The translations under genes and the position numbers were made by a program. Of a stretch of DNA of 64,000 nt, positions 1-64,000 are shown piece after piece. Each line of letters begins with the position of its first letter. Within the stretch, counting starts at the first letter, position 1. The notes beneath the pieces are model-generated. The model searched no databases, had not been told where the DNA came from, and was given only the letters and a program-made list of their open reading frames with translations. Source of the DNA: Paracoccus sp. S3-43 (GTDB lineage: Bacteria > Pseudomonadota > Alphaproteobacteria > Rhodobacterales > Rhodobacteraceae); NCBI RefSeq assembly GCF_029027965.1, contig NZ_CP119082.1, forward strand, positions 2,961,001-3,025,000, written 5' to 3'.

Positions 1-193
1 CGATCACCAGATGCGCGAAATCCGGCTGGCCGGTGATCGGGCACAGGCTGGTGAATTCGGGCTGGGTGAAGCGGACGGCATAGACCTCGCCCGCCTGGGG
101 GTTCGGCACCCTCTCCAGCACGGCCTCCTCGGGGCTGGCGGGCAGGTCGGTCGGGACGCCAAGCTGGGTCAGGGCGTCGGTGTAATGGGCCAT
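1..193 (-). CDS. queF: NADPH-dependent 7-cyano-7-deazaguanine reductase QueF, 5' part
   Basis: The gene starts at 193 (ATG) and runs off the left edge of the window, so about 64 N-terminal codons are visible. The product begins [13 protein letters not shown] and reaches [16 protein letters not shown]. That Cys-containing block is the active-site region of the QueF family, in which the Cys forms a thioimide with the nitrile substrate. QueF reduces preQ0 to preQ1 in queuosine synthesis in the cytoplasm. It is divergent from the globin gene at 295. The C-terminal NADPH-binding part cannot be checked here. The family call is confident because the N-terminal block is distinctive. Confidence 0.85.
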
Positions 194-294
194 CGGGCTT
201 CCTTTCGAGCGGCGCGCGGCCATAGCAGCCGCCGCCCCATGCGTCAAACCGCGCCTTGCGCCGGGGCGGGCCGCGCGCCACATAAGACCCGACC

Positions 295-714
295 ATGAAC
301 AGACAAGCCGCCATGATCCCGCCCCGCTTCGACGTGACCGCCGACCAGATCGACCGCGTGGTGGCCGTCTTCTACGGCGCCGTCCGGCGGCACGAGGTGC
401 TGGGCCCGGTCTTCGCCAACCACGTCGCCGACTGGCCCGCGCACGAGGCGAGGATCGCCGCCTTCTGGCGCAACGCGATCCTCTATGAACGCAGCTATGA
501 CGGCAGCCCGATGCGCGCCCATATGCGGGCGGGCGACGTGCGCGCGGAACATTTCCCGGTCTGGCTGGCGCTGTTCGACGAGACCCTGCGCCGCACCCTG
601 CCGCCGGAAACCGCCCGCGCCTGGTCGGCCCTGGCCCACCGCATCGGCCAGGGCCTGCGCATGGGGGTCGAGGATGTCCGCCCCACCCGCGAAGGCCCGC
701 CGATCCTGCGCTAG
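295..714 (+). CDS. group III truncated hemoglobin
   Basis: A 139-residue protein with the pattern of group III truncated globins: [15 protein letters not shown] at residues 26-40, a W..H..RIAAFWR helix at 47-59, the PMRAH element near 72-76, and a proximal-His candidate H86 in [10 protein letters not shown]. Such heme proteins bind O2 or NO in the cytoplasm; their role is often unknown. M7 (313) is an alternative start. The gene stands alone between the divergent queF and a convergent membrane-protein gene. Its stop codon (712-714) overlaps the neighbour's stop in a shared CTAG, so no untranslated space separates the two. Confidence 0.85.
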
Positions 715-1343
715 CGGCGCGGCGGGCGCGCCTTGTAGGTCGGCAGGCTCCAGCCCAGAGCCAGGCTGCCCGCCCGCAGCGCGATCACCACCAGCCCGCA
801 GAAGATCAGCGCCATCGGCCGCGGCATGCCCACGCCGATCAGCGCGACGCCGACCACCGCGCCGCCGAAGGTCGCGGTGACGTAAAGCTCTTTCTGCTTC
901 AGGACCAGCGGCAGTTCGTTGCCCACCACGTCGCGGATCAGCCCGCCGAAGGTGCCGGTGACGACGCCCATCGCCACCGCGACGACCGGCCCGGCGCCGG
1001 TCTCCAGCGCAAGGCCCACACCCGCCGGAACCGCCACGGCCAGCGCGAAGGCGTCCAGCCAGACGATCAGCCGATAACGGCTTTCGAACAGATGCGCGGT
1101 GAAGAACACCACGACCGCCGCGCCCGCCGTCAGCAGGATCAGTTCCGGCCGCTGCACCCAGAAGACCGGATCGCGCCCCAGCACAAGATCGCGCACCGTG
1201 CCGCCGCCGATGCCGGTCAGCGTGGCGAAGAAGACGAAGCCCACGACATCAAGCTGCGCCCGGCTGGCCACCAGGGCGCCCGTCAACGCAAAGACCAGCA
1301 CGCTGGCATAGTCCAGCCACGGGACCAGATCCGCCAGCGTCAC
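711..1343 (-). CDS. trimeric intracellular cation (TRIC) channel family protein, UPF0126/YicG type
   Basis: A 210-residue polytopic membrane protein with two repeats of the family: [20 protein letters not shown] then [12 protein letters not shown] in the first half, and [20 protein letters not shown] in the second. The two G-GG-x-RD motifs are the hallmark of UPF0126, the bacterial relatives of TRIC cation channels. The physiological substrate in bacteria is uncertain. The start is GTG at 1343, overlapping the rnhA stop by 4 nt (GTGA), so it is likely translationally coupled to rnhA. The stop is shared in a CTAG with the convergent globin gene. Confidence 0.85.
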
Positions 1344-1807
1344 CCCGTGGCCCTTACGGGCTTGAAGGGCGCCATGCCCGCGCGGGCCAGTTCGTCGGCG
1401 CGTTCGTTTTCGGGGTGGCCCGCATGGCCCTTGATCCAGGCCCAGGTCACGTCATGGCGCCGCCGCGCCTCGTCCAGGCGCTGCCACAATTCGGCATTCT
1501 TGACGGGCTTGCGGTCGGCGGTGCGCCAGCCGTTCTTCTTCCAGCCGTGGATCCACTGGGTCACGCCGTTCTTCACATAGGCGCTGTCGGTGGTGATGGT
1601 GATCGCGGTGGGCCGGGCCAGAACCTCCAGCGCGCTGATCGCGGCCATCAGCTCCATCCGGTTGTTGGTGGTCAGCGCCTCGCCCCCGGCCAGTTCGCGC
1701 TCCTTGACGACGGTATCCCCGTCCATGGCGCGCATCAGCACGCCCCAGCCGCCGGGGCCGGGATTGCCGCTGCACGCGCCGTCGGTCCAGGCGAACAGAT
1801 CAGCCAT
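1340..1807 (-). CDS. rnhA: ribonuclease HI
   Basis: A 155-residue protein that degrades the RNA strand of RNA:DNA hybrids, for example Okazaki primers. It begins [20 protein letters not shown], the canonical strand with the first metal-ligand Asp, followed by [10 protein letters not shown] (catalytic Glu), [12 protein letters not shown] (Asp) and the C-terminal [16 protein letters not shown] chose ATG 1807 because it gives the canonical N-terminus; a start at 1819 adds only MRGW. The start overlaps the stop codon of the short GST remnant upstream and the stop overlaps the TRIC start, so the three may be read from one transcript. Confidence 0.93.
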
Positions 1808-1949
1808 CCAGCCCCGCATATCCCGGCAGCGCGGCGACGCGATCCAGCCAGCGGTTCACCGCCGCAAACCGCGCCATGTCGAAACCGCCCTTGGTGCCCG
1901 CCCTGACCTTGTCGCTGTTGCCCGAAGAGGGCATCGAATAAAGCCGCAT
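1800..1949 (-). pseudogene. internally deleted glutathione S-transferase remnant (49 codons)
   Basis: An open frame of 49 codons begins MRLYSMPSSGNSDKVR, which matches the start of GST N-terminal thioredoxin folds (typically MRLYSMPSSGNSYKVRL). It then jumps to [20 protein letters not shown], which matches the last helices of the GST C-terminal domain. About 150 central codons of a normal 200-residue GST are missing, yet the frame is kept and ends at TGA 1802-1800, overlapping the rnhA ATG. This looks like an in-frame deletion. The peptide is unlikely to be an active GST, but its translation could couple to rnhA. Identification rests on motif recall, not alignment. Confidence 0.6.
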
Positions 1950-1954
1950 CCGTT

Positions 1955-1998
1955 CTTTGCCTTGGTCCAAATATCCTCGGGGGGGCCGCCGGTTGGCC
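1955..1998 (-). repeat. GGATATTTG-type intergenic element, copy A, downstream of ispH
   Basis: Read on the minus strand, just after the ispH stop, there is a C-run followed by GAGGATATTTGGACCAAGG and an AAAG tail. The same arrangement (C-run, GGATATTTG, two bases, CCAAG, three bases, AAG) occurs at 13512-13545 on the plus strand, and a diverged version occurs at 27183-27241. In this copy the hairpin part is weak (GGCC, 7 nt, GGCC). Orientation and position suggest a role at the 3' end of ispH. Confidence 0.55.
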
Positions 1999-2005
1999 TG
2001 CGCCG

Positions 2006-2962
2006 TCAGGCGCTTTCTCGCAGCACCTTCGGCACCTTGAATTCGACGTTTTCCTGCGCCGTCTCGACGATCTCGACCGTCACGTCATAGCGGGCGCGGA
2101 AGGCGTCGATCACCTCGTTCACCAGCACCTCGGGGGCGCTTGCGCCCGCCGTGACGCCCACCGCCGTCGCGCCGTCGATGGCGCGCCAGTCGATCTGGTC
2201 GGCGCGCATCACCAGCTGCGAATAGGCGCAGCCCGCCGCCCGCCCGACCTCGACCAGCCGTTTCGAGTTCGAGGAATTGGGCGCCCCGATCACCAGCAGC
2301 GCGTCGATCTTGTGCGCGATCGCCTTGACGGCGGCCTGCCGGTTGGTGGTGGCATAGCAGATGTCTTCGCGCGCGGGGCCGTGGATGGCGGGAAAACGCG
2401 CCTTCAGCGCCGCGACGATTTCGGCGGTGTCGTCCACCGACAGCGTGGTCTGGGTGATGAAGGCCAGCCGCCCCGGATCGCGCGGGGCGAGGCGAGCCAC
2501 ATCCTCGGCCGTCTCGACCAGGATCACCTCGCCCTCGGGCAGTTGGCCCATGGTGCCCAGCACCTCGGGGTGGCCCGCATGGCCGATCATCACCATCTGC
2601 AACCCCTCGGCATGATGGCGGGCGGCTTCGGTATGGACCTTGGTCACAAGCGGGCAGGTCGCGTCCACATGGATCATGTTGCGCCGCCGCGCCTCGGCGG
2701 GGACGGCCTTGGGCACGCCATGGGCCGAAAAGATCACCGGGCGGTCGTCGGGCACCTCGTCCAGTTCCTCGACGAAGACCGCGCCCTGGTCGCGCAGGCT
2801 GTCGACGACGAACTTGTTGTGGACGATCTCGTGGCGGACATAGACGGGGGCGCCCCATTTCTGCAACGCCAGTTCGACGATCTTGATGGCGCGGTCCACG
2901 CCCGCGCAGAACCCGCGCGGCGCGGCAAGATACAGCATCAGGGGCGGTTTCGCGTGTTCCAT
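2006..2962 (-). CDS. ispH: 4-hydroxy-3-methylbut-2-enyl diphosphate reductase (IspH/LytB)
   Basis: A 318-residue enzyme of the MEP isoprenoid pathway that reduces HMBPP to IPP and DMAPP using a 4Fe-4S cluster. The three conserved cluster cysteines are visible: C19 in PRGFCAG, C103 in [11 protein letters not shown] and C202 in [11 protein letters not shown]. The catalytic Glu is in GHAGHPEV (E133), and the substrate-binding NSSNSKRL block follows. Length is typical. It is divergent from a GST gene at 3073 and followed by a repeated terminator-like element. Confidence 0.95.
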
Positions 2963-3072
2963 GATGCCTGAGGTAGCGCGGCGGGGCCGTTTCGTCCAGC
3001 CGCAAGCCCGTCACAAGCTTGCAATACCATCCCCGCCGCGCCACCATCGCAACCCAACGGAAGGGGATCACC

Positions 3073-3684
3073 ATGAGACTGTTCTACGCACCGGGAACCT
3101 GCGCCCTGGCCCCCTGGATCGCGCTTCGCTGGGCGGGCGCGGCTTTTGAGGCGGTAAAGGTCGATTACGCGTCCGCCGAGTTCAAGCGCGTCAACCCGCT
3201 GGCGCAGGTGCCCGCGCTCGATCTGGGCGGGCCGCGCGCGATGACCCAGGCGGATGCGATCCTTGGATATATCGCCGAAACCCATCCCGCCGCCCGGCTT
3301 GGCCCCGACGGCGACACGATGGGCCGGTTCGAATTCGCCGAAGCCATGTCCTTCCTGACCGGCGACTTCCATCCGGCCTTCTGGCCGCTGTTCGCCCCGC
3401 AGCGCTTCACCGCCGATCATTCGCAGCCGTCGCTGGACCATGTGAAAAAGGCGGCCGAGGCGCGGGTGGATCGGGTGATGGCCTATCTGGACGACCTGAT
3501 CGGCGCGGGCGGCCATCTCTATCGCGACCGCCGCACGGTGGCCGATGCCTATGCCTTCGTCATGGCGCGATGGTCGGCCAAGGTGGCGAAGACCTGGAAG
3601 GATTATCCGAACGTCGCGCGCCTGTTCGAGTGGATGAACGAGGATGCCGATGTGAAGGAAGTGCTGCGCCTGTCAGCCGCCTGA
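3073..3684 (+). CDS. glutathione S-transferase
   Basis: A 203-residue two-domain GST. The N-terminal thioredoxin fold starts [18 protein letters not shown] (beta-class-like, with a Cys at position 10) and has the cis-Pro element LAQVPALDL and the glutathione-contacting [10 protein letters not shown]. The helical C-terminal domain contains the N-capping-type [16 protein letters not shown] chose ATG 3073 because an AAGGGGA ribosome-binding site lies just upstream. The 3' end overlaps the convergent cobQ by 12 nt. The substrate is unknown. It is the intact counterpart of the GST remnant at 1800-1949 but begins differently, so it is not the parent copy. Confidence 0.85.
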
Positions 3685-5109
3685 GGCGACGGCCAGCAGC
3701 CCGTCCACATCCAGATGCGCTTCCAGATGGTCGGCCAGATCGTCCAGCACCCGGTCCACCCCGGCCTCGTATCCCGGCTGCGAGGGCGCGCCCAGCCGCG
3801 CCAGCCAGGCGGCGCGGAAGGCGTCGCCCGAAAACAGCCCGTGCAGATAGGTGCCCGCCACCCGGCCATCGGCGCTGACCGCGCCGTCGGGACCGGGGAT
3901 ATGGGCAAAGGGCCGCGCGCAGTCGGGACCGGCGCTGCGGCCCATATGGATCTCGTATCCCGTCACCGGCTGGCCGAGCGCGGTGCCGGTGATCCGCTCC
4001 AGCCGCTTGTCGGGGGCCATCGCGGTCTCCACGTCCAGCAGGCCCAGGCCCGCGACCTCGCCCGCCCTGCCGTCGCTGCCCGAAGGGTCGCGGATCACCC
4101 GGCCCAGCATCTGATAGCCGCCGCAGATGCCCAGCACATGCCCGCCGCGCCGGTGATGGGCGATCAGGTCGATGTCCCAGCCCTGCGCGCGCAGGAAGGC
4201 CAGATCGCCCAAGGTCGATTTCGTGCCGGGCAGGATCACCAGACCGGCATCGCCGGGGATCGCGCGGCCAGGCCCCAGCATGGTCAGCCGCAGGCCGGGC
4301 TCGGCCGCCAGCGGGTCGAGGTCGTCGAAATTCGCGATCCGCGACAGGCAGAGGCAGACGACATGCGGCCCCTGCCCTTGCGAGGCGCGCAGGTCCACCG
4401 CATCCTCGGCGGGCAGCCTGTGCGCATCCGCGAACCACGGCACCAGGCCGAAGCAGCGCCAGCCCGTGCGCGCCCCGATCAGCCGATAGCCGTCGTCGAA
4501 CAGGCGCGGATCGCCCCGGAACTTGTTGACCAGAAAGCCCCGGATCATCGCCGCGTCGTCAGGGTCGATCACCGCCTGGGTGCCGACGATCTGCGCGATC
4601 ACCCCGCCCCGGTCGATATCGCCCGCCAGCACCACCGGCACGCCCGCCGCCCGCGCGAAGCCCATATTGGCGATGTCGCGGGGGCGCAGGTTCACCTCGG
4701 CCGGGCTGCCCGCGCCTTCGACGATCACCAGATCATGGGCGGCGGTCAGGCGGGCGAAGCTGTCCATCACCCCCGCCAGCAGGCGCGGACGCAGCGCGGC
4801 ATAATCGCGCGCCTCGGCCCGCGCCACCGCGCGGCCGTGCAGGATCACCTGCGCGCCGGTGTCGGTCTCGGGCTTCAGCAGGACCGGGTTCATGTCGGTC
4901 ACGGGTTCCAGCCCGCAGGCCCGCGCCTGCAAGGCCTGCGCGCGGCCGATTTCCCCGCCATCCGCCGTCACGGCGGCGTTGTTCGACATGTTCTGCGGCT
5001 TGAAGGGCGCGACCGACAGGCCCCGGCGCTGCGCCGCGCGGCACAAGCCCGCCACCAGCAGCGACTTTCCGACATTCGATCCGGTGCCCTGGATCATCAG
5101 CGCAGGCAT
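3673..5109 (-). CDS. cobQ: cobyric acid synthase CobQ
   Basis: A 478-residue amidotransferase that amidates adenosylcobyrinic acid a,c-diamide at positions b, d, e and g in cobalamin synthesis. The N-terminal dethiobiotin-synthetase-like ATPase has the P-loop GTGSNVGKS (residues 8-16) and KPQNMSNN. The C-terminal class I glutaminase domain has the nucleophile block [12 protein letters not shown] and a late TYLHGLF with the catalytic His. Length is typical. No cobalamin riboswitch fits in the 72 bp between it and the divergent secG, and no other cob genes are in the window. Confidence 0.94.
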
Positions 5110-5181
5110 GGTTCACACTCGCTTGCCATCATCTGCCCGGATGACTAGATAGGCGCGTCCGAAAGCGAAAGGCCGAAAGCC

Positions 5182-5676
5182 GTGGAAAACGTCGTCCTGA
5201 CCATCCATCTGATCCTCGCGGTGCTGCTCACCGGGGTGGTGCTGCTGCAACGATCCGAGGGTGGCGGGCTTGGCATGGGCGGCGGCGGGGGCGGCGTCAT
5301 GACCGGCCGCCAGGCGGCCAACGCGCTGACGCGGCTGACCTGGATCTTCGGCATCGCGCTGTTCGTGACCTCGATCGCGCTGACCATCATCGCCGCGCGG
5401 CAGGTGTCCAACAGCTCGATCATGGACCAGCTGGGCGTGCCCGCAGGCCGCCAGGACTCGACGCTGCCGCAGGTTCCGGCCTATGTGCCGCCGCCCTCCA
5501 GCGGCGCGGCGGGCGATCCGCTGACCCCGCCCGCGCCGCAAGGGGCCGCCCCGGCAGCCGATACCGCTGCGCCCGAAGCCCCGGCAACCGAAGCCGCAAC
5601 ACCGGCCGCCGAACCCGTGGCGCCGCCCGCGCCCGCTGCGCCCGCGACCCCGGCCAGCCCGGCGCCCGCCAACTAA
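5182..5676 (+). CDS. secG: preprotein translocase subunit SecG
   Basis: A 164-residue SecG, an auxiliary SecYEG subunit in the inner membrane. Two membrane segments are visible (about residues 3-22 and 51-72). They flank the family signature [18 protein letters not shown], a Gly-rich cytoplasmic loop. The start is GTG at 5182. About 80 C-terminal residues form a low-complexity Pro/Ala tail that is not part of the classic ~110-residue SecG. A short hairpin follows and then pyrG in the same direction. Confidence 0.92.
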
Positions 5677-5691
5677 GTCACACCAGAAATA

Positions 5692-5712
5692 GGGGCGGCG
5701 CCTTTCCGCCCC
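5692..5712 (+). terminator. hairpin between secG and pyrG
   Basis: A perfect 7-bp stem GGGGCGG / CCGCCCC with a 7-nt loop begins 16 nt after the secG stop. No T-run follows, so it would be a weak or factor-assisted terminator, or an mRNA 3'-end stabiliser. Confidence 0.4.
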
Positions 5713-5843
5713 ACATCAACTTGCGGTTCCTTGCGGCCACGGGGCGAATCGGCTATATCTCAAGTCCCGTGATGCTGGCTGTCCGACGGCCCGCAGCCAA
5801 TCAGAATTTGCATCTCACGCTTTCAGAATTCACGGGGGCCTTC

Positions 5844-7487
5844 ATGGCGCGTTACATCTTCATCACCGGCGGCGTCGTGTCCTCGCTTGGCAAGGGCCTG
5901 GCCTCGGCGGCACTGGGCGCGCTGTTGCAGGCACGGGGCTTCACCGTCAGGCTGCGCAAGCTGGACCCCTATCTGAACGTCGATCCCGGCACCATGTCGC
6001 CCTTCGAACATGGCGAGGTCTTCGTGACCGATGACGGTGCGGAAACCGACCTGGATCTGGGCCATTACGAACGCTTCACCGGCGTCGCCGCGCGGCGCAG
6101 CGACAGCGTTTCGGCGGGGCGGATCTATTCCAACGTGCTGGAAAAGGAACGGCGCGGTGAATATCTGGGCAAGACCATCCAGGTCATTCCCCATGTCACC
6201 AATGAAATCAAGGACTTCCTGGCCCTTGGCGAGGATGAGGCCGATTTCATGCTGTGCGAGATCGGCGGTACGGTGGGCGATATCGAGGGCCTGCCCTTCT
6301 TCGAGGCGATCCGCCAGTTCACCCACGAACGAACGCGCGGCCAGTGCATTCTGATGCATCTGACGTTGCTGCCCTATCTTTCGGCCTCGGGCGAATTGAA
6401 GACCAAGCCCACCCAGCACAGCGTCAAGGAACTGCAATCCATCGGCCTGGCCCCCGACGTGCTGGTCTGCCGGTCCGAACATCCGATCCCGGAAAAGGAA
6501 CGCGCCAAGATCGCGCTGTTCTGCAATGTCCGCCCCGACGCGGTGATCCCCGCCTATGACCTGAAGTCGATCTACCAGGCGCCGCTGGCCTATCATCGCG
6601 CGGGGCTTGACCGCGCCGTGCTGGACGCCTTCCAGATCAGCCCCGCCCCGCGCCCCGACCTGTCGAAATGGGAGGATGTGATCGACCGGCTGGAAAACGC
6701 CGAAGGCGTGGTCCGCATCGCCGTGGTCGGCAAATACACCCAGCTTGAGGATGCCTACAAATCCATCGCCGAGGCGCTGACCCATGGCGGCATGGCCAAC
6801 CGCGTGCGCGTCAAGGCCGACTGGGTGGACAGCGAGAAGCTGGAGGGCGAAGGCGCGCATCTGCTGGACGGCTATCACGGCATCATCGTGCCCGGCGGCT
6901 TCGGCGAACGCGGCACCGAAGGGATGCTGGCCGCCGCGAAATACGCGCGGGAAAAGAAGGTGCCCTATCTGGGCATCTGCCTGGGGATGCAGATGGCGGT
7001 GATCGAGGCCGCGCGCAACCTGGCCGGAATGCCCGACGCCGGATCCGAGGAGTTCGACCACGAGGCGGGCAAGACGCGCTTTACCCCGGTCGTCTATCAC
7101 CTCAAGGAATGGGTGCAGGGCAACTATACGGTGCAGCGCAAGGTCGGCGACGACAAGGGCGGCACGATGCGGCTGGGCGCCTATACCGCGATGCTGACCC
7201 CCGATTCGCGGATCAGCGAAGTCTATGGCGGCGCGACCGAGATCGAGGACCGCCACCGCCACCGCTACGAGGTCGACGCCACCTATCGCGAAGCCCTGGA
7301 ACAGGCGGGGCTGTGCTTCTCGGGCATGTCGCCCGACGGCAAGCTGCCCGAGGCGGTGGAATACGCCGACCACCCCTGGTTCATCGGCGTGCAATCCCAT
7401 CCCGAACTGAAGTCCAAACCCTTCGCCCCCGCGCCGCTGTTCGCGGGATTCATCCGGGCGGCGATGCAGGAAGGGCGGCTGGTCTAA
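5844..7487 (+). CDS. pyrG: CTP synthase
   Basis: A 547-residue enzyme making CTP from UTP, ATP and glutamine. The N-terminal synthetase domain starts [18 protein letters not shown] (P-loop and UTP site) and contains [20 protein letters not shown] and the regulatory [11 protein letters not shown] loop. The C-terminal class I glutaminase has PGGFGERG, the nucleophile block LGICLGMQ and the His-Glu pair in VQSHPEL. ATG 5844 gives the canonical N-terminus and usual length; the frame extends upstream but without family sequence. A GCCGCC/GGCGGC hairpin follows the stop. Confidence 0.96.
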
Positions 7488-7492
7488 CGCGC

Positions 7493-7510
7493 GCCGCCCC
7501 TTTCGGCGGC
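7493..7510. terminator. short hairpin between convergent pyrG and NYN gene
   Basis: GCCGCC, a 6-nt loop CCTTTC and GGCGGC lie 5 nt after the pyrG stop in a 51-bp convergent gap. There is no T-run on either strand, so the terminator role is tentative. Confidence 0.35.
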
Positions 7511-7538
7511 CCGCAGTGGATGCGCGGGTCTTCGCAAT

Positions 7539-8090
7539 TCAGCCCTCGCCCGACTGCTGTTCCCGCGGCGGCCTGCCGACGATATCGCGCAGCGCGTCCA
7601 GCTCGATGAAGTTGTCCGCCTGCCTGCGCAGATCATCCGCGATCATCGGCGGCTGGCTGCGGATCGTGGACACCACGGACACGCGCACGCCCTGGCGCTG
7701 CAAGGCCTCGATCAGCGGGCGGAAATCGCCGTCGCCGGAAAAGATCACCGCATGGTCCAGCCGGGGGGCAAGCTGCATGGCGTCGATGGTCAGCTCGATG
7801 TCCATGTTGCCCTTGATCTTCCGGCGGCCCATCGTGTCGGTATATTCCTTGGCGGGCTTCGTCACCACGCAATAGCCGTTATAGTGCAGCCAGTCGACCA
7901 GCGGGCGGATCGGGGAATAATCCTCGCCCTCCATCAGCGCGGTATAGTAATAGGCGCGCATCAGCTTGCCGCGCCGGTCGAATTCCTGCCTCAGCAGCTT
8001 GTAGTCGATATCGAAGCCCAGGGCCTTGGCCGAAGCATAGAGATTGGCTCCGTCGATGAAGATCGCCAGGCGATCATCCTTGTAAAACAT
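7539..8090 (-). CDS. NYN-domain (LabA/DUF88 family) putative ribonuclease
   Basis: A 183-residue protein with a PIN-like NYN fold: DRLAIFIDGANLYAS at the N-terminus with the first acidic residue D13, GNMDIELTIDAM in the middle, and VIFSGDGDFRPLIEAL, which supplies the other acidic metal ligands. NYN proteins are predicted metal-dependent RNA nucleases; the target here is unknown. ATG 8090 was chosen because the domain begins right after it; the frame continues upstream without recognisable sequence. It is divergent from folK. Confidence 0.85.
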   Translation of the reverse strand: MFYKDDRLAIFIDGANLYASAKALGFDIDYKLLRQEFDRRGKLMRAYYYTALMEGEDYSPIRPLVDWLHYNGYCVVTKPAKEYTDTMGRRKIKGNMDIELTIDAMQLAPRLDHAVIFSGDGDFRPLIEALQRQGVRVSVVSTIRSQPPMIADDLRRQADNFIELDALRDIVGRPPREQQSGEG

Positions 8091-8181
8091 TTTTGTTGCC
8101 TTCAATGAAACTGCTCGTTCAACACGCGGGCGAAGCGCGCCATGACGGCCTTCGCGGACTTCATAGAACGAACAGGGGCCT

Positions 8182-8781
8182 ATGGAAAACTTGTCTTTCG
8201 GTATCGTTTCCCTGGGCGCGAACCTGCCCTCGGCACGGGGCGACGCGGCCCGGACCCTGCGCGATGCCCTGGCGATTCTGCACGCAAGCCCGGATATTTC
8301 AATGGAAAGGATCAGCCGCATCTGGCGCACGCCCGCCTTTCCGCAGGGGTCGGGCCCCGATTACGCCAATGCGGTGGCGGCGATTCGCACCGGCCTGGCA
8401 CCACAGGATCTGCTGGACCGCCTGCACGGGATCGAGGCCGATTTCGGGCGCGACCGCGGCACCGGCCGCTGGTCGGCGCGGGTGCTGGATCTGGACCTGA
8501 TCGCCCTGGACGACCTGATCCTGCCCGATGCCGCGACGCTGCGGCACTGGATGGACCTGCCCCCGGATCGCCAGCGGGTCACGGCGCCCGACCGGCTGAT
8601 CCTGCCCCATCCCCGGATGGCCGATCGCGGCTTCGTCCTGGCCCCCCTGGCCGAGATCGCGCCCGGCTGGCGCCACCCCTTGACCGGGCGGCCGGTGTCG
8701 GAGATGCTGGCGCGACTTGGACCCGATGCCCTGTCGGGCATGACACCGCTTGCGCCCGGCAGCGGGCTTGCCGAGGCTTGA
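8182..8781 (+). CDS. folK: 6-hydroxymethyl-7,8-dihydropterin pyrophosphokinase
   Basis: A 199-residue HPPK that transfers pyrophosphate from ATP to hydroxymethyl-dihydropterin in folate synthesis. Visible motifs are VSLGANLP at the start, the RISRIWRTPAFP loop, the GRDRGTGRWSARVLDLDLI block with the DLDL magnesium ligands, and LPHPRMADRGFVLAPLAEIAP. Length is slightly above the usual ~160-190. It lies upstream of rpoZ in the same direction with a 71-bp gap. Confidence 0.93.
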   Translation: MENLSFGIVSLGANLPSARGDAARTLRDALAILHASPDISMERISRIWRTPAFPQGSGPDYANAVAAIRTGLAPQDLLDRLHGIEADFGRDRGTGRWSARVLDLDLIALDDLILPDAATLRHWMDLPPDRQRVTAPDRLILPHPRMADRGFVLAPLAEIAPGWRHPLTGRPVSEMLARLGPDALSGMTPLAPGSGLAEA

Positions 8782-8852
8782 CAATGGCGCATGGGGCGTT
8801 CAAAACCTCGGTTTCGCCCCCGATACCCGATTCGCAACTGCACAGGTGAGAC

Positions 8853-9206
8853 ATGGCCCGCGTAACGGTCGAAGACTGCGTCGACAAAGTCCCGAACCGC
8901 TTTGATCTGGTGATGCTGGCCTCGCATCGCGCGCGAGAGATCGCCGCAGGCAGCCCGCCGACGGTGGATCGCGACAACGACAAGAACCCGGTCGTCGCCC
9001 TGCGCGAAATCGCCGAGGAAACCCAGCCGGTGGACGACCTGCGCGAACGGATGATCGAATCGACCCAGACCCAGATCGAGGTCGATGAGCCGGAAGAAGA
9101 TGCCATGGCCCTGCTGCTGGGTGCCGAGGTGGATCGCCCCCGCCCTGCCGACGAGGAATCCGAGGAACGGATGCTGCGCATGATGCTGGAAGCGAACCAG
9201 CGTTAA
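8853..9206 (+). CDS. rpoZ: DNA-directed RNA polymerase subunit omega
   Basis: A 117-residue omega subunit that helps fold and assemble beta-prime and, in proteobacteria, forms part of a (p)ppGpp site on RNA polymerase. The conserved segment is [21 protein letters not shown], followed by the RAREI helix and [10 protein letters not shown]. The acidic C-terminal extension is typical of alphaproteobacteria. It is followed 30 bp later by the (p)ppGpp synthetase gene, a conserved and functionally meaningful pairing. Confidence 0.95.
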
Positions 9207-9236
9207 GGTCACGAAAACAGGGGTCTTCGGCAAAGA

Positions 9237-11351
9237 ATGATTGATGTCGAAGACCTTATCGCGCTTGTCCGCAACTATAACCCGCGCAGCAACGCGACCC
9301 TGATCCGCGACGCCTATGAATACGGGATGCGGATGCACGAGGGGCAGTTTCGCCAGTCGGGCGAGCCCTATTTCACCCATCCCATCGCTGTCGCCGCGAT
9401 CCTGACGGAAATGCGGCTGGACGACGCGACCATCATCACCGCCCTGCTGCACGACACGGTCGAGGACACGCGGTCCACCAAGGAAGACCTGACCGCCACC
9501 TTCGGGGCCGAGATCGCCGATCTGGTCGATGGCGTCACCAAGCTGACCAACCTGGAACTGTCCAGCGCGCAGTCCAAGCAGGCCGAGAATTTCCGCAAGC
9601 TGTTCATGGCCATGTCCCGCGACCTGCGGGTGATCCTGGTCAAGCTGGCGGACCGGCTGCACAACATGCGCACGATCCGGTCGATGCGCCCCGAAAAGCA
9701 GGTCAAGAAGGCGCGCGAGACGATGGACATCTATGCGCCGCTGGCCGGGCGCATGGGGATGCAGTGGATGCGCGAGGAGCTGGAGGATCTGGCCTTCAAG
9801 GTCATCAACCCCGAGGCGCGCAATTCCATCATCCGCCGCTTCGTCAGCCTGCAACGAGACAGCGGCGACATCATCGGCCAGATCACCGCCGATATCCGGG
9901 TCGAGCTGGAACGCGAGGGGATCGAGGCCGATGTGTTCGGCCGCGCCAAGAAACCGTTCTCGGTCTGGCGCAAGATGCAGGAAAAGCAACTGGCCTTCTC
10001 GCGGCTGTCCGACATCTATGGCTTTCGGATCATCACCCGCACCGACATGGACTGCTATCGCGCGCTTGGGGTGATCCATCACCGCTGGCGGATGGTGCCG
10101 GGGCGGTTCAAGGATTACATCAGCCAGCCGAAATCGAACGGCTACCGATCCATCCACACCACCGTCTCGGGGCGCGACGGCAAGCGGGTCGAGGTGCAGA
10201 TCCGCACCCGCCAGATGCACGAGGTCGCCGAATCCGGGGTCGCGGCCCATTGGGCCTATCGCGACGGCGCGCGCACCAGGAACCCCTTCGCGGTCAATCC
10301 CGCCGAATGGATCGACAGCCTGACCGACCGTTTCGAGGACGAGGACCACAACGAGTTCCTGGAAGCCGTCAAGCTGGAAATGTATCAGGACCAGGTGTTC
10401 TGCTTCACGCCCAAGGGCGACGTGCTGCAACTGCCCAAGGGCGCGACGCCCATCGACTTCGCCTATGCGATCCACACCCGGCTGGGCAATTCCTGCGTCG
10501 GCGCCAAGGTCGACGGGATCCGCGTGCCGCTGTGGACGCGGCTCAAGAACGGCCAGTCGGTCGAGATCATCGCGGCCTCCGGGCAGCGCCCGCAATCGAC
10601 CTGGCTGGACATCGTCGTCACCGGCCGCGCCAAGGCCGCGATCCGCCGCTCTCTGCGCGAGGAGGACCGCGACCGCTTCATCCGCCTGGGCCGCGAACTG
10701 GTCCGGGTCAGCTTCGAACATGTCGGCCGCAAGGTCACCGACAAGGCGCTGCGCACCGCCGCCAAGCAGATGGGCATCGCCGACGGCGACGAATTGCTGG
10801 CCCGGATCGGCAGCGCGGAAAATTCCGCCAAGGAGGTGTTGCAGGTTCTCTATCCCGACCTGGCCGCCCACCAGGACGAGATCGACGGCACCCGCCCCTT
10901 CGCGGGGGTCGAGGCGGACGCGGATTTCAAGCGCGCGCCCTGCTGCCGCCCGCTGCCCGGCGAACGGATCGTCGGCATCACCTATCGCGGCAAGGGCGTG
11001 GTGATCCACGCCATCGACTGCCCGGTGCTGGCGGAATACGAGGACAGCCCCGACCGCTGGGTCGACGTGCAATGGCGCGCGGGCCGCCACCCGGCGGTCT
11101 ATTCCACGATGCTGAGCCTGACGATCCGCCACGATGCCGGCGTGCTGGGCCGGATTTGCAGCCTGATCGGGGCGCAGGGGGCGAATATCTCGAACCTTGA
11201 ATTCATGGACCGCAAGCCCGACTTCTATCGCATCGAGGTCGAGGTCGAGCTGCGGGACCAGGAACACCTGCACAACCTTCTGACCGCGCTTGAAGCGGAA
11301 AGCGATGTCGCACAGGTTGCACGCATCCGCGATATCGCGAAGAAACCCTGA
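9237..11351 (+). CDS. rsh: bifunctional (p)ppGpp synthetase/hydrolase (Rsh/SpoT type)
   Basis: A 704-residue stringent-response enzyme. In order: an HD hydrolase domain with GEPYFTHPI and H72-D73 in LLHDTVEDT; a nucleotidyltransferase synthetase domain with YGFRIITRTDMDCYRALG and SQPKSNGYRSIHTTV; a TGS domain with FCFTPKGDVLQLPKGATP; a zinc-finger/helical part with CCRPLPGERIVG; and a C-terminal ACT domain. Both catalytic halves have their motifs, so it should make and degrade the alarmone. It sits after rpoZ and before a GTG-started DUF2062 gene. Confidence 0.94.
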   Translation: MIDVEDLIALVRNYNPRSNATLIRDAYEYGMRMHEGQFRQSGEPYFTHPIAVAAILTEMRLDDATIITALLHDTVEDTRSTKEDLTATFGAEIADLVDGVTKLTNLELSSAQSKQAENFRKLFMAMSRDLRVILVKLADRLHNMRTIRSMRPEKQVKKARETMDIYAPLAGRMGMQWMREELEDLAFKVINPEARNSIIRRFVSLQRDSGDIIGQITADIRVELEREGIEADVFGRAKKPFSVWRKMQEKQLAFSRLSDIYGFRIITRTDMDCYRALGVIHHRWRMVPGRFKDYISQPKSNGYRSIHTTVSGRDGKRVEVQIRTRQMHEVAESGVAAHWAYRDGARTRNPFAVNPAEWIDSLTDRFEDEDHNEFLEAVKLEMYQDQVFCFTPKGDVLQLPKGATPIDFAYAIHTRLGNSCVGAKVDGIRVPLWTRLKNGQSVEIIAASGQRPQSTWLDIVVTGRAKAAIRRSLREEDRDRFIRLGRELVRVSFEHVGRKVTDKALRTAAKQMGIADGDELLARIGSAENSAKEVLQVLYPDLAAHQDEIDGTRPFAGVEADADFKRAPCCRPLPGERIVGITYRGKGVVIHAIDCPVLAEYEDSPDRWVDVQWRAGRHPAVYSTMLSLTIRHDAGVLGRICSLIGAQGANISNLEFMDRKPDFYRIEVEVELRDQEHLHNLLTALEAESDVAQVARIRDIAKKP

Positions 11352-11387
11352 GGCGGGCATAGCCTGGGGCAGAAGGGAACGACAGCC

Positions 11388-12035
11388 GTGTTCAAGCGCA
11401 GCAAGCCGCGCACATATGGGCAACTGGCCAGCGAATTCGTCTATCCGCCGGGCGGGTTCCGGCGGTCCACCACCTATCTGTGGTATCGCCTGCGCCGCCT
11501 GCCCGACCAGCCGCACCGCATCGCGCGCGGCGTGGCGGCGGGGGTGTTCCTGTCGTTTTCCCCGCTGCACGGGTTTCACTTCATCGTCGCGGCCCTGGTG
11601 TGCCTGGCGATCCGGGGCAATGTTCTGGCGGCCTTCGTAGGCACCTTCGCGGGCAATCCGCTGACCACGCCCTTCATCGCGCTTGGCGCGGTGGGGCTGG
11701 GGCGGACGATCCTGGGCCTGCCGGGCGACATGTCGCCCCAGGTGATCTTCCGCGAATTCGCCCATGCCACGGCGGAAACCTGGCACAACGTCATGTCGGC
11801 CTTCGGCCCCGGCCCCACCAGTTGGAGCGGGCTGGCCGAGTTCTGGCACGGCATCTTCCTGCCCTATGCGGTCGGCGGCGCCGTCATGGGCACGATCGCC
11901 GCCGCCCTGTCCTATTACATCACCATCCCGCTGGTTCGGCGTTATCACCGGCGCAAGGGGCGCAAGATGGAGGCGCGGATCGCGCGTGTCCGCGAAGCCT
12001 CGGACGGCAAGGGGCCGGGGGGCGCGGCGGGCTGA
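11388..12035 (+). CDS. DUF2062 domain membrane protein
   Basis: A 215-residue protein with a DUF2062 core: RIARGVAAGVFLSFSPLHGFHF, then two or three hydrophobic segments around GTFAGNPLTTPFIALGAVG. The N-terminus is basic and the C-terminus is a Lys/Arg-rich cytoplasmic tail. The family is membrane-embedded with no firmly assigned biochemical activity. The start is GTG 11388 with an AGAAGGGA ribosome-binding site, 36 bp after rsh, so the two are probably co-transcribed. An 8-bp inverted repeat AGGCCGGG ... CCCGGCCT flanks its 3' region (12035-12092). Confidence 0.8.
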   Translation: MFKRSKPRTYGQLASEFVYPPGGFRRSTTYLWYRLRRLPDQPHRIARGVAAGVFLSFSPLHGFHFIVAALVCLAIRGNVLAAFVGTFAGNPLTTPFIALGAVGLGRTILGLPGDMSPQVIFREFAHATAETWHNVMSAFGPGPTSWSGLAEFWHGIFLPYAVGGAVMGTIAAALSYYITIPLVRRYHRRKGRKMEARIARVREASDGKGPGGAAG

Positions 12036-12100
12036 GGCCGGGTTTCATCGCCCTGCCACATCAATGCCGCATCGCTGTCACGATCCCGGCCTAGCAGGTG

Positions 12101-12119
12101 CCTTCGAAACCGACGAAGG
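12101..12119 (+). promoter_or_regulatory. hairpin enclosing the ribosome-binding site of the 12129 gene
   Basis: CCTTCG, a 7-nt loop and CGAAGG form a 6-bp stem whose right arm contains the AAGG of the Shine-Dalgarno sequence GAAGGA, 9 nt before the ATG. If it forms, it would reduce translation initiation. This is a structural inference only. Confidence 0.35.
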
Positions 12120-12128
12120 AAACCGCCC

Positions 12129-13481
12129 ATGCGCCCGATCCTGGCCCTGCTGGCCTGCTCTGCCGCCCCGCTTCTGACCACCGCCGCCCTGGCCGAGGAC
12201 AGCTTTCCCGCCACCCTGGCCGGTCACGCGACCCTGCCCGCCTTCACCATGGTGACGCCGCCCGCCGATGCGCCGCGCGACCTGTGGGTGTCGGGCAAGT
12301 TCACCGGCACGACCCGCAACGAAACGCCGATGTCGGTCGAAGGCGACGTGGGCAAGGCCTATGGCGGCCACAAGACCGGCATCTGGCTGCCCTTCATCGG
12401 CCAGCCGGTGCAGGGCATGTCGGGCCTGGCGATGAATCGCGACACGGATGGAAGCTGGTTCACGCTGACCGATAACGGCTTCGGCTCCAAGGTGAACAGC
12501 CCGGACGCGATGCTGTTCTTCCACCGGATGCAGCCCGATTTCGAGACCGGCAAGGTCTCTCGCCTGGACACGATCTTCCTGCGCGATCCCGACCGCAAGG
12601 TGCCCTTCCGCATCGCCAACGAGGCGACCGAGGGACGCTATCTGACCGGCGCCGATTTCGACCCGGAAAGCATCCAGTTCCTGAACGACGAAATCTGGAT
12701 CGGCGACGAATTCGGGCCCTTCGTCCTGCGTGTGGCGCGTGACGGGCGGGTTCTGTCGGTCCACCAGACCATGCTGGACGGCGCGGCGCTGACCGGCCCC
12801 GACACGCCCGGCACCACGGTCCCCGCGCAGCCCGGCACCGATTTCCGCGTGCAGCGGTCCGGCGGATACGAGGGCATGGCCCTGCAACCCGGCACCGGCC
12901 TGCTGTGGGGGATGCTGGAAAAGCCGCTGCTGGCCGAGGACGGCCAGCCCGAGGGTGACTTCCTGCGCGTCATCACCTTCGACACCGCGAAGGGCGACTG
13001 GACCGGCGACAGCTATCGCTTCCGCCTGGCCGAGGGCGCGACAGCGATCGGCGATTTCAACTTCATCGACGACACCCGCGCCCTGGTGATCGAGCGCGAC
13101 AACGGCGAGGGCGACGCGGCCCGCGCCTGCGCCGAGGGGGCGGCGGACCAATCCGCCTGCTATCCCCAGCCCGCGCGAGTCAAGAACGTGGTGCTGGTCG
13201 ATACCGCCAGCGTCGATGCCGAGGGCTTCATCCGCCGCATCGGCCATATCGACCTGCTGGACATCGCCGATCCCGACAACAAGGCCCCCGAGGGCCTGAC
13301 GGCGGACAGCCGGTTCGGCTTTCCCTTCTTCACCATCGAGGACGTGGCCCGCGTCGACGACACGCATATCCTGGTGGCGAACGACAACAACCTGCCCTTC
13401 TCGGGCGGGCGCGAGATCGGCAAGGCGGCGGATAACGAGTTCATCCTGCTGTCGGTCCCGGAGCTGCTGGCCGCGCGCTGA
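12129..13481 (+). CDS. exported esterase-like activity of phytase family protein
   Basis: A 450-residue exported protein. The first 22 residues are a signal peptide with a cut near AALAED. The body reads as a beta-propeller of the family called esterase-like activity of phytase: GMSGLAMNRDTDGSWFTLTDNGFG, FDPESIQFLNDEIWIGDEFGPFVLR, GYEGMALQPGTGLLWGMLEKP and FFTIEDVARVDDTHILVANDNNLPF. Substrate and reaction are not established for this subgroup; the name reflects similarity only. A strong hairpin with the repeated GGATATTTG element follows its stop. Confidence 0.75.
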   Translation: MRPILALLACSAAPLLTTAALAEDSFPATLAGHATLPAFTMVTPPADAPRDLWVSGKFTGTTRNETPMSVEGDVGKAYGGHKTGIWLPFIGQPVQGMSGLAMNRDTDGSWFTLTDNGFGSKVNSPDAMLFFHRMQPDFETGKVSRLDTIFLRDPDRKVPFRIANEATEGRYLTGADFDPESIQFLNDEIWIGDEFGPFVLRVARDGRVLSVHQTMLDGAALTGPDTPGTTVPAQPGTDFRVQRSGGYEGMALQPGTGLLWGMLEKPLLAEDGQPEGDFLRVITFDTAKGDWTGDSYRFRLAEGATAIGDFNFIDDTRALVIERDNGEGDAARACAEGAADQSACYPQPARVKNVVLVDTASVDAEGFIRRIGHIDLLDIADPDNKAPEGLTADSRFGFPFFTIEDVARVDDTHILVANDNNLPFSGGREIGKAADNEFILLSVPELLAAR

Positions 13482-13490
13482 GTTGCGCAG

Positions 13491-13545
13491 GCGGGGGACT
13501 TCGCGTCCCCCGCACCCCCTGCGGGATATTTGCGCCAAGATGAAG
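13491..13545 (+). repeat. GGATATTTG-type intergenic element, copy B, with strong hairpin
   Basis: A perfect 9-bp stem GCGGGGGAC / GTCCCCCGC with loop TTCGC (13491-13513) starts 9 nt after the stop of the exported protein gene. It is followed by ACCCCCTGC, GGATATTTG (13524-13532), CCAAG (13535-13539) and AAG (13543-13545). It fills the gap between convergent genes and probably ends the plus-strand transcript. Copies A (1955-1998) and C (27183-27241) share the downstream motif. Confidence 0.65.
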
Positions 13546-13546
13546 A

Positions 13547-14902
13547 TCAGCCGCTGGCCTGTGCCAGGGCCCGAAGATAGGTCGCAGACCACCAGCCGAC
13601 ATCCTGTTCGACCACGCCGCGCAGCAGGGCTGCGTGGCGGTCGCGGCGTTCGTCAAGCGGCATGGCGATGGCCTGCTGCATGGCCTGGGCCAGTTCCCAG
13701 GGATCATGGGGGTTGATGATCAGCGCATCGGTCATCGCCTCGGCCGCGCCGGCGAAGCGCGACAGGATCAGGACGCCGGGATCGGCGGGGTTCTGGGCCG
13801 CGACATATTCCTTGGCCACCAGGTTCATGCCGTCGGCCAGGGGCGTGACCAGGCCCACGCGGGACTGGCGATAGAGGCCCGCAAGCTCGTTGCGGGGGAT
13901 CGGGCGGTGGATGAAGCGGATCGGCGTCCAGTTGACGGTGGCGAACTGGCCGTTGATGCGGCCCGCGAGATGTTCGGTCTCCTCTCGGATCTGCTGATAG
14001 GCGTCCACGGATTCCCGCGTCGGCGGGGCGATTTGCAGCAGCATCACCTGTTCGGTCAGCGAGGGGTCATTTTCCAGCAGATATTGGAAGGCCCGGAACC
14101 GCTGCGGGATGCCCTTGGAATAGTCCAGCCGGTCCACGCCGATCATCATCTGCGATCCGGTCAGGCTGCGCATCCGGTCTTCCTCGCGCGCGCCCTCGGC
14201 CTCGGCGATGAAGGCTGCCGCGTCGATGCCGATGGGAAAGACGCCCGCGCGGATGTGGCGGTCCGAGATGCGGAAATCATGGTCCGACATCTGTTCGGCA
14301 TCGGTCAGGCTGCGGGCGCTTGCGGCGAAGTTGTCCAGGTCGCGCTGCGCCTGGAAGCCCAGCAGGTCGTAATGGGACAGCCAGTCGAACAGCTCTGGCG
14401 GGTTCGGCAGCGTGGCGCAATCGGCGGGACCGGGAAAGGGGATGTGCAGGAAATGCCCGATCGGTCCCCGAACCCCCAGCTTGCGCAATTCCTGCGCCAA
14501 GGGGAACAACTGGTAATCCTGCACCCAGATCTGGTCATCGGGGCGCAGATGCGGGGCCAGCAGCCGGGCGATGCGTTCGTTGACCCGGCGATAGCCGTCC
14601 AGGTATTCCGGCAGGATCCGCATCAGATCCGCGCGGCCATGGCAGACGGGCCACAGCACGGAATTGGAATAGCCCAGGTAATATTCGTCGTGATCCTGCG
14701 GCGTCAGGTCGAAGGAGGCGCGCTGGAACGCCGCCCCTTCATGGAAGGCCAGGGCGTCGGCCGGATCCTCGACCGTCTCGCCCGAAAAGCCGACCCACAG
14801 CCCGCCCGAGGTGCGCAGCGCGTCCTGCAAGGCGACGACCAGCCCGCCCGAGGGGTTGTCGCCCAGCGGAATGCGGTTCGACACGGCGACAAGACGCGAC
14901 AT
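13547..14902 (-). CDS. otsA: trehalose-6-phosphate synthase
   Basis: A 451-residue GT20 glycosyltransferase that makes trehalose 6-phosphate from UDP-glucose and glucose 6-phosphate. It begins MSRLVAVSNRIP, then GDNPSGGLVVAL (sugar-nucleotide loop), WVQDYQLFPLAQELR, HIPFP, GVDRLDYSKGIPQRFRAF and the nucleotide-binding LVTPLADGMNLVAKEYVAAQ. All main family blocks are present. The start overlaps the otsB stop by 1 nt (TGATG), so the pair is translationally coupled. Trehalose here would serve as an osmolyte or stress protectant. Confidence 0.94.
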   Translation of the reverse strand: MSRLVAVSNRIPLGDNPSGGLVVALQDALRTSGGLWVGFSGETVEDPADALAFHEGAAFQRASFDLTPQDHDEYYLGYSNSVLWPVCHGRADLMRILPEYLDGYRRVNERIARLLAPHLRPDDQIWVQDYQLFPLAQELRKLGVRGPIGHFLHIPFPGPADCATLPNPPELFDWLSHYDLLGFQAQRDLDNFAASARSLTDAEQMSDHDFRISDRHIRAGVFPIGIDAAAFIAEAEGAREEDRMRSLTGSQMMIGVDRLDYSKGIPQRFRAFQYLLENDPSLTEQVMLLQIAPPTRESVDAYQQIREETEHLAGRINGQFATVNWTPIRFIHRPIPRNELAGLYRQSRVGLVTPLADGMNLVAKEYVAAQNPADPGVLILSRFAGAAEAMTDALIINPHDPWELAQAMQQAIAMPLDERRDRHAALLRGVVEQDVGWWSATYLRALAQASG

Positions 14903-15648
14903 CAGCGCAGGCCCCCAAGGGCTTCGTCCAGCCAGCGGGCCAGGGCGGCGGGGTCGTCCAGCCGGTATCGCGCGACGCTGTCCCCGGCGCCGATCTTGAT
15001 ACCGTCCCCGCCAAGCGCCTGGGCGCGGGCCATCGCCGCCTCGTCCGTCAGGTCGTCGCCCGCATAGACCGGGACGCGGCCCGAAAAGGGCGGCATGGCC
15101 ATCAGCCGGTCCAGGGCGCCGTCCTTGCCGGTGCCCGCCGGGCGCAGTTCCACCGCCATCTTGGCGGGTTGCAGGACCATGTTGGGATGGGCGTCGGCCA
15201 GTTGCTGCATCACCTCCTCGACCACCAGGCGCAGCGACGGGTCGGCGCGGTAATGCAGCGCGACGCCATGCGGCTTGCGTTCGACCAGGATCGCGGGATG
15301 CGCCGCCACCGCCCCGGCGGCGGCGGCGTGCAGGGCGGGAATGTCCAGATCGGCATCATGGGTCGCCGCGATGTCCTTGCCGCCCAGGGCCAGTTCGGCC
15401 CCATGGCTGCCCGCCATCGCGCCGGGAAAGCCGGGCAGGTAACGCCGCAGATTCGCCACGTCCCGCCCCGAGATCAGCGCCACCGCCCCGCCCAGTGCCT
15501 CGTGCAGCCGTTCCAGCCGTCGGGCCAGCCCAGGCGGGACCGTCACGGCATCGGGGCGGGGCGCGATCTCGACCAGGCAGCCGTCGAAATCCAGGAACAG
15601 GGCGGTGTCTGCGGTCAGGGCGGGAAGGGACAGGGCTGGCGGCTGCAT
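14902..15648 (-). CDS. otsB: trehalose-6-phosphate phosphatase
   Basis: A 248-residue HAD-superfamily phosphatase that removes the phosphate from trehalose 6-phosphate. HAD motif I is ALFLDFDGCLVEI with the nucleophile and acid Asp pair, motif II lies in ALISGRD, and motif IV is VYAGDDLTDEAAM. ATG 15648 was chosen because an AAAGGAG site lies just upstream and the domain follows directly. It is the first gene of the otsB-otsA operon and is divergent from the nitronate monooxygenase gene, with a 147-bp promoter region between. Confidence 0.92.
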   Translation of the reverse strand: MQPPALSLPALTADTALFLDFDGCLVEIAPRPDAVTVPPGLARRLERLHEALGGAVALISGRDVANLRRYLPGFPGAMAGSHGAELALGGKDIAATHDADLDIPALHAAAAGAVAAHPAILVERKPHGVALHYRADPSLRLVVEEVMQQLADAHPNMVLQPAKMAVELRPAGTGKDGALDRLMAMPPFSGRVPVYAGDDLTDEAAMARAQALGGDGIKIGAGDSVARYRLDDPAALARWLDEALGGLR

Positions 15649-15795
15649 TGGCGCGCATTCTCCTTTGCAACGGGGATCCGGAACTCTAACCCCTTGGGAC
15701 GGCATCGGTTTCACGAAAGCGCGAGATTTTCCGCCGCGTTACCATTGCCCCGCGCCGCCTGCCGCGCCATCGTCGTGCCAGACCCGGAGGATCAC

Positions 15796-16761
15796 ATGCT
15801 GCCACCCATCCTGCAAGACCTGCGCATTCCCGTCGTCGCCTCGCCGATGTTCATCGTCTCGGGGCCGGATCTGGTCATCGCGCAATGCAAGGCCGGCATC
15901 GTCGGCAGCTTCCCCGCCCTGAACGCGCGCGAAAAGGACGGCGAGCCGCCCCTGCTGGACGTCTGGCTGACCCGCATCGCCGAAGAGCTGGACCGCCACA
16001 ACCAGGCCAACCCCGACCGGCCCGCCGCACCCTTTGCCGTGAACCAGATCGTCCACCGCAGCAATGCCCGGCTGGAGCGCGACATCGAGATCTGCCACCG
16101 CCACAAGGTGCCGATCTGGATCACGTCCCTGGGCGCGCGGGTCGAGGTGAACCAGGCCGCCCATGACTGCGGCGGCATCGCGCTGCATGACGTGATCAAC
16201 AACGTCTTCGCGAAGAAGGCCATTGAAAAGGGCGCGGACGGGCTGATCGCCGTTGCGGCGGGCGCGGGCGGCCATGCCGGGCCGCTGTCGCCCTTTGCCC
16301 TGATCCAGGAGATCCGCGACTGGTTCGATGGCCCGCTGCTGCTGTCGGGGGCCATCGCCACGGGCCGGGCGGTGCTGGCGGCGCAGGCGATGGGGGCCGA
16401 TCTGGCCTATATCGGCAGTCCCTTCATCGCCACGACCGAGGCGAACGCGCCCGCCGACTACAAGCGGATGATCACCGAAAGCGGGGCGATGGATATCGTC
16501 ACATCGTCGCTGTTCACGGGGGTGTCGGGGAATTACCTTGCGCCGTCGATCCGGGCGGCGGGGCTGGACCCGGACAAGCTGGAAACAGCGGACGCGTCCG
16601 CGATGAATTTCGGCGGCAATGCGTCCAGGGCCAAGGCCTGGAGCCAGATCTGGGGATCCGGCCAGGGCATCGGCGCGGTGCGCGACATCGTGCCCGCCGC
16701 CGCGCGGATCGACCGGCTGGCCGCCGAATATGCCGCCGCAAGGGCCGCGATCTGCGGCTGA
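15796..16761 (+). CDS. nitronate monooxygenase (2-nitropropane dioxygenase family)
   Basis: A 321-residue FMN-dependent TIM-barrel enzyme that oxidises alkyl nitronates. It starts [18 protein letters not shown], contains the phosphate-binding [12 protein letters not shown] and the later [23 protein letters not shown], and ends with a helical insert. ATG 15796 has a CGGAGG site 6-11 nt upstream. The frame is open further upstream but overlaps the otsB promoter region and lacks family sequence. Substrate range cannot be read from sequence. Confidence 0.87.
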
Positions 16762-16822
16762 CCTTTGCGATCCGCGCCCGGCGCCCCATATTGGGGCGGA
16801 ACAGGACCAGCGGAGGACAAGC

Positions 16823-17269
16823 ATGGCCTATCAGAAAACCGCCGAAGCCATTGCCCGGCTGACGCCCGAACAGCGTCGCGTCACCCAGGAAAACGGCACC
16901 GAGAGGCCCTTTACCGGCGAATACGACCACCATTTCGAACCCGGCATCTATGTGGATGTGGTCTCGGGCGAGCCGCTGTTCGCGTCGTCGGCCAAATACA
17001 ATTCCGGCTGCGGCTGGCCCGCCTTCACCAAGCCGATCGACGGAAACGTGACCGAACACCGCGACAGCTCGCATGGCATGGTCCGGGTCGAGGTCCGGTC
17101 GAAGCATGGCGACAGCCATCTGGGCCATGTCTTCCCCGACGGTCCGCCCGATGCGGGGGGCCTGCGTTACTGCATCAACTCGGCGTCGCTGCGCTTCGTG
17201 CCGAAGGACCGGATGGAGGCCGAGGGCTACGGCGCCTGGCTGCCCCAGGTCGAGGAGGCGGGCCGATGA
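16823..17269 (+). CDS. msrB: peptide-methionine (R)-S-oxide reductase MsrB
   Basis: A 148-residue repair enzyme that reduces methionine R-sulfoxide. The catalytic Cys is C117 in [12 protein letters not shown], and a likely resolving Cys is C63 in NSGCGWPAF. The conserved [14 protein letters not shown] precedes the catalytic strand. The two CxxC zinc motifs of one MsrB subtype are absent ([13 protein letters not shown] has no Cys), so this is a zinc-free form. Its stop overlaps the msrA start by 4 nt (ATGA). Confidence 0.93.
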
Positions 17270-17772
17270 GCGAACGCGCGGTTCTTGCGGGCGGCTGCTT
17301 CTGGGGGATGCAGGATCTGATCCGGCGCCTGCCCGGCGTCATCGCGACGCGCGTCGGCTATACCGGCGGCGACATCCCGAACGCCACCTATCGCAATCAC
17401 GGCACCCATGCCGAGGGGATCGAGATCGTCTTCGATCCCGGCATCGTCACCTATCGCAAGCTGCTGGAGGTGTTCTTCCAGATCCACGATCCGACCACCC
17501 CCAACCGGCAGGGCAACGACATCGGCCCCAGCTATCGGTCAGCGATCTATTACGCGGATGAGGATCAGAAGCGGGTCGCCCTGGAAACCATCGCCGACGT
17601 GGATGCCTCGGGTCTGTGGCCCGGCAAGGTCGTGACCGAGGTCGAGCCGGTCGGCGATTTCTGGGAAGCCGAACCCGAACATCAGGATTACCTGGAACGC
17701 TTCCCGAACGGCTATACCTGCCACTTCCCGCGCCCGAACTGGGTGCTGCCGCGACAGACCGCCGCGGGATAG
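17266..17772 (+). CDS. msrA: peptide-methionine (S)-S-oxide reductase MsrA
   Basis: A 168-residue enzyme reducing methionine S-sulfoxide. The catalytic Cys is C11 in [17 protein letters not shown], followed by TRVGYTGG and [12 protein letters not shown] with the catalytic Glu. The MQDLIR version of the active-site helix differs from the E. coli VERLF form and seems to mark a proteobacterial subgroup. It is translationally coupled to msrB, so both stereoisomers are repaired from one transcript. No signal peptide is seen, so it is cytoplasmic. Confidence 0.92.
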
Positions 17773-17783
17773 CGGCTGGCGGC

Positions 17784-18407
17784 TCAGGCCCGGCCCGCCG
17801 CCGCCGACAGCAGCGACGGGTCGATGCCCTGGGCGCGCAGTGCGGTCTGCCATTTGTCGGAATGGGCGGTGCTGAAGATCAGATCCTCGGCCCCGTCGCC
17901 GGTCAGCCAGCCGTTTTGCAGCATCTCGTCTTCCAGCTGTCCCGGACCCCATCCGGCATAGCCAAGCGCCAGCACCGCCGAGGCCGGGCCATGGCCGCTG
18001 GCCAGATCCTCCAGGATGTCGCGCGTGGTGGTCATGGCCAGCGTCCGGCCGATGCGCAGCCGCCCTTCCGGGTCGTCGCCATGTTCGGGGACGTTGTGCA
18101 GCACGAAGCCGCGCCCCGGTTCGACCGGACCGCCGAAACGGACCTCGATCCGCCGGGCGGCGGCGTCGGTCTCGATGCCAAGCTGTTCCAGCAGGTCGCC
18201 AAAGTCGATTTCCGGCAGCGGCCGGTTCAGGACCAGGCCCATCGCGCCCTGGTCGGTATGGGCGCAGACCAGCACGACCGAGCGTTCGAAACGCGGATCG
18301 GCCATGCCGGGCATCGCGATCAGGATCTTGCCGGTCAGGTTGGACGGGTCCGCCGCGCCGGACGGAAGGCCGGCAGAGCTGCTGTCGTGACTGTGGGGAC
18401 TGCTCAT
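17784..18407 (-). CDS. yqgE: YqgE/AlgH family protein (UPF0301)
   Basis: A 207-residue protein with UPF0301 blocks: NLTGKILIAMPGMADPRFERSV near residue 25, GAMGLVLNRPL, RFGGPVEPGRGFVLH, and ALGYAGWGPGQLEDEMLQNGWL. The family includes AlgH, linked to alginate control in Pseudomonas, but the molecular activity is unknown. ATG 18407 has an excellent AAAGGAG site 7 nt upstream. It is divergent from the DsbD-like gene at 18511 and convergent with msrA, with an 11-bp gap. Confidence 0.88.
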   Translation of the reverse strand: MSSPHSHDSSSAGLPSGAADPSNLTGKILIAMPGMADPRFERSVVLVCAHTDQGAMGLVLNRPLPEIDFGDLLEQLGIETDAAARRIEVRFGGPVEPGRGFVLHNVPEHGDDPEGRLRIGRTLAMTTTRDILEDLASGHGPASAVLALGYAGWGPGQLEDEMLQNGWLTGDGAEDLIFSTAHSDKWQTALRAQGIDPSLLSAAAGRA

Positions 18408-18510
18408 CTGTTCTCCTTTCCGTCCTAGATCGGCGTTGGCGTCCGGTGTTGCAAGCCCTGCGCGCAATTGTGACTTCATCCGCGCCCCGCCTGCCGCTAT
18501 CGCTTGGGCC

Positions 18511-19287
18511 ATGATCCGTTCCGCCCTGACCCTTCTACCCTGCCTGTGTCTCACGGCGCTGCCCCTGGCCGCCGAAGCCCCCACCCCCGGCCTGGCCGGC
18601 ATTCGCATCCTGCCGGGCTGGACCCGGTCGGATGGAAGCCGCATCGCCGCCATAGAGTTCCGGCTGGAACCCGGCTGGAAGACCTATTGGCGCAATCCCG
18701 GCGACAGCGGCCTGCCCCCGGTCTTCGACTGGTCCGAATCGGGCAACCTGGACCGCGTGACGCTGCACTGGCCCGCCCCGCAGGCGATTCCGTCCGACGA
18801 CGGGACGGCGCTTGGCTATCACGACCGGCTGGTGCTGCCCTTTACCGCGACCCCGGCAGCCCCCGGCGGCGGGGTCGAACTGGCGGTGACGGTCGATTTC
18901 GGGCTGTGCAAGAACATCTGCGTCCCGGCCCATGTCACCCTGACGGCGGGCGCGCCGGGGGCCGGGCCGGATCCCGCGATCCTTGCCGCGATGGACCGGG
19001 TGCCCCGCACGACCCCCGGCAGCCCCGATTGCGCGGTGCAGCCGATCGCCGACGGGATGCGCGTCACCGCCACCCTGCCCCGCCCCGTCGCCCTGGCGGC
19101 GATGGAACTGGCCGATGCCGAAGTCTGGACCTCGGGCGCCGAGTTGCGGACGGATGGTGGCGTCACGACGCTGACGGCCGATTTCGTCCCGCCCCAGGCC
19201 GCCCCCTTCGACCTGCCCCGCGACCGGCTGGTCTTTACCCTGGTCGACGACCAGGGCGCGGTCGAGATGCGGGGCTGCGCCGGATAG
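18511..19287 (+). CDS. exported protein with DsbD N-terminal-like (thiol:disulfide interchange) domain
   Basis: A 258-residue protein with a signal peptide (about residues 1-20, cut near PLAAEA). It resembles the periplasmic DsbD alpha domain: IEFRLEPGWKTYWRNPGDSGLPPVFDW, GYHDRLVLPF, then VDFGLCKNICVPAHV with a C-x3-C pair typical of the domain. It lacks the DsbD membrane and thioredoxin domains, so it would act alone as a periplasmic redox partner. The partner is not in the window. It converges on the uracil-DNA glycosylase gene. Confidence 0.75.
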   Translation: MIRSALTLLPCLCLTALPLAAEAPTPGLAGIRILPGWTRSDGSRIAAIEFRLEPGWKTYWRNPGDSGLPPVFDWSESGNLDRVTLHWPAPQAIPSDDGTALGYHDRLVLPFTATPAAPGGGVELAVTVDFGLCKNICVPAHVTLTAGAPGAGPDPAILAAMDRVPRTTPGSPDCAVQPIADGMRVTATLPRPVALAAMELADAEVWTSGAELRTDGGVTTLTADFVPPQAAPFDLPRDRLVFTLVDDQGAVEMRGCAG

Positions 19288-19300
19288 CCCCCGGCGGCCG

Positions 19301-20125
19301 TCAGGGTCTGTCCGCCCCCTCCAGCCGCGCGGCCAGCGACAGCAGATCGGCCCAGGCTTCCCGCTTGGCCGGGGGGTTGCGCAGCAGATAGGCGGGATGG
19401 GTCATCGGCAGCGCCGGGCGGCCATAGGCCTGCACCCAGTTCCCGCGCAGCCGCAGGATGCCGCGCCGCCCGATGGCCGCGTCGCAGGCGATATTGCCCA
19501 TCAGCACGATCAGGTCGGGGGCCACCAGGTCGATATGGCGGCGGACGAAGGGCAGGCTGACGGCGATCTCGTCGGGGCGGGGGTCGCGGTTGCCGGGGGG
19601 ACGCCAGGTCAGGACATTGGTGATGTAGAGCGCCTTTTCCGCATCCACCGCCCGGCGCGACAGGCCGATGGCGTCGAACATCCGGTCCAGCAACTGCCCC
19701 GCGCGGCCGACGAAGGGGCGGCCCTGGCGGTCCTCCTCGTCGCCCGGCGCCTCGCCCAGGATCAGGACGCGGGCCTTGGGATTGCCGTCGGCGAAACAGA
19801 AGTTCCGCGCGCCTTTCTTCAACTCGATCCCGTCGAAACCTTCCTGCGCGGCGGCCAGGGCGTCCAGCGTGGCCGCCGACGCCGCCAGGGCCTCGGCCTG
19901 GGCCAGGCGGGCGGGCAGGCCGTCATCGACGGGGGTCAGCGACAGGGCGGGGGCCGCCGGGGGGGCCAGCGGGATCTGCGGCGGCGCGGGGGGGGCCGCC
20001 AGGTCGAAGCGGTCCACCGGGGCGTCCAGCATGGGTTCGTCCACGCCCATCTCGGCCTGCCATTCCAGCAGCGCCAGCGCCGTGGCGGCATCAAGTTCGA
20101 TCCCGTGATAGGTCGGCCGGTCCAC
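19301..20125 (-). CDS. udg: family 4-like uracil-DNA glycosylase
   Basis: A 274-residue protein with an N-terminal Pro/Ala-rich extension (residues 40-95) and a C-terminal glycosylase fold. Visible are GEAPGDEEDRQGRPFVG (124-140, water-activating loop), TNVLTWRPPGNR (169-180), VLMGNIA and the DNA-intercalating MTHPAYLLR (241-249). Only two cysteines exist (C110, C214), so the four-Cys 4Fe-4S site of classic family 4 enzymes is absent. The start is GTG 20125, three bases after the petR stop. It removes uracil from DNA during base excision repair. Confidence 0.85.
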   Translation of the reverse strand: MDRPTYHGIELDAATALALLEWQAEMGVDEPMLDAPVDRFDLAAPPAPPQIPLAPPAAPALSLTPVDDGLPARLAQAEALAASAATLDALAAAQEGFDGIELKKGARNFCFADGNPKARVLILGEAPGDEEDRQGRPFVGRAGQLLDRMFDAIGLSRRAVDAEKALYITNVLTWRPPGNRDPRPDEIAVSLPFVRRHIDLVAPDLIVLMGNIACDAAIGRRGILRLRGNWVQAYGRPALPMTHPAYLLRNPPAKREAWADLLSLAARLEGADRP

Positions 20126-20127
20126 CG

Positions 20128-20832
20128 TCAGTCCACCACCAGCATGTAACCCGTGCCGCGCACGGTTTGCAGGAATCGCGGTTCCCTGGGATCGGGTTCG
20201 ATCTTGCGCCGCAGCCGGGTGATCTGCACGTCGATGGCGCGTTCGGAATTGTCGCCCTCGTCCCCGCCGCCCCGGCCCAGATCGTCGATCAGGTCGGCGC
20301 GGCTGACCGGTTCGCCCCGGCTGGCGGCCAGGCGGCGCAGCAGCGCCTGTTCGGTGCCGGTCAGGCGCAGATGGCTTTCGCCCTGCCACAATTCGCCCTT
20401 GTCGATGTCATAGCGCAGCGCCCCCAGGGTCAGGAACTTGGGCTGGTGAACCTCGGGGGCGGGAATGCGGCGCAGGATCGCGTTGATACGCAGCAGCAGT
20501 TCGCGCGGCTCGAAGGGCTTGGGCAGGTAATCGTCCGCGCCGACCTCAAGCCCGGTGATGCGGTCCTCGGTCTCGCCGCGGGCGGTCAGCAGCAGGATCG
20601 GCGTGGTCAGCCTTTCGCGCAAGGACCGGGTCAGGGCAAAGCCGTCTTCGCCCGGCATCATCACGTCCATCACGATCAGGTCGAAGTCCAGCCCGGCCAG
20701 CAACCGGCGGGCCTGGGCGGCGTCGCGGGCCAGCGTGACCAGAAAGCCGCTTTTGCGCAGGAACCGGCCCAGCAGCGCACGGATGCGTTCGTCGTCGTCG
20801 ACGATCAGCAGATGGGCGTCAGACTGGCTCAT
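20128..20832 (-). CDS. petR: OmpR-family response regulator, PetR-like
   Basis: A 234-residue two-domain regulator. The receiver has the acidic pocket VDDDE (12-14), phospho-acceptor D56 in VMDVMMPGEDG and K105 in YLPKPFEP. The C-terminal winged helix has AIDVQITRLRRKIEPDP and ends TVRGTGYMLVVD. It follows a MarR-type gene by 10 bp, the petP-petR order known in Rhodobacter capsulatus, where PetR is needed for cytochrome bc1 production. No sensor kinase is adjacent. The symbol rests on context and recalled similarity. Confidence 0.8.
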   Translation of the reverse strand: MSQSDAHLLIVDDDERIRALLGRFLRKSGFLVTLARDAAQARRLLAGLDFDLIVMDVMMPGEDGFALTRSLRERLTTPILLLTARGETEDRITGLEVGADDYLPKPFEPRELLLRINAILRRIPAPEVHQPKFLTLGALRYDIDKGELWQGESHLRLTGTEQALLRRLAASRGEPVSRADLIDDLGRGGGDEGDNSERAIDVQITRLRRKIEPDPREPRFLQTVRGTGYMLVVD

Positions 20833-20842
20833 GTCGCGGGCC

Positions 20843-21355
20843 TTATTCGGGCAGATCCTTCATCGACTGATACTGCGCCCGCGTCTCGGGGTCCATCATC
20901 GCCTCCAGCACCTGACGAAAGCCCGCCACCGCCTGCGGCCCGGCCGCGCGATAGGCCTGGCGCATCCGCGCCCGCTGCGCCTCGGACAGGCGGCGTTCCA
21001 GGGCCGCGCCCTTGTCGGTCAGGAACAGCAGCCGTTCGCGCCGGTCACGGCGGCCGATGCGGCTTTCCACCAGCCCGTCGTCGATCAGCGCGCGCAGCAC
21101 GCGGTTCAGCGACTGCTTGGTCACGCCCAGCACGTCCAGCAGCGATGTCACCGTCAGCCCCGGATCGCGATGGATGAAATGCAGCGCCCGGTGATGGGCG
21201 CGGCCGTAATCCAGCCCTGCCAGTATCAGGTCCGGGTCGGCGGTGAAGGCGCGATAGGCGAAGAACATCGCCTCGATCCCGCGACGCAGCTTGTCGTCGG
21301 TCAGGAACAGCAGATCCTCGCCCATCAGGGTATGAACGCGCATCGTCTCGGCCAT
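20843..21355 (-). CDS. petP: MarR-family regulator, PetP-like
   Basis: A 170-residue winged-helix regulator of the MarR type: GLDYGRAHHRALHFIHRDPG, then LTVTSLLDVLGVTKQSLNRVL (recognition helix region), LIDDGLVESRIGRRDRRERLLFLT (wing). ATG 21355 has GGAG 5 nt upstream; a GTG at 21361 would overlap that site, so I reject it. In Rhodobacter capsulatus petP precedes petR and the two act together. The divergent neighbour is ilvE, so the 151-bp gap must hold both promoters. Confidence 0.8.
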   Translation of the reverse strand: MAETMRVHTLMGEDLLFLTDDKLRRGIEAMFFAYRAFTADPDLILAGLDYGRAHHRALHFIHRDPGLTVTSLLDVLGVTKQSLNRVLRALIDDGLVESRIGRRDRRERLLFLTDKGAALERRLSEAQRARMRQAYRAAGPQAVAGFRQVLEAMMDPETRAQYQSMKDLPE

Positions 21356-21506
21356 CGCCACTCCTTTTCCCGGTTGCCCCGGTGATAGGGCAGTGTTGTT
21401 GACTTTCCACGATTCGATTGCTAGGCGTCAAGGGCTTCGCGCAACAAAAGGGCCGGTTCCGGGCGGACCCGCGCAAGAATTGAAAAGCCCGGCGGGATTG
21501 GAGAGA

Positions 21507-22379
21507 ATGATGACGGCGGCCTATGACGATCGCGACGGCAAGATCTGGATGGATGGCGAACTGGTCGACTGGCGCGACGCGAAGGTGCATATCCTGACCC
21601 ACGCGCTGCATTACGCAAGCTCGGTCTTCGAGGGCGAGCGGTGCTATGACGGCACGATCTTCAAGGGCCACGACCATTCGCTGCGGCTGATCGAATCGGC
21701 CCGCCTGCTGGACATGCAGTCGCCCTACTCCGCCGAGGAGATCGACGCCGCGAAGGAATCCGTGCTGAAGGCCAACGGCTTCACCAACGCCTATGTCCGC
21801 GCGGTGATGTGGCGCGGTTCGGGCCCCGACATGGGCGTGTCGGCGGCGCGCAACAAGGTCCGCATGGCCGTGGCCTGCTGGGAATGGGGCAGCTATTACG
21901 GCGACGCGAAATGGCAGGGCGCGAAGCTGGACGTGGCGAAATGGAAGCGCCCGTCGCCGGAAACCATCCCGACCGCCGCCAAGGCCGCCGGTCTTTACAT
22001 GATCTGCACGATGTCGAAGCACGCGGCCGAGGCCAAGGGCTGTTCCGACGCGCTGTTCATGGACTGGGAAGGCTATGTCGCCGAGGCGACCGGCGCCAAT
22101 ATCTTTTTCATCAAGGACGGTGAGGTCCATACCCCCCAGGCCGACCGCTTCCTGAACGGCATCACCCGCCAGACCATCATCCAGATGCTGAAGGACAACG
22201 GCACCGTGGTCCACGAACGCCGCATCCGCCCCGAGGAGCTGGAGGATTTCCAGGAATGCTTCCTGACCGGGACCGCCGCCGAGGTGACCCCGGTCGGCCA
22301 GATCGGCGACTGGCATTTCCAGGTCGGGCAGACCACGCGGAAGATCAGCGAGGATTACGAAAAGCTGGTCAGGGCGTAA
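21507..22379 (+). CDS. ilvE: branched-chain amino acid aminotransferase
   Basis: A 290-residue class IV PLP aminotransferase that interconverts Leu, Ile and Val with their 2-oxo acids. Motifs: KVHILTHALHYASSVFEGER (substrate loop), the PLP-Lys region IPTAAKAAGLYMICTMSK, DALFMDWEGYVAEATGANIFF and NGITRQTIIQML (phosphate binding). The start ATG 21507 follows GGAGAG. An adjacent in-frame ATG at 21510 is equally possible. A strong rho-independent-like hairpin ends the transcript at 22422-22443. Confidence 0.92.
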   Translation: MMTAAYDDRDGKIWMDGELVDWRDAKVHILTHALHYASSVFEGERCYDGTIFKGHDHSLRLIESARLLDMQSPYSAEEIDAAKESVLKANGFTNAYVRAVMWRGSGPDMGVSAARNKVRMAVACWEWGSYYGDAKWQGAKLDVAKWKRPSPETIPTAAKAAGLYMICTMSKHAAEAKGCSDALFMDWEGYVAEATGANIFFIKDGEVHTPQADRFLNGITRQTIIQMLKDNGTVVHERRIRPEELEDFQECFLTGTAAEVTPVGQIGDWHFQVGQTTRKISEDYEKLVRA

Positions 22380-22421
22380 CAGCCCGCGCGCAGGGTGCGT
22401 GCAAGCGCATCCCTCGGATCC

Positions 22422-22452
22422 GGGCCGTCCGCAGGGGCGGCCCTTCGCTTTC
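22422..22452 (+). terminator. ilvE intrinsic terminator
   Basis: GGGCCGTCC, loop GCAG and GGGCGGCCC form a 9-bp stem with one G-U pair, followed by TTCGCTTTCTT. It starts 43 nt after the ilvE stop and has the expected hairpin plus T-rich layout. Confidence 0.65.
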
Positions 22453-22476
22453 TTGCCTCGTCCGCGGCAAGGGTGC

Positions 22477-22794
22477 ATGAAGCGGCGGACGACAACCGGG
22501 CGATCAGATGAACCCCCAGGCATCCTGGATCTCTTGCAGCTTTTCGCTGCGGCAGCCGCCGCCCTGACGCTGGCCGTGGCGCTTGGGCTGCAAAATCCGT
22601 TCTGGGCGGCGATGCCGATCTGGGTCGTGGCCCAGCCGCATCGAGAGGATCTGTTGCAGCGAGCCTTTCTGCCCCGCGGGAATCGCGGCGGGGATGACGC
22701 TGCGCATCTTCAGCATCATCATCGGCGCGGCCCGCAGCCCGGTGCCGATCCTGACCTTCATGCTGCCCGGCGCACCATCCCCGCCGCGCATTAG
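22477..22794 (+). pseudogene. truncated, frameshifted FUSC-family membrane protein remnant
   Basis: From ATG 22477 the frame gives LQLFAAAAAALTLAVALGLQ and NPFWAAMPIWVVAQPHREDL, which resemble the first membrane helix and conserved WxVAQP loop at the start of FUSC (fusaric acid resistance / aromatic acid exporter) proteins. After about residue 65 this frame becomes Arg/His-rich nonsense. The next frame instead reads AGIAAGMTLRIFSIIIGAA, a plausible continuation. Full FUSC proteins exceed 350 residues, so this is a decayed 5' fragment with at least one frameshift and loss of the rest. The match is from motif memory. Confidence 0.5.
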
Positions 22795-22819
22795 GAAAAG
22801 GCCGCCCCGAAGGGCGGCC
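22794..22819 (-). terminator. intrinsic terminator of the 22828 gene (UUCG loop)
   Basis: On the minus strand GGCCGCCC, loop TTCG and GGGCGGCC form a perfect 8-bp stem followed by TTTTCC, beginning 8 nt after the stop of the 62-residue gene. A UUCG tetraloop on a GC stem is exceptionally stable. Confidence 0.75.
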
Positions 22820-22827
22820 CATCGCGG

Positions 22828-23016
22828 TCATCGCATCTGTTCGCGTTCGATGCGCAGGAATTCGGCCGCCTGGCGGTTGTCCTCGGCCCGCATCTGCGGA
22901 CGGGTATGCAGGATTTCGATGGCGGGATGGGTGCCCGATTCGCGTTCGTATCGGGCGAATTCGCGCAGGCGCGCGCCGCTGTTCTCTCGGGGTTGGTCGA
23001 TAATATGCTTGCTCAT
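22828..23016 (-). CDS. small conserved-looking hypothetical protein, 62 aa
   Basis: A 62-residue charged protein starting MSKHIIDQPRENSGARLREF, with a later block of Arg/Glu/Gln-rich helix ending EFLRIEREQMR. I do not recognise the family. Support for being real: AGAGGAGG lies 7 nt before ATG 23016, and a strong UUCG-loop terminator follows the stop, so it forms a complete monocistronic unit. No cysteines, no membrane segment and no signal peptide are seen. It lies between the FUSC remnant and ptsN. Confidence 0.65.
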   Translation of the reverse strand: MSKHIIDQPRENSGARLREFARYERESGTHPAIEILHTRPQMRAEDNRQAAEFLRIEREQMR

Positions 23017-23079
23017 ATCCGGCCTCCTCTGGGGCAGAGAGAGCGTCACTATAGGACCGAATCGCCCCGGATCAAACCC

Positions 23080-23541
23080 TCAGGCGGCCTTGACGCCCTG
23101 GGCGGCCAGAACCGCGTGCAGCGCCACCGGGTCGTCATTGGCGCGCAGCTTGGCGCGCAGGTCGGTGTCGCGCAGGGTGCGGGACACAAGCGCCAGGGCC
23201 TTGAGGTGATCGACGCCGCTGGATTCCGGCGCCAGCAGGCCGAAGACCAGATCGACGGGCTGGCGGTCCACCGCGTCGAAATCGAGGGGCTTTTCCAGCC
23301 GCACGAACAGGCCCACCACCGTGTGCAGCCCATGCAGCCGCGCATGGGGCAAGGCCACGCCTTGGCCGACGCCGGTCGGCCCCAGGCTTTCGCGTTCCTG
23401 CAACGCGTCCAGAACCTCGGTCGCGTTCAGGCCGTATTCGGCATGGGCCAGATCCGCAAGCTCCTGAAACAGGCGCTTTTTGGACGTTACCTGCCCCAGG
23501 GACCGCACGGCTCCGGGCTTGAGGATTTCGGTCAACTGCAT
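23080..23541 (-). CDS. ptsN: nitrogen-regulatory PTS IIA protein PtsN (EIIA-Ntr)
   Basis: A 153-residue EIIA-Ntr. The phosphorylated His is H66 in GVGQGVALPHARLHGL; other family blocks are RESLGPTGVG, PVDLVFGLLAPESSGVDHLKAL and the LRDTDLRAKL helix. It receives phosphate from the PTS-Ntr relay and regulates potassium and carbon/nitrogen functions rather than transporting sugar. ATG 23541 starts the domain. It lies downstream of hpf with a hairpin between them. Confidence 0.92.
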   Translation of the reverse strand: MQLTEILKPGAVRSLGQVTSKKRLFQELADLAHAEYGLNATEVLDALQERESLGPTGVGQGVALPHARLHGLHTVVGLFVRLEKPLDFDAVDRQPVDLVFGLLAPESSGVDHLKALALVSRTLRDTDLRAKLRANDDPVALHAVLAAQGVKAA

Positions 23542-23567
23542 GGCTGGCGTCTTTCCCAAAGGCTCAA

Positions 23568-23595
23568 GCGCCCCCGCGCAGAATGCCGGGGGCGC
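23568..23595 (-). terminator. hairpin between hpf and ptsN
   Basis: A perfect 9-bp inverted repeat GCGCCCCCG / CGGGGGCGC with a 10-nt loop lies 37 nt after the hpf stop and 27 nt before the ptsN start. Only short T stretches follow (TTGAGCCTTTGG), so partial termination or mRNA-end formation is more likely than full termination. Confidence 0.5.
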
Positions 23596-23632
23596 GTCAA
23601 CTCTCGTTTGTCAGGCGTTCCGCGCGGCGGCC

Positions 23633-24208
23633 TCAGCCATTGCCGCGCGGGTCGATCCAGCCCACATTGCCGTCGTCGCGGCGGTGGACCACATTGACGC
23701 CCCCGTGCTTTTCATTGCGGAACACCAGAAGCGGGGTGCCCGACAGTTCCATCTGCATCACCGCATCGCCCACCGACAATGTGGGCACGCGGGTTTCCAT
23801 CTCGGCGATGATGATCGGTTGCAGGCCGCTGTCCTGCGCTTCCCATTCATCCTCGTCGGCGGCCAGCACATACATGCCTGCCTGGCCGAATTCAACCGGT
23901 TCGGACCTGTCCTTGTGGTGATCCTTCAGGCGGCGCTTGTAACGGCGAAGCTGCTTGTCCATCTTTTCGCGGCAGGCCTCGAAGGCGGCATAGATCTCGG
24001 TCGCGGCGCCGCGGGCGGTCACGTTCAGTCCGGTGGACAGATGCACCACGGCGTCGCACAGGAACTGATGGGCATCCTTGGAAAAGGTGACCGTCGCATC
24101 CGTGGGGCGCTGCGAATATTTGCCGACCGTTTCGCCCACTTGCGTCTTCACATGCGTCGAAAGCGCATCGCCGATATCGATCTGTTTTCCGCTGATGGTA
24201 TAGCGCAT
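23633..24208 (-). CDS. hpf: long-form ribosome hibernation promoting factor
   Basis: A 191-residue protein with two domains. The N-terminal S30AE fold starts MRYTISGKQIDIGDALSTHV and includes KYSQRPTDATVTFSKD and a basic helix MDKQLRRYKRRLKDHHKD. The C-terminal dimerisation domain contains PVEFGQAGMY and LSVGDAVMQMELSGTPLLVFRNEKHGGVNVVHRR. Long HPF dimerises inactive 70S ribosomes into 100S particles. ATG 24208 has AGAGGAAAG upstream. A TTGACA-containing dyad 110 nt upstream may control it. Confidence 0.93.
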   Translation of the reverse strand: MRYTISGKQIDIGDALSTHVKTQVGETVGKYSQRPTDATVTFSKDAHQFLCDAVVHLSTGLNVTARGAATEIYAAFEACREKMDKQLRRYKRRLKDHHKDRSEPVEFGQAGMYVLAADEDEWEAQDSGLQPIIIAEMETRVPTLSVGDAVMQMELSGTPLLVFRNEKHGGVNVVHRRDDGNVGWIDPRGNG

Positions 24209-24319
24209 CGTCTTTCCTCTCGGTTGCCCGTCTTCCATGCGCCGGCCCGTTCAAAGCAGCCGGCGCGCGGCGGAAACGGGGTTGGCGAGGTGCGGTCTTG
24301 GTCCGCGCCCCCGTGAATC

Positions 24320-24349
24320 AATTTGGTGACAGCAAACCGGTTCTGTCAA
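24320..24349 (-). promoter_or_regulatory. hpf: putative hpf promoter with operator-like dyad
   Basis: On the minus strand a perfect -35 hexamer TTGACA (24349-24344) is followed after 18 nt by CAAATT (24325-24320), a fair -10. TGACAG (24327-24332) and CTGTCA (24343-24348) form a perfect 6-bp dyad enclosing the palindrome AACCGGTT (24335-24342). The dyad overlaps the -35 box, as expected for an operator. It lies 112-141 nt upstream of the hpf start. Confidence 0.5.
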
Positions 24350-24400
24350 CGGGGCGCAGATCCGTGTCAGGCGATTTCGCGCGCCGCCAACCCACGACCA

Positions 24401-25150
24401 TCAGGCCATGCGGAAGCCTTCGCCCAGATAGACCTCGCGCACCTTGGGATCGGCGACGATCTGGTCGGTGCTGCCCGACATCAGCACGATGCCGTCATGC
24501 AGGATATAGGCCCGGTCGACGATGCCCAGCGTCTCGCGCACGTTGTGGTCGGTGATCAGCACGCCGATGCCGCGCGATTTCAGGTCGTGGACCAACCCGC
24601 GAATCTCGCCCACGGCAATGGGATCGACGCCCGCGAAGGGTTCGTCCAGCAGCAGGAAGCTGGGATCCGAGGCCAGGCAGCGCGCGATCTCGGCCCGGCG
24701 GCGTTCGCCCCCCGACAGGGCCAGGGCGGGGGCGGCGCGCAGATGCTCGATCGAGAAATCGCCCAGCAACTCCTCAAGCCGGTCGCGGCGGTGGCGGGGA
24801 TCCTCGTGGACGACCTCCAGCACGGCCATGATGTTCTGCTCGACCGTCAAGCCGCGAAAGATCGACATTTCCTGCGGCAGATAGCCGATGCCGATCCGCG
24901 CGCGCCGGAACATCGGCAGGCGCGTGGCGTCCTGCCCGTCGATCAGCACCTGCCCGGCATCGGGCGGCACAAGCCCGGCGATGCAGTAAAAGCAGGTGGT
25001 CTTGCCCGACCCGTTCGGACCCAGCAGGGCCACGACCTCGCCGCGCGCCAGATCGACCGACACGTCGCGGATCACCGGGCGGTTGCGATAGGACTTGCGC
25101 AGCCCCCGGACCCGCAGCCCGTCGCCCGAACGCGCCGCCGCGCCCCGCAT
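24401..25150 (-). CDS. lptB: LPS export ABC transporter ATP-binding protein LptB
   Basis: A 249-residue ATPase that powers lipopolysaccharide extraction from the inner membrane with LptF/LptG. Walker A is GPNGSGKTT (44-52), the Q-loop region is YLPQEMSIFRGLTVEQNI, the signature is ALSGGERRRAEIARCL and Walker B is LLLDEPFAGVDPIAV, with the H-loop in ITDHNVRET. Its start overlaps the lptA stop by 1 nt. Downstream, 192 bp separate it from hpf; the rpoN gene often found between them in proteobacteria is absent. Confidence 0.95.
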   Translation of the reverse strand: MRGAAARSGDGLRVRGLRKSYRNRPVIRDVSVDLARGEVVALLGPNGSGKTTCFYCIAGLVPPDAGQVLIDGQDATRLPMFRRARIGIGYLPQEMSIFRGLTVEQNIMAVLEVVHEDPRHRRDRLEELLGDFSIEHLRAAPALALSGGERRRAEIARCLASDPSFLLLDEPFAGVDPIAVGEIRGLVHDLKSRGIGVLITDHNVRETLGIVDRAYILHDGIVLMSGSTDQIVADPKVREVYLGEGFRMA

Positions 25151-25626
25151 CAGTTGCCGCCCGGTTGCAGGACCGACCGCACCCGGCCCTGGACCTGTGC
25201 GGTGCCCGATTCCAGGTTCACCTGCATCGTCTCGCCGGTCAGCACGTTCTGCCCCTGCGTCAGCACCACGTCGCCGGTCAGCGTGACATTGCCCGATTCC
25301 ACATCATAGGTCGCGGCCTGCGCTTCGGCCGCGTCCTGGCCCGACACCAGCGTCACGTTGCCTTTGGCGTCCAGCGACCGGATGCGGTCTTGCCCGCCCT
25401 CGGCATAGATCACCGTCACGCTGTCGGCGGACAGCCGCATCTCGCCCTGGCCGATCACCACGTTGCCGGTAAAGACCGCGCTGCCGTCGGCCTGGTTCAC
25501 GGACAGGGTGTCCGCCGCCACCTCGACCGGGGCCTTGACGTCGGCGCGCATCCCCCCGAAGGCGACGTTCTGCGCGACAGCCGGGGTTGCGGCAAGGATC
25601 AGGGCTGTCAGCAGGGGGCGAAGCAT
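25150..25626 (-). CDS. lptA: LPS transport periplasmic protein LptA
   Basis: A 158-residue periplasmic protein with a signal peptide (1-18, cut at AVAQN). The OstA-like beta-jellyroll is seen in PVEVAADTLSVNQADGSAVFTGNVVI, RLSADSVTVIY, NVTLTGDVVLTQGQNVLTGETM. LptA oligomers bridge LptC and LptD to carry LPS across the periplasm. It lies 17 bp after lptC and is coupled to lptB by TGATG. Confidence 0.92.
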   Translation of the reverse strand: MLRPLLTALILAATPAVAQNVAFGGMRADVKAPVEVAADTLSVNQADGSAVFTGNVVIGQGEMRLSADSVTVIYAEGGQDRIRSLDAKGNVTLVSGQDAAEAQAATYDVESGNVTLTGDVVLTQGQNVLTGETMQVNLESGTAQVQGRVRSVLQPGGN

Positions 25627-25643
25627 CGGTTCGGTCCTTTGGG

Positions 25644-26213
25644 TCAGGGCTGGTATATCAGACGGACATCGCCCGAGAAATTCAAGATCGAAGCGCGCCC
25701 CGCGGCGTCCGGCGCAAGCTCCATCCGCCGGGCCGACAGGCTGCCGAAGGGCGCCTGGGCCTGCACGCCGTCCTGGGCGGCGATCCGGGACCGGTCGGTC
25801 GCGGCCTCGACGCTGAGCGCATCGACCGTCCAGCCCGAGGATGTGGTCATCCTGACCCCCCCGCCCAGGCGGATCGCGCCGCCGTCCAGACCCGCCTGGG
25901 GCGCGGTCAGGTCAGCCCGCAGCCCGTCGGGGCGCTGCCAGTCCAGGTGCAGGTCGCGGGCCTTGCCGCCGCCCCCGGCAGGCGCGGCCTCGGTCGCGCG
26001 CAGGACCAGTTGCGCCCCGTCCGCCGTCACGCCCGCATATTCGGGGGCCACCAGGCGCGGGTCGCGGGCCATCGACTGGGCGTCGACATCGGCATAGGGG
26101 ATCTGCGATTCCCCGTCGCCGGTGCGAGAGAACAGGAACAGCACCGACAGCATCGCCAGCGCCGCCAGGGGCAGCAGGACACGCAGCCAGCGGACGATCC
26201 GGGTGCGGTTCAT
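25644..26213 (-). CDS. lptC: LPS export system protein LptC
   Basis: A 189-residue bitopic protein: one N-terminal membrane helix (about 11-28, VLLPLAALAMLSVLFLF) and a periplasmic beta-jellyroll similar to LptA. Sequence is less conserved, so the call leans on length, topology and position directly upstream of lptA-lptB. The segment LSARRMELAPDAAGRASILNF near the C-terminus is typical of the fold. It follows kdsD by 4 bp, so kdsD-lptC-lptA-lptB form one operon for Kdo synthesis and LPS transport. Confidence 0.88.
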   Translation of the reverse strand: MNRTRIVRWLRVLLPLAALAMLSVLFLFSRTGDGESQIPYADVDAQSMARDPRLVAPEYAGVTADGAQLVLRATEAAPAGGGGKARDLHLDWQRPDGLRADLTAPQAGLDGGAIRLGGGVRMTTSSGWTVDALSVEAATDRSRIAAQDGVQAQAPFGSLSARRMELAPDAAGRASILNFSGDVRLIYQP

Positions 26214-26217
26214 CGCC

Positions 26218-27162
26218 CTAGACGATCCCGGCCCGCAGGCAGTCGTGGATATGCAGGATGCCCTGCGGCATCCCCTCGGCCACGGCGAACAGGCAGGTGA
26301 TCTTGCGCTCCTGCATCTGCGCCAGCGCGGCTTCGGCCAGGGCGTCGGGCGCGATCACGCGGGGTCCGGGGGTCATCACCTCGGCCGCGCGGCGATCCAG
26401 CAGGCCCTGCATGTGCCGCCGCAGGTCGCCGTCGGTGATGATGCCCACCAGATGCCCGGCCCGGTCGGTCACGCCCGTCACGCCAAAACCCTTCTGGCTG
26501 ATGACCAGCAGCGCATCCGTCATCGGCGCATCCTCGGGCACCAGCGGCATGTCGCGGTGCATCAGGTCGCCCACCTTGGCCAGCTTTGCCCCCAGCTTGC
26601 CGCCGGGATGGAAGGTGCGGAAATGCTCGGGCGTGAACTGCCGGTGTTCCATCAGCGCGACGGCCAGGGCATCGCCAAGCGCCAGCGTCATGGTGGTCGA
26701 GGTGGTGGGCACGATGCCGCTGCCGCAGGCTTCCGGCGCGGCGGGCAGGACAAGCGCCACGTCCGCCTGGCGCAGCAGCGTCGATTCGGGCCGCGAGGCG
26801 ACGCCGATCAGCGGAATCCCGAACCGCCTTGTATGCGCGATCAGGTCGGCCAGTTCCGGCGTCTCGCCGCTGTTGGACAGGACCAGGGCCACGTCGGCCT
26901 CTGTGACCATGCCCAGGTCGCCATGGCTGGCCTCGGCCGGGTGGACAAACTGCGCGGGCGTCCCGGTCGAGGCGAAGGTGGCCGCGATCTTGCGCCCGAC
27001 ATGGCCCGACTTGCCCATGCCCGACACGATCACCCGCCCCCGCGCCCCCAGGATCAGATCCACCGCGCGGGCGAAATCGCCGTTCAGCCCCTCGGCCAGA
27101 AGGGCCAGCCCCCGCGCCTCGGTCAGGATGACGCGCCGCGCCGTTTCCAGATAATCGCTCAA
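26218..27162 (-). CDS. kdsD: D-arabinose 5-phosphate isomerase KdsD/KpsF
   Basis: A 314-residue enzyme converting ribulose 5-phosphate to arabinose 5-phosphate for Kdo. The N-terminal SIS domain has IVSGMGKSGHVGRKIAATFASTGTPA, HGDLGMV and LSNSGETPEL, plus PTTSTTMTLALGDALAV. The C-terminal part is a CBS pair (about 205-314) with ITDGDLRRHM. The start codon is TTG (27162) with AGAAGG upstream; no ATG fits the family N-terminus. It heads the lptCAB operon. Confidence 0.93.
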   Translation of the reverse strand: MSDYLETARRVILTEARGLALLAEGLNGDFARAVDLILGARGRVIVSGMGKSGHVGRKIAATFASTGTPAQFVHPAEASHGDLGMVTEADVALVLSNSGETPELADLIAHTRRFGIPLIGVASRPESTLLRQADVALVLPAAPEACGSGIVPTTSTTMTLALGDALAVALMEHRQFTPEHFRTFHPGGKLGAKLAKVGDLMHRDMPLVPEDAPMTDALLVISQKGFGVTGVTDRAGHLVGIITDGDLRRHMQGLLDRRAAEVMTPGPRVIAPDALAEAALAQMQERKITCLFAVAEGMPQGILHIHDCLRAGIV

Positions 27163-27182
27163 ACCGCAGCCTTCTTCTTCAC

Positions 27183-27241
27183 CTGAATATCCTCGGGGGG
27201 TCCGGGGGGCGAAGCGCCCCCGGCTTGGCGCCCCCGGCTTG
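27183..27241 (-). repeat. GGATATT-type intergenic element, copy C, with hairpin and 14-bp tandem duplication
   Basis: Read on the minus strand after the RNase D stop: two tandem copies of a 14-mer (plus-strand GCGCCCCCGGCTTG at 27214-27227 and 27228-27241), a CCGGGGGGC / GCGCCCCCGG type hairpin with a GAA loop core, then CCCCCCGAGGATATTC and a GAAGAAG tail. It is a diverged copy of the elements at 1955-1998 and 13491-13545, again just downstream of a gene and in the same orientation. Confidence 0.55.
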
Positions 27242-27247
27242 CCTCAC

Positions 27248-27862
27248 CTAATGCCGGAAGATGTCGTTTTCATCCCCCCAGCCCAGCAAGTCCAGATGGG
27301 CGCGGGCGGGCAGGAAATCGAAGCAGGCCTGGGCCAGCCCCATGCGGTTCTCGCGCCGCAGCCGGTCCTCCAGCGACTCTTTCAGCTTGTGCAGGTGCAG
27401 AACGTCCGATGCCGCATATTCCAGCTGCGCGTCGGTCAGGTCGGGGGCGCCCCAGTCGCTGGTCTGCTGCTGCTTGGACACGTCCACGCCGACCAGTTCG
27501 TTCAGCAGGTATTTCAGCCCGTGCCGGTCGGTATAGGTGCGCACCAGCTTGGAGGCGATCTTGGTGCACCAGACCGGCGCCGTCACCACGCCGAAGGCGT
27601 TTTCCAGCGCGGCGATGTCAAAGCGGCCGAAATGGAACAGCTTCATTACCTTGGGATCGGTCAGCATCCGGCACAGGTTCGGCGCCTCGGTCTGGCCGCG
27701 TTCGATCTGGACCAGATGCGCATCGCCATCGCCCGACGACAGCTGCACCAGGCACAGCCGGTCGCGCCGGGGATCCAGCCCCATCGTTTCCGTGTCGATG
27801 GCGACGACCGGGCCAAGGATCAGGTCGTCGGGCAGGTCGTTGGGGTAAAGATGTATGCTCAT
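27248..27862 (-). CDS. ribonuclease D-like 3'-5' exonuclease
   Basis: A 204-residue DEDD-type exonuclease. Exo I is VVAIDTETMGLDPRRDRL (D23, E25), exo II is KLFHFGRFDIAAL, and exo III is LEYAASDVLHLHKL with the Tyr and Asp. It lacks the HRDC domains of full-length RNase D (~375 residues) and matches the short single-domain form common in alphaproteobacteria. ATG 27862 precedes the domain. It probably trims structured RNA 3' ends. Confidence 0.85.
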   Translation of the reverse strand: MSIHLYPNDLPDDLILGPVVAIDTETMGLDPRRDRLCLVQLSSGDGDAHLVQIERGQTEAPNLCRMLTDPKVMKLFHFGRFDIAALENAFGVVTAPVWCTKIASKLVRTYTDRHGLKYLLNELVGVDVSKQQQTSDWGAPDLTDAQLEYAASDVLHLHKLKESLEDRLRRENRMGLAQACFDFLPARAHLDLLGWGDENDIFRH

Positions 27863-27997
27863 CGCGTCGTCCATCCGGGGCCAGGCTGTGATGGCGCCTC
27901 TCTCATCAGAAAGCGGCGCGGCATTCCAGTCTTTTCGCATGACCCGGCGGCGACGCGGCAGGCGGCCGGGGACGCAGGCCCCCCGGCCAAGCAGGCT

Positions 27998-28579
27998 TCA
28001 GGACGACTGGGCGGCCTTCACGGCTTCCATGCAGGCATCCTCGTTCCCGGCGGCCAGCGCGTCGCGCGCGGCCTGGAGATGGGCGTCGCGACCGGAATGG
28101 TCCATGGCGCCGCCGTCGGCCTGTTCGGCGGCGGTGGGCTGGCCCTCCTGCTGGGCCTGGGCATCGGCGCCCGACATGGCGACCCCCGCCTGCTGACCCG
28201 ACGCGCCCTCCAAGGGCACATGCGTCCCGTCCTTGGCGATCCCCTCTCCGCCCTCGGCCGCAGCGGTATCGGGGGATGCCGTCCCCTCAGCCGACACCCC
28301 GTCAGTCGAGGCCCCCTCAGCCGAAGCGCCGTCCGTCGGCGCCGCGCTGTTCATGCCCGCGGCCTCCGCCGTATCGACGGCCTCGGTGGCGGCGGCATCC
28401 GCGTCCGCCGCCTCCGACGCCCCTTCCAGCGGCGCAAGCGATCCGTCCTTCGAGATCCCTTCGGTCGCCGTGCCGCCCTCGGTCAGGCGCGCCAGTTCGG
28501 CGGCACAGTCGGCCTGCGCGGAAACCGCCGTCAACGCCAGGAATGCGCCGCTGGCCACCCAAGTGAATGTGGCTTTCAT
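27998..28579 (-). CDS. Ala-rich exported protein with duplicated KDG-PLEGAS motif
   Basis: A 193-residue protein of unknown function. A signal peptide covers residues 1-23 (cut near SAQAD). The mature part is rich in Ala, Glu, Gly and Ser, low in complexity, with two copies of one motif: EGISKDGSLAPLEGAS (40-55) and EGIAKDGTHVPLEGAS (112-127). Two cysteines, C25 and C183, sit near the ends and could form a disulfide. The C-terminal helix LQAARDALAAGNEDACMEAV looks ordered. ATG 28579 follows GGGAGGATCAG. It is co-directional with dgoA upstream and rnd downstream. Confidence 0.7.
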   Translation of the reverse strand: MKATFTWVASGAFLALTAVSAQADCAAELARLTEGGTATEGISKDGSLAPLEGASEAADADAAATEAVDTAEAAGMNSAAPTDGASAEGASTDGVSAEGTASPDTAAAEGGEGIAKDGTHVPLEGASGQQAGVAMSGADAQAQQEGQPTAAEQADGGAMDHSGRDAHLQAARDALAAGNEDACMEAVKAAQSS

Positions 28580-28672
28580 CTGATCCTCCCGGAATGTGAT
28601 ACGCCTCCCACCGGCGCATCGGCCAAAACGCGCCCCTTTCGGCAATGTTCCCCCAGGGCCGGACGGCTTAAC

Positions 28673-29302
28673 TTATGTCATGGGCAGGGCCTGCCAGGCC
28701 GCCATGAAGTCGCGGGCCCGGTCGCCGGTGACGGACGCGTCCTGGCCGGGCCGATACAGCGCCGATCCCAGCCCGAAGCCGTCCGCGCCCGCCTTGCGAT
28801 AGCCCGCCATCGCCGTCGGGTCGATGCCGCCCACGGGCAGCAGCCGGGCATCGCGCGGCAAAACGGCGCGCATCGCCTTGACGGCGGCGGGGGGGATCAT
28901 CTCGGCCGGGAACAGCTTCAGGGCGGCGGCCCCGGCCTCCAGCGCGGCGAAGGCCTCGCTGACGGTGCCGACGCCGGGGCAATAGGCGAGGCCCAGCCGC
29001 CCGGCCTCGGAGGCGACGCGGGGGTCGAAGTTCGGGGCGATGATGATCCGGCCCCCGGCATCGGACACCGCGACGACCTGTTCGGGCCGCAGCACCGTGC
29101 CCGCGCCGACGATCGTACCGGGGGCGGCGGCGGCCATCCGGGCGATGCTGTCCAGCGGGTCGGGCGAATTCAGCGGCACCTCCAGGATCGTGAAGCCCGC
29201 GCCGGTCAGCGCGGCGGCGGTCGCGGCGGCCTCGTCCGGGCGCAGCCCGCGCAGGATCGCGATCAGCGGATTGGCGGCGAAGGCGGTGTCGAAATCGGTC
29301 AT
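28673..29302 (-). CDS. dgoA: 2-dehydro-3-deoxy-6-phosphogalactonate aldolase
   Basis: A 209-residue class I KDPG/KDPGal aldolase that splits 2-keto-3-deoxy-6-phosphogalactonate into pyruvate and glyceraldehyde 3-phosphate. Motifs: NPLIAILRGLRP (phosphate/Arg), TILEVPLNSPDP (catalytic Glu; LNSP is the galactonate-type version), VGAGTVL and ALKLFPAE with the Schiff-base Lys. ATG 29302 overlaps the dgoK stop by 4 nt. It is the last gene of the sugar cluster. Confidence 0.9.
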   Translation of the reverse strand: MTDFDTAFAANPLIAILRGLRPDEAAATAAALTGAGFTILEVPLNSPDPLDSIARMAAAAPGTIVGAGTVLRPEQVVAVSDAGGRIIIAPNFDPRVASEAGRLGLAYCPGVGTVSEAFAALEAGAAALKLFPAEMIPPAAVKAMRAVLPRDARLLPVGGIDPTAMAGYRKAGADGFGLGSALYRPGQDASVTGDRARDFMAAWQALPMT

Positions 29303-30177
29303 GAAAGCCCCTTGATCCGGGCGATTTCCCAAAGCCCCCGCCGCGCCATGCCCGGCGGCGCGATAACGGCGGCGATGCCCATCATGTCGAGGGCCATGCG
29401 ATAGCGCGCCGCCAGATCGCCGCGCCCGATGATCGTGACGGGGCCGCTTGCGTCCCGCGCGCCCTGGGCGACCTCGTCCCCGATCAGCAGGCCGGACAGA
29501 TAGTCCGCGATATGGTCCGGCGCCAGCCGGTCCATCAGCGCCAGTGTCCGGGCGCTGAAGATGCGCCCCAGCAGCGCCCCGTCCCGCCGCCCGGCCTCGA
29601 CCCCACGGCGGAAGGCGTCCTCGCGGCCCGGCCCCGGCTGGATCAACCGGCCCAGGATCGAATGGTCCCGCAGGGCGGCAAAGACTTCGCCGGTCATGAC
29701 CGTGCGGAAGGCGGCGATCCGCCCGCCCTCGGCCCGCGCCCATTTGCTGTGGGTGCCGGGCAGGACGAACAGCCCGTCCGCGCCCCCGCCCGCCAGATGG
29801 CCGATGATCTCGGTCTCTTCGCCGCGCATCACGTCGGGCGCGGGGCCGTCGGGATCGCTGACCGCGCCGGTCACGAAATGGATGCCGTCATGCAGCGTCA
29901 GGCTGTCCGCCAGCGCGGCGGCGTCCAGCGGCAGCGGCAGGTAAGGCGTCTCGACCCAGCCGTTGCGGCTGGTGATCATGCCCGAGGCGATCACCGGCGC
30001 GCCGTCCAGCCAGCCGCCGATCCGGTCTTGCAGGGCCTGGCGGAACCCTCCGGGCACGGCGCTTGCGGCCAGGATGCCGGGGCCGTCGCTGGCGGTTTCC
30101 AGCACCTCGCCCGCCGCGCCCATGCGCCAGGCGCGGAACGAGGTCGTGCCCCAGTCGATGCCGATCAGCGCGGTCAT
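29299..30177 (-). CDS. dgoK: 2-dehydro-3-deoxygalactonokinase
   Basis: A 292-residue ASKHA-fold kinase that phosphorylates 2-keto-3-deoxygalactonate. It starts MTALIGIDWGTTSFRAW (phosphate loop), with GMITSRNGWVETPYLPLP, DVMRGEETEIIG and LPGTHSKWA as family markers. It is overlapped by galM upstream and dgoA downstream (4 nt each). With DgoA it forms the C6 branch of the pathway. Confidence 0.92.
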   Translation of the reverse strand: MTALIGIDWGTTSFRAWRMGAAGEVLETASDGPGILAASAVPGGFRQALQDRIGGWLDGAPVIASGMITSRNGWVETPYLPLPLDAAALADSLTLHDGIHFVTGAVSDPDGPAPDVMRGEETEIIGHLAGGGADGLFVLPGTHSKWARAEGGRIAAFRTVMTGEVFAALRDHSILGRLIQPGPGREDAFRRGVEAGRRDGALLGRIFSARTLALMDRLAPDHIADYLSGLLIGDEVAQGARDASGPVTIIGRGDLAARYRMALDMMGIAAVIAPPGMARRGLWEIARIKGLS

Positions 30178-31142
30178 CGGCTGAACCTGTAGGCCGTGTG
30201 GTGGCGATAGGTCTGGCCGGGCCGCAGGATCGCGTCTGGGAAATCGGGGCGGTTCGGCGCATCGGGCCAGCCCTGCGTCTCCAGCGCCACCCCGGCAAAG
30301 CGGCCATAGCGCCGCCCGTCAAGTCCCGGCAACCCGTCGAAATGCGCGCCGTCATAGACCTGCAACCCCGGCTGGTCCGTCTCGATCCGCATCCGCAGCC
30401 CCGTCTGTCCCGTCAGTTCCCCGACGATCCGAGGGGGGACAGGCCCGTCCGACAGGCAGAAATTATGGTCGTATTCCCCCGGCGCGATGGCGCGGCCTTG
30501 CCGGAAATCGAAACGCGTGCCCTGAACCGGCGCCGTGCCCGGCAGCGGGATCAGATCGCCGTCCACCGGCAGAAAGCGATCCGCCGCAATGCGCAGCCGG
30601 TGGCTTCGCACATCGCCGCTGTCGTCCAGGGTGAAATAGCCGTGATGCGCCAGGTTGCAGGGCGTCGGCGCATCCGTGGTGGCCGACAGATCGACGATCA
30701 GCGCGCCATCGCCCAAGGCGATGTCCGCGCGAATGGCCATGGCGCCGGGAAAGCCCATCTCCCCGTCCGGCAGGGTCAGCGTCAGGGTGGCGCGGTCCTC
30801 TCGCGCGTCCGCGACCGTCCAGATGTGCCAATTCGTCCCGCGCGATCCGCCATGCAGCGTGTGGCGGCCGCGGAAATTCGGATCGGTGCGGTATTCCCGC
30901 CCGTCCAGCGTGAAGCACGCCCCGCCGATACGATTCGCAAAGCGCCCGACGATGGCGCCCAGATAGAGGCCGTCGCCCAGGTAATCCGCCGGGACGGGAC
31001 AGCCCAGCACCAGCGGATGGTCAACGCCCTCCATCCGCAAGTCCTGCACGGTCGCGCCCAGGGTCAGCAGTTGCGCGGTCAGCCCGCCGCCGGTCAGCGT
31101 CAGCCGATCCACGCGGCGTCCGTCGGGCAGGGTCCAGGTCAC
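30174..31142 (-). CDS. galM: aldose 1-epimerase (galactose mutarotase)
   Basis: A 322-residue beta-sandwich epimerase interconverting alpha and beta anomers of aldoses. Motifs: YLGAIVGRFANRI, RHTLHGGSRGTNWHIW with the substrate His, NLAHHGYFTLDD with the catalytic His, and FAGVALETQGWPDAPN with the catalytic Glu. The start is GTG 31142, overlapping the lactonase stop by 4 nt (GTGA). It would supply the beta anomer used by the dehydrogenase in the same cluster. Confidence 0.9.
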   Translation of the reverse strand: MTWTLPDGRRVDRLTLTGGGLTAQLLTLGATVQDLRMEGVDHPLVLGCPVPADYLGDGLYLGAIVGRFANRIGGACFTLDGREYRTDPNFRGRHTLHGGSRGTNWHIWTVADAREDRATLTLTLPDGEMGFPGAMAIRADIALGDGALIVDLSATTDAPTPCNLAHHGYFTLDDSGDVRSHRLRIAADRFLPVDGDLIPLPGTAPVQGTRFDFRQGRAIAPGEYDHNFCLSDGPVPPRIVGELTGQTGLRMRIETDQPGLQVYDGAHFDGLPGLDGRRYGRFAGVALETQGWPDAPNRPDFPDAILRPGQTYRHHTAYRFSR

Positions 31143-31978
31143 AGGATCACACCCGGTTCGGCCAGGCCGGTCAGGCCCGGTTCCAGGCGATAGGTCTTGC
31201 CTTGGGCCGGGTCGGGATCGGTGATTCCCTGGCGCGCGGTCGTGACCAGCAGATGCGTCAGATCCGGCCCCCCGAAGGCCGGGCAGGAGGAATGCCGCCC
31301 GCCGACCGGCAGGTGATGGGTGCGGTTGCCCTCCGCATCGAAGCGCATCACCGCCCCCTGCCCCCAGATCGCGCAGCAGAACCCGCCATCCGCGTCGATC
31401 ACCGCGCCATCGGGCGACCAGCCCTGCACCGTCAGGTCCAGATAGACCCGAGGCTCGCCCACCGGCCAGCCATCGCCGTCCAGCGACTGCCGCCAGATGA
31501 TGCCGCGATGCGTGTCCGCATAATGCGCCCCCGCGCCATCGGGCGAAAAGCAGATCGCGTTGGGGATGGTGATGCCGTCCACCAGCTTGCGGACCTCGCC
31601 CCGGTAATAGCGATAGATCGCGCCCGCGCCCGGCTGCGCCTTCTTGCCCATGGTGCCGAACCAGAACCCGCCCCGCCGGTCGGCACGGCCATCGTTGGAC
31701 CGGGTGACGGCGTTGTCGGCCTCGACCGCAGCCACATCCGTCAGCGCGCCATCGGCCAGCGACAGGACCGCCAGCCCGGTCTCGGTGGCGACCAGCAGCC
31801 GGTCCCGGTCGATCCAGCCCGCGGCCGAGGCCATGCGGTCGAACCGCCATTCCAGCGGGCCGCTGTCGTCCTGCGACAGCAGCCGGTGGCCGAGGATGTC
31901 GAACCAGAAGAACTGCCGGCGCTCGGGATGCCACAGCGCCCCCTCGCCCAGTTCGCAATGGCGGTGGTCGTGGATCAT
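31139..31978 (-). CDS. SMP-30/gluconolactonase family sugar lactonase
   Basis: A 279-residue six-bladed propeller with a divalent metal site: LGEGALWHPERRQFFWFDIL (Glu ligand), RSNDGRADRRGGFWFGTMG, DGITIPNAICFSPDGAGAHY (Asn) and GWSPDGAVIDADGGFCCAIWG. Family members hydrolyse L-arabinolactone, D-galactonolactone or gluconolactone. Context (galM downstream, 1-dehydrogenase upstream in the cluster) points to galactono- and arabinolactone. The start overlaps the yjfF stop by 4 nt. Confidence 0.87.
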   Translation of the reverse strand: MIHDHRHCELGEGALWHPERRQFFWFDILGHRLLSQDDSGPLEWRFDRMASAAGWIDRDRLLVATETGLAVLSLADGALTDVAAVEADNAVTRSNDGRADRRGGFWFGTMGKKAQPGAGAIYRYYRGEVRKLVDGITIPNAICFSPDGAGAHYADTHRGIIWRQSLDGDGWPVGEPRVYLDLTVQGWSPDGAVIDADGGFCCAIWGQGAVMRFDAEGNRTHHLPVGGRHSSCPAFGGPDLTHLLVTTARQGITDPDPAQGKTYRLEPGLTGLAEPGVIL

Positions 31979-32949
31979 GATACCCCTTTCGCAAGCCGCA
32001 TCTGCGACAGTTTCAGCAGGCCCTTTTGCAGCAGGATGAAGGCCAGCAGAAGGATCCCGATGACGATCTTGGTCCACCAGGAGGACAGGCTGCCGTCGAA
32101 GACGATATAGGTCTGGATCAGCCCCATGGTCAGGACGCCGACGAAGGTGCCGACCATATAGCCCGCCCCCCCGGTCAGCAGCGTGCCGCCGATCACCACG
32201 GCGGCGATGGCCGTCAGTTCCGTCCCCACCGTCGCCAGCGAATAGCCCGACCCGGTATAGATCGAGAAGACGATCCCCGACAGCCCGGCCATCGCGCCGG
32301 AAAAGGCATAGACCAGCACCGTGGTGCGCCCCTGCCGCACGCCCATCAGCCGCGCCGCGGCCTCGCCCCCGCCCAGGGCATAGACGGATGCGCCGAAGCG
32401 GGTCTTGTGCGCGACGATCATGCCCAGGACGAAGGTGGCGACCATCACCATGCCGATCAGCCGCAGCCGCCCCTTGCCCGGCATCAGCCAATAGAGCGAT
32501 TGCAGCCAGTCATAGAACGGATGCTGGATCGGCACGGAATCGATCGACAGGATATAGGCCGCGCCGCGCGCCAGGAACATCCCCGCCAGCGTGACGATGA
32601 AGGCGGGCATGGCCAGCCGGTCGATCAGAAAGCCCATGCCCGCCCCGAAGGCCGTGGTCAGCGCCAGCAGCAGCGCGAAGACCGCCAGCGGGTGCAGCGA
32701 GGTGTCGCGCAGCAGCACGGCGATGAAGACCCCGGAAAAGGCGATCACCGATCCCACCGACAGGTCGATGCCGCCCGACAGGATCACCAGCGTCATGCCG
32801 ACCGCGACGATGCCCAGATAGGCGTTGTCGGTCAGCAGGTTGCCAATGACTCGGGTGGACAGGATGTTCGGGAATTGCAGCCAGAATACCGCATAGGCCA
32901 GCAGGAAGATGCCGATGGTCACATACAGGGGAAGCGCGCGGGTGTTCAT
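31975..32949 (-). CDS. yjfF: sugar ABC transporter permease YjfF
   Basis: A 324-residue permease of the ribose/galactose class with about nine membrane segments. The class signature lies in [27 protein letters not shown], with [13 protein letters not shown] and ELTAIAAVVIGGTLLTGGAGY later. ATG 32949 overlaps the ytfT stop by 4 nt. With YtfT it forms the heterodimeric channel of the YtfQRT-YjfF importer, described in E. coli for galactofuranose. Confidence 0.9.
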   Translation of the reverse strand: MNTRALPLYVTIGIFLLAYAVFWLQFPNILSTRVIGNLLTDNAYLGIVAVGMTLVILSGGIDLSVGSVIAFSGVFIAVLLRDTSLHPLAVFALLLALTTAFGAGMGFLIDRLAMPAFIVTLAGMFLARGAAYILSIDSVPIQHPFYDWLQSLYWLMPGKGRLRLIGMVMVATFVLGMIVAHKTRFGASVYALGGGEAAARLMGVRQGRTTVLVYAFSGAMAGLSGIVFSIYTGSGYSLATVGTELTAIAAVVIGGTLLTGGAGYMVGTFVGVLTMGLIQTYIVFDGSLSSWWTKIVIGILLLAFILLQKGLLKLSQMRLAKGVS

Positions 32950-33962
32950 GCCTGCCTCCGAAGCGCGGCCTCGCGCCCGGCGCGGTGGCTGTCGCGCCAC
33001 AGCCGCCATTCGGCGCTGATGCGCGGCGATTGCAGCACCAGGATCACCAGCACCAGCCCGGCCTTGATGATGAGGTTGTATTCCGAGGGAAAGCCGATCA
33101 GCCGGATGCCGATGCTGATCGTGGTGATGATCAGCGCGCCGATCACCGAGGCGGCGATCGAGAACCGCCCGCCCAGCAGGGAATTGCCGCCGATCACCAC
33201 CGCCAGGATCGCGTCAAGCTCCAGCCACAGCCCGGCATTGTTGGCATCCGCGCCGCGAATGTCGGCGGTGACGATCAGCCCGGCCAGGGCCGCGCACAGC
33301 CCGGACGCCACATAGACCGCGATCAGCAGCACCGTGGCGTTGACCCCGGCAAGCGCGCTGGCGCGGCGGTTGATGCCGATCGCCTCGACCAGCAGGCCAA
33401 GCGAGGTGCGGCGCATCAGGACCGCCGTGGCGATGGCGGTGGCGATCCAGATCCAGGTGGGCACCGGCAGGCCCAGAACCGCGCCCGACCCGATCCATGC
33501 GAAACCGGGATCGGTGAAGGTGAGGATCCGCCCCTCGGTGATCAGTTGCGCGATGCCGCGCCCCATGGTCATCAGGATCAGCGTGGCGACGAAGGGCTGG
33601 ATGCCGACAATCGCGACAAGCGTGCCGTTCCACAGCCCCGCCATTGCGCCCGCGCCCAGGGCGAGGATCAGCCCGGCGGGCAGGCCCCAGCCCGCCGCCA
33701 CGGCGGATGCCGCGACCGCGCCGCAGATCGCCATGATCGTGCCCACCGACAGGTCGATGCCGCGCGTGGCGATCACCAGCGTCATGCCCACCGCCAGAAG
33801 CGCAACGGGGGCAGAGCGTTTCAGCACATCGATCACCGGCCCGACCAGCCGCCCGTCGTTCATCTGGATATTGAGAAAGGCCGGATAAAAGACCGTCACC
33901 ACCGCGACCAGGGCGGCCAGCGCGATCAGTTGCGGGGCAAGGCGTTTCAGCATCTGCATCAC
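32946..33962 (-). CDS. ytfT: sugar ABC transporter permease YtfT
   Basis: A 338-residue permease, homologous to but distinct from YjfF: APVALLAVGMTLVIATRGIDLSVGT, GIQPFVATLILMTMGRGIAQLITEG and ELDAILAVVIGGNSLLGGRFS. Roughly nine membrane helices. It overlaps ytfR upstream and yjfF downstream by 4 nt each, so the three are stoichiometrically coupled. Its hydrophilic C-terminus (RLWRDSHRAGREAALRR) is cytoplasmic. Confidence 0.9.
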   Translation of the reverse strand: MMQMLKRLAPQLIALAALVAVVTVFYPAFLNIQMNDGRLVGPVIDVLKRSAPVALLAVGMTLVIATRGIDLSVGTIMAICGAVAASAVAAGWGLPAGLILALGAGAMAGLWNGTLVAIVGIQPFVATLILMTMGRGIAQLITEGRILTFTDPGFAWIGSGAVLGLPVPTWIWIATAIATAVLMRRTSLGLLVEAIGINRRASALAGVNATVLLIAVYVASGLCAALAGLIVTADIRGADANNAGLWLELDAILAVVIGGNSLLGGRFSIAASVIGALIITTISIGIRLIGFPSEYNLIIKAGLVLVILVLQSPRISAEWRLWRDSHRAGREAALRRQA

Positions 33963-35452
33963 GCGGCCCTCTCGGTGGCGGCGATGGCGCCCATGATGCG
34001 GTTCGGCGCGATCTGGTCTCCGGTCAGTTCCGCGACATGGCGGCGGTCGCGCAGCACGATCACCCGGTCGGACACGGCGATCAGCTCTTCGATTTCGCTG
34101 CTGATGACCAGCAGCGACATGCCCTGTTCCACAAGCTCATGGATCAGCCGGACGATTTCGGCGTGCGCGCCCACGTCGATGCCGCGCGTCGGTTCGTCCA
34201 GGATCAGGAAGCGCGGGTTCATCGCCAGCCAGCGGGCCAGCACCACCTTCTGCTGGTTGCCGCCCGACAGTTCGCCGATGCGCTTTTCCCGGCCCGAGGT
34301 GCGGATGTCCAGCCGCGCGATATAGTCGTCGGCCAGCCGGTTCTGCTCGGCGCGCGGGATGGGCCGCGCCCAGCCGCGCCGGGCTTGCAGGCCCAGGATG
34401 ATGTTCTCGCGCACCGACAGGTCGGCGACGATGCCGTCGGTCTTGCGCTCCTCGGGGACGAAGCCGAAGCCCGCCGCGATGGCCGAACGCGGGCTGCGCA
34501 GATCCAGCGGCCCCGTCTGGTCGCGCGCCGCGCCGGAATGGGCGTTCTTCAGCCCGAACAGCAGTTCGGCGCTTTCCGTCCGGCCCGATCCCAGCAGCCC
34601 CGCCAGGCCCACGACCTCGCCCTGCCCCACCGCCAGATCGAAGGGTTCGACCGCGCCGCGGCGGCCGATGCCGCGAAACTCCAGCATCGGCGGGCGGGGA
34701 CCGCGCGACCGGGCCTGATGGCTGGTCGCGGCTTCCAGTTCCCGCCCCAGCATGTGTTCGATCAGGCGCACCCGGTTCAGGCTGGCGGTGTCCTCGGTCA
34801 CGATCCTGCGGCCGTTGCGCAGGACGGTCACCCGGTCGGTCAGGTCGAACACCTGATCCAGGAAATGCGACACGAACACGATGCCCAGGCCGCGTTCGCG
34901 AAGGCCGCGCACCACGTCGAAGACCATCCGCACCTCGGCCGCGTCAAGGCTGGCGGTCGGTTCGTCCAGAATCAGCACCTTGCCCGACAGGGCGACCGCG
35001 CGGGCGATGGCGACGATCTGCTGGATGGCCACCGAATAGGCGCCAAGGTCGCGGTCCACGTCCAGCGACAGCCCGTATTCGGCCAGCATCGCGCGGGCCT
35101 GCGCCCGCATCGCGCGGGTCTGGATCAGGCCCCATCGGCGCGGTTCGCGCCCGAACATCAGGTTCTGCGCCACAGTCAGGTTCGGCAGCAGGTTGACCTC
35201 TTGATAGACCGTGCCGATGCCCAGATCCTGAGCCTCGACCGTCGATCGCGGGTCGATGGGCGCGCCCTCCAGCGTCATGGCGCCGCCGTCGCGGCGATAG
35301 GCGCCGGTCAGGCATTTGATCAGCGTCGACTTGCCCGCGCCGTTTTCGCCCAGCAGGGCATGGACCTCGCCCGCGCGCAGGTCGAAATCGACGCCGTCCA
35401 GCGCGAGCGTGCCCGGAAATGTCTTGGTCAGCGACCGGATGGTCAGCAGCAT
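33959..35452 (-). CDS. ytfR: sugar ABC transporter ATP-binding protein YtfR
   Basis: A 497-residue tandem ATPase (two ABC domains). Domain 1 has Walker [11 protein letters not shown]-loop TVYQEVNLLPNLTVAQNLM and [12 protein letters not shown]. Domain 2 is degenerate at Walker A (GLLGSGRTE) but has [16 protein letters not shown] and [14 protein letters not shown], as in all RbsA/MglA proteins. I chose ATG 35452, preceded by AAGGGGG; ATG 35467 would add 5 residues. It follows ytfQ after a hairpin. Confidence 0.92.
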   Translation of the reverse strand: MLLTIRSLTKTFPGTLALDGVDFDLRAGEVHALLGENGAGKSTLIKCLTGAYRRDGGAMTLEGAPIDPRSTVEAQDLGIGTVYQEVNLLPNLTVAQNLMFGREPRRWGLIQTRAMRAQARAMLAEYGLSLDVDRDLGAYSVAIQQIVAIARAVALSGKVLILDEPTASLDAAEVRMVFDVVRGLRERGLGIVFVSHFLDQVFDLTDRVTVLRNGRRIVTEDTASLNRVRLIEHMLGRELEAATSHQARSRGPRPPMLEFRGIGRRGAVEPFDLAVGQGEVVGLAGLLGSGRTESAELLFGLKNAHSGAARDQTGPLDLRSPRSAIAAGFGFVPEERKTDGIVADLSVRENIILGLQARRGWARPIPRAEQNRLADDYIARLDIRTSGREKRIGELSGGNQQKVVLARWLAMNPRFLILDEPTRGIDVGAHAEIVRLIHELVEQGMSLLVISSEIEELIAVSDRVIVLRDRRHVAELTGDQIAPNRIMGAIAATERAA

Positions 35453-35474
35453 GACTGCCCCCTTCATCGTGGAT

Positions 35475-35499
35475 GCCGGGCCGCGACAGGCGGCCCGGC
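35475..35499 (-). promoter_or_regulatory. GC hairpin between ytfQ and ytfR
   Basis: A perfect 10-bp inverted repeat GCCGGGCCGC / GCGGCCCGGC with a 5-nt loop starts 8 nt after the ytfQ stop and ends 23 nt before ytfR. No T-run follows. Hairpins here usually protect the binding-protein mRNA end and lower expression of the distal genes. Confidence 0.65.
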
Positions 35500-35506
35500 A
35501 AGGCGA

Positions 35507-36466
35507 TCAATAGCCCAGACCCTTGCGGCGTTCGTATTCGCCCGCCGGATCGTCGGCTTGGGTGAACAGCTTCGATTCGGTCTGGATGAATTTCGGCGGC
35601 GTGGTGCCGTCCTTCCAATAGGCCGCAAGGGCGTCGAAGGCTGGCCCCGCCATGTTGGGCGTCAGTTCGACCGTGGCATTCGCCTCGCCCGCCGCCATCG
35701 CCTGGAACAGATCCGGCACCCCGTCGATGGAGACGACCAGGATATCCGTGCCCGGTTTCAGCCCGGCCTCCTTGATGGCCTGGATCGCGCCCACGGCCAT
35801 GTCGTCGTTATGGGCGTAAAGCGCGCAGATGTCCTTGCCGCCGTTCTCGGCCTGGATGAAGCTCTCCATCACCTCCTTGCCCAGAGCGCGGGTGAAATCG
35901 CCGGTCTGGCTGCGCACGATGGTCAGGTTCGGATGGTCCTTGATGGCGTTTTCAAAGCCGGTCTTGCGGTCGATGGCGGGGCTGGATCCGGTGGTGCCCT
36001 GCAACTCGACGATCCGGCATTCGCGGTCGCCGACCTCTTTCACCAGCCATTCGCCCGCGACCTCGCCCTCATGGACCAGGTTTGACCCCACGGCGGTCAG
36101 ATACAGGTCGTCGGAACTGTCCACCTGCCGGTCCAGCAGGACGACCGGGATTTCAGCCTCCTTGGCTTCCTGCAAGACCGAATCCCAGCCGGTGGCGACG
36201 ACCGGGGCCAGCAGGATCGCGTCCACGCCCTGCGCGACAAAGGACCGGATCGCGGCGATCTGGTTTTCCTGCTTCTGCTGCGCGTCCGAGAATTGCAGCT
36301 GGATGCCGCGTTCCTCGGCCTGTTGCCGGGTCAGCGTGGTTTCCGCCGCCCGCCAGCCGGATTCGGAACCGATCTGCGAAAAGCCCACGGTCTCGCCTTC
36401 GGCCAGGGCGCCGGTGGCGGTGACCGCCAGAAGTGCTGCGGTCCCCAGCAGGGTCTTGATGGTCAT
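35507..36466 (-). CDS. ytfQ: sugar ABC transporter substrate-binding protein YtfQ-like
   Basis: A 319-residue periplasmic binding protein (type I fold). A signal peptide spans 1-22 (ATGALAEG). The mature protein starts ETVGFSQIGSESGWRAAETTL, with Arg and Trp of the YtfQ pocket, then GVDAILLAPVVATGWDSVL, PVVLLDRQVD, ALYAHNDDMAVGAIQAI and DILVVSIDGVPDLF. YtfQ in E. coli binds furanose galactose; here arabinose or galactose are likely. ATG 36466 has GGGAGG upstream. Confidence 0.9.
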   Translation of the reverse strand: MTIKTLLGTAALLAVTATGALAEGETVGFSQIGSESGWRAAETTLTRQQAEERGIQLQFSDAQQKQENQIAAIRSFVAQGVDAILLAPVVATGWDSVLQEAKEAEIPVVLLDRQVDSSDDLYLTAVGSNLVHEGEVAGEWLVKEVGDRECRIVELQGTTGSSPAIDRKTGFENAIKDHPNLTIVRSQTGDFTRALGKEVMESFIQAENGGKDICALYAHNDDMAVGAIQAIKEAGLKPGTDILVVSIDGVPDLFQAMAAGEANATVELTPNMAGPAFDALAAYWKDGTTPPKFIQTESKLFTQADDPAGEYERRKGLGY

Positions 36467-36488
36467 GGTAATCCTCCCGTTGCGTGAA

Positions 36489-36514
36489 ATCGCCCGGCCC
36501 TCATGCCGGGCGAT
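36489..36514 (-). promoter_or_regulatory. GC hairpin between the semialdehyde dehydrogenase gene and ytfQ
   Basis: ATCGCCCGGC / GCCGGGCGAT, a perfect 10-bp stem with a 6-nt loop, begins 11 nt after the stop of the 36526 gene and ends 22 nt before the ytfQ start. It could be a partial terminator that splits the cluster into two expression units, or an RNA processing or stabilising point. Confidence 0.6.
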
Positions 36515-36525
36515 GGTGCGGGACG

Positions 36526-38040
36526 TCAGACGCCCCGCAGATCCTCGGGCAACAGCGCCTCGGGGATATTCTGATAGCTGACCGGGCGCAGGAAACGGCG
36601 GATCGCCATGGTCCCCACGCTGGTCGCGCCGAAATTGGTGGACGCGGGGTAAGGCCCGCCATGGACCATGGCATCCGCGACCTCGACCCCGGTGGGCCAG
36701 CCATTCGCCAGGATCCGGCCCGCCTTGCGTTCCAGCACCGGCATCAGGCGGCGCGCCACATCCATGTCGCCGTCGTCCAGGTGCAGCGTGGCGGTCAACT
36801 GACCTTCAAGCGCCTGGGCCACCTCCAGCATCTGGTCCGCGCCCGTGACGGTGACGATCACGCCCAGCGGGCCGAACACCTCCTCGGCCAGGGTATGGTC
36901 GCGCAGGAATTCCTCGGCCGTGGTCTTGTAGAGGGCGGGCAGGGCGTTGCGGCCTTCGCTGGCGCCTTCGAAGACCGGCGTCGCCACCCCGGCGGCACGG
37001 CTGGCGCCCGCGCGATAGGCCTCGGCGATGCCGTCGGTCAGCATCGCCTGGGGGGCGGTCCTGGCCAGCGCATCGCCCGCCGCGGTGGCGAAGGCATCGG
37101 CCAGCACGCCCTTGGGCATCACGATCAGGCCGGGATTGGTGCAGAACTGGCCCGCGCCCATGGTCAGGCTGCCCGCCCAGCCTTCGGCGATCTTGGCGCC
37201 GCGCGCGGCCAGCGCCTGGGACAAGACGAAGCCGGGGTTGATGCTGCCCAATTCGCCGAAGAAGGGAATCGGCTCGGGCCGGGCGGCGCAGAGGTCGAAC
37301 AGCGCCCGGCCGCCGCGCAGGCTGCCGGTGAAGCCCACCGCCTTGATCAGCGGATGCTGGACCAGGGCCGCGCCGACCGCATGGCTGTCGCCGTGGATGA
37401 AGCTGAAGACCCCGGCGGGCATTCCGGTGGCCTGGATGGCCGCGTGGATCGCCTCGGCGACGATCTCTCCGGTGCCAGGATGGGCGGGATGACCCTTGAC
37501 CACGACCGGGCAACCGGCGGCCAGCGCCGCGGCGGTGTCGCCGCCCGCCGTGGAAAAGGCCAAGGGAAAGTTCGAGGCGCCGAAGACCGCCACCGGGCCG
37601 ATGGGCCGCTGCATCAGCCGCAGGTCGGGGCGCGGGGCGGGCTGGCGGTCGGGCAGCGCCGGATCGTGGCGGCGGTCCAGGTAATCGCCCTTGCGGATAT
37701 GATCGGCGAACAGCCGCAACTGGCCGGTGGTGCGGCCGCGCTCGCCGTTCAGCCGCGCCTCGGGCAGGCCGGTCTCGGCGGTGCCGATGGCGGTGATCGC
37801 CTCGGCGCGGGCCTCGATCTGGTCGGCGATGGCGTCGAGGAACAGGGCGCGGGCGTCGCGGCTGGTGGCGGCATAATCGGCGAAGGCTTCCTCGGCGGCT
37901 TCGGCCGCGCGGTTCACCAGATCGACGGTTCCGCTGCTGAAGTCATGGGGCGCGCCATGGGCGGGGGCGGATCGGAACGTCCCCTCTCCGGTCAGCCATT
38001 CGCCTGCGATCAGATGTTTGCCCTGGGGGGTGAAGGTCAT
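36526..38040 (-). CDS. 2,5-dioxovalerate (2-oxoglutarate semialdehyde) dehydrogenase
   Basis: A 504-residue aldehyde dehydrogenase. The N-terminus GKHLIAGEWLTGEGTF and GPVAVFGASNFPLAFSTAGGDTAAALAAGCPVVVKGHPAHPGT are typical of 2-oxoglutarate semialdehyde dehydrogenases rather than generic ALDHs. The general-base Glu lies in FFGELGSINPGF and the nucleophile Cys in TMGAGQFCTNPG. It oxidises the C5 semialdehyde to 2-oxoglutarate, the last step of oxidative pentose catabolism. It lies 11 bp after the 1-dehydrogenase gene. Confidence 0.9.
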   Translation of the reverse strand: MTFTPQGKHLIAGEWLTGEGTFRSAPAHGAPHDFSSGTVDLVNRAAEAAEEAFADYAATSRDARALFLDAIADQIEARAEAITAIGTAETGLPEARLNGERGRTTGQLRLFADHIRKGDYLDRRHDPALPDRQPAPRPDLRLMQRPIGPVAVFGASNFPLAFSTAGGDTAAALAAGCPVVVKGHPAHPGTGEIVAEAIHAAIQATGMPAGVFSFIHGDSHAVGAALVQHPLIKAVGFTGSLRGGRALFDLCAARPEPIPFFGELGSINPGFVLSQALAARGAKIAEGWAGSLTMGAGQFCTNPGLIVMPKGVLADAFATAAGDALARTAPQAMLTDGIAEAYRAGASRAAGVATPVFEGASEGRNALPALYKTTAEEFLRDHTLAEEVFGPLGVIVTVTGADQMLEVAQALEGQLTATLHLDDGDMDVARRLMPVLERKAGRILANGWPTGVEVADAMVHGGPYPASTNFGATSVGTMAIRRFLRPVSYQNIPEALLPEDLRGV

Positions 38041-38051
38041 AGCTCGTATCC

Positions 38052-38963
38052 TCAGAAATGGAAATCCGCGACGGTGTTCCGCCGCCCGAGGGTGAAGGCA
38101 TCGGCCACAAGAACCATGGGCGCAAGGTCCGTTTCGCGCATTCCCGCGGCAATCAGCCTTGCCATGCGTGCATAAAGCGCGGGATATTCGCCCATGATGT
38201 CATCGGCGCCCTGCACATGCCGACCGTCGATCTCCAGCCGGTTGCCGCCCATCCGCAGCGCCAGCGCGCCGCCGTCGGTCTGGAACTCCATGTCCCAGGT
38301 CTGCGGGCCTTCCTGGCGGAAATCGAAATCCGCCTCGATCCGCTGGCTGAATTGCAGCCGCGCGGCGATGGGGGCCTGCCGGTTCGCTGGGAAATCCAGA
38401 TCGGCCGACAGCAGGCGCACGGGCTGGGGCAGGATCTCGGTCAGGATCGACAGGGCGTTGATGCCGGGATCGAAGACCCCCATGCCGCCCGCCTCGAAGA
38501 TCCACTCCTGGCCGGGATGCCATTTGCGCACGTCCTCGCGCCAGGTGATGCGGCCTTCATGGATCGTCCTGCCCGCCAGCCAGTCGCGCGCGGCGGCCAC
38601 CCCCATCGCCATGCGCGAATGCCAAGTGGCATAGATCGTGACCCCCTGCCGTTCGGCCAGATCGCACAGGGCATGAACCTCGGCCAGGGTGGTGCCGGGG
38701 GGCTTTTCCAGCATCAGGTGACGGCCCGCGCGCAGCACCGCCTCCGCCACGGCAAAGCGCGGCACGGGGGGCAGGCACAGGCTGACCGTGCCGATGTCGG
38801 GGCGCGCGTCCAGCATGGCGCTGATCTCGGTGAAGGCCTCGACCCCGTCCACCGTGCCGTGGCGGCTGACGGTCGCGGCCAGATCCCAGTCGGGGCTGGC
38901 GTTCAGCGCGGGCACATGCTGGTCCAGGGCGATCTTGCCGATGCCCGCAAGCGCGATCTTCAT
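38052..38963 (-). CDS. D-galactose / L-arabinose 1-dehydrogenase (Gfo/Idh/MocA family)
   Basis: A 303-residue NAD(P)-dependent oxidoreductase. The Rossmann start is MKIALAGIGKIALDQHVPAL, the catalytic-type EKPPGTTLAEV follows, and the C-terminal domain has WREDVRKWHPGQEWIFEAGG and GVFDPGINALSILTE. The last two blocks closely match the Pseudomonas galactose dehydrogenase as I recall it. Members oxidise galactose, fucose or L-arabinose at C1 to the lactone. ATG 38963 overlaps the dehydratase stop by 1 nt. Confidence 0.87.
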   Translation of the reverse strand: MKIALAGIGKIALDQHVPALNASPDWDLAATVSRHGTVDGVEAFTEISAMLDARPDIGTVSLCLPPVPRFAVAEAVLRAGRHLMLEKPPGTTLAEVHALCDLAERQGVTIYATWHSRMAMGVAAARDWLAGRTIHEGRITWREDVRKWHPGQEWIFEAGGMGVFDPGINALSILTEILPQPVRLLSADLDFPANRQAPIAARLQFSQRIEADFDFRQEGPQTWDMEFQTDGGALALRMGGNRLEIDGRHVQGADDIMGEYPALYARMARLIAAGMRETDLAPMVLVADAFTLGRRNTVADFHF

Positions 38964-40705
38964 CAGTGGCTGTCCTTTCCGACCGGATTGCCCCGGCAAC
39001 CCTTGAGGAAATCCAGATCCGCGCCGGTATCGGCCCCCTCGACATGGGCCTGATGCAGCCAGGCATAGCCGCTGGCGGGCTGGTCGGGCAGCGGCCGCCA
39101 TTCGGCCAGCCGCGCGGCCAGTTCGGCGTCTGGAATGTCCAGATGCAACCGCCGGTTCGGCACGTCCAGGTCGATCATGTCGCCGTCGCGCACCACCGCC
39201 AGCGGGCCGCCCGCCGCCGCCTCGGGACTGGTATGCAGCACCACCGTGCCATAGGCGGTGCCCGACATGCGCGCGTCGGAGATCCGCACCATGTCGGTGA
39301 TGCCCTTGCGCAGCACCTTGGGCGGCAGGCCCATATTGCCCACCTCGGCCATGCCCGGATAGCCCTTGGGACCGCAGTTCTTCATCACCATGACGCAGGT
39401 TTCGTCGATGTCGAGATCCTCGTCCTCGATCCGGGCCTTGTAGTCGTCGATATCCTGAAACACGACCGCGCGGCCGCGATGGACCAGCAGATGCGGGCTG
39501 GCGGCCGAGGGCTTCAGCACCGCCCCCCTGGGCGCCAGGTTGCCGCGCAGCACGGCGATGCCGCCCTGTTCGGTCAGCGGCCGGTCAGCGGGCAGGATCA
39601 CGTCCTCGTTCCAGTTCACCACGTCGCGAACCTCGTCCCAGATCGTCATGCCGCTGACGGTCAGCGCGTCCTTGTGCAACTGCCCGGCCTCGCCCAGCCG
39701 CTTCAGGACCACCGGCAGCCCGCCCGCATAGAAGAACTCCTCCATCAGGTATTGCCCCGAGGGCATCAGGTTGACGATGGTCTGCACGTCGCGCCCGCAG
39801 CGGTCCCAGTCGTCCAGCGTCAGATCGACGCCGACCCGGCCCGCGATGGCCAGCAGGTGGATCACCGCATTGGTGGATCCGCCGACGGCGCCGTTGGTGC
39901 GGATGGCGTTCTCGAACGCCTGCCTGGTCAGGATGTCGCTGGGCTTGAGGTCGTCCTTGACCATCTGCACGATCCGCCGCCCCGAAAGCTGCGCCATCAC
40001 CCGGCGGCGCGAATCCACCGCCGGGATCGCGGCATTGCCAGACAGCGCCATGCCAAGCGCCTCGGCCATGGACGCCATGGTCGAGGCCGTGCCCATGGTG
40101 TTGCAGGTGCCGGTGGACCGGGACATGCTGGCCTCGGCCTCCAGAAACTCCTCCTGCGTCATCTCGCCGGCCTTCACGGCCTCGCTGAACCTCCACAGAT
40201 GGGTGCCCGACCCGACCCGCTCGCCCCGGAAATAGCCGTTCAGCATCGGCCCCCCCGTCACCACGATGGACGGAATGTCGGTCGAGGCCGCCGCCATCAG
40301 CAGCGACGGCGTGGTCTTGTCGCAACCGACCAGCAGGACCGCCCCGTCGATCGGCTGGCCGCGCATCGTTTCCTCGATCGCAAGCGCGGCGAGGTTGCGG
40401 AACATCATCGCGGTGGGGCGGAAGGTGTTTTCCGATGCCGAAAACACCGGCACCTCGACCGGGAAGCCGCCGGCCTCCCACACGCCCGCCTTCACCTTTT
40501 CGGCCAGTTCGCGCAGATGGCCGTTGCAGGGCGTCAGGTCCGACCAGGTGTTCAGGATGCCGATCACCGGGCGTCCGTCGAACAGGTCGTGCGGATAGCC
40601 CTGATTCTTCATCCAGCCGCGATGATAGATCGTATCGCGCGAGGTGCCCCCGTACCAATGCTGGGAACGAAGCTGGCGGGGCCAAGGGGCGGGTGCGAAG
40701 GTCAT
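38963..40705 (-). CDS. IlvD/Edd-family sugar-acid dehydratase (L-arabonate / galactonate type)
   Basis: A 580-residue iron-sulfur dehydratase that turns an aldonate into its 2-keto-3-deoxy acid. Visible are NTWSDLTPCNGHLRELAEKV (first Cys), VLLVGCDKTTPSLLMAAAS (second Cys and catalytic Lys region), STGTCNTMGTAST (third Cys) and ISDARMSGTAYGTVVLHTSPEA. The SQHWYGGTSRDTIYHRGWM start is characteristic of the sugar-acid branch, not of IlvD. Context suggests L-arabonate and perhaps D-galactonate or D-fuconate. Confidence 0.88.
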   Translation of the reverse strand: MTFAPAPWPRQLRSQHWYGGTSRDTIYHRGWMKNQGYPHDLFDGRPVIGILNTWSDLTPCNGHLRELAEKVKAGVWEAGGFPVEVPVFSASENTFRPTAMMFRNLAALAIEETMRGQPIDGAVLLVGCDKTTPSLLMAAASTDIPSIVVTGGPMLNGYFRGERVGSGTHLWRFSEAVKAGEMTQEEFLEAEASMSRSTGTCNTMGTASTMASMAEALGMALSGNAAIPAVDSRRRVMAQLSGRRIVQMVKDDLKPSDILTRQAFENAIRTNGAVGGSTNAVIHLLAIAGRVGVDLTLDDWDRCGRDVQTIVNLMPSGQYLMEEFFYAGGLPVVLKRLGEAGQLHKDALTVSGMTIWDEVRDVVNWNEDVILPADRPLTEQGGIAVLRGNLAPRGAVLKPSAASPHLLVHRGRAVVFQDIDDYKARIEDEDLDIDETCVMVMKNCGPKGYPGMAEVGNMGLPPKVLRKGITDMVRISDARMSGTAYGTVVLHTSPEAAAGGPLAVVRDGDMIDLDVPNRRLHLDIPDAELAARLAEWRPLPDQPASGYAWLHQAHVEGADTGADLDFLKGCRGNPVGKDSH

Positions 40706-40712
40706 GATAGCC

Positions 40713-41702
40713 TCAGAGTGTGGCGACGGCAACGGGGATGCCGCCGTCCGGCTGCTGGTCCAGCGGGTTCGACAAGGGCAAACCCAGGGCCGGGGATTCG
40801 ATCTGGAAGACATCGCCCGCCTGCGCCTTGACGCCATCGGCGAAGGACAGCGTGGCGGTGCCGAAGAAATGCACATGCACGTCGCCCGGCTGGCGGAACA
40901 GCGCGTATTTGAAATGGTGATGTTCCAAGTTCGCAAGGCTGTGGCTCATGTTCGCCTCGCCCGACAGGAAGGGCTTTTCCCAGATCACCGCGCCGCCGCG
41001 CAGGATCCGGCTGGTGCCCTCGACATGCTGGGGCAGATCGCCGACCAGCATCTCGGGGCCATAGCTTGCCGGACGCAGCTTGGAATGGGCCAGCCACAGG
41101 TAATTGCCGCGTTCGGTCACATGGTCGGAAAACTCGTTCGCCAGGGCAAAGCCCAGCCGGAAGGGCGTGCCGTCCTGGCCGATCAGATAGAGGCCCGCGA
41201 TCTCGGGTTCCTCGCCCGCATCCAGCGCAAAGCCGGGGGACACCAGCGGCGCGCCGGGCGCCACCGCGTTGACGCCGTTGCCCTTGTAGAACCATTCGGG
41301 CTGCACCCCCGCCGCGCCCCCCTGCGGCTTGCCGCCCTCCAGCCCCATGCGGAACATCTTCATGCTGTCGGTCAGCGTCTCGGCATCGGACTTGGCGTGC
41401 ATGGAATTGCGCGTCGAGGCGCTGCCCAGATGGGTCAGCCCGGTGCCGGTCAGGTGCAGATGCGCCGGATCGTCGTGATCCAGCGGCAACAGCACCCGGC
41501 CATCCGCCAGGGCGGCGGCGAGATCCACCGCTTCGCCCTGCCCGCGCGCCGAAACCTCGGCTTTCAGCCCATGCCCTGCGGCGATGGCGGCCTGCGCCAG
41601 ATCGCGGGTGGTCCGCGCGCCGGGCACGATCCAAGCGCCATCGTCGGTCCGTGCGGCGACAGCCCGGTCCACGCCGGGGCTTTTCAGTTGCGACAGAAAC
41701 AT
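40713..41702 (-). CDS. gguC: AraD1/GguC family protein (FAH fold), likely 2-keto-3-deoxy-L-arabonate dehydratase
   Basis: A 329-residue protein of the fumarylacetoacetate hydrolase-like fold. Blocks include LHLTGTGLTHLGSASTRNSMHAK, PEWFYKGNGVNAVAPGAPL, GYEP-like EEPEIAGLYLIGQDG and FALANEFSDHVTERGNY, consistent with a metal-dependent 2-keto acid enzyme. In Agrobacterium gguC follows gguB after chvE-gguA. The family is also called AraD1 and proposed to dehydrate 2-keto-3-deoxy-L-arabonate, which fits the pathway gap here. The enzymatic role is inferred. Confidence 0.82.
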   Translation of the reverse strand: MFLSQLKSPGVDRAVAARTDDGAWIVPGARTTRDLAQAAIAAGHGLKAEVSARGQGEAVDLAAALADGRVLLPLDHDDPAHLHLTGTGLTHLGSASTRNSMHAKSDAETLTDSMKMFRMGLEGGKPQGGAAGVQPEWFYKGNGVNAVAPGAPLVSPGFALDAGEEPEIAGLYLIGQDGTPFRLGFALANEFSDHVTERGNYLWLAHSKLRPASYGPEMLVGDLPQHVEGTSRILRGGAVIWEKPFLSGEANMSHSLANLEHHHFKYALFRQPGDVHVHFFGTATLSFADGVKAQAGDVFQIESPALGLPLSNPLDQQPDGGIPVAVATL

Positions 41703-41705
41703 GGG

Positions 41706-42911
41706 TCAGCCTTGCTTGGTCTTGTTGTAAACGTCGAAGATCACGGCGGCCAGAAGCACCAGCCCCTTGATCACCTGCTGATAGTCGATGCCGATCCCCA
41801 TGATCGACATGCCGTTGTTCATCACGCCCATGATCAGCGCGCCGACCACGACGCCGATGATGCGCCCCGATCCCCCGGCCATCGAGGCGCCGCCAATGAA
41901 GACCGCCGCGATCACGTCCAGTTCGAACCCGACGCCCGCCTTGGGCGTGGCGCTGTTCAGCCGGGCGGTGACGATCATCCCGGCCAGGGACGCCAGCACG
42001 CCCATGTTCACGAAGGTCAGGAATACCAGCCGTTCGGTTCGGATGCCCGACAGCTTCGCCGCCTTGGCGTTGCCGCCAAGCGCATAGATGCGCCGCCCCG
42101 TGGTCGTCGATTCGGTGAAGAAGGCATAGAGCACGATCAGCACCGACATGATCAGCAGCACGTTCGGCAGCCCCCGGAAGCTGGCCAGCTTCCAGCCCAC
42201 GAACAGCAGCGCGATGACGACCACGGCATTGCGCGCCCAGAAGAAGCCCGCGGGTTCCGGGGCGATGCCGAATTCGGCCTCCCTCGCCCGGCCGCGGACG
42301 CCCGCCCAGACGATGGCGATGGCGGCCACGGCGACCAGGATCAGCGCGGTGAAGTTGGGCTTGTCGGGGCCGAATAGGTCGGGGATGAAGCCCGTGGACA
42401 GTGACTGGAAGGACCGCTCGAACGGGCCGATGTTCTGGCCGCCCAGCAGCCACAGCGTCAGCCCGCGAAAGACCAGCATCCCCGCCAGCGTCACGATGAA
42501 GGACGGGATCTTCCAATAGGCGATCCAGTATCCCTGCGCGGCGCCGATCAGTCCGCCGACGACCAGCACCATCGGGATCACCAGCAGCACCGGCAGGTCC
42601 ATCCTGACCAGCAGCATCGACGCCACCGCCCCGGTGAAGGCCGCGACGGATCCCACCGACAGGTCGATATGCCCGGCGACGATCACCAGCAGCATCCCAA
42701 GCGCCATGATGATGACATAGCTGTTTTGCAGGAACAGGTTGGTGATGTTCTGCGCCGACAGGAAATCGACGCCCTGGACGGCGCGCACGATGACGAAGAA
42801 GAACAGCACGATGGCGACCAGGGCCAGCATCATGCCGTTCTCGCGCAGGTGGCTGCCCAGATGGGCGCCGATGCCCGTGGCGGCGGGCTTGTTCGCGTCA
42901 GCCGTGCTCAT
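41706..42911 (-). CDS. gguB: multiple-sugar ABC transporter permease GguB
   Basis: A 401-residue permease, longer than RbsC-type proteins because of extra helices as in XylH/GguB. Signature: [27 protein letters not shown]; also [39 protein letters not shown] and [21 protein letters not shown]. About 12 membrane segments. ATG 42911 overlaps the gguA stop by 4 nt; gguC follows after 3 bp. Confidence 0.92.
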
Positions 42912-44440
42912 GCGGCCTCCCCCTTCATTCCGTCTTGCAGGATCAGGGCCATGATCCGTTCCTGGCTGGCCTGTTCGCGGGTCAGTTCACCGGCGATCCG
43001 GCCCTCGTTCATGACATAGATGCGGTCGCACATGCCCAGCAGTTCGGGCATTTCCGAGCTGATCATGACGACTCCGTGCCCCTGCCCGGCCAGCTCGTTC
43101 ATGATGTTGTAGATCTCGAACTTGGCGCCCACGTCGATGCCGCGCGTGGGTTCGTCCAGGATCAGCACCTTGGGATCGGTGAACAGCCATTTGGACAGCA
43201 CCACCTTCTGCTGGTTGCCGCCCGACAGGTTCACGGCCCGCTGAAAGACCGTGGGGGTGCGGATGTTCATGGCCTTGCGGTATCGTTCCGCTACCTGCTG
43301 TTCGCGCCCCCGCGACAGGACCGTGCCCTTGGCGATGCCTTGCAGGTTCGCCAGCGAGATGTTGCGCAGGATCGGCTCGTCCAGGATCAGGCCCAGAACC
43401 TTGCGGTCCTCGGTCACATAGGCCAGCCCCGCGTCGATGGCCCTGGTGACGGTTGACAAGTCGGGCTTCGCGCCCGCCAGCGTCACCTCTCCGGTGATGT
43501 CTCGGCCATAGCTGCGGCCGAACAGGCTCATGGCGAATTCGGTGCGCCCCGACCCCATCAGGCCCGCGATGCCGACGATTTCGCCCTTGCGCACGGACAT
43601 CGACACGTCGCGGATCACCTGGCGGGGCTGTTCGGGATGCATGACCGACCAGTTCTTCACCTCCATCAGCACCTCGCCGATCTGCGGGATGCGGTCGGGG
43701 TAGCGGTGGGCCATGTCGCGGCCGACCATGTCGCGGATGATCCGGTCCTCGGTGATCTCGCTGCGGTCCAAGGTGGACACGGTGGACCCGTCGCGGATCA
43801 CCGTCACGCGGTCGGCGACGCGGCGGATCTCGTTCAGCTTGTGGCTGATGATGATCTGCGTGACGCCCTGGCTTTTCAGTTCCAGCATCAGGTCCAGCAG
43901 CTTCTGGCTGTCGTTTTCCTGCAACGCGGCGGTCGGTTCGTCCAGGATCAGCAGGCGCACGTTCTTGGCAAGCGCCTTGGCGATTTCCACCAGCTGCTGC
44001 TTGCCGACGCCCAGCTTTTCGACGCGGGTGGTCGGCGCCTCGGTCAGGCCGACCTTCTTCAACAGCGCCTCGGTCTTCTGATAGGCCAGCGGCCAGTTGA
44101 TGATCCCGCCCGTCGCGACCTCGTTGCCCAGAAACAGGTTCTCGGCCACCGACAGCAGCGGCACGAGCGCCAGTTCCTGGTGGATGATGACGATGCCCGC
44201 ATGTTCGCTGTCGCGGATGTCGCGGAACCGCGCGGGCTTGCCGTCATAGAGGATCTCGCCGTCATAGCTGCCATGGGGATAGACGCCCGACAGCACCTTC
44301 ATCAGCGTCGACTTGCCGGCGCCGTTCTCGCCGCAGATGGCGTGGATTTCGCCTTCGCGCACGGACAGGTTCACATCGTTCAGCGCCTTGACGCCGGGAA
44401 ACGTCTTGGTGATGCCCCGCATCTCCAGGATGGCCGTCAT
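42908..44440 (-). CDS. gguA: multiple-sugar ABC transporter ATP-binding protein GguA
   Basis: A 510-residue tandem ATPase of the MglA/XylG type. Domain 1: Walker [46 protein letters not shown] and [11 protein letters not shown]. Domain 2: GLMGSGRTE (degenerate loop), [16 protein letters not shown] and [23 protein letters not shown] 44440 follows GGGGGGAAAAACGCG. It is separated from chvE by a strong hairpin. Confidence 0.93.
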
Positions 44441-44462
44441 CGCGTTTTTCCCCCCTTCGAAA

Positions 44463-44490
44463 CGCGGCCCCGGCACGCGCCGGGGCCGCG
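44463..44490 (-). promoter_or_regulatory. 12-bp perfect GC hairpin between chvE and gguA
   Basis: CGCGGCCCCGGC / GCCGGGGCCGCG, perfect over 12 bp with a 4-nt loop, starts 6 nt after the chvE stop. No T-run follows. The position fits an mRNA-stabilising or attenuating structure that keeps the binding protein in excess over the membrane components. Confidence 0.75.
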
Positions 44491-44496
44491 CAGGCA

Positions 44497-45552
44497 TCAC
44501 TTCAACTGGTCTTCGGTATAGTAACCGGAATCGACCAGAACCTCTTTCCAGTTCGACTTGGTCACCGGCACCGGCTCCAGCAGATAGGACGGCACGACCT
44601 TGACGCCGTTGTCATAGGTTTCGGTGTCGTTGATCTGCGGCTCGGTCCCTTTCAGCACGGCGTCCACCATGCCGACGGTGACTTTCGCCAGTTCGCGGGT
44701 GTCCTTGAAGATGGTCGAATACTGTTCGTCCGCCTCGATGGATTTCACCGACTGAACCTCGGCGTCCTGGCCGGTGACGATCGGCATCTGCATGTCGCCC
44801 GACCCGTAGCCCACGCCTTTCAGCGACGACAGGATGCCGATGGACAGTCCGTCATAGGGCGACAGCACCCCATGCACCTGCTTGTCGCCATAGTTCGAGG
44901 ACAGAAGGTTATCCATCCGCGACTGCGCCACGGCCGGATCCCAACGCAGGGTGCCGACCTTTTCCATGCCGGTCTGGCCCGACCCGATCACGATGGACCC
45001 GTCGTCGATCAGCGGCTGCAGGACCGACATCGCGCCGTCATAGAAGAAGAAGGCGTTGTTGTCGTCGGGGCTGCCGCCGAACAGTTCGACGTTCCAGGGC
45101 TTCACGTCGGGGAAACGTTCTTTCAGCCCGTCGACCAGCGTGGTCGCCTGCTGGACGCCGACCTTGAAGTTGTCGAAGGTTGCGTAATAGTCCACATGTT
45201 CCGACCCGCGGATCAGGCGGTCATAGGCAATCACCTTGATGTCGGCGGCGGCGGCGTTTTCCAGCGCGTTCGACAGCGTGGTGCCGTCGATGGCCGCGAT
45301 CACCAGCACGTTCACGCCCTTGGTGATCATGTTTTCCACCTGGGCCAGCTGGTTCGGAATGTCATCCTCGGCATATTGCAGGTCGGTGTCGTAGCCGGCT
45401 TCCTGCAACTGCTTGACCATGTTGTTGCCGTCGTCGATCCAGCGGGCGGACGATTTCGTCGGCATCGCGATGCCGATGGTTTCGGCCATGGCGCCGGTCG
45501 CCAGCCACGAGACCCCGATCGCCAGCGCGACCGCAGCGGTTCTGAACGTCAT
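44497..45552 (-). CDS. chvE: periplasmic multiple-monosaccharide-binding protein ChvE
   Basis: A 351-residue type I binding protein. The signal peptide spans 1-23 (ATGAMAE). The mature start [19 protein letters not shown], then [71 protein letters not shown] and [16 protein letters not shown] match ChvE. In Agrobacterium ChvE binds galactose, arabinose, glucose and others and also feeds chemotaxis and sensing. ATG 45552 has GGGGAGG upstream. It is the first gene of the cluster. Confidence 0.93.
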
Positions 45553-45659
45553 CTGTAACCTCCCCTTGCGCGGCGCCTCGGGCCACGCCTCCTCCGAATG
45601 GATGAGAAAGGTGTAGCAAAGGTTCATCATGCCGGTAAAATGAGAAAATCGGCAATCTT

Positions 45660-45677
45660 CATATCGGAAATGATATG
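45660..45677. promoter_or_regulatory. inverted repeat over the gbpR start, likely LysR-type operator
   Basis: CATATC (45660-45665), 6-nt spacer GGAAAT, GATATG (45672-45677) is a perfect dyad whose right arm includes the gbpR ATG (45675-45677). It lies in the 122-bp divergent chvE-gbpR gap, where LysR regulators normally bind. A second dyad, GCCG (45631-45634) and CGGC (45650-45653), lies nearer chvE. Confidence 0.55.
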
Positions 45678-46619
45678 TCCATCCGTGCCCTGAAGCCCCC
45701 GCAACTGCGGCTGATTCACGAGATCGCGCTGCACGGTCAGTTGCAGATGGCGGCCGAGGCGCTGGCGATGACCCAGCCCGCCGCGTCCCGGATGCTGGCC
45801 GAGGCGGAGCGCCATGTCGGTGCCGCCCTGTTCATCCGCCAGCCCAAGGGGATGGAGCCGACCGAGATCGGCACCGCCGTCCTGCGCCGCGCCCGCGTGA
45901 TCCTGCGCGAGATGGCCAGCATCGAGGCCGACGTGCGCGCGCTGCGCGGCGGCTATGCCGGATCGGTGCGGGTGGGGGCGGTCACCGGGCCGGCGGTCAG
46001 CTATCTGGTCAGCGCGATGCGGCAGATCAAGCAGGAAAGCCCGCAGGCGGACATCACCGTGGACGTGATGCCCTCGCGCGATCTGCTGATGCAGCTGGCT
46101 GCCGGAGAGATGGATTTCGTGCTGGGCCGGATCCTGCCGGAATTCGACAGCGATGCCTTCAACATCCTGCCGATGTCGGACGAGAAGGTCGCGCTGATGG
46201 CGCGGGCCGACCATCCGCTGGCCCGCGCCCGGCTGGTGACGCTGACCGAACTGGTGGGCCAGGAATGGATCATGCAGCAGCGCGGCGCGCCGATCCGCGA
46301 GGCGACGCTGGCCGCCTTCGCGGGCGTCGGGCTGTCGGAACCCGACAACATCGTCAACAGCCCGTCGCTTCTGCTGACCATCGCCTATCTGGCGCAGTCG
46401 AACGCGATCACCCCGGTCTCGCAAGAGGTCGCCGAACTGCTGATCCGTCCGCCGGTCGGGGCCGGGTTCACGATCATCCCGACGCCGCAGCCGATCCGGG
46501 TATCGCCCTATTTCCTGCTGGATCTGAAGCGCCGCCCGCTGTCGCCGCTGGCAAAGCGGTTGCGGGAGGCGGTGGCGCAGATGTCGGGCAGCCCGATCAG
46601 GAACGCGGACGCGCGCTGA
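45675..46619 (+). CDS. gbpR: LysR-family regulator, GbpR-like
   Basis: A 314-residue LysR protein. The N-terminal helix-turn-helix is [20 protein letters not shown] plus [20 protein letters not shown]; the effector domain includes [16 protein letters not shown] and [15 protein letters not shown]. Agrobacterium GbpR lies divergent to chvE and activates it in response to galactose/arabinose; the same layout is seen here. It probably controls the whole leftward cluster. Its 3' end overlaps the convergent potC-like gene by 23 nt. Confidence 0.85.
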
Positions 46620-47400
46620 GTTGCCTGCGCCGGGCAATTTCGTATGCCACCGCGCCGATGATCGTGACGGCGATGATCACCAGGGCCAGGGCGTTGACGG
46701 CAGGCGTCAGGCCGGTGCGGACCTTGGTGGCGATGAACACGGTCAGCGGCGTTTCAAAGCCGCGCACGAACAGCGTGGTGTTGTAGTTTTCCACCGATTG
46801 CAGCACCGCCAGCCCCCCGGATGCCAGCAGCGCGGGCCGCAGGAAGGGCAGCAGCACCCGGCGGAACACCATCAGCCGCGACGCGCCCAGGCCCAGGGCC
46901 GCTTCCTCCTGCGTGCGGTCGAAGCGTTGCAGCCGGGCCATCACCATCAGCATCACATAGCAGATGATGAAGGTGGTCTGCGCCACCACGATCAGCAGGG
47001 TGCCTCCGCCAACCCCCACCTGCCGCCACAGGATCAGCGTGGAAATCCCGATCACCACCCCCGGCGTCAGCAGCGGCGAGACCATCACCGCATAGGCGAA
47101 GCTGCGCGCCCGCGCGTGCAGCGTGGTCAGCACCAGCGCGGCGGCGGTGCCGACCGGCAGCGCCACCAGCACCACGCAGATCGCCACGAGGCCCGAGGTC
47201 CACAGCGCCCGCCACATCGCCGCATCCGCCCACATCGCCGCAAACCAGTCCAGCGTCGTGCCCTGCCAGGGGATCACCGTCGGAAAGCGGCTGGTGTTGA
47301 ACGCGGCGGCCCCCATGATGATCAGCGGCATGAACAGATAGGCCAGGAAAGCCAGCAGATACAGCACGAACAGCCCGCGAAAGATCCGGTCGGCGGTCAT
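46597..47400 (-). CDS. polyamine-type ABC transporter permease (PotC-like)
   Basis: A 267-residue permease with six membrane helices. The cytoplasmic EAA-type loop is RTQEEAALGLGASRLMVFRRVLLPFLRPA. Family features AAFNTSRFPTVIPWQG and NYNTTLFVRGFETPLTVFIATKVRTGLTP match PotC/YdcV-like proteins. ATG 47400 overlaps the upstream permease stop by 4 nt. It is the last gene of its operon and overlaps gbpR tail-to-tail. Confidence 0.88.
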   Translation of the reverse strand: MTADRIFRGLFVLYLLAFLAYLFMPLIIMGAAAFNTSRFPTVIPWQGTTLDWFAAMWADAAMWRALWTSGLVAICVVLVALPVGTAAALVLTTLHARARSFAYAVMVSPLLTPGVVIGISTLILWRQVGVGGGTLLIVVAQTTFIICYVMLMVMARLQRFDRTQEEAALGLGASRLMVFRRVLLPFLRPALLASGGLAVLQSVENYNTTLFVRGFETPLTVFIATKVRTGLTPAVNALALVIIAVTIIGAVAYEIARRRQLSARPRS

Positions 47401-48278
47401 TTCGCCACATCCGTCAGGTTCACGCGGAAGACGCGCAGCGTGACCAGCACCACCGCCAGGCACAGAACCAGCAGCGTCAGCGCATAGGCCGCGCCCCGGT
47501 TCCAGTCGCCGCCCTCGAAGAACCAGTTATAGATGATCTCGGTGAACCAGCGGCTGCCGGGGCTGCCCAGCAGCGCGGGCGCGACATAGGATCCGGCGGC
47601 CAGCATGAAGGTGAAGACGCAGCCCGTGGCGATGCCCGCCTTGGCGTGCGGGATGACGATCCGCCAATGCGTCCGCCAGGTGGGCGATCCCAGGTCGCGC
47701 GCGGCCTCAAGCTGCGCTTTGTCCAGGGATTCGATGGCGTTATAGATCGGCAGCAGCATGAACAGGATATAGGCATAGACCATCCCCGCCAGCACGCCGC
47801 CATCGCCCTGCCAGCGGATCGGCGCGTTGATCAACCCGATCCCCTGCAAGACCGCGTTCAGCGGCCCGCGATAGGCCAGCAGGATGAACCAGGCCAGCGT
47901 GCGCAGCACCTCGTTGATGAAGAAGGGGATGATGACCAGCATCAGCGCGATGGAAAGCTGGCCGGGCGTCGCGCGCTGCGCCATCCAGAAGGCCACCGGA
48001 TAGCAGACGGCCAGCGTCAGCGCCGCGACAAGCGCGCTGGCCCAGATGGTCTTGAGGAAGATCGCGCGATGCACGCCCTCCTTCGCCAGATACAGGAAAT
48101 TGTCCAGCGACCACACGTCCTGCGGCCCGCCGATCTGCGCCGGCGGCAGGTTCGGGCGCAGCGCATAGTCGATCATCATCAGGTTCGGCGCCAGCACCAT
48201 CGCCGCAAGCCAGACCAGCACCAGCGACAGAAAGATCGTCGCCAAGCCACCGCCAAAGCGCGCGTAAAGATCACGCAT
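47397..48278 (-). CDS. polyamine-type ABC transporter permease (PotB-like)
   Basis: A 293-residue permease with six membrane helices and the EAA loop SLDKAQLEAARDLGSPTWRTHWRIVIPHAKAG. LRPNLPPAQIGGPQDVWSLDNF and FFINEVLRTLAWFILL are typical of PotB. ATG 48278 begins MRDLYARFGGG; it overlaps the ATPase gene stop by 8 nt. It forms the channel with the PotC-like subunit. Confidence 0.88.
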   Translation of the reverse strand: MRDLYARFGGGLATIFLSLVLVWLAAMVLAPNLMMIDYALRPNLPPAQIGGPQDVWSLDNFLYLAKEGVHRAIFLKTIWASALVAALTLAVCYPVAFWMAQRATPGQLSIALMLVIIPFFINEVLRTLAWFILLAYRGPLNAVLQGIGLINAPIRWQGDGGVLAGMVYAYILFMLLPIYNAIESLDKAQLEAARDLGSPTWRTHWRIVIPHAKAGIATGCVFTFMLAAGSYVAPALLGSPGSRWFTEIIYNWFFEGGDWNRGAAYALTLLVLCLAVVLVTLRVFRVNLTDVAK

Positions 48279-49335
48279 CGGCCAGCACCACCGCATGTTC
48301 CGGCGCAAAGGAAAAGCTGGCATCCGTCCCCGGCGCGGGCGCGTCGGCCAGACGGGTGGAGGGCACCGCCGCCGTCAGCGCCGCGCCGTCGGCAAACTGG
48401 CCGTGGATCAGGGCGAAGGCCCCTTCGAAATCCATGCGGCCGACACGGGCGCGCAGGGTATTGGCGCCGACGCCGGGCACCAGCGCCTCGGGGCGGACAT
48501 ACAGCGTGGCGGCCTGGCCGATGGCCAGCGGCGGATCGGCCCGCCCGTGCAGCGGACCCAACGCGGTATCCACCCGCACCACCCCGTCGCCCACGGCGCT
48601 GACCCGGCCCGCGATGGCGTTCGTCTCGCCCACGAAGCGGGCCACGAAGGGCGTGGCCGGGTGGTCGTAAAGCTGGCGCGGCGTGGCGACCTGTTGCAGC
48701 AGGCCCGCCGACATCACCGCCACGCGGTCGGACATGGCCAGCGCCTCGGACTGGTCGTGGGTGATATAGATGAAGGTGACGCCGGTGCGCTTCTGCAAGC
48801 TGCGCAATTCCGCCCGCATGTGCTGGCGCAGCTTCAGATCCAGCGCCGACAAGGGCTCGTCCAGCAGCAGCACGCCCGGCTCGACCGCAAGCGCGCGCGC
48901 GATGGCGACGCGCTGGCGCTGACCGCCGGACAATTCGCCGGGCATCCGATCGCCGTAACCCTCCAGCGCGATCAGGCGCAGCAGATCGTCGGCCCGCTTG
49001 CGGCGCTCAGTGCGGCCCAGGCCCCGCGCTTCAAGCCCGAAGGCGATGTTTTCCCAGACCGGCATCAGCGGGAACAGCGCCAGCGACTGGAAGATCATCG
49101 CCGTCGGCCGCTGGTTCGGGCCAAGCCCGCGCATATCCTTGCCGCCGATCAGCACCCGCCCCTCGGTCGGCTCGATGAACCCGGCGATCATCCGCAGGAT
49201 GGTGGTCTTGCCGCAGCCCGACGGCCCGAGGATGGAAAAGAACTCGCCCGGCTGGACCGTGAAGGACACCCCGCTGACCGCCTGCGTCGTGCCGAAGCGC
49301 ATCCCGATCCCGTCAAGCTCTACCGAATGCGACAT
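48271..49335 (-). CDS. polyamine-type ABC transporter ATP-binding protein (PotA-like)
   Basis: A 354-residue ATPase with a regulatory C-terminal TOBE domain. Walker A GPSGCGKTT, Q-loop MIFQSLALFPLMPVWENI, signature LSGGQRQRVAIARAL, Walker B VLLLDEPLSALD and H-loop YITHDQSEAL are all present. The TOBE part (about 270-354) includes LYVRPEALVPG. It follows the binding-protein gene after a hairpin and precedes the two permease genes. Confidence 0.92.
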   Translation of the reverse strand: MSHSVELDGIGMRFGTTQAVSGVSFTVQPGEFFSILGPSGCGKTTILRMIAGFIEPTEGRVLIGGKDMRGLGPNQRPTAMIFQSLALFPLMPVWENIAFGLEARGLGRTERRKRADDLLRLIALEGYGDRMPGELSGGQRQRVAIARALAVEPGVLLLDEPLSALDLKLRQHMRAELRSLQKRTGVTFIYITHDQSEALAMSDRVAVMSAGLLQQVATPRQLYDHPATPFVARFVGETNAIAGRVSAVGDGVVRVDTALGPLHGRADPPLAIGQAATLYVRPEALVPGVGANTLRARVGRMDFEGAFALIHGQFADGAALTAAVPSTRLADAPAPGTDASFSFAPEHAVVLADA

Positions 49336-49352
49336 CCGTCCCCCGCTGGTCA

Positions 49353-49377
49353 GGGACAGGGGCCGGCCCCCTGCCCC
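49353..49377 (-). promoter_or_regulatory. hairpin between binding-protein and ATPase genes of the polyamine operon
   Basis: In the minus-strand transcript GGGGCAGGGG pairs with CCCCUGUCCC (10 bp, one G-U) around a 5-nt loop, starting 9 nt after the binding-protein stop. No T-run follows. It is the same arrangement as after chvE and ytfQ. Confidence 0.6.
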
Positions 49378-49386
49378 GGTTGGTCG

Positions 49387-50511
49387 TCAGGCCGACAGGA
49401 AGCGGTCCTGGTATTCGTTGCGCTTGGTCACATACCAGTTTTCCTGGATCGGCCACCACCACAGCTTCTCCAGCGCGTCGCCCGGATAGGCGGCGGCGAA
49501 GAAGGCCTTGGCCTGATCCGACAGCAGGTCGGCCGATCCCACGGCGGTCGAGTTGATCGAGGTCGCGTTGCTATACATCGCCCCGGCTTCCGGCGTCAGG
49601 AACCAGTTGATGAAGGCATAGGCGGCGTCCAGGTTCGCCGCGCCCTTGGGGATCGACAGCCCCTCCATCCAGGCCAGCGCGCCTTCCCTGGGCGCGATGA
49701 AGCCCACCGGCAGGCCCTCCTTGGACAGGGCGGCGGCGGTCGAATCCCAGGTCTGGCCGATGGCCGCGCCGTTGACGCGGAAGGCGCCCTGGGCCTCGTT
49801 TTCATTGTTCCAGAACTGGATGATGTTGCCCTTGCGGGCGATCGCCTCGGCCAGGATCACGTCGAAGATCTCGACCTGCGCCTCGGGCGTCTTGAAGGCG
49901 TCCAGCAGCGGCCGGGGCAGCTTGCCCTCGGATTCCAGCCACAGGCCCAGGCCCGCCAGCGCGGAATGGGCGCGCACCGTGGCCTTGCCTTCCGCCCCTT
50001 CGCCCCAGAGGTCGCCATAGGAAGCCTTGCCGTATTCCAGCGGCATCTGGTCACGGTCGAAGGCCACGGCCTCGGTCCCCCAGTCGGTCGGCACCTGATA
50101 GCGCTTGCCATCGACCACCGCGCCCAGGCTGGTCGAGTTCTCCCAGGCCGAGGGCAGCACCTTCGCCACCTCGATCTTCGCTTCGTCCAGCGGCTGGACC
50201 AGGCCGAATTCGACATAGTTCGGCACCCGGTCCACGGTCGGCCAGATCAGGTCGAAGCCTGCGCCATTGTTGGCGCGCAGCTGGTTCAGCAGTTCGTCAT
50301 TGGTGCCATAGGGCGTATAGTTCGGCTTGATCCCGGTGGCTTTTTCAAAGGCAGCCAGGATCTCGTCGTTCAGATAGCCCGCCCAGGCAAAGATGTTCAG
50401 CGTGCCCGAGCCCTGGGCAAAGCCCGGCCGCGCGATCAGCGGCGCCGCCAGCGACAGGCCCGCAGTTGCCGCGGCGCCCTTCAAAAGCCCGCGGCGATGA
50501 AATGTGGTCAT
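49387..50511 (-). CDS. polyamine-type periplasmic substrate-binding protein (PotD-like)
   Basis: A 374-residue binding protein exported by Tat or Sec: FHRRGLLKGAAATAGLSLAA is a twin-Arg-like leader with cut near GFAQG. The mature start TLNIFAWAGYLNDEILAAFEKATG is the PotD/PotF hallmark, followed by GFDLIWPTVDRVPNYVEFGL and WGTEAVAFDRDQMP. Acidic and aromatic pocket residues (WENS, DWGTE) suggest an amine ligand such as spermidine or putrescine, but the ligand cannot be fixed from sequence. Confidence 0.88.
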   Translation of the reverse strand: MTTFHRRGLLKGAAATAGLSLAAPLIARPGFAQGSGTLNIFAWAGYLNDEILAAFEKATGIKPNYTPYGTNDELLNQLRANNGAGFDLIWPTVDRVPNYVEFGLVQPLDEAKIEVAKVLPSAWENSTSLGAVVDGKRYQVPTDWGTEAVAFDRDQMPLEYGKASYGDLWGEGAEGKATVRAHSALAGLGLWLESEGKLPRPLLDAFKTPEAQVEIFDVILAEAIARKGNIIQFWNNENEAQGAFRVNGAAIGQTWDSTAAALSKEGLPVGFIAPREGALAWMEGLSIPKGAANLDAAYAFINWFLTPEAGAMYSNATSINSTAVGSADLLSDQAKAFFAAAYPGDALEKLWWWPIQENWYVTKRNEYQDRFLSA

Positions 50512-50531
50512 GTATCGTCCCCCGATAAGGT

Positions 50532-50546
50532 CGCCCCGCCGGGGCG
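50532..50546 (-). terminator. short hairpin between bioY and the polyamine operon
   Basis: CGCCCC / GGGGCG with a 3-nt loop lies in the 118-bp gap after bioY and just upstream of the ribosome-binding site of the PotD-like gene. It may end the bioMNY transcript or act in the 5' leader; there is no T-run. Confidence 0.35.
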
Positions 50547-50629
50547 TTGGTCAATCGGCGCCAAGCATAGACCGGCCCTGTGACAGGTCAAAGACGTGTC
50601 TGATCTGCCACCGAAAATCCGGCTTCCCC

Positions 50630-51175
50630 TCAGTGGCGCGACAGCAGGCTGTCGGGGCGCGACCGCGCCAGGGCCTGCGTGATCAGCCCGGTCAGCACCG
50701 CCTTGATCAGGTCGCCCGGAAGGAAGGCCGTCACCAGAACCGCGCATTCAGCCAGGGTCTTGTGCAGCGTCATCGACATGCCGACGATGCCGAAGCCGTA
50801 GAGCACCACGATCCCGCCGATGACCGAGGCCGTCGCCGCCGTCACCGCCAGGGGCGCGCCGCGCCAGCGTTCGACGATCAGCCCGGTGACGAAGGCCGCG
50901 ACCGGCCAGCCGATGAAAAAGCCCGAGGTCGGCGCGACGAAGGCCCCCAGCCCGCCGCGCCCGCCCGCCAGCAGCGGCAGGCCCAGCGCCACCAGCGCCA
51001 TCAGCAGCAGCACCGCCAGCGCGCCCCGCCGCGCCCCCAGGATCGCGCCCGCCAGCATCACGCCCATGCTCTGCGCGCTGATCGGCACGCCGAAGCCCAG
51101 CGTCAGGCTGGGGATCAGCCCCAGGGCGGCGATCAGCGCGGCGAACAGCGCGATCCGGGTCATGTTGCGTTCCAT
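50630..51175 (-). CDS. bioY: biotin transporter substrate-binding subunit BioY
   Basis: A 181-residue integral membrane S-component that captures biotin. LGLIPSLTLGFGVPISAQSMGVMLAGAILGARRG and PLLAGGRGGLGAFVAPTSGFFIGW are the BioY signatures, with about six membrane helices. It follows bioN by 3 bp. With BioM and BioN it forms the ECF-type high-affinity biotin importer. Confidence 0.93.
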   Translation of the reverse strand: MERNMTRIALFAALIAALGLIPSLTLGFGVPISAQSMGVMLAGAILGARRGALAVLLLMALVALGLPLLAGGRGGLGAFVAPTSGFFIGWPVAAFVTGLIVERWRGAPLAVTAATASVIGGIVVLYGFGIVGMSMTLHKTLAECAVLVTAFLPGDLIKAVLTGLITQALARSRPDSLLSRH

Positions 51176-51178
51176 CTC

Positions 51179-51802
51179 TCAGTCCCTCCGTGATCCGGTA
51201 TCGGGCAGAATCCCGCCCCGTGCGCGCAGAGCTTCGGCGACATGATCGGCGTCGTCCAGCGCCAAGGCGGCCATCGGCATGACAATCCGCCAGTTCGGCC
51301 GCCTGTGCGACCGCGCCCGCCAGGACATCGACAGCCTCTGGCCGTTCTCCACCAGCATCGGGGTGAAGCGCAGGACCATGGCGATGGCAAGCGTCACCGC
51401 GCGGGCGGGCAGCCCGATCCGGCGCAGCGGCGCCAGCAGCCAGGTCAGCACCGCGATCATGTCGGTCAGCCGCGTGGTCATGGTCACGAAATTCGCCAGC
51501 GCCAGCGCCGCCAGCAGGCGCAGGGCGATGATCAAGCCCGCCTGCACCTGCCCGGTCAGCCCGTGCCAGATCGCGATCAGCAGCAGGAACGGCCACAGCA
51601 GCCGCAGATGGCGCAGCCCCTGCCCCAGGAAGACGGCGCCCGCCGACAGATACAGCGCCGCGATGGCCAGCAGGGCCAGGGCCAGCACCCAGGGCCGGTC
51701 GGCCAGAAACAGCGCCACGGTCAGCGCCGACAGGATCAGCAGCTTGGCCCCGGCAGGCAGGCGATGCGCCCAGGTCTCAACGGGCGATGTCAGCGAGATC
51801 AT
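51179..51802 (-). CDS. bioN: ECF biotin transporter transmembrane subunit BioN
   Basis: A 207-residue EcfT-type coupling subunit: SPVETWAHRLPAGAKLLILSALTVALF at the start, then several membrane helices and the coupling-helix region LRFTPMLVENGQRLSMSWRARSHRRP, which carries Ala-Arg-Ser motifs contacting the ATPase. ATG 51802 lies inside the end of bioM (26-nt overlap), typical of tight coupling. Confidence 0.88.
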   Translation of the reverse strand: MISLTSPVETWAHRLPAGAKLLILSALTVALFLADRPWVLALALLAIAALYLSAGAVFLGQGLRHLRLLWPFLLLIAIWHGLTGQVQAGLIIALRLLAALALANFVTMTTRLTDMIAVLTWLLAPLRRIGLPARAVTLAIAMVLRFTPMLVENGQRLSMSWRARSHRRPNWRIVMPMAALALDDADHVAEALRARGGILPDTGSRRD

Positions 51803-52493
51803 CGAGACGCCCCCAATCCAGCATCTGCGCTTCAAAGCGCGGCAGCACCTCGCCGGTCGGGCCGTCCGCGACCAGCCGCCCCTGGTCCAGCCACAGGATC
51901 CGGTCGAAGCCGCGAAGCTGGCCCGGATCATGCGTCACCATCAGCACCTGCGCCGCGATCCCGTCCAGATAGCGCATCAGCTGCATCCGCGTCGGAATGT
52001 CGAGGCCCGAAAACGGCTCGTCCATCACCATCACCCCCGGCCGCATCGCCAGCACCGCCATCAGGCACAGAAGCTGTTTCTGCCCCTGCGACAGGCTGTG
52101 CGTCGCCGCGCCCGCCCAATGCGCCTTGCCGAAACGGTCCAGCATGGCCTGGGCCGCGGCCTCGGCATCGCGGGGGCGGCGGCCCTGCTGGGTCAGGCCG
52201 AAGGCGATTTCTTCCAGGACAGTCGGGAAGATGATCTGGTGATCGGGATTCTGGAAAATAATTCCAACACTTTCGAGAGCCGCGCGGCGGTCGCACGCCA
52301 TGTCGATGCCGCCGATCCGGGCAGTCCCGGAATCGGGCGCGATCAGCCCCGCGATCACCCGCGCCAGCGTCGTCTTGCCCGACCCGTTGCGCCCGACGAT
52401 GCCCACCCGCGCCTCGGCCAGATGGGCCGAAACGCCATGCAGCACGGGACGCCCCGCCAGCGTCACGCCGATGTCGCGCAGATCCACGCTCAT
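51777..52493 (-). CDS. bioM: ECF biotin transporter ATP-binding subunit BioM
   Basis: A 238-residue ATPase. Walker A GRNGSGKTT, Q-loop IIFQNPDHQIIFPTVLEEIAFGL (the ECF-type Q-helix), signature SLSQGQKQLLCLMAVLAM, Walker B VMVMDEPFSGLD and H-loop MVTHD are visible. ATG 52493 starts MSVDLRDIGVTL. It is the first gene of bioMNY and lies 111 bp after fliP in the same direction. Confidence 0.9.
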   Translation of the reverse strand: MSVDLRDIGVTLAGRPVLHGVSAHLAEARVGIVGRNGSGKTTLARVIAGLIAPDSGTARIGGIDMACDRRAALESVGIIFQNPDHQIIFPTVLEEIAFGLTQQGRRPRDAEAAAQAMLDRFGKAHWAGAATHSLSQGQKQLLCLMAVLAMRPGVMVMDEPFSGLDIPTRMQLMRYLDGIAAQVLMVTHDPGQLRGFDRILWLDQGRLVADGPTGEVLPRFEAQMLDWGRLDDLADIAR

Positions 52494-52604
52494 CGCCTGC
52501 CGGTCCCGGCCAGCTGTCCCTCGGATCGTGATGCCATCGCGCAAAGCCCCTCGCCGTCCTGGCGCGCATCTGCCCCGGAACGACGCCGCCGCGCAAGTCG
52601 CGCG

Positions 52605-53336
52605 TCACTGATAGCTGCGCACCAAGGCCCCCGCGATCATCGACCAGCCGTCCACCGCGACGAAGAACGCCAGCTTGAAGGGCAGCGACACCACCACCGG
52701 CGGCACCATCATCATCCCCATCGACATCAGCACGGCCGAGACCACCAGGTCGATGATCAGGAAGGGCAGCGCGATCAGGAAGCCGATCTCGAAGGCGCGC
52801 TGGATTTCGGACAGCATGAAGGAGGGGATCAGCACGGACAGCTGGGCGGATCGGTCGCCGGTGCCCGGCGCGATCTCGGCCAGGCCCGCCAAGGTGTCGG
52901 GGTCGGTGCGCGCGGCCATGAAGCCCTGGAACGGCCCGATGCCGCGCTGGATCGCCTCGCCCAGGGTGATTGTGCCGTCCCGCAAGGGGGCGCCAGCGAC
53001 GGCCCAGGCCTCGCGCAGGACCGGATCCATGATGAACCAGGTGAGGAACATCGCCAGGCTGACGATCAGCATGTTCGGCGGCGAGGATTGCAGCCCGATC
53101 GATTGCCGCAGGATCGACAGCACGGTGACGATGAAGGGAAAGCAGGTCACCATGATCGCGATGCCGGGCGCCAGCGACAGCGCCGTCAGCGCCGCGACCA
53201 GCAGGACTGCGTTCTGCCCCAGGCCCTGTTGCAGCCCCGCGCCCATCTGCCCGGCGATCTGGCCCAGCTGGTCCTGCGCCAGGGCGGCGGCAGGCATCGC
53301 CGCCAGCGCCGCCCCCAGCGCCGCGCGCGGGATCAT
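52605..53336 (-). CDS. fliP: flagellar export apparatus protein FliP
   Basis: A 243-residue membrane protein of the type III export gate, with a cleavable signal (MIPRAALGAALAAMPAAALAQ). Conserved blocks: LAPGIAIMVTCFPFIVTVLSILRQ, LAMFLTWFIMDPVL, LIPSFMLSEIQRAFEIGFLIALPFLIIDLVVSAVLMSMGMMMVPP and LPFKLAFFVAVDGW. It overlaps fliN by 4 nt. FliQ, which usually follows FliP, is not adjacent. Confidence 0.94.
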   Translation of the reverse strand: MIPRAALGAALAAMPAAALAQDQLGQIAGQMGAGLQQGLGQNAVLLVAALTALSLAPGIAIMVTCFPFIVTVLSILRQSIGLQSSPPNMLIVSLAMFLTWFIMDPVLREAWAVAGAPLRDGTITLGEAIQRGIGPFQGFMAARTDPDTLAGLAEIAPGTGDRSAQLSVLIPSFMLSEIQRAFEIGFLIALPFLIIDLVVSAVLMSMGMMMVPPVVVSLPFKLAFFVAVDGWSMIAGALVRSYQ

Positions 53337-53590
53337 GCCGCGCCGGGGGCGGGCAGGATGCGCACGCACAGCCGGTCCTCGGCGCTGGCGTCGGCGGTCA
53401 GTTCGCCGCGCGCGATGACCTTATCGCCCACGCAGATCTCGACCCCCTCGTCGATGGACTGGTCCAGCAGCAGGACGTCATCGGCCCGCAGCGAGGAAAG
53501 CTGCGCGACGGTCTGGCGAGTCCGGCCCAGCCGCACGGTCACCTCGACCTGGATGGCGTCGGTGTCGATCAGGTGGTTCAATGCGTCCAT
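53333..53590 (-). CDS. fliN: flagellar motor switch protein FliN
   Basis: An 85-residue SpoA-domain protein: VEVTVRLGRTRQTVAQLSSLRADDVLLLDQSIDEGVEICVGDKVIARGEL. It forms the lower C-ring with FliM and binds FliH. The length is the minimal FliN core without the N-terminal extension seen in E. coli. It overlaps the FliH-like gene by 13 nt and fliP by 4 nt. Confidence 0.9.
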   Translation of the reverse strand: MDALNHLIDTDAIQVEVTVRLGRTRQTVAQLSSLRADDVLLLDQSIDEGVEICVGDKVIARGELTADASAEDRLCVRILPAPGAA

Positions 53591-54168
53591 GATGCCTCGT
53601 CTCCGTTCGGTTTCGGCCCATTGATTTCGGTCAGCAGCGCGCGGATGTCCTCCGCCACCCGGCCAGGGTCCAGGTCAATCCGGCCGCCTTGCAGCGACAG
53701 GGAAATACGCTCCGATTCGGTCGTGGTGACCTCGATCCCGTCCAGCCCGCAATCGGCCAGGCAGCGGTCCACCATCGCCCGCAACGCCGGCCCGCAGGCG
53801 ACGCTGGCGCGCAGCGGCGGGGCGGTGCGCGCCAGGCGCAGCAGCTCCTCGGTCAGGGCGGCTTCCAGGCGGCGCGATTCCGCCGCCGGGGTCAGGCAAT
53901 CGAGGATCTGCGTCAGGATCGGGGCCAGGGCCTCGACCGCCTCGCGGCGCAGGTCTGCCCGGCGCGCCTCGTCATCGGCCAGGGCGCGGGCCAGGCGGTC
54001 CAGCCCGGCGTTCAGCATGCGGACCTGTTCGTCGGCCTGGCGGGCCATGCCTTCCGCCAGCCCGTCGGCGAAGGCCTGGTCCACCGCCTCGCGGCTGAAG
54101 GTCAGGGCCGCGCCCTGCGCCGCCATCGCCGGGCCGAAGGATTCGAGTTTGAAGACTGCAAGGGTCAA
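53578..54168 (-). CDS. fliH: FliH-like flagellar assembly protein
   Basis: A 196-residue protein between fliF and fliN. Features fit FliH: MTLAVFKLESFGP at the start, a helical Ala/Arg/Asp-rich middle (AFADGLAEGMARQADEQV) and a C-terminal domain with ISLSLQGGRIDLDPGRVAEDI. FliH regulates the export ATPase FliI and docks it to FliN. Sequence conservation is low, so position (as flbE in Caulobacter between fliG and fliN) carries much of the call. fliI is not in the window. Confidence 0.75.
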   Translation of the reverse strand: MTLAVFKLESFGPAMAAQGAALTFSREAVDQAFADGLAEGMARQADEQVRMLNAGLDRLARALADDEARRADLRREAVEALAPILTQILDCLTPAAESRRLEAALTEELLRLARTAPPLRASVACGPALRAMVDRCLADCGLDGIEVTTTESERISLSLQGGRIDLDPGRVAEDIRALLTEINGPKPNGDEASWTH

Positions 54169-55730
54169 TGGGCGTTCTCCTTGTTGTCGATCCAGCCGGT
54201 CAGGATCTTGACGCTTTCGTCATGGCGTTCCTTCATCATGTTGCGCAGCCGGGTCACCGGATCGCCCGAGGGCAGCGCAAGCTGTTCGGGCGCGCGGGGC
54301 GGCGCGGGCGCGGCCATCGGCTCGGGCACGACCTCGGCGGCGGGCAGGACGGTCCCGCTGAGAACCGGCGCGTCCAGGGCCGGGCGGCTGGTGTCCAGCG
54401 CCGGACGGGCGCGGCCCTTCAGGACCGGGCGCAGCACCAGCAACACCACCGCCAGGGCGAACAGGCCGATCAGCAGGATCCGCGCCAGGCCGTTCAGTTC
54501 CAGCCGGTCCATCCAGCCGGGGGCGGCGGCGGTCCCGCCCTCGCCCAGGCCCGCGAAGGGCAGCGACTTGACGGTGATCAGGTCGCCCCGCGCTTCGTCA
54601 TAGCCCACGGCCGAGGCCACCAGTTCGCGCAGCACGTCCAGTTCGGCCTGCTGGCGCGGCACCATCTGCGTCTCGCCCTGGGCGTTTTCCTCGGCCACGC
54701 CGTTGACCAGCACCGCCACCGTCAGGCGCCGGGTCGATCCGGGCTCGCGGGACACTTCCCGGGTCACGCGGGTCACCTCGTAATTGGCCTGCTGGCGGGT
54801 TTCCTGGCGATTGGCCTCGGTCCGGTCGCCCTGGGCCTGATCTCCGTCCGGCAGGTTCGAGGCCGCCGTGACCGCGCCCGACCCGGTGCTATTGCTCTGG
54901 TCGGTGGTTTCCTCGGTCACCTGCGAGATCATCGCGCGGCTGTCGGGATCGAATCGCTGTTCGGTCAGCTGCTCGCTTTCCGTGACCAGATCCAGGTTCA
55001 GCTCGACGATGGCGTTGCCGATGCCGACATGCGGCTCCAGGATGCGTTCGACATTGCGCTTCATCTCGGCGGCGCGGTCGGCGCCTGCCTCGTCCTCGCC
55101 TGCGGCGACGATGCCATTCCTGGAGTCGATCACCGTCACCGATTCGGGCGCCATGCCCGGCACCCCCGACGAGATCAGGTATTTCAGCGCCGCCGCCTGG
55201 TCGCGGCTGATCGCCTGGCCGTTGGTGCCGATGGTCACCGACGCGCTGCCCTGGCTGTCGCGGCGATAGCCGCGCCCGGTCTCGATGGCCAGGTGGACGC
55301 GCGCGGTCTTGACGTTGGGCAGCGCCAGGATGGTCCGCGCCAGCTCGCCCTCCTTGGCGCGCCAATAGGCTGCGTCGAACATCTGCGAGGTGGTGCCGAA
55401 ACCCGACATGCCGTCCAGCAGCTCGTAGCCGGCCCCGCCCGCCGCGGGCAGGCCCTGCGCGGCCAGATCCATGCGCAGCTTGTCGCGGCTGGCGGCATCG
55501 ACCCAGATCGAATCGCCCCGCACCTCATAGGCCACGCCCGCGCGTTCGATCCCGGCCACGACCTCGCCCGCCTGGGCGGAATCCAGCCCGCCGTAAAGCA
55601 GGCTCATCGAGGGGCGGTTCGCCACCCAGGCAAAGCCCGCGATGACCATGAATGTTGTCAGAAACGCCGCCACAAGGATGGCTTTCTGTTGTGAGCTTCG
55701 CTCGTTCCAATAGTCCTGCAGTTTTTGCAA
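54165..55730 (-). CDS. fliF: flagellar MS-ring protein FliF
   Basis: A 521-residue protein with two membrane helices (about 19-37 and 420-440). The periplasmic ring-building motifs include SLLYGGLDSAQAGEVVAGIE, LLDGMSGFGTTSQMFDAAYWRAKEGELARTI and VKTARVHLAIE. The C-terminal DPVTRLRNMMKERHDESVKILTGWI is the FliG-binding tail. The start codon is TTG (55730) with AAAGGG 7 nt upstream. No fliG follows; fliH overlaps by 4 nt. Confidence 0.93.
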   Translation of the reverse strand: MQKLQDYWNERSSQQKAILVAAFLTTFMVIAGFAWVANRPSMSLLYGGLDSAQAGEVVAGIERAGVAYEVRGDSIWVDAASRDKLRMDLAAQGLPAAGGAGYELLDGMSGFGTTSQMFDAAYWRAKEGELARTILALPNVKTARVHLAIETGRGYRRDSQGSASVTIGTNGQAISRDQAAALKYLISSGVPGMAPESVTVIDSRNGIVAAGEDEAGADRAAEMKRNVERILEPHVGIGNAIVELNLDLVTESEQLTEQRFDPDSRAMISQVTEETTDQSNSTGSGAVTAASNLPDGDQAQGDRTEANRQETRQQANYEVTRVTREVSREPGSTRRLTVAVLVNGVAEENAQGETQMVPRQQAELDVLRELVASAVGYDEARGDLITVKSLPFAGLGEGGTAAAPGWMDRLELNGLARILLIGLFALAVVLLVLRPVLKGRARPALDTSRPALDAPVLSGTVLPAAEVVPEPMAAPAPPRAPEQLALPSGDPVTRLRNMMKERHDESVKILTGWIDNKENAH

Positions 55731-55791
55731 AACCGGCCCTTTCGAATCAGCGTCAGGTTCCTTCGTCCCGCCGTTGATGACATGGGCGGCG

Positions 55792-55806
55792 TTAAGATTT
55801 GGTTAG
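55792..55806. promoter_or_regulatory. CtrA-like binding site between fliF and fliL
   Basis: TTAA, 7 nt, TTAG differs by one base from the CtrA consensus TTAA-N7-TTAA. Read on the minus strand it is CTAA-N7-TTAAC, also keeping the trailing C. It lies in the 118-bp divergent region, 43 nt before the fliL ATG and 62 nt before the fliF TTG, so it could serve both operons. Confidence 0.55.
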
Positions 55807-55848
55807 TCGCGGGGTGCTAATTCCGTCTTGTCACGACGGAGAATCACC

Positions 55849-56325
55849 ATGACCGATGCGACCGCCGATCAGGCCCTCGACCCGCCCGCACAGGCATCCG
55901 GCAAGAAGAAGCTGGTGCCGATCCTTGCCGCCGTCCTGCTGGCCGGGGGCGGCTTCGCCTCGACCTATCTGGGGCTGTGGTCGCCCACCGCCCTGCTGGC
56001 CGCGAGGGAGGAAGCGCCGGTCCTGCCCTCGGCGGTGTTCGTGCCGGTGCCGACGGTCGACCTGGTCATCCCCGGCGGATCGGGCCGCAGCCTGGTGCTG
56101 TCCGCCAGCCTGGAAACCGACAGCGCCCACCAGGCCGAGGTCGCGCATCTGATGCCGCGCGTCTCGGACGCCTTCACCAGCTTCCTGTCGGGCATCGACC
56201 CCGCGGCCTATGACAAGCGCGGCGTCCTGGAGATCATCCGGGCCGAGCTTCTGACGCGCACCCGCTATGTCCTGGGCGAAAGCGCCATCACGGATCTGCT
56301 CATCACGGAGTTTCGCTTCAAATGA
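55849..56325 (+). CDS. fliL: flagellar basal body-associated protein FliL
   Basis: A 158-residue single-pass membrane protein: KKKLVPILAAVLLAGGGFASTYLGLW is the anchor, and the periplasmic domain has VPVPTVDLVIPGGSGRSLVLSASLE and LLTRTRYVLGESAITDLLITEFRFK, ending as FliL proteins do. FliL sits at the stator/MS ring. ATG 55849 has CGGAG upstream. It starts the rightward flagellar operon and overlaps the next gene by 4 nt. Confidence 0.9.
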   Translation: MTDATADQALDPPAQASGKKKLVPILAAVLLAGGGFASTYLGLWSPTALLAAREEAPVLPSAVFVPVPTVDLVIPGGSGRSLVLSASLETDSAHQAEVAHLMPRVSDAFTSFLSGIDPAAYDKRGVLEIIRAELLTRTRYVLGESAITDLLITEFRFK

Positions 56326-56681
56326 CATTGGACCATGTCTTTCAGGCCGCGCTGCTGGCGGCCTCGCTGGGCCTTGGGGGGTTCTGCCTGATGCTGTCGC
56401 GCAGGCTGCGCAGGCTGAACGACCTGGAAACGGGCCTCGGCGGCGCCATCGCCGTGATGGCCTCCGAGGTGGACCGCCTGGACCGCGCCATCCGCGACGC
56501 CAAGGCCGAGGCGACGGCCGCCGGAGAGGCCCTGTCGACCGAAATCGCCTCGGCGCGCAAGGAACGCGCGCTGTGGGATCTGCGCCAGAAGATCACCCAG
56601 GCCCAGGCGCCGGCCGCCGCGCCCGCGCCGGTGATTCCCATGCGTCGGCTGCGCAAGCGGGTGGTGAACGGCGATGCGTAA
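56322..56681 (+). CDS. small flagellar-operon protein with one membrane helix and a coiled coil
   Basis: A 119-residue protein with an N-terminal membrane helix (about 6-25, FQAALLAASLGLGGFCLMLS), a helical region rich in Ala, Glu, Asp and Lys (32-92) suited to a coiled coil, and a basic tail MRRLRKRVV. It resembles small uncharacterised proteins (DUF6468 type) found between fliL and motility genes in alphaproteobacteria. The function is unknown. It overlaps fliL by 4 nt and the MotE-like gene by 8 nt, so it is surely part of the operon. Confidence 0.7.
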   Translation: MTLDHVFQAALLAASLGLGGFCLMLSRRLRRLNDLETGLGGAIAVMASEVDRLDRAIRDAKAEATAAGEALSTEIASARKERALWDLRQKITQAQAPAAAPAPVIPMRRLRKRVVNGDA

Positions 56682-57216
56682 ATCCGTCCTGACCATGCTG
56701 ACGCTGGCCTTCGCCGTCCCCGCCGGGGCCGCGATCTGGCAGGGGGGGAATGTGTCGCGCTTCTTCGCGGCCTCGGCCGGTTCGGGCGATCTGCTGCAAG
56801 GCTGCACCGACGTGCCCGAGGCGGTGGCGCTTGCGACCGAATTGCGCGACCGCGCCCTGCGGATCGAACGCTACATGGAGGCGATGGAGACCCGCAAGGC
56901 CGAGATCGCCACCGCCGAGGCCGCGCTGAAGGCCCGCGCGACCGAGCTGCGCCAGCAGAAATCCGGCATCCGGTCGCGGCGCGACACCGCCTCCCAGGCC
57001 GTGCGCGAGGATATCGACCGCCTGGTCGCCGTCTATGACCAGATGAAGCCCGCCGAGGCGGCGGCGGTGCTGACCAACCTGCCCCCTGATTTCGCGGCCG
57101 AGATCCTGATGCGCGTCCAGCCCGCGACGGGCGCCCGCATCATCGCCTCGGTCGAACCGCGCCAGGCGGCGCTGCTGACCGCCCAGATGGGCGCCCGCAG
57201 CGTCCAGAACGACTGA
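56674..57216 (+). CDS. MotE-like periplasmic/secreted chaperone-type flagellar protein
   Basis: A 180-residue protein with a signal or anchor (MLTLAFAVPAGAAIW), a long coiled-coil segment (ALATELRDRALRIERYMEAM to about residue 115) and a C-terminal MgtE-N-like helical domain, MKPAEAAAVLTNLPPDFAAEILMRVQPATGARI. This is the MotE architecture, which in Sinorhizobium stabilises MotC. The neighbour here is motA, with no motC, so the partner may differ. It precedes motA by 12 bp. Confidence 0.75.
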   Translation: MRKSVLTMLTLAFAVPAGAAIWQGGNVSRFFAASAGSGDLLQGCTDVPEAVALATELRDRALRIERYMEAMETRKAEIATAEAALKARATELRQQKSGIRSRRDTASQAVREDIDRLVAVYDQMKPAEAAAVLTNLPPDFAAEILMRVQPATGARIIASVEPRQAALLTAQMGARSVQND

Positions 57217-57228
57217 AGGAGAAAGCCC

Positions 57229-58095
57229 ATGTTCGGCATCGTCGGCATCGTCGTCACCTTCGCCATGGTCTTCGGCGGCTATATCCTCGCCGGGGGCAAG
57301 ATGGGGGTGATCACGCACTCCCTGCCGTTCGAACTGATGATGATCGGGGGCGCCGCCATCGGATCCTATCTGCTGACCAACGACGGCCATACGCTGAAGC
57401 AGACGCCGGGCGGCATCCTCCGGGCGTTCAAGGGGCCGAAATGGAAGGAATCGGACCATCAGGACGTGCTGTGCCTGATGTTCCAGCTGCTGAAGGTCGC
57501 GCGCGAGAACCCCGTCGCCCTGGAGCAGCATATCGAGAACCCGACCGAATCGTCGATCTTCACCGCCTATCCCCGCCTGCTGGCCGATCACGAGGTCGTT
57601 TCGCTGATCGCCGACACGCTGCGTTCGGCCAGCCTGAACTATGACGATCCCTACCAGGTCGAGGAGATCCTGGCCCGCCGCCTCGCCGGCCTGCGCGAGG
57701 ACGCGATGCATGTCCCCCATGCGCTGCAAAGCATGGCCGACGCCCTGCCCGCCCTGGGCATCGTCGCGGCCGTCCTGGGCGTGATCAAGACCATGAGCGC
57801 CATCGACCAGCCGCCCGCCGTGCTGGGGGGCATGATCGGCGGCGCCCTGGTCGGCACCTTCCTGGGGGTGTTCCTGGCCTATGGCTTCGTGGCGCCGCTG
57901 GCGGGCCGCCTGGGCGGCGTGATCAAGCAGGATCTGGCCTTTTTCGATGTCATCAAATCGGTGCTGATCGCGGGCCTGCACCAGCACGCCACCAATATTT
58001 GCGTCGAGGTCGGCCGCCAGGCCGTGCCCGATCACGTCCGCCCCAGCTTCAACACGCTGGAAGCCGCGCTGCGCGACCTGAAGAAGGCCGCGTGA
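57229..58095 (+). CDS. motA: flagellar motor stator protein MotA
   Basis: A 288-residue stator subunit with four membrane helices: GIVGIVVTFAMVFGGYILAGG, FELMMIGGAAIGSYLL, and the paired helices ALPALGIVAAVLGVIKTM and GGALVGTFLGVFLAYGFVAPL, containing the conserved Pro residues. The cytoplasmic loop holds the charged patch that contacts FliG. Length and order match MotA. motB is not in this window segment. The stop overlaps the next gene by 1 nt. Confidence 0.93.
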   Translation: MFGIVGIVVTFAMVFGGYILAGGKMGVITHSLPFELMMIGGAAIGSYLLTNDGHTLKQTPGGILRAFKGPKWKESDHQDVLCLMFQLLKVARENPVALEQHIENPTESSIFTAYPRLLADHEVVSLIADTLRSASLNYDDPYQVEEILARRLAGLREDAMHVPHALQSMADALPALGIVAAVLGVIKTMSAIDQPPAVLGGMIGGALVGTFLGVFLAYGFVAPLAGRLGGVIKQDLAFFDVIKSVLIAGLHQHATNICVEVGRQAVPDHVRPSFNTLEAALRDLKKAA

Positions 58096-58373
58096 TGATC
58101 GGGGCGATGGTGATGGTGATCGCTCTGTCCGGCAGCGCCCCGGCCGATCCGGCGCTTCTGCCCGACGCCGCGGCCCTGGCCGACGAGGCGACCGGCTGGC
58201 TGCTGGAGGGCGAATCCCTGCCCGCCGACTATCGCGCGCGGCTGATGGCCATGTCGCCCGAGGCGCGCCTTCAGGCCCTGGTCTTCCTGCGCCGGGCCGG
58301 GCTTCTGACCGCCGAACCCTGGGCGCTGTCCGATATCCTTGATCCCGCCCCGGCGAAGGCAGGTGCCGAATGA
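58095..58373 (+). CDS. small hypothetical protein between motA and flhA, 92 aa
   Basis: A 92-residue protein with a hydrophobic, signal-like N-terminus (MIGAMVMVIALSGSAPA) and an Ala/Leu-rich acidic body including LPADYRARLMAMSPEARLQALVFLRRAGLL. I do not recognise a family. Evidence for it being real: the ATG at 58095 overlaps the motA stop (TGATG) and its stop overlaps the flhA start (ATGA), leaving no other coding use for the interval. It may be a periplasmic motor or rod-related factor. Confidence 0.65.
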   Translation: MIGAMVMVIALSGSAPADPALLPDAAALADEATGWLLEGESLPADYRARLMAMSPEARLQALVFLRRAGLLTAEPWALSDILDPAPAKAGAE

Positions 58374-60463
58374 CCGCAGCCCTTCGCGCCAACTGGCTGA
58401 AATCCCTCGACACCTCGGTGCTTGTCACCGGGGGGCTGGTGCTCATCGTCATCTCGATGGTGATCCCGCTGCCGCCGGCGGTCCTGGATTTCGGCTTTGC
58501 GCTATCGATCGCGGCGGCGGTCCTGATCCTGGTCATGGCGTCCCTGGTGGAACGGCCCACCGACTTCCAGGCCTTCCCGATGCTGCTTCTGATGACGCTG
58601 GTGATCCGGCTGTCGCTGAACGTGTCCTCGACCCGGCTGATCCTGACCCAGGGCCATACCGGCACCGAGGCGGCGGGCCATATCATCAACGGCTTCGCCA
58701 GCTTCGTCGCGGGCGGGTCGCTGATGGTCGGGCTGACGGTCTTTGCCGTCATTTCCATCGTGAACTTCATGGTCATCACCAAGGGCTCGGGCCGCATGGC
58801 CGAGGTCGCGGCGCGCTTCGCGCTCGATTCGCTGCCGGGCAAGCAGATGGCCATCGACGCCGACCTGAACGCGGGCGCCATCGACCACCAGGAGGCCAAG
58901 AACCGCCGCGCGCGCGACCAGCAAGAGATCAATTTCTTCGGCTCGCTGGACGGGGCGTCGAAATTCGTCAAGGGCGACGCGGTGGCGGGGATCGTCATCA
59001 CCCTGGTCAACCTGCTGGTCGGCCTTGGCATCGGCATCGTGGCGCATGGCATGCCCGTGGGCGAGGCCATGGCCAGCTATTCCCACCTGACCATCGGCGA
59101 CGGACTGGTGAGCCAGATCCCCGCGGTCATCACCTCGATGGCGGCGGCGCTGCTGCTGTCGCGGGGGGGCGCGACCGACAATACCGCGCGGCTTCTGTCC
59201 AGCCAGCTGATCCGGGGCTGGCAGCCCGCCGCCGTGGTCGCGGCCGCGATGCTGCTGATGTCCTTCGTGCCGGGGATGCCGCGCCTGCTGTTCCTGGCGA
59301 TCGCGGCTGCCATGGCCTTCGGCGGCTGGCGGCTGCATCGCAAGGCGGTTTCGGCCGCCGCCCTGCCCGACCTGCCTGCCGAGACCGTCGTCGCCCCCCG
59401 CCCCGCCGCCCGCATCGGCGACGTTCTGGACACCGACGAGATCAGCGTGGAAATCGGCTCGGACCTGGTGCTGATCGCGCTTGACCAGGCGCGGGGGCTG
59501 GGCAGCCGGATCACCAACCTGCGCATCCATATCGCCCGCGCCTATGGCCTGATCCTGCCCGACGTGCGCATCACCGACACCGACGACCTGCATCCCGGCG
59601 ACTATCAGATCCGCATCCACGGCGTGGTGCGGGGACGCGGCAGCCTGCGGCCCGGCGCCATCCTGGCACTTGGGCCGGATCATGTGCTGAAGGGCCTGCC
59701 CGGCGATGCGGTGCGCGAACCCGTCTATCTCAGCCCCGCCCGCTGGATCGACCGCGACGCCCAGGACGACGCCGCGACCCAGGGCGCGACCGTCGTCACC
59801 CCGATGGAGGTTCTGTCCACGCATCTGATGGAGGTCGTGCGGGCCAACCTGTCCTCGCTGCTGACCCTGAGCGCGATGCAGCGCCAGATCGAGGAGTTGA
59901 AGACCCTGTCCGACAGCGCGCGGGCCGAACGCAACCGGCGCTATTTCGACAGCATGATCCCCGACAAGGTCTCGCCCGAGACGCTGCTGGCGGTGCTGCG
60001 CGCGCTTCTGGACGAAAAGGTCTCGATCCGCAACCTGCCGCTGATCGTCGATGCGATGGCCGAATTCCGCAGCATCGAATCGGTCGAGACGGTCTATGAG
60101 CTGGTCCGCAAACGGCTGCGCGGCCAGATCACCCAGCAATACAGCGATCCCGCGGGCCACATCTCGGCCCTGCAACTGCATCCGGCATGGGAGGCCGAGT
60201 TCGTCCGCGCCGATGCGGAAACGGGCCGCGCGGGGGGCGGCGCCATGACGCCCGCCCTGTCGCGCAAGCTGCTGGACGCCGCGCGCCGCGCCATGGGGGC
60301 GTTGGAACCCGCGCTCCAGACCGTGCTGGTCGCACCCGATCACCGGCGGCGGATGCTGCGCGCGGTGCTGGGATCGAACGGCATCGCCATGCCGGTCCTG
60401 GGGCTGGAGGAAATCGACCCCGGCGCCGACCTGCGCCTGATCGGCACCATCGAGGTCGGATGA
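58370..60463 (+). CDS. flhA: flagellar export gate protein FlhA
   Basis: A 697-residue FHIPEP-family protein: N-terminal part with eight membrane helices, including VLDFGFALSIAAAVLILVMA and the conserved RFALDSLPGKQMAIDADLNAG loop; cytoplasmic domain from about 330, with LVLIALDQARGLGSRITNLR, PDVRITD and a C-terminal domain containing LSSLLTLSAMQRQIEELKTLSD. It forms the nonameric export ring that receives substrates. It is coupled to fliR by a 4-nt overlap. Confidence 0.95.
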   Translation: MTAALRANWLKSLDTSVLVTGGLVLIVISMVIPLPPAVLDFGFALSIAAAVLILVMASLVERPTDFQAFPMLLLMTLVIRLSLNVSSTRLILTQGHTGTEAAGHIINGFASFVAGGSLMVGLTVFAVISIVNFMVITKGSGRMAEVAARFALDSLPGKQMAIDADLNAGAIDHQEAKNRRARDQQEINFFGSLDGASKFVKGDAVAGIVITLVNLLVGLGIGIVAHGMPVGEAMASYSHLTIGDGLVSQIPAVITSMAAALLLSRGGATDNTARLLSSQLIRGWQPAAVVAAAMLLMSFVPGMPRLLFLAIAAAMAFGGWRLHRKAVSAAALPDLPAETVVAPRPAARIGDVLDTDEISVEIGSDLVLIALDQARGLGSRITNLRIHIARAYGLILPDVRITDTDDLHPGDYQIRIHGVVRGRGSLRPGAILALGPDHVLKGLPGDAVREPVYLSPARWIDRDAQDDAATQGATVVTPMEVLSTHLMEVVRANLSSLLTLSAMQRQIEELKTLSDSARAERNRRYFDSMIPDKVSPETLLAVLRALLDEKVSIRNLPLIVDAMAEFRSIESVETVYELVRKRLRGQITQQYSDPAGHISALQLHPAWEAEFVRADAETGRAGGGAMTPALSRKLLDAARRAMGALEPALQTVLVAPDHRRRMLRAVLGSNGIAMPVLGLEEIDPGADLRLIGTIEVG

Positions 60464-61218
60464 TGTGGGACCAGCTTTCCCAGCTTCTCCCCGGATTCGG
60501 CTGGACCTGGCTGCTGGTCTATCTGCGCGTTCAGGCCCTGGCGCTGGTCCTGCCGGGCATTGGGGAACGGGTGATCCCGATCCGCGTCCGCGCCGCCGCC
60601 GCGATGGCCATCACGCCGATGCTGGCGGGGCTGGTGCCCCCCGCCCTGCCGCCCGCCGGCACGCTGGCCACCCTGGGCCAAGTGGCCGGTGAAACGCTGA
60701 TCGGCCTGGCGGCCGGGATGGGCCTGCGCCTGCTGGCGCTGTCGCTGGACATCGCCACCTCGGCCATCGCCGCCACCGCGTCCCTGTCCCAGCTGGTCGG
60801 CGGCCAGAACGAGGCCGCGCCCCATCCCATCGGCAACATGATCCATCTGGCAGGGCTGGCCGTGCTGATGGCCCTTGGCCTGCCGATCCTGCTGGTGCAG
60901 CTGATGGCCGACAGTTTCGCGATCTGGCCGCCCGGCGGCTGGCCCGACGCGGACGGCCTGGCATCCGAGGCGATTCGCCTGGTCGCCCGCAGCTTCTGGA
61001 TCGCCATGCTTCTGGCCGCGCCCTTCACGCTGGGCGGCTTCATGTTCCAGGCATTGTCGGGGGTCATCAACCGCGTCATGCCCGCGCTGCCGGTGATGTT
61101 CATCGGCTCTCCCGCCGCGATCCTGCTGGCGCTCGCGGCGCTTGCGCTGCTGGCGCCGGTGCTGGTCGGGCTGTGGGCCGATGCGATCCTGGGCTATATG
61201 CTGCCGGGGGCGCCATGA
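60460..61218 (+). CDS. fliR: flagellar export gate protein FliR
   Basis: A 252-residue membrane protein of the export gate. Motifs: ALALVLPGIGERVIPIRVRAAAAMAIT, GETLIGLAAGMGLRLLALSLDIATS, QLVGGQNEAAPHPIGNMIHLAGL and PFTLGGFMFQALSGVINRVMPALPVMFIGSPA, all FliR-like. Two adjacent ATGs (60460 and 60463) are possible starts; the first gives the usual 4-nt overlap with flhA. The stop overlaps flhB by 4 nt. Confidence 0.92.
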   Translation: MMWDQLSQLLPGFGWTWLLVYLRVQALALVLPGIGERVIPIRVRAAAAMAITPMLAGLVPPALPPAGTLATLGQVAGETLIGLAAGMGLRLLALSLDIATSAIAATASLSQLVGGQNEAAPHPIGNMIHLAGLAVLMALGLPILLVQLMADSFAIWPPGGWPDADGLASEAIRLVARSFWIAMLLAAPFTLGGFMFQALSGVINRVMPALPVMFIGSPAAILLALAALALLAPVLVGLWADAILGYMLPGAP

Positions 61219-62276
61219 GCGAGGAAAACGACGACAAGCCCTTCGAGGCGTCCGAGCAGAAGCTGCGGCGCGCGCGCGAAAAGGGCGACATCCCGCGTTC
61301 GGCCGAACTGAACGTGGCGGCGATGTATCTGGGCGCCTGGCTGGCCTTTGCCGTGGGGGCGGGCTTTGCCGCCAAGGCCTGGCTGGCGATGGCCACCCGC
61401 GCCCTGGGATCCGAGGGCTGGGTGCCCGGCGCGATCGGGACCATCGCCCTGGCCTTGGGCCAATACGCGGGCTGGGCGGTGCTGGCTCTTGCCACTGTCC
61501 CGTCGCTGGCGATCCTGGTGGCGCTGATCGCCGGGCGCGGGCTGGTCTTTGCGCCGCAGAAGCTGGCCTTCGACCTGAACCGGATCAACCCGATGAAGAC
61601 GGCGGGCCAGAAATTCGGCAAGTCGGGGCTGGTGAATTTCGCGATTTCGCTGGGCAAGGTGGCGCTTGTCTGCGCGGGCGGCTGGTTCCTGTTCCGCGGC
61701 CTTCTGGGGCATCTGATGGCCAGCCCGCTGGCCGGCGACCGCTGGATCGCCGATCTGGGCACCCTGCTGAGGCGGGTGCTGGCGCTGGCGCTGGCGATCT
61801 CGGTGCTGTTCGCGGGACTGGACATGGGCTGGCAATGGTTCGACCACCGCCGCAAGAACCGCATGTCCCGCAAGGAGATGGAGGACGAATACAAGGATTC
61901 CGAAGGCGATCCGCATTTCAAGGCCGCCCGCCGCCAGCGTGCCGTGGAAATCGCCACCAGGCAGATGCTGGCCGATGTCGCGAAAGCGGATGTGGTGATC
62001 GTGAACCCCACCCACTATGCCGTGGCGCTGCAATGGAGGCGCGGCAGCGGCCGGGCGCCGGTCTGCCTGGCCAAGGGCACCGACGAGGTCGCGGCCCGGA
62101 TCCGCGAACGCGCGCGCGACAGCAAGGTGCCGATCTTTTCCGATCCGCCCTGCGCCCGCGCCATCCATGCCACCGTCGAGATCGGCCAGGAAATCCGCCG
62201 CGAACAGTTCGCCGCCGTCGCCGCCGCGATCCGCTTTGCCGAAAAGATGCGCGAAAAGGCCAGAGCGGGGTGGTGA
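61215..62276 (+). CDS. flhB: flagellar export switch protein FlhB
   Basis: A 353-residue protein with four membrane helices and a self-cleaving cytoplasmic domain. It begins SEENDDKPFEASEQKLRRAREKG (the FlhB N-terminal signature), and N264-P265-T266-H267 is the autocleavage motif in VIVNPTHYAVALQW. The linker RKNRMSRKEMEDEYKDSEGDP is also conserved. Cleavage switches export from hook to filament subunits. The next gene starts 1 nt after the stop. Confidence 0.95.
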   Translation: MSEENDDKPFEASEQKLRRAREKGDIPRSAELNVAAMYLGAWLAFAVGAGFAAKAWLAMATRALGSEGWVPGAIGTIALALGQYAGWAVLALATVPSLAILVALIAGRGLVFAPQKLAFDLNRINPMKTAGQKFGKSGLVNFAISLGKVALVCAGGWFLFRGLLGHLMASPLAGDRWIADLGTLLRRVLALALAISVLFAGLDMGWQWFDHRRKNRMSRKEMEDEYKDSEGDPHFKAARRQRAVEIATRQMLADVAKADVVIVNPTHYAVALQWRRGSGRAPVCLAKGTDEVAARIRERARDSKVPIFSDPPCARAIHATVEIGQEIRREQFAAVAAAIRFAEKMREKARAGW

Positions 62277-62277
62277 C

Positions 62278-62646
62278 ATGAAGGACAGCGACAAGCTGGC
62301 GCAACTGGAGCGCATCGCGCGGATCAAGGCCGAGCGGGAGCTCAAGCGGTTCGCGGCCTTCAGCGTGCATATGAAGCAGGCACAGAGCCGCGCGGACGCC
62401 ATGCGCACCGCGCTTGACCAAAGCTATCGCAGCACCGCGCCCCTGTCGGTGGCCGAGGCGCGGATCGCCAATGCCCAGGCCGGCCGCAGCGCGCGCGAAC
62501 TGCACCAGGCCGAGGCCGAGGTCGCACGGATGCAGCCGCGCTTCGACGCCGCCCGCCGCGACGCCGCCCGCGAATTCGGCCGGGCCGAGGTGCTGCTGAA
62601 CCTGTCGGCGCTGCACCGCGCCGAGGAAGACGCGCCGCGATACTGA
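62278..62646 (+). CDS. FliJ-like coiled-coil protein at the end of the flagellar operon
   Basis: A 122-residue all-helical protein rich in Ala, Arg, Glu and Gln (DKLAQLERIARIKAERELKR; later SARELHQAEAEVARMQPRF), with no Pro apart from one at about residue 56 and no membrane segment. Size and composition fit FliJ or another export chaperone, but sequence alone does not prove it. The ATG (62278) lies one base after the flhB stop, so it is the operon's last visible gene. Confidence 0.65.
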   Translation: MKDSDKLAQLERIARIKAERELKRFAAFSVHMKQAQSRADAMRTALDQSYRSTAPLSVAEARIANAQAGRSARELHQAEAEVARMQPRFDAARRDAAREFGRAEVLLNLSALHRAEEDAPRY

Positions 62647-62723
62647 CAGCCCATCAGGGGACAGCGGGCGAAGGCCGCCGCTTGCGGGCCGCCGGGATGG
62701 CTGCGGCGGCCAGGGACAAATCG

Positions 62724-62743
62724 CCCTTCACCCTTCACCCTTA
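62724..62743. repeat. CCCTTCA heptamer repeated in tandem, followed by a hairpin
   Basis: CCCTTCA occurs twice in tandem (62724-62737), followed by CCCTTA. About 5 nt later comes an inverted repeat CCGGG ... CCCGG with a 9-nt spacer. It lies in the 233-bp gap (62647-62879) after the FliJ-like gene, in which I see no gene. Confidence 0.45.
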
Positions 62744-62879
62744 TACCGGGAGAGAGTGGCCCGGCGGGAAGAATGCAACCGGCGTTTCGTGGGTCTGCCC
62801 TATGGTGAGGGTTCCGTCCCGGCGATGGATCATCCGATTGAGCAGGGCTAAACCAGCCCCGCCAACGATCCCCGCAACC

Positions 62880-63920
62880 CTAGCGCGCCGCCTCCAGCGA
62901 ATTCAGGTCGATATCCACCCAGACCAGGCGATGGTTCGACGCGGCCTCGACCGCGGCGGCCAGCGGATCGCCCGGCGCGGGCCAGACCACGCCGCTGCCG
63001 GTCACGCGCAATCCCTTGGCGGGCCAGGCGTAATCGACGCGCAGATTGCCCGGCCCGGCGGGATCATGGACCGCCGTATCCAGGGCCGGATCGCCCCTTT
63101 GCCCGGCATTGGCACCCGCCTGGTCCGGCTGGAAAGCCCCCTTGGGCCGCGGATCCTGGGCGTGATCCAGCAGGGCCGTCATCGCCTGCGCGCGCCCGTC
63201 GCCATCCGCCAGATCCAGGTTCGGATTGCCCAGCAGCACGAAGGGCGCGTCGGGCAGGTGGTCCAGCCAGAAGGCGGCCTCGTCATGGTTGCGGCGGCCG
63301 TTCAGATCCTCGGGTCCGTCGAAGACCGGGGGCGTCGCGGACCAGGCCAGCAGGTGCAGCGATCCCCGATCGGTCAGGACCGGCACCTCCCAATGCGCGG
63401 TCGAGGACAGGCGCTGCCCCTGGGGGACGGACGCCGGCATCAGGCCGCCGGGCAGGTCGCGCCACAGGAAGGCCGTGTGATCCGTGACCGGGCCCAGCGG
63501 CAGGCGCGACAGGATCGCCATGGCGTTCTGGCCGGAAAACTGGCCGAAGCCCTGGGCATCCTCGGCCCCTCCGGCCCGGCCGTCGCCGTCCAGATCCAGC
63601 CCGGTCGGCATCCCGCTGTTCGGGCGGGCGGCGAAGCGGTGCGGCATCGGATGGCCCGTCTGTTCCAGCACCTGGGCAAAGGCCGACAGCGCCAGCCCGT
63701 CATGGTCCCAGTCAAAGCCGGTCAGCAGGATCGCGTCGGGCGCCGCCGCCGCGATCACCTGGGCCGCGGCCAGCACCTGCGGGTCGGCGCGGCGGATGTC
63801 GCGCAGCAGCAGGCCCGGCCCCGGTCGCGTCAGGCCGGGATCATAGGTGGCGATGCGCAGATCCCGCGCGGCGGCGGGACCGGCAAGGCAAAGGCAAATC
63901 ATCCAGACAAAACGCGACAT
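62880..63920 (-). CDS. exported endonuclease/exonuclease/phosphatase-fold protein
   Basis: A 346-residue exported protein with a signal peptide (MSRFVWMICLCLAGPAAARD). It carries an EEP-type fold: DLRIATYDPGLTRPGPGLLL, PDAILLTGFDWDHDG, AMAILSRLPLG, FVLLGNPNLDLADGDG and a final SNHRLVWVDIDL. The metal and catalytic positions look altered: GDFN is replaced by GNPN and SDH by SNH. Activity may be weak, different or absent. An Asp-rich insert DLDGDGRAGGAEDA could bind calcium. It converges on the flagellar operon. Confidence 0.75.
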   Translation of the reverse strand: MSRFVWMICLCLAGPAAARDLRIATYDPGLTRPGPGLLLRDIRRADPQVLAAAQVIAAAAPDAILLTGFDWDHDGLALSAFAQVLEQTGHPMPHRFAARPNSGMPTGLDLDGDGRAGGAEDAQGFGQFSGQNAMAILSRLPLGPVTDHTAFLWRDLPGGLMPASVPQGQRLSSTAHWEVPVLTDRGSLHLLAWSATPPVFDGPEDLNGRRNHDEAAFWLDHLPDAPFVLLGNPNLDLADGDGRAQAMTALLDHAQDPRPKGAFQPDQAGANAGQRGDPALDTAVHDPAGPGNLRVDYAWPAKGLRVTGSGVVWPAPGDPLAAAVEAASNHRLVWVDIDLNSLEAAR

Positions 63921-63960
63921 GCGGCAGATGTGGCACGAGGCGCGCCGCCTTGCCAAGCCC

Positions 63961-64000
63961 TCAGCAGGGCGGCGGCGGGGCGATCAGGCCCGCGCCGAAG
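63961..64000 (-). CDS. C-terminal tail of a gene entering from the right edge
   Basis: On the minus strand the last 12 codons before TGA 63963-63961 read FGAGLIAPPPPC. The 40-nt gap before the next gene suggests that this is the 3' end of an upstream gene in the same direction. The family cannot be recognised from so few residues, and another frame is possible. Confidence 0.3.
   Translation of the reverse strand, partial: FGAGLIAPPPPC

Follow-up and report, generated by a model that had tools for sequence, protein, structure and literature searches.

The De Ley-Doudoroff pathway degrades D-galactose by way of a dehydrogenase, a lactonase, a dehydratase, DgoK and DgoA, and the galactose genetics of Sinorhizobium meliloti includes a dgoK1 locus. 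The oxidative L-arabinose pathway of Azospirillum (Route II) leads to 2-oxoglutarate, and plasmid p4 of A. argentinense carries adjoining genes for a Gfo/Idh dehydrogenase, an SMP-30 lactonase, an IlvD/Edd-type dehydratase, a keto-acid dehydratase, an aldehyde dehydrogenase (NADP+), ChvE-GguAB and a LysR regulator. In 2011, a joint galactose/arabinose/fucose route was proposed for Roseobacter litoralis, in which an arabonate dehydratase and a galactose dehydrogenase, encoded in the same cluster, serve both sugars together with DgoK-DgoA; the passages of that report drawn on here place the genes in two separate clusters, list no AraD1, and record growth on D-fucose (PMC3141670). Promiscuity of such enzymes is described, in the sections cited, for close relatives of those studied here (PMC9795676, PMC11219438, and PMC6927180); the R. 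leguminosarum dehydratase has D-fuconate as its best reported substrate, with L-arabinonate and D-galactonate as further reported substrates (PMC9795676). The individual enzymes have all been published, as has the concept of a joint route for galactose and arabinose.

A cluster with a putative shared trunk and two putative exits

We analyzed a 64,000-nucleotide stretch of the Paracoccus sp. S3-43 genome (the window). It contains counterparts of the A. argentinense p4 genes and of all five De Ley-Doudoroff enzymes in a single run, whereas p4 has no DgoK or DgoA within the 18.9 kb examined and the described R. litoralis genes are divided between two clusters. The 15 minus-strand genes reported by a previous, sequence-only reading are all present under the identities it gave them (Table 1).

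Table 1. Features of the cluster and its upstream region, in the direction of the minus strand. The last column gives the junction with the next gene.
Feature	Coordinates	Strand	Basis	Junction (nt)
lysR, LysR-type regulator, divergent, heads cluster	45675..46619	+	Pfam HTH_1 and LysR_substrate	
lysR-chvE intergenic region, conserved block CGATAT...TCATTTTAC at ~45635-45666	45553..45674	-	alignment of 31 loci	
15-gene cluster	28673..45552	all minus	dgoA stop at 28673, chvE ATG ends at 45552	
chvE, multiple monosaccharide-binding protein	44497..45552	-	NF040907 555 bits, cut-off 460	gap 56
gguA (mmsA), sugar ABC ATPase	42908..44440	-	NF040905 866 bits, cut-off 810	overlap 4
gguB (mmsB), sugar ABC permease	41706..42911	-	NF040906 542 bits, cut-off 450	gap 3
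araD1 (gguC), proposed 2-keto-3-deoxy-L-arabinonate dehydratase, C5 exit	40713..41702	-	NF040903 526 bits, cut-off 340	gap 7
L-arabinonate/D-galactonate (IlvD/Edd) dehydratase, trunk	38963..40705	-	NF009559 954 bits, cut-off 882	overlap 1
Gfo/Idh/MocA L-arabinose/D-galactose 1-dehydrogenase, trunk	38052..38963	-	best PDB 4EW6, 6JNK/7CGQ	gap 11
Aldehyde dehydrogenase (NADP+; ALDH), proposed 2-oxoglutarate semialdehyde dehydrogenase	36526..38040	-	PF00171; best PDB 3V4C, 1EYY	gap 59
gafA (ytfQ), furanose-binding protein	35507..36466	-	NF041827 575 bits, cut-off 510	gap 54
gafB (ytfR), ABC ATPase	33959..35452	-	NF041861 810 bits, slightly below cut-off 850	overlap 1
gafC (ytfT), ABC permease	32946..33959	-	NF041862 419 bits, below cut-off 535	overlap 4
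gafD (yjfF), ABC permease	31975..32949	-	NF008630 456 bits, cut-off 363	overlap 4
SMP-30 family sugar lactonase, trunk	31139..31978	-	PF08450 213 bits	overlap 4
galM-type aldose 1-epimerase	30174..31142	-	PF01263 246 bits	overlap 4
dgoK, 2-keto-3-deoxygalactonokinase, C6 exit	29299..30177	-	PF05035 301 bits, cut-off 25	overlap 4
dgoA, 2-keto-3-deoxy-6-phosphogalactonate aldolase, C6 exit	28673..29302	-	NF006600 261 bits (on longer reading frame), cut-off 207	

The genes had been described as mostly overlapping by 1-4 nt. This applies to 8 of the 14 junctions, with starts chosen among the alternatives listed for each gene; the other six are gaps, three of at most 11 nt and three of 54-59 nt. 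For gguA, an alternative start at 44497 or 44500 may apply. The spacing is compatible with one transcript. Between positions 28000 and 46700, neither promoter-like consensus matches (2, against a shuffle mean of 1.6) nor terminator-like ones (5, against 7.1) were in excess, and the window gave no Rfam or tRNA match. We rejected a chance assembly of annotations, because the gene order is conserved in other species: Paracoccus alcaliphilus DSM 8512 has the identical 15-gene order with its divergent LysR, as publicly annotated, on plasmid p429813 (NZ_CP067125.1), and the proteins of this plasmid-borne copy are 67-92% identical to those of the window.

We consider it probable, judging from gene content and homology, that the 15 genes form a single transcription unit for D-galacto/L-arabino sugars, with a shared trunk and chain-length-specific exits. 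L-arabinose and D-galactose, two sugars of similar shape, and probably D-fucose would enter as pyranoses through ChvE-GguAB and as furanoses through GafABCD, and GalM would interconvert their anomers. One Gfo/Idh dehydrogenase, the SMP-30 lactonase, and the [2Fe-2S] dehydratase would convert either sugar to its 2-keto-3-deoxy acid. The five-carbon keto acid would then pass through AraD1 and the NADP aldehyde dehydrogenase to 2-oxoglutarate, and the six-carbon one through DgoK and then DgoA. We infer all of these substrates, as well as transcription as one unit. Of the interpretations considered, the dual-substrate, two-exit one offered by the sequence-only reading fits best, and the results below strengthen it, although D-fucose, a likely third substrate, was missed. 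The idea is not new, given the published promiscuity and the 2011 joint route; the promiscuity that, in that reading, the trunk enzymes "must" have is the very property published for close relatives.

Enzymes of the putative trunk

The window dehydratase and the R. leguminosarum enzyme (PDB 5J83) share 88.2% identity across 575 aligned residues, and Cys59, Cys127, and Cys200 (the cluster cysteines) and Ser480 are kept. It would provide the galactonate dehydratase step of the De Ley-Doudoroff pathway, by this homology, and the L-arabinonate dehydratase step of the oxidative L-arabinose pathway, by its NF009559 score. The top PDB sequence match of the dehydrogenase is 4EW6, a D-galactose 1-dehydrogenase (E 3e-98), which points to the galactose 1-dehydrogenase step; 6JNK/7CGQ, an L-arabinose 1-dehydrogenase, is also among its best matches. 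The candidate galactonolactonase is assigned to the SMP-30/gluconolactonase family by PF08450. DgoK and DgoA, a predicted KDPGal aldolase with 2V81 as its best PDB match, would supply the kinase and aldolase steps. Elsewhere in the genome, in a context unrelated to this cluster, is a second, divergent DGOK-family gene that covers positions 62-280 of the profile.

At thresholds of E<=1e-30 for the dehydrogenase and AraD1 and E<=1e-100 for the dehydratase, the window's genome has a single match each for the dehydrogenase, AraD1, and a dehydratase of the trunk type. It has no match for arabinose isomerase or for the galactokinase domain; the galactokinase-domain search found matches in 3 of 125 genus genomes (2 above the cut-off) and was positive in 10 of 14 control genomes.

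Enzymes of the proposed five-carbon exit

The roles of AraD1, as a keto-acid dehydratase, and of ALDH are proposed from family names and context. AraD1 had no match in Pfam or among PDB sequences. Its profile gave probabilities of 0.3 and 2.9% against two FAH-family proteins, but the profile is shallow (Neff 1.5), so these values say little against FAH membership. In A. argentinense p4, a dihydrodipicolinate-synthase-family gene takes the place of AraD1. ALDH is a PF00171 member, and the more specific name that the sequence-only reading gave it, 2-oxoglutarate semialdehyde dehydrogenase, is a proposal: it scores 96.9 bits against the 770-bit cut-off of the NCBIfam model so named, and is far under the cut-offs of NF042993 and NF052305. 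We did not group ALDH with the structurally characterized A. brasilense enzyme (5X5T, 74 bits), as ALDH is far closer to 3V4C (801 bits) and 1EYY (464 bits).

A split of the two routes by chain length is plausible, with AraD1 presumably inactive on the six-carbon keto acid. If the substrates of AraD1 and ALDH instead included the keto acids of both chain lengths, or the product formed from D-fucose, there would be no such split and DgoK would be a side branch. D-fuconate as the best reported dehydratase substrate (PMC9795676, in the section cited) and the growth of R. litoralis on D-fucose (PMC3141670, likewise) would fit this alternative, as would the lack of a C6 hydroxyl for DgoK in 2-keto-3-deoxy-fuconate. 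However, a Paraburkholderia FAH/MhpD-type enzyme, which may not be an AraD1 orthologue and on which hexose acids were perhaps not tried, is described as strict for the L-pentose keto acid in the portion cited (PMC6336799), and 12 Paracoccus genomes with DgoK-only loci do without AraD1, which is hence not needed on that branch. We regard action on both acids as unlikely.

Distribution of the trunk and its exits

We compared the cluster with 125 Paracoccus genomes and a class sample of 289 genomes. AraD1, dehydrogenase, and DgoK are co-directional ("fused") in 26 of the 125. Rhizobium paknamense, Rhizobium spp., and Ciceribacter selenitireducens have compact chvE-gguAB-araD1-dehydratase-dehydrogenase-ALDH-dgoK-dgoA loci, and Tabrizicola oligotrophica a similar one; these also have both exits on one trunk, as in the window, but no gafABCD match, and an SMP-30 match within the stretch in Tabrizicola alone. 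Given these counts and units, we reject the claim that such a complete set within a single unit is unusual.

Every one of the 26 fused genomes has one dehydrogenase match and one dehydratase at 80% identity or above, which supports a shared trunk, as do the missing galactokinase and arabinose isomerase matches in the window's genome and the recurrence of this type of trunk in loci with AraD1 only or DgoK only. Several fused genomes have further IlvD/Edd relatives of 46-58% identity among the matches listed, which could act on one sugar acid; the window's genome is without them. The 81 close dehydratase copies occur with AraD1 and DgoK (26), AraD1 alone (38), DgoK alone (12), or the dehydrogenase only (5). 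The contribution of the present analysis is that the trunk has three kinds of setting: beside AraD1, beside DgoK, and beside the two together. The DgoK-only loci (L061-L072) amount to a De Ley-Doudoroff pathway built on a trunk of this kind; compared with the window, they lack AraD1, ALDH, and GafABCD and have a different LysR, and AraD1 was found nowhere in their 12 genomes. ALDH is present in 37 of 46 AraD1 loci and missing in 9, and it occurs in none of the 12 DgoK-only loci. The dehydratase of these 12 loci is 84-88% identical to that of the window and the dehydrogenase just 49-52%, so the latter may be tuned per sugar. Five genus genomes have two trunk dehydrogenases each, one by AraD1 and the other near DgoK, indicating that separated pathways are also used.

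The cluster could alternatively be an L-arabinose operon whose trunk acts on the pentose only, with dgoK-dgoA carried just to consume D-galactonate or D-galactose supplied by different enzymes; the two pathways would then have a common transcript but no common enzyme. DgoK is not beside 38 of 64 AraD1-context dehydratase copies (some near contig ends, e.g., G103 and G077), 78 of 125 genomes have a DgoK match apart from the other three queries (divergent paralogues counted), and the regulator is of the ara-locus type. This reading is nevertheless very unlikely in our judgment: the fused genomes have no second dehydrogenase match, the window's genome has no galactokinase match, the same dehydratase family is present in DgoK-only operons, and close relatives are active on both series in the account cited (PMC9795676).

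A further possibility is that DgoK-DgoA is mainly a safety valve, galactose lifestyle or not: a promiscuous trunk would convert any galactose to a six-carbon keto acid outside the reach of AraD1, and DgoK-DgoA would be needed against a toxic or carbon-wasting dead end. With kinship ignored, DgoK occurs in 21 of 21 AraD1 genomes and 12 of 12 dehydrogenase genomes of the class sample (background, 60 of 289), and in 91 of 94 genus genomes with the dehydrogenase versus 22 of 31 without it; it is missing in 2 of 65 AraD1 genomes of the genus. The DgoK of fused loci, moreover, derives from at least two lineages, possibly four. These patterns would equally be expected with galactose as a plain nutrient, the counts ignore relatedness and genome size, and DgoK is missing in three dehydrogenase genomes of the genus and in 12 of 38 dehydratase-bearing genomes. 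We find the safety valve rather improbable as the main role and prefer the nutrient pathway with two exits. More broadly, and only tentatively, the cluster may be built on a stereochemistry-based chassis: one promiscuous import-oxidation trunk whose chain-length-specific exits are gained, lost, or replaced independently. Since such a trunk would unavoidably make the six-carbon keto acid, DgoK-DgoA would be close to obligatory for dehydrogenase owners, and the fused operon would be a remedy for the dead end. This reading covers pyranose and furanose forms and C5, C6, and 6-deoxy D-galacto/L-arabino sugars.

These comparisons are useful mainly for showing that the first enzymes stay of one kind across related species while the exits are swapped. 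One genus with one kind of trunk and three exit configurations offers a ready comparison, making it testable whether enzyme promiscuity forces retention of a second exit. As a small, naturally occurring set of genes, the cluster may also be of use where two plant cell-wall sugars are to be consumed together; the resulting products are predicted to enter both lower glycolysis and the TCA cycle.

Transporters and regulator

All three subunits of the ChvE-GguAB multiple monosaccharide transporter score above their NCBIfam cut-offs. The second, furanose-type transporter was passed over in the sequence-only reading. All four subunits of the GafABCD (YtfQRT-YjfF) furanose transporters have counterparts in the cluster, and GafA shares 66% identity with E. 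coli YtfQ (PDB 2VK2). The set looks like a furanose transporter, as Gaf models score best for all four subunits, with GafA and GafD above the NCBIfam cut-offs for formal membership and GafB and GafC below. In the parts cited, a 2023 survey of GafABCD describes no direct link between gaf genes and D-galactose catabolic genes (PMC10191376); in the window, by contrast, gaf is linked to galactose genes, lying between the trunk and galM-dgoK-dgoA. The association of gafA with AraD1 is not an obligatory one: the 12 DgoK-only loci do not contain gafA, yet 8 of these 12 genomes carry it at another position.

The conserved block between lysR and chvE, seen in an alignment of 31 loci (the window included, all with lysR >60% identical), is a candidate operator/promoter, and an inducer acting through LysR is presumed for the cluster. 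Across the 45 loci in which lysR and chvE could be paired, lysR is 64-92% identical to that of the window in 30 loci with both exits or with the ara exit (the window itself excluded), 31-44% identical in the 12 DgoK-only loci, and 34-35% identical in two loci with both exits, L055 and L056.

The fifteen-gene run and its assignment

The window lies on the single 3.22 Mb contig of its source genome. The one-directional run of fifteen genes described in the sequence-only reading is present, with identities assigned by family matches. In transcription order it comprises chvE, gguA, gguB, araD1, L-arabinonate dehydratase, a Gfo/Idh dehydrogenase, an NADP-type aldehyde dehydrogenase, gafA-D (ytfQ, ytfR, ytfT and yjfF), an SMP-30 lactonase, galM, dgoK and dgoA. 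Neighboring genes overlap by 1-4 nt at 8 of 14 junctions, and the largest gaps are 54-59 nt. AraD1 activity is putative, assigned from the family name (NF040903), as is the role of the aldehyde dehydrogenase, assigned by context. A 2019 paper describes FAH-type L-keto-acid dehydratases as well as an enzyme strictly specific for the L-pentose acid (PMC6336799). A protein 95% identical to AraD1 is labelled FAA hydrolase family by its source; profile comparisons of AraD1 for FAH membership were negative, the profile being shallow.

Coordinates of the gene run, its neighbors and the second DgoK gene (L, fetched locus stretch)
Feature	Position	Strand	Remark
Fifteen-gene run	28673-45552	minus	bounded by divergent lysR
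lysR	45675-46619		divergent from the run
PotABCD-like (polyamine-type) ABC transporter set	46597-50511	minus	directly past lysR
RNase D-related 3'-5' exonuclease-domain protein	27248-27940	minus	230 residues; 732 nt downstream of dgoA
Divergent DGOK-family gene	window genome C1:1489179-1489802 (L002; L109 about 6799-7821)		

Exit swapping on one kind of trunk

We surveyed 125 genomes of the genus, in which AraD1 (cut-off 1e-30) was found in 65, the dehydrogenase (1e-30) in 94, GafA (1e-60) in 66 and DgoK (1e-3) in 113. Among 81 dehydratase copies sharing 80% identity or more with that of the window, counting neighbors on the same strand within 16 kb, 38 had AraD1 without DgoK, 12 had DgoK without AraD1, 26 had both (fused loci) and 5 had the dehydrogenase only; the figure of 26 is a lower bound because contig ends may conceal a neighbor. 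We fetched the stretches of all 12 DgoK-only loci, 25 of the 26 fused loci (the 26th being the window), 20 of the 38 AraD1-only loci and 3 of the 5 others.

DgoK-only loci have the order chvE-gguAB-dehydratase-dehydrogenase-dgoK-dgoA-SMP30-galM, with galM inverted in three. No aldehyde dehydrogenase or gafA match was found in any of the 12, and AraD1 was found nowhere in their genomes; GafA occurs elsewhere in 8 of these 12 genomes. AraD1-only loci read (chvE-gguAB-)araD1-dehydratase-dehydrogenase-(ALDH)-(gafABCD), ALDH being the aldehyde dehydrogenase and parentheses marking genes not always present; of the 20 stretches, 8 contain SMP-30 and 11 contain galM. Fused loci vary in gene order: besides the arrangement seen in the window, there is one lacking gaf (L057-L060) and another that places dgoK-dgoA-SMP30-galM ahead of gaf (L055, L056). 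Of 46 AraD1 loci, 37 include the aldehyde dehydrogenase (23/26 fused, 14/20 AraD1-only). While the dehydratase of DgoK-only loci stays 84-88% identical to the window's, the dehydrogenase is only 49-52% identical, so the two dehydrogenases may be differently tuned.

In several sister species, fused loci L036, L038, L039, L041, L042 and L043 carry a tandem chvE-like pair at their upstream end (95-98% and 76-78% identical to the window's ChvE), and L069 carries one at 81% and 75%. On P. aminovorans plasmid p_II (L003), AraD1, dehydratase, dehydrogenase and aldehyde dehydrogenase occur without chvE-gguAB, flanked by a nitrous-oxide reductase and sensor/regulator stretch and by a type VI secretion cluster.

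A single trunk and its probable substrate range

The window genome has one match each to AraD1 and the dehydrogenase (both E<=1e-30) and one to the dehydratase (E<=1e-100). In every one of the 26 fused genomes we found a single dehydrogenase match and a single dehydratase with 80% or more identity to that of the window. Among the matches listed, IlvD/Edd relatives at 46-58% identity occur in several fused genomes but not in the window's. Two dehydrogenases, one adjoining AraD1 and one near DgoK, are found in five genus genomes (G005, G034, G067, G102, G113); separate trunks therefore also exist. Our search for alternative routes covered galactokinase and L-arabinose isomerase. Neither galactokinase domain (10 of 14 control genomes positive) nor L-arabinose isomerase had a match in the window genome; across the genus, 3 of 125 genomes matched the galactokinase domain, 2 of them above cut-off.

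The sequence-only reading required promiscuous enzymes. The window dehydratase shares 88.2% identity with 5J83, an R. leguminosarum enzyme, across 575 aligned residues, and Cys59, Cys127, Cys200 and Ser480 are conserved. According to a review, the R. leguminosarum enzyme acts best on D-fuconate, then on L-arabinonate and D-galactonate (PMC9795676). Two papers report that AraA and AraB, arabinose enzymes of Burkholderia ambifaria, served as galactose dehydrogenase and lactonase in engineered Pseudomonas putida (PMC6927180; PMC11219438). Since these relatives act on both sugar series, the requirement agrees with published enzymology, and the window trunk, as judged from them, is probably of the promiscuous kind.

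Transport and regulation

In the window, gafABCD sits between the trunk and galM-dgoK-dgoA. GafA shares 66% identity (295 aligned columns) with E. coli YtfQ, which binds D-galactofuranose and L-arabinose (PMC10191376); two GafABCD subunits fall under NCBIfam cut-offs. Across loci in which lysR could be matched with chvE, the regulator was 64-92% identical to the window's in 30 AraD1-only or fused loci other than the window but 31-44% in the 12 DgoK-only loci and 34-35% in L055/L056. By this comparison of sequences, the window operon carries an ara-type regulator. The lysR-chvE gap holds a conserved block in an alignment of 31 loci.

Origins of the fused loci

On a dehydratase tree of 60 rows, seven changes were needed for the fused label, but well-supported branches force only two. 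On a DgoK tree of 38 rows, 22 fused DgoK formed one group, L055/L056 were placed among DgoK-only rows, and L048 and L049 were long branches on the DgoK-only side. The DgoK of the latter two occupies the same slot in the fused locus yet shares only 37-38% identity with the window's DgoK, a pattern suggestive of in situ displacement by a different DgoK lineage. From these placements, at least two DgoK lineages joined AraD1 loci, and perhaps four, the upper figure being unsure because of the long branches.

Distribution beyond the genus and precedent

In a class sample of 289 genomes, we found AraD1 (E<=1e-60) in 21, DgoK (E<=1e-40) in 60, the dehydrogenase (E<=1e-50) in 12 and the dehydratase (E<=1e-200) in 38. 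DgoK was present in 21 of 21 AraD1 genomes (one-sided Fisher p 1.8e-16) and in 12 of 12 dehydrogenase genomes (p 2.5e-9, same test), kinship being ignored in both, and in 26 of 38 dehydratase genomes, leaving 12 without. In 5 of the 21 AraD1 genomes, AraD1 and DgoK lay on one strand and no more than about 10.6 kb apart: the window genome, G357, and three genomes of one other genus with the order chvE-gguAB-araD1-dgoK-dgoA-galM. A scan of a genome collection placed a DgoK match in the flank of at least 11 of 80 AraD1 loci, these 80 being a subset of 556 confirmed ones, a lower bound because the 10 kb flanks stop short of dgoK in the window's gene order. Among the matches listed, such loci include Tabrizicola oligotrophica, Ciceribacter selenitireducens, Rhizobium paknamense and several Rhizobium sp.; in L141, the DgoK match is divergent. 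On a Roseinatronobacter sp. S2 plasmid (L103), with no AraD1 annotated in the stretch, the gene after the dehydrogenase belongs to the dihydrodipicolinate-synthase family and may represent a third type of exit for this trunk.

A joint galactose/arabinose/fucose pathway was proposed in 2011 for Roseobacter litoralis, with genes in two clusters (PMC3141670), and the window's fifteen-gene order also appears in public data for P. alcaliphilus DSM 8512, where it is carried on a plasmid. Among the matches listed from open-licence literature, no paper describing the dual-exit operon as such was found, though a description may exist. We regard the window locus as a variant of known pathways; the exit swapping and the dehydrogenase-DgoK association are the parts worth pursuing.

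A second DgoK gene

Besides one full-length DgoK match, the window genome has a divergent match lacking the first 62 profile positions. A low-scoring second match (under 150 bits, four apparent fragments omitted) occurs in 22 of 125 genus genomes, including 19 of the 26 with a fused locus (Fisher 6e-14, kinship ignored). The neighbors of the divergent gene are a YmdB-like gene, a citrate-transporter-like gene and an ArgP-like regulator.
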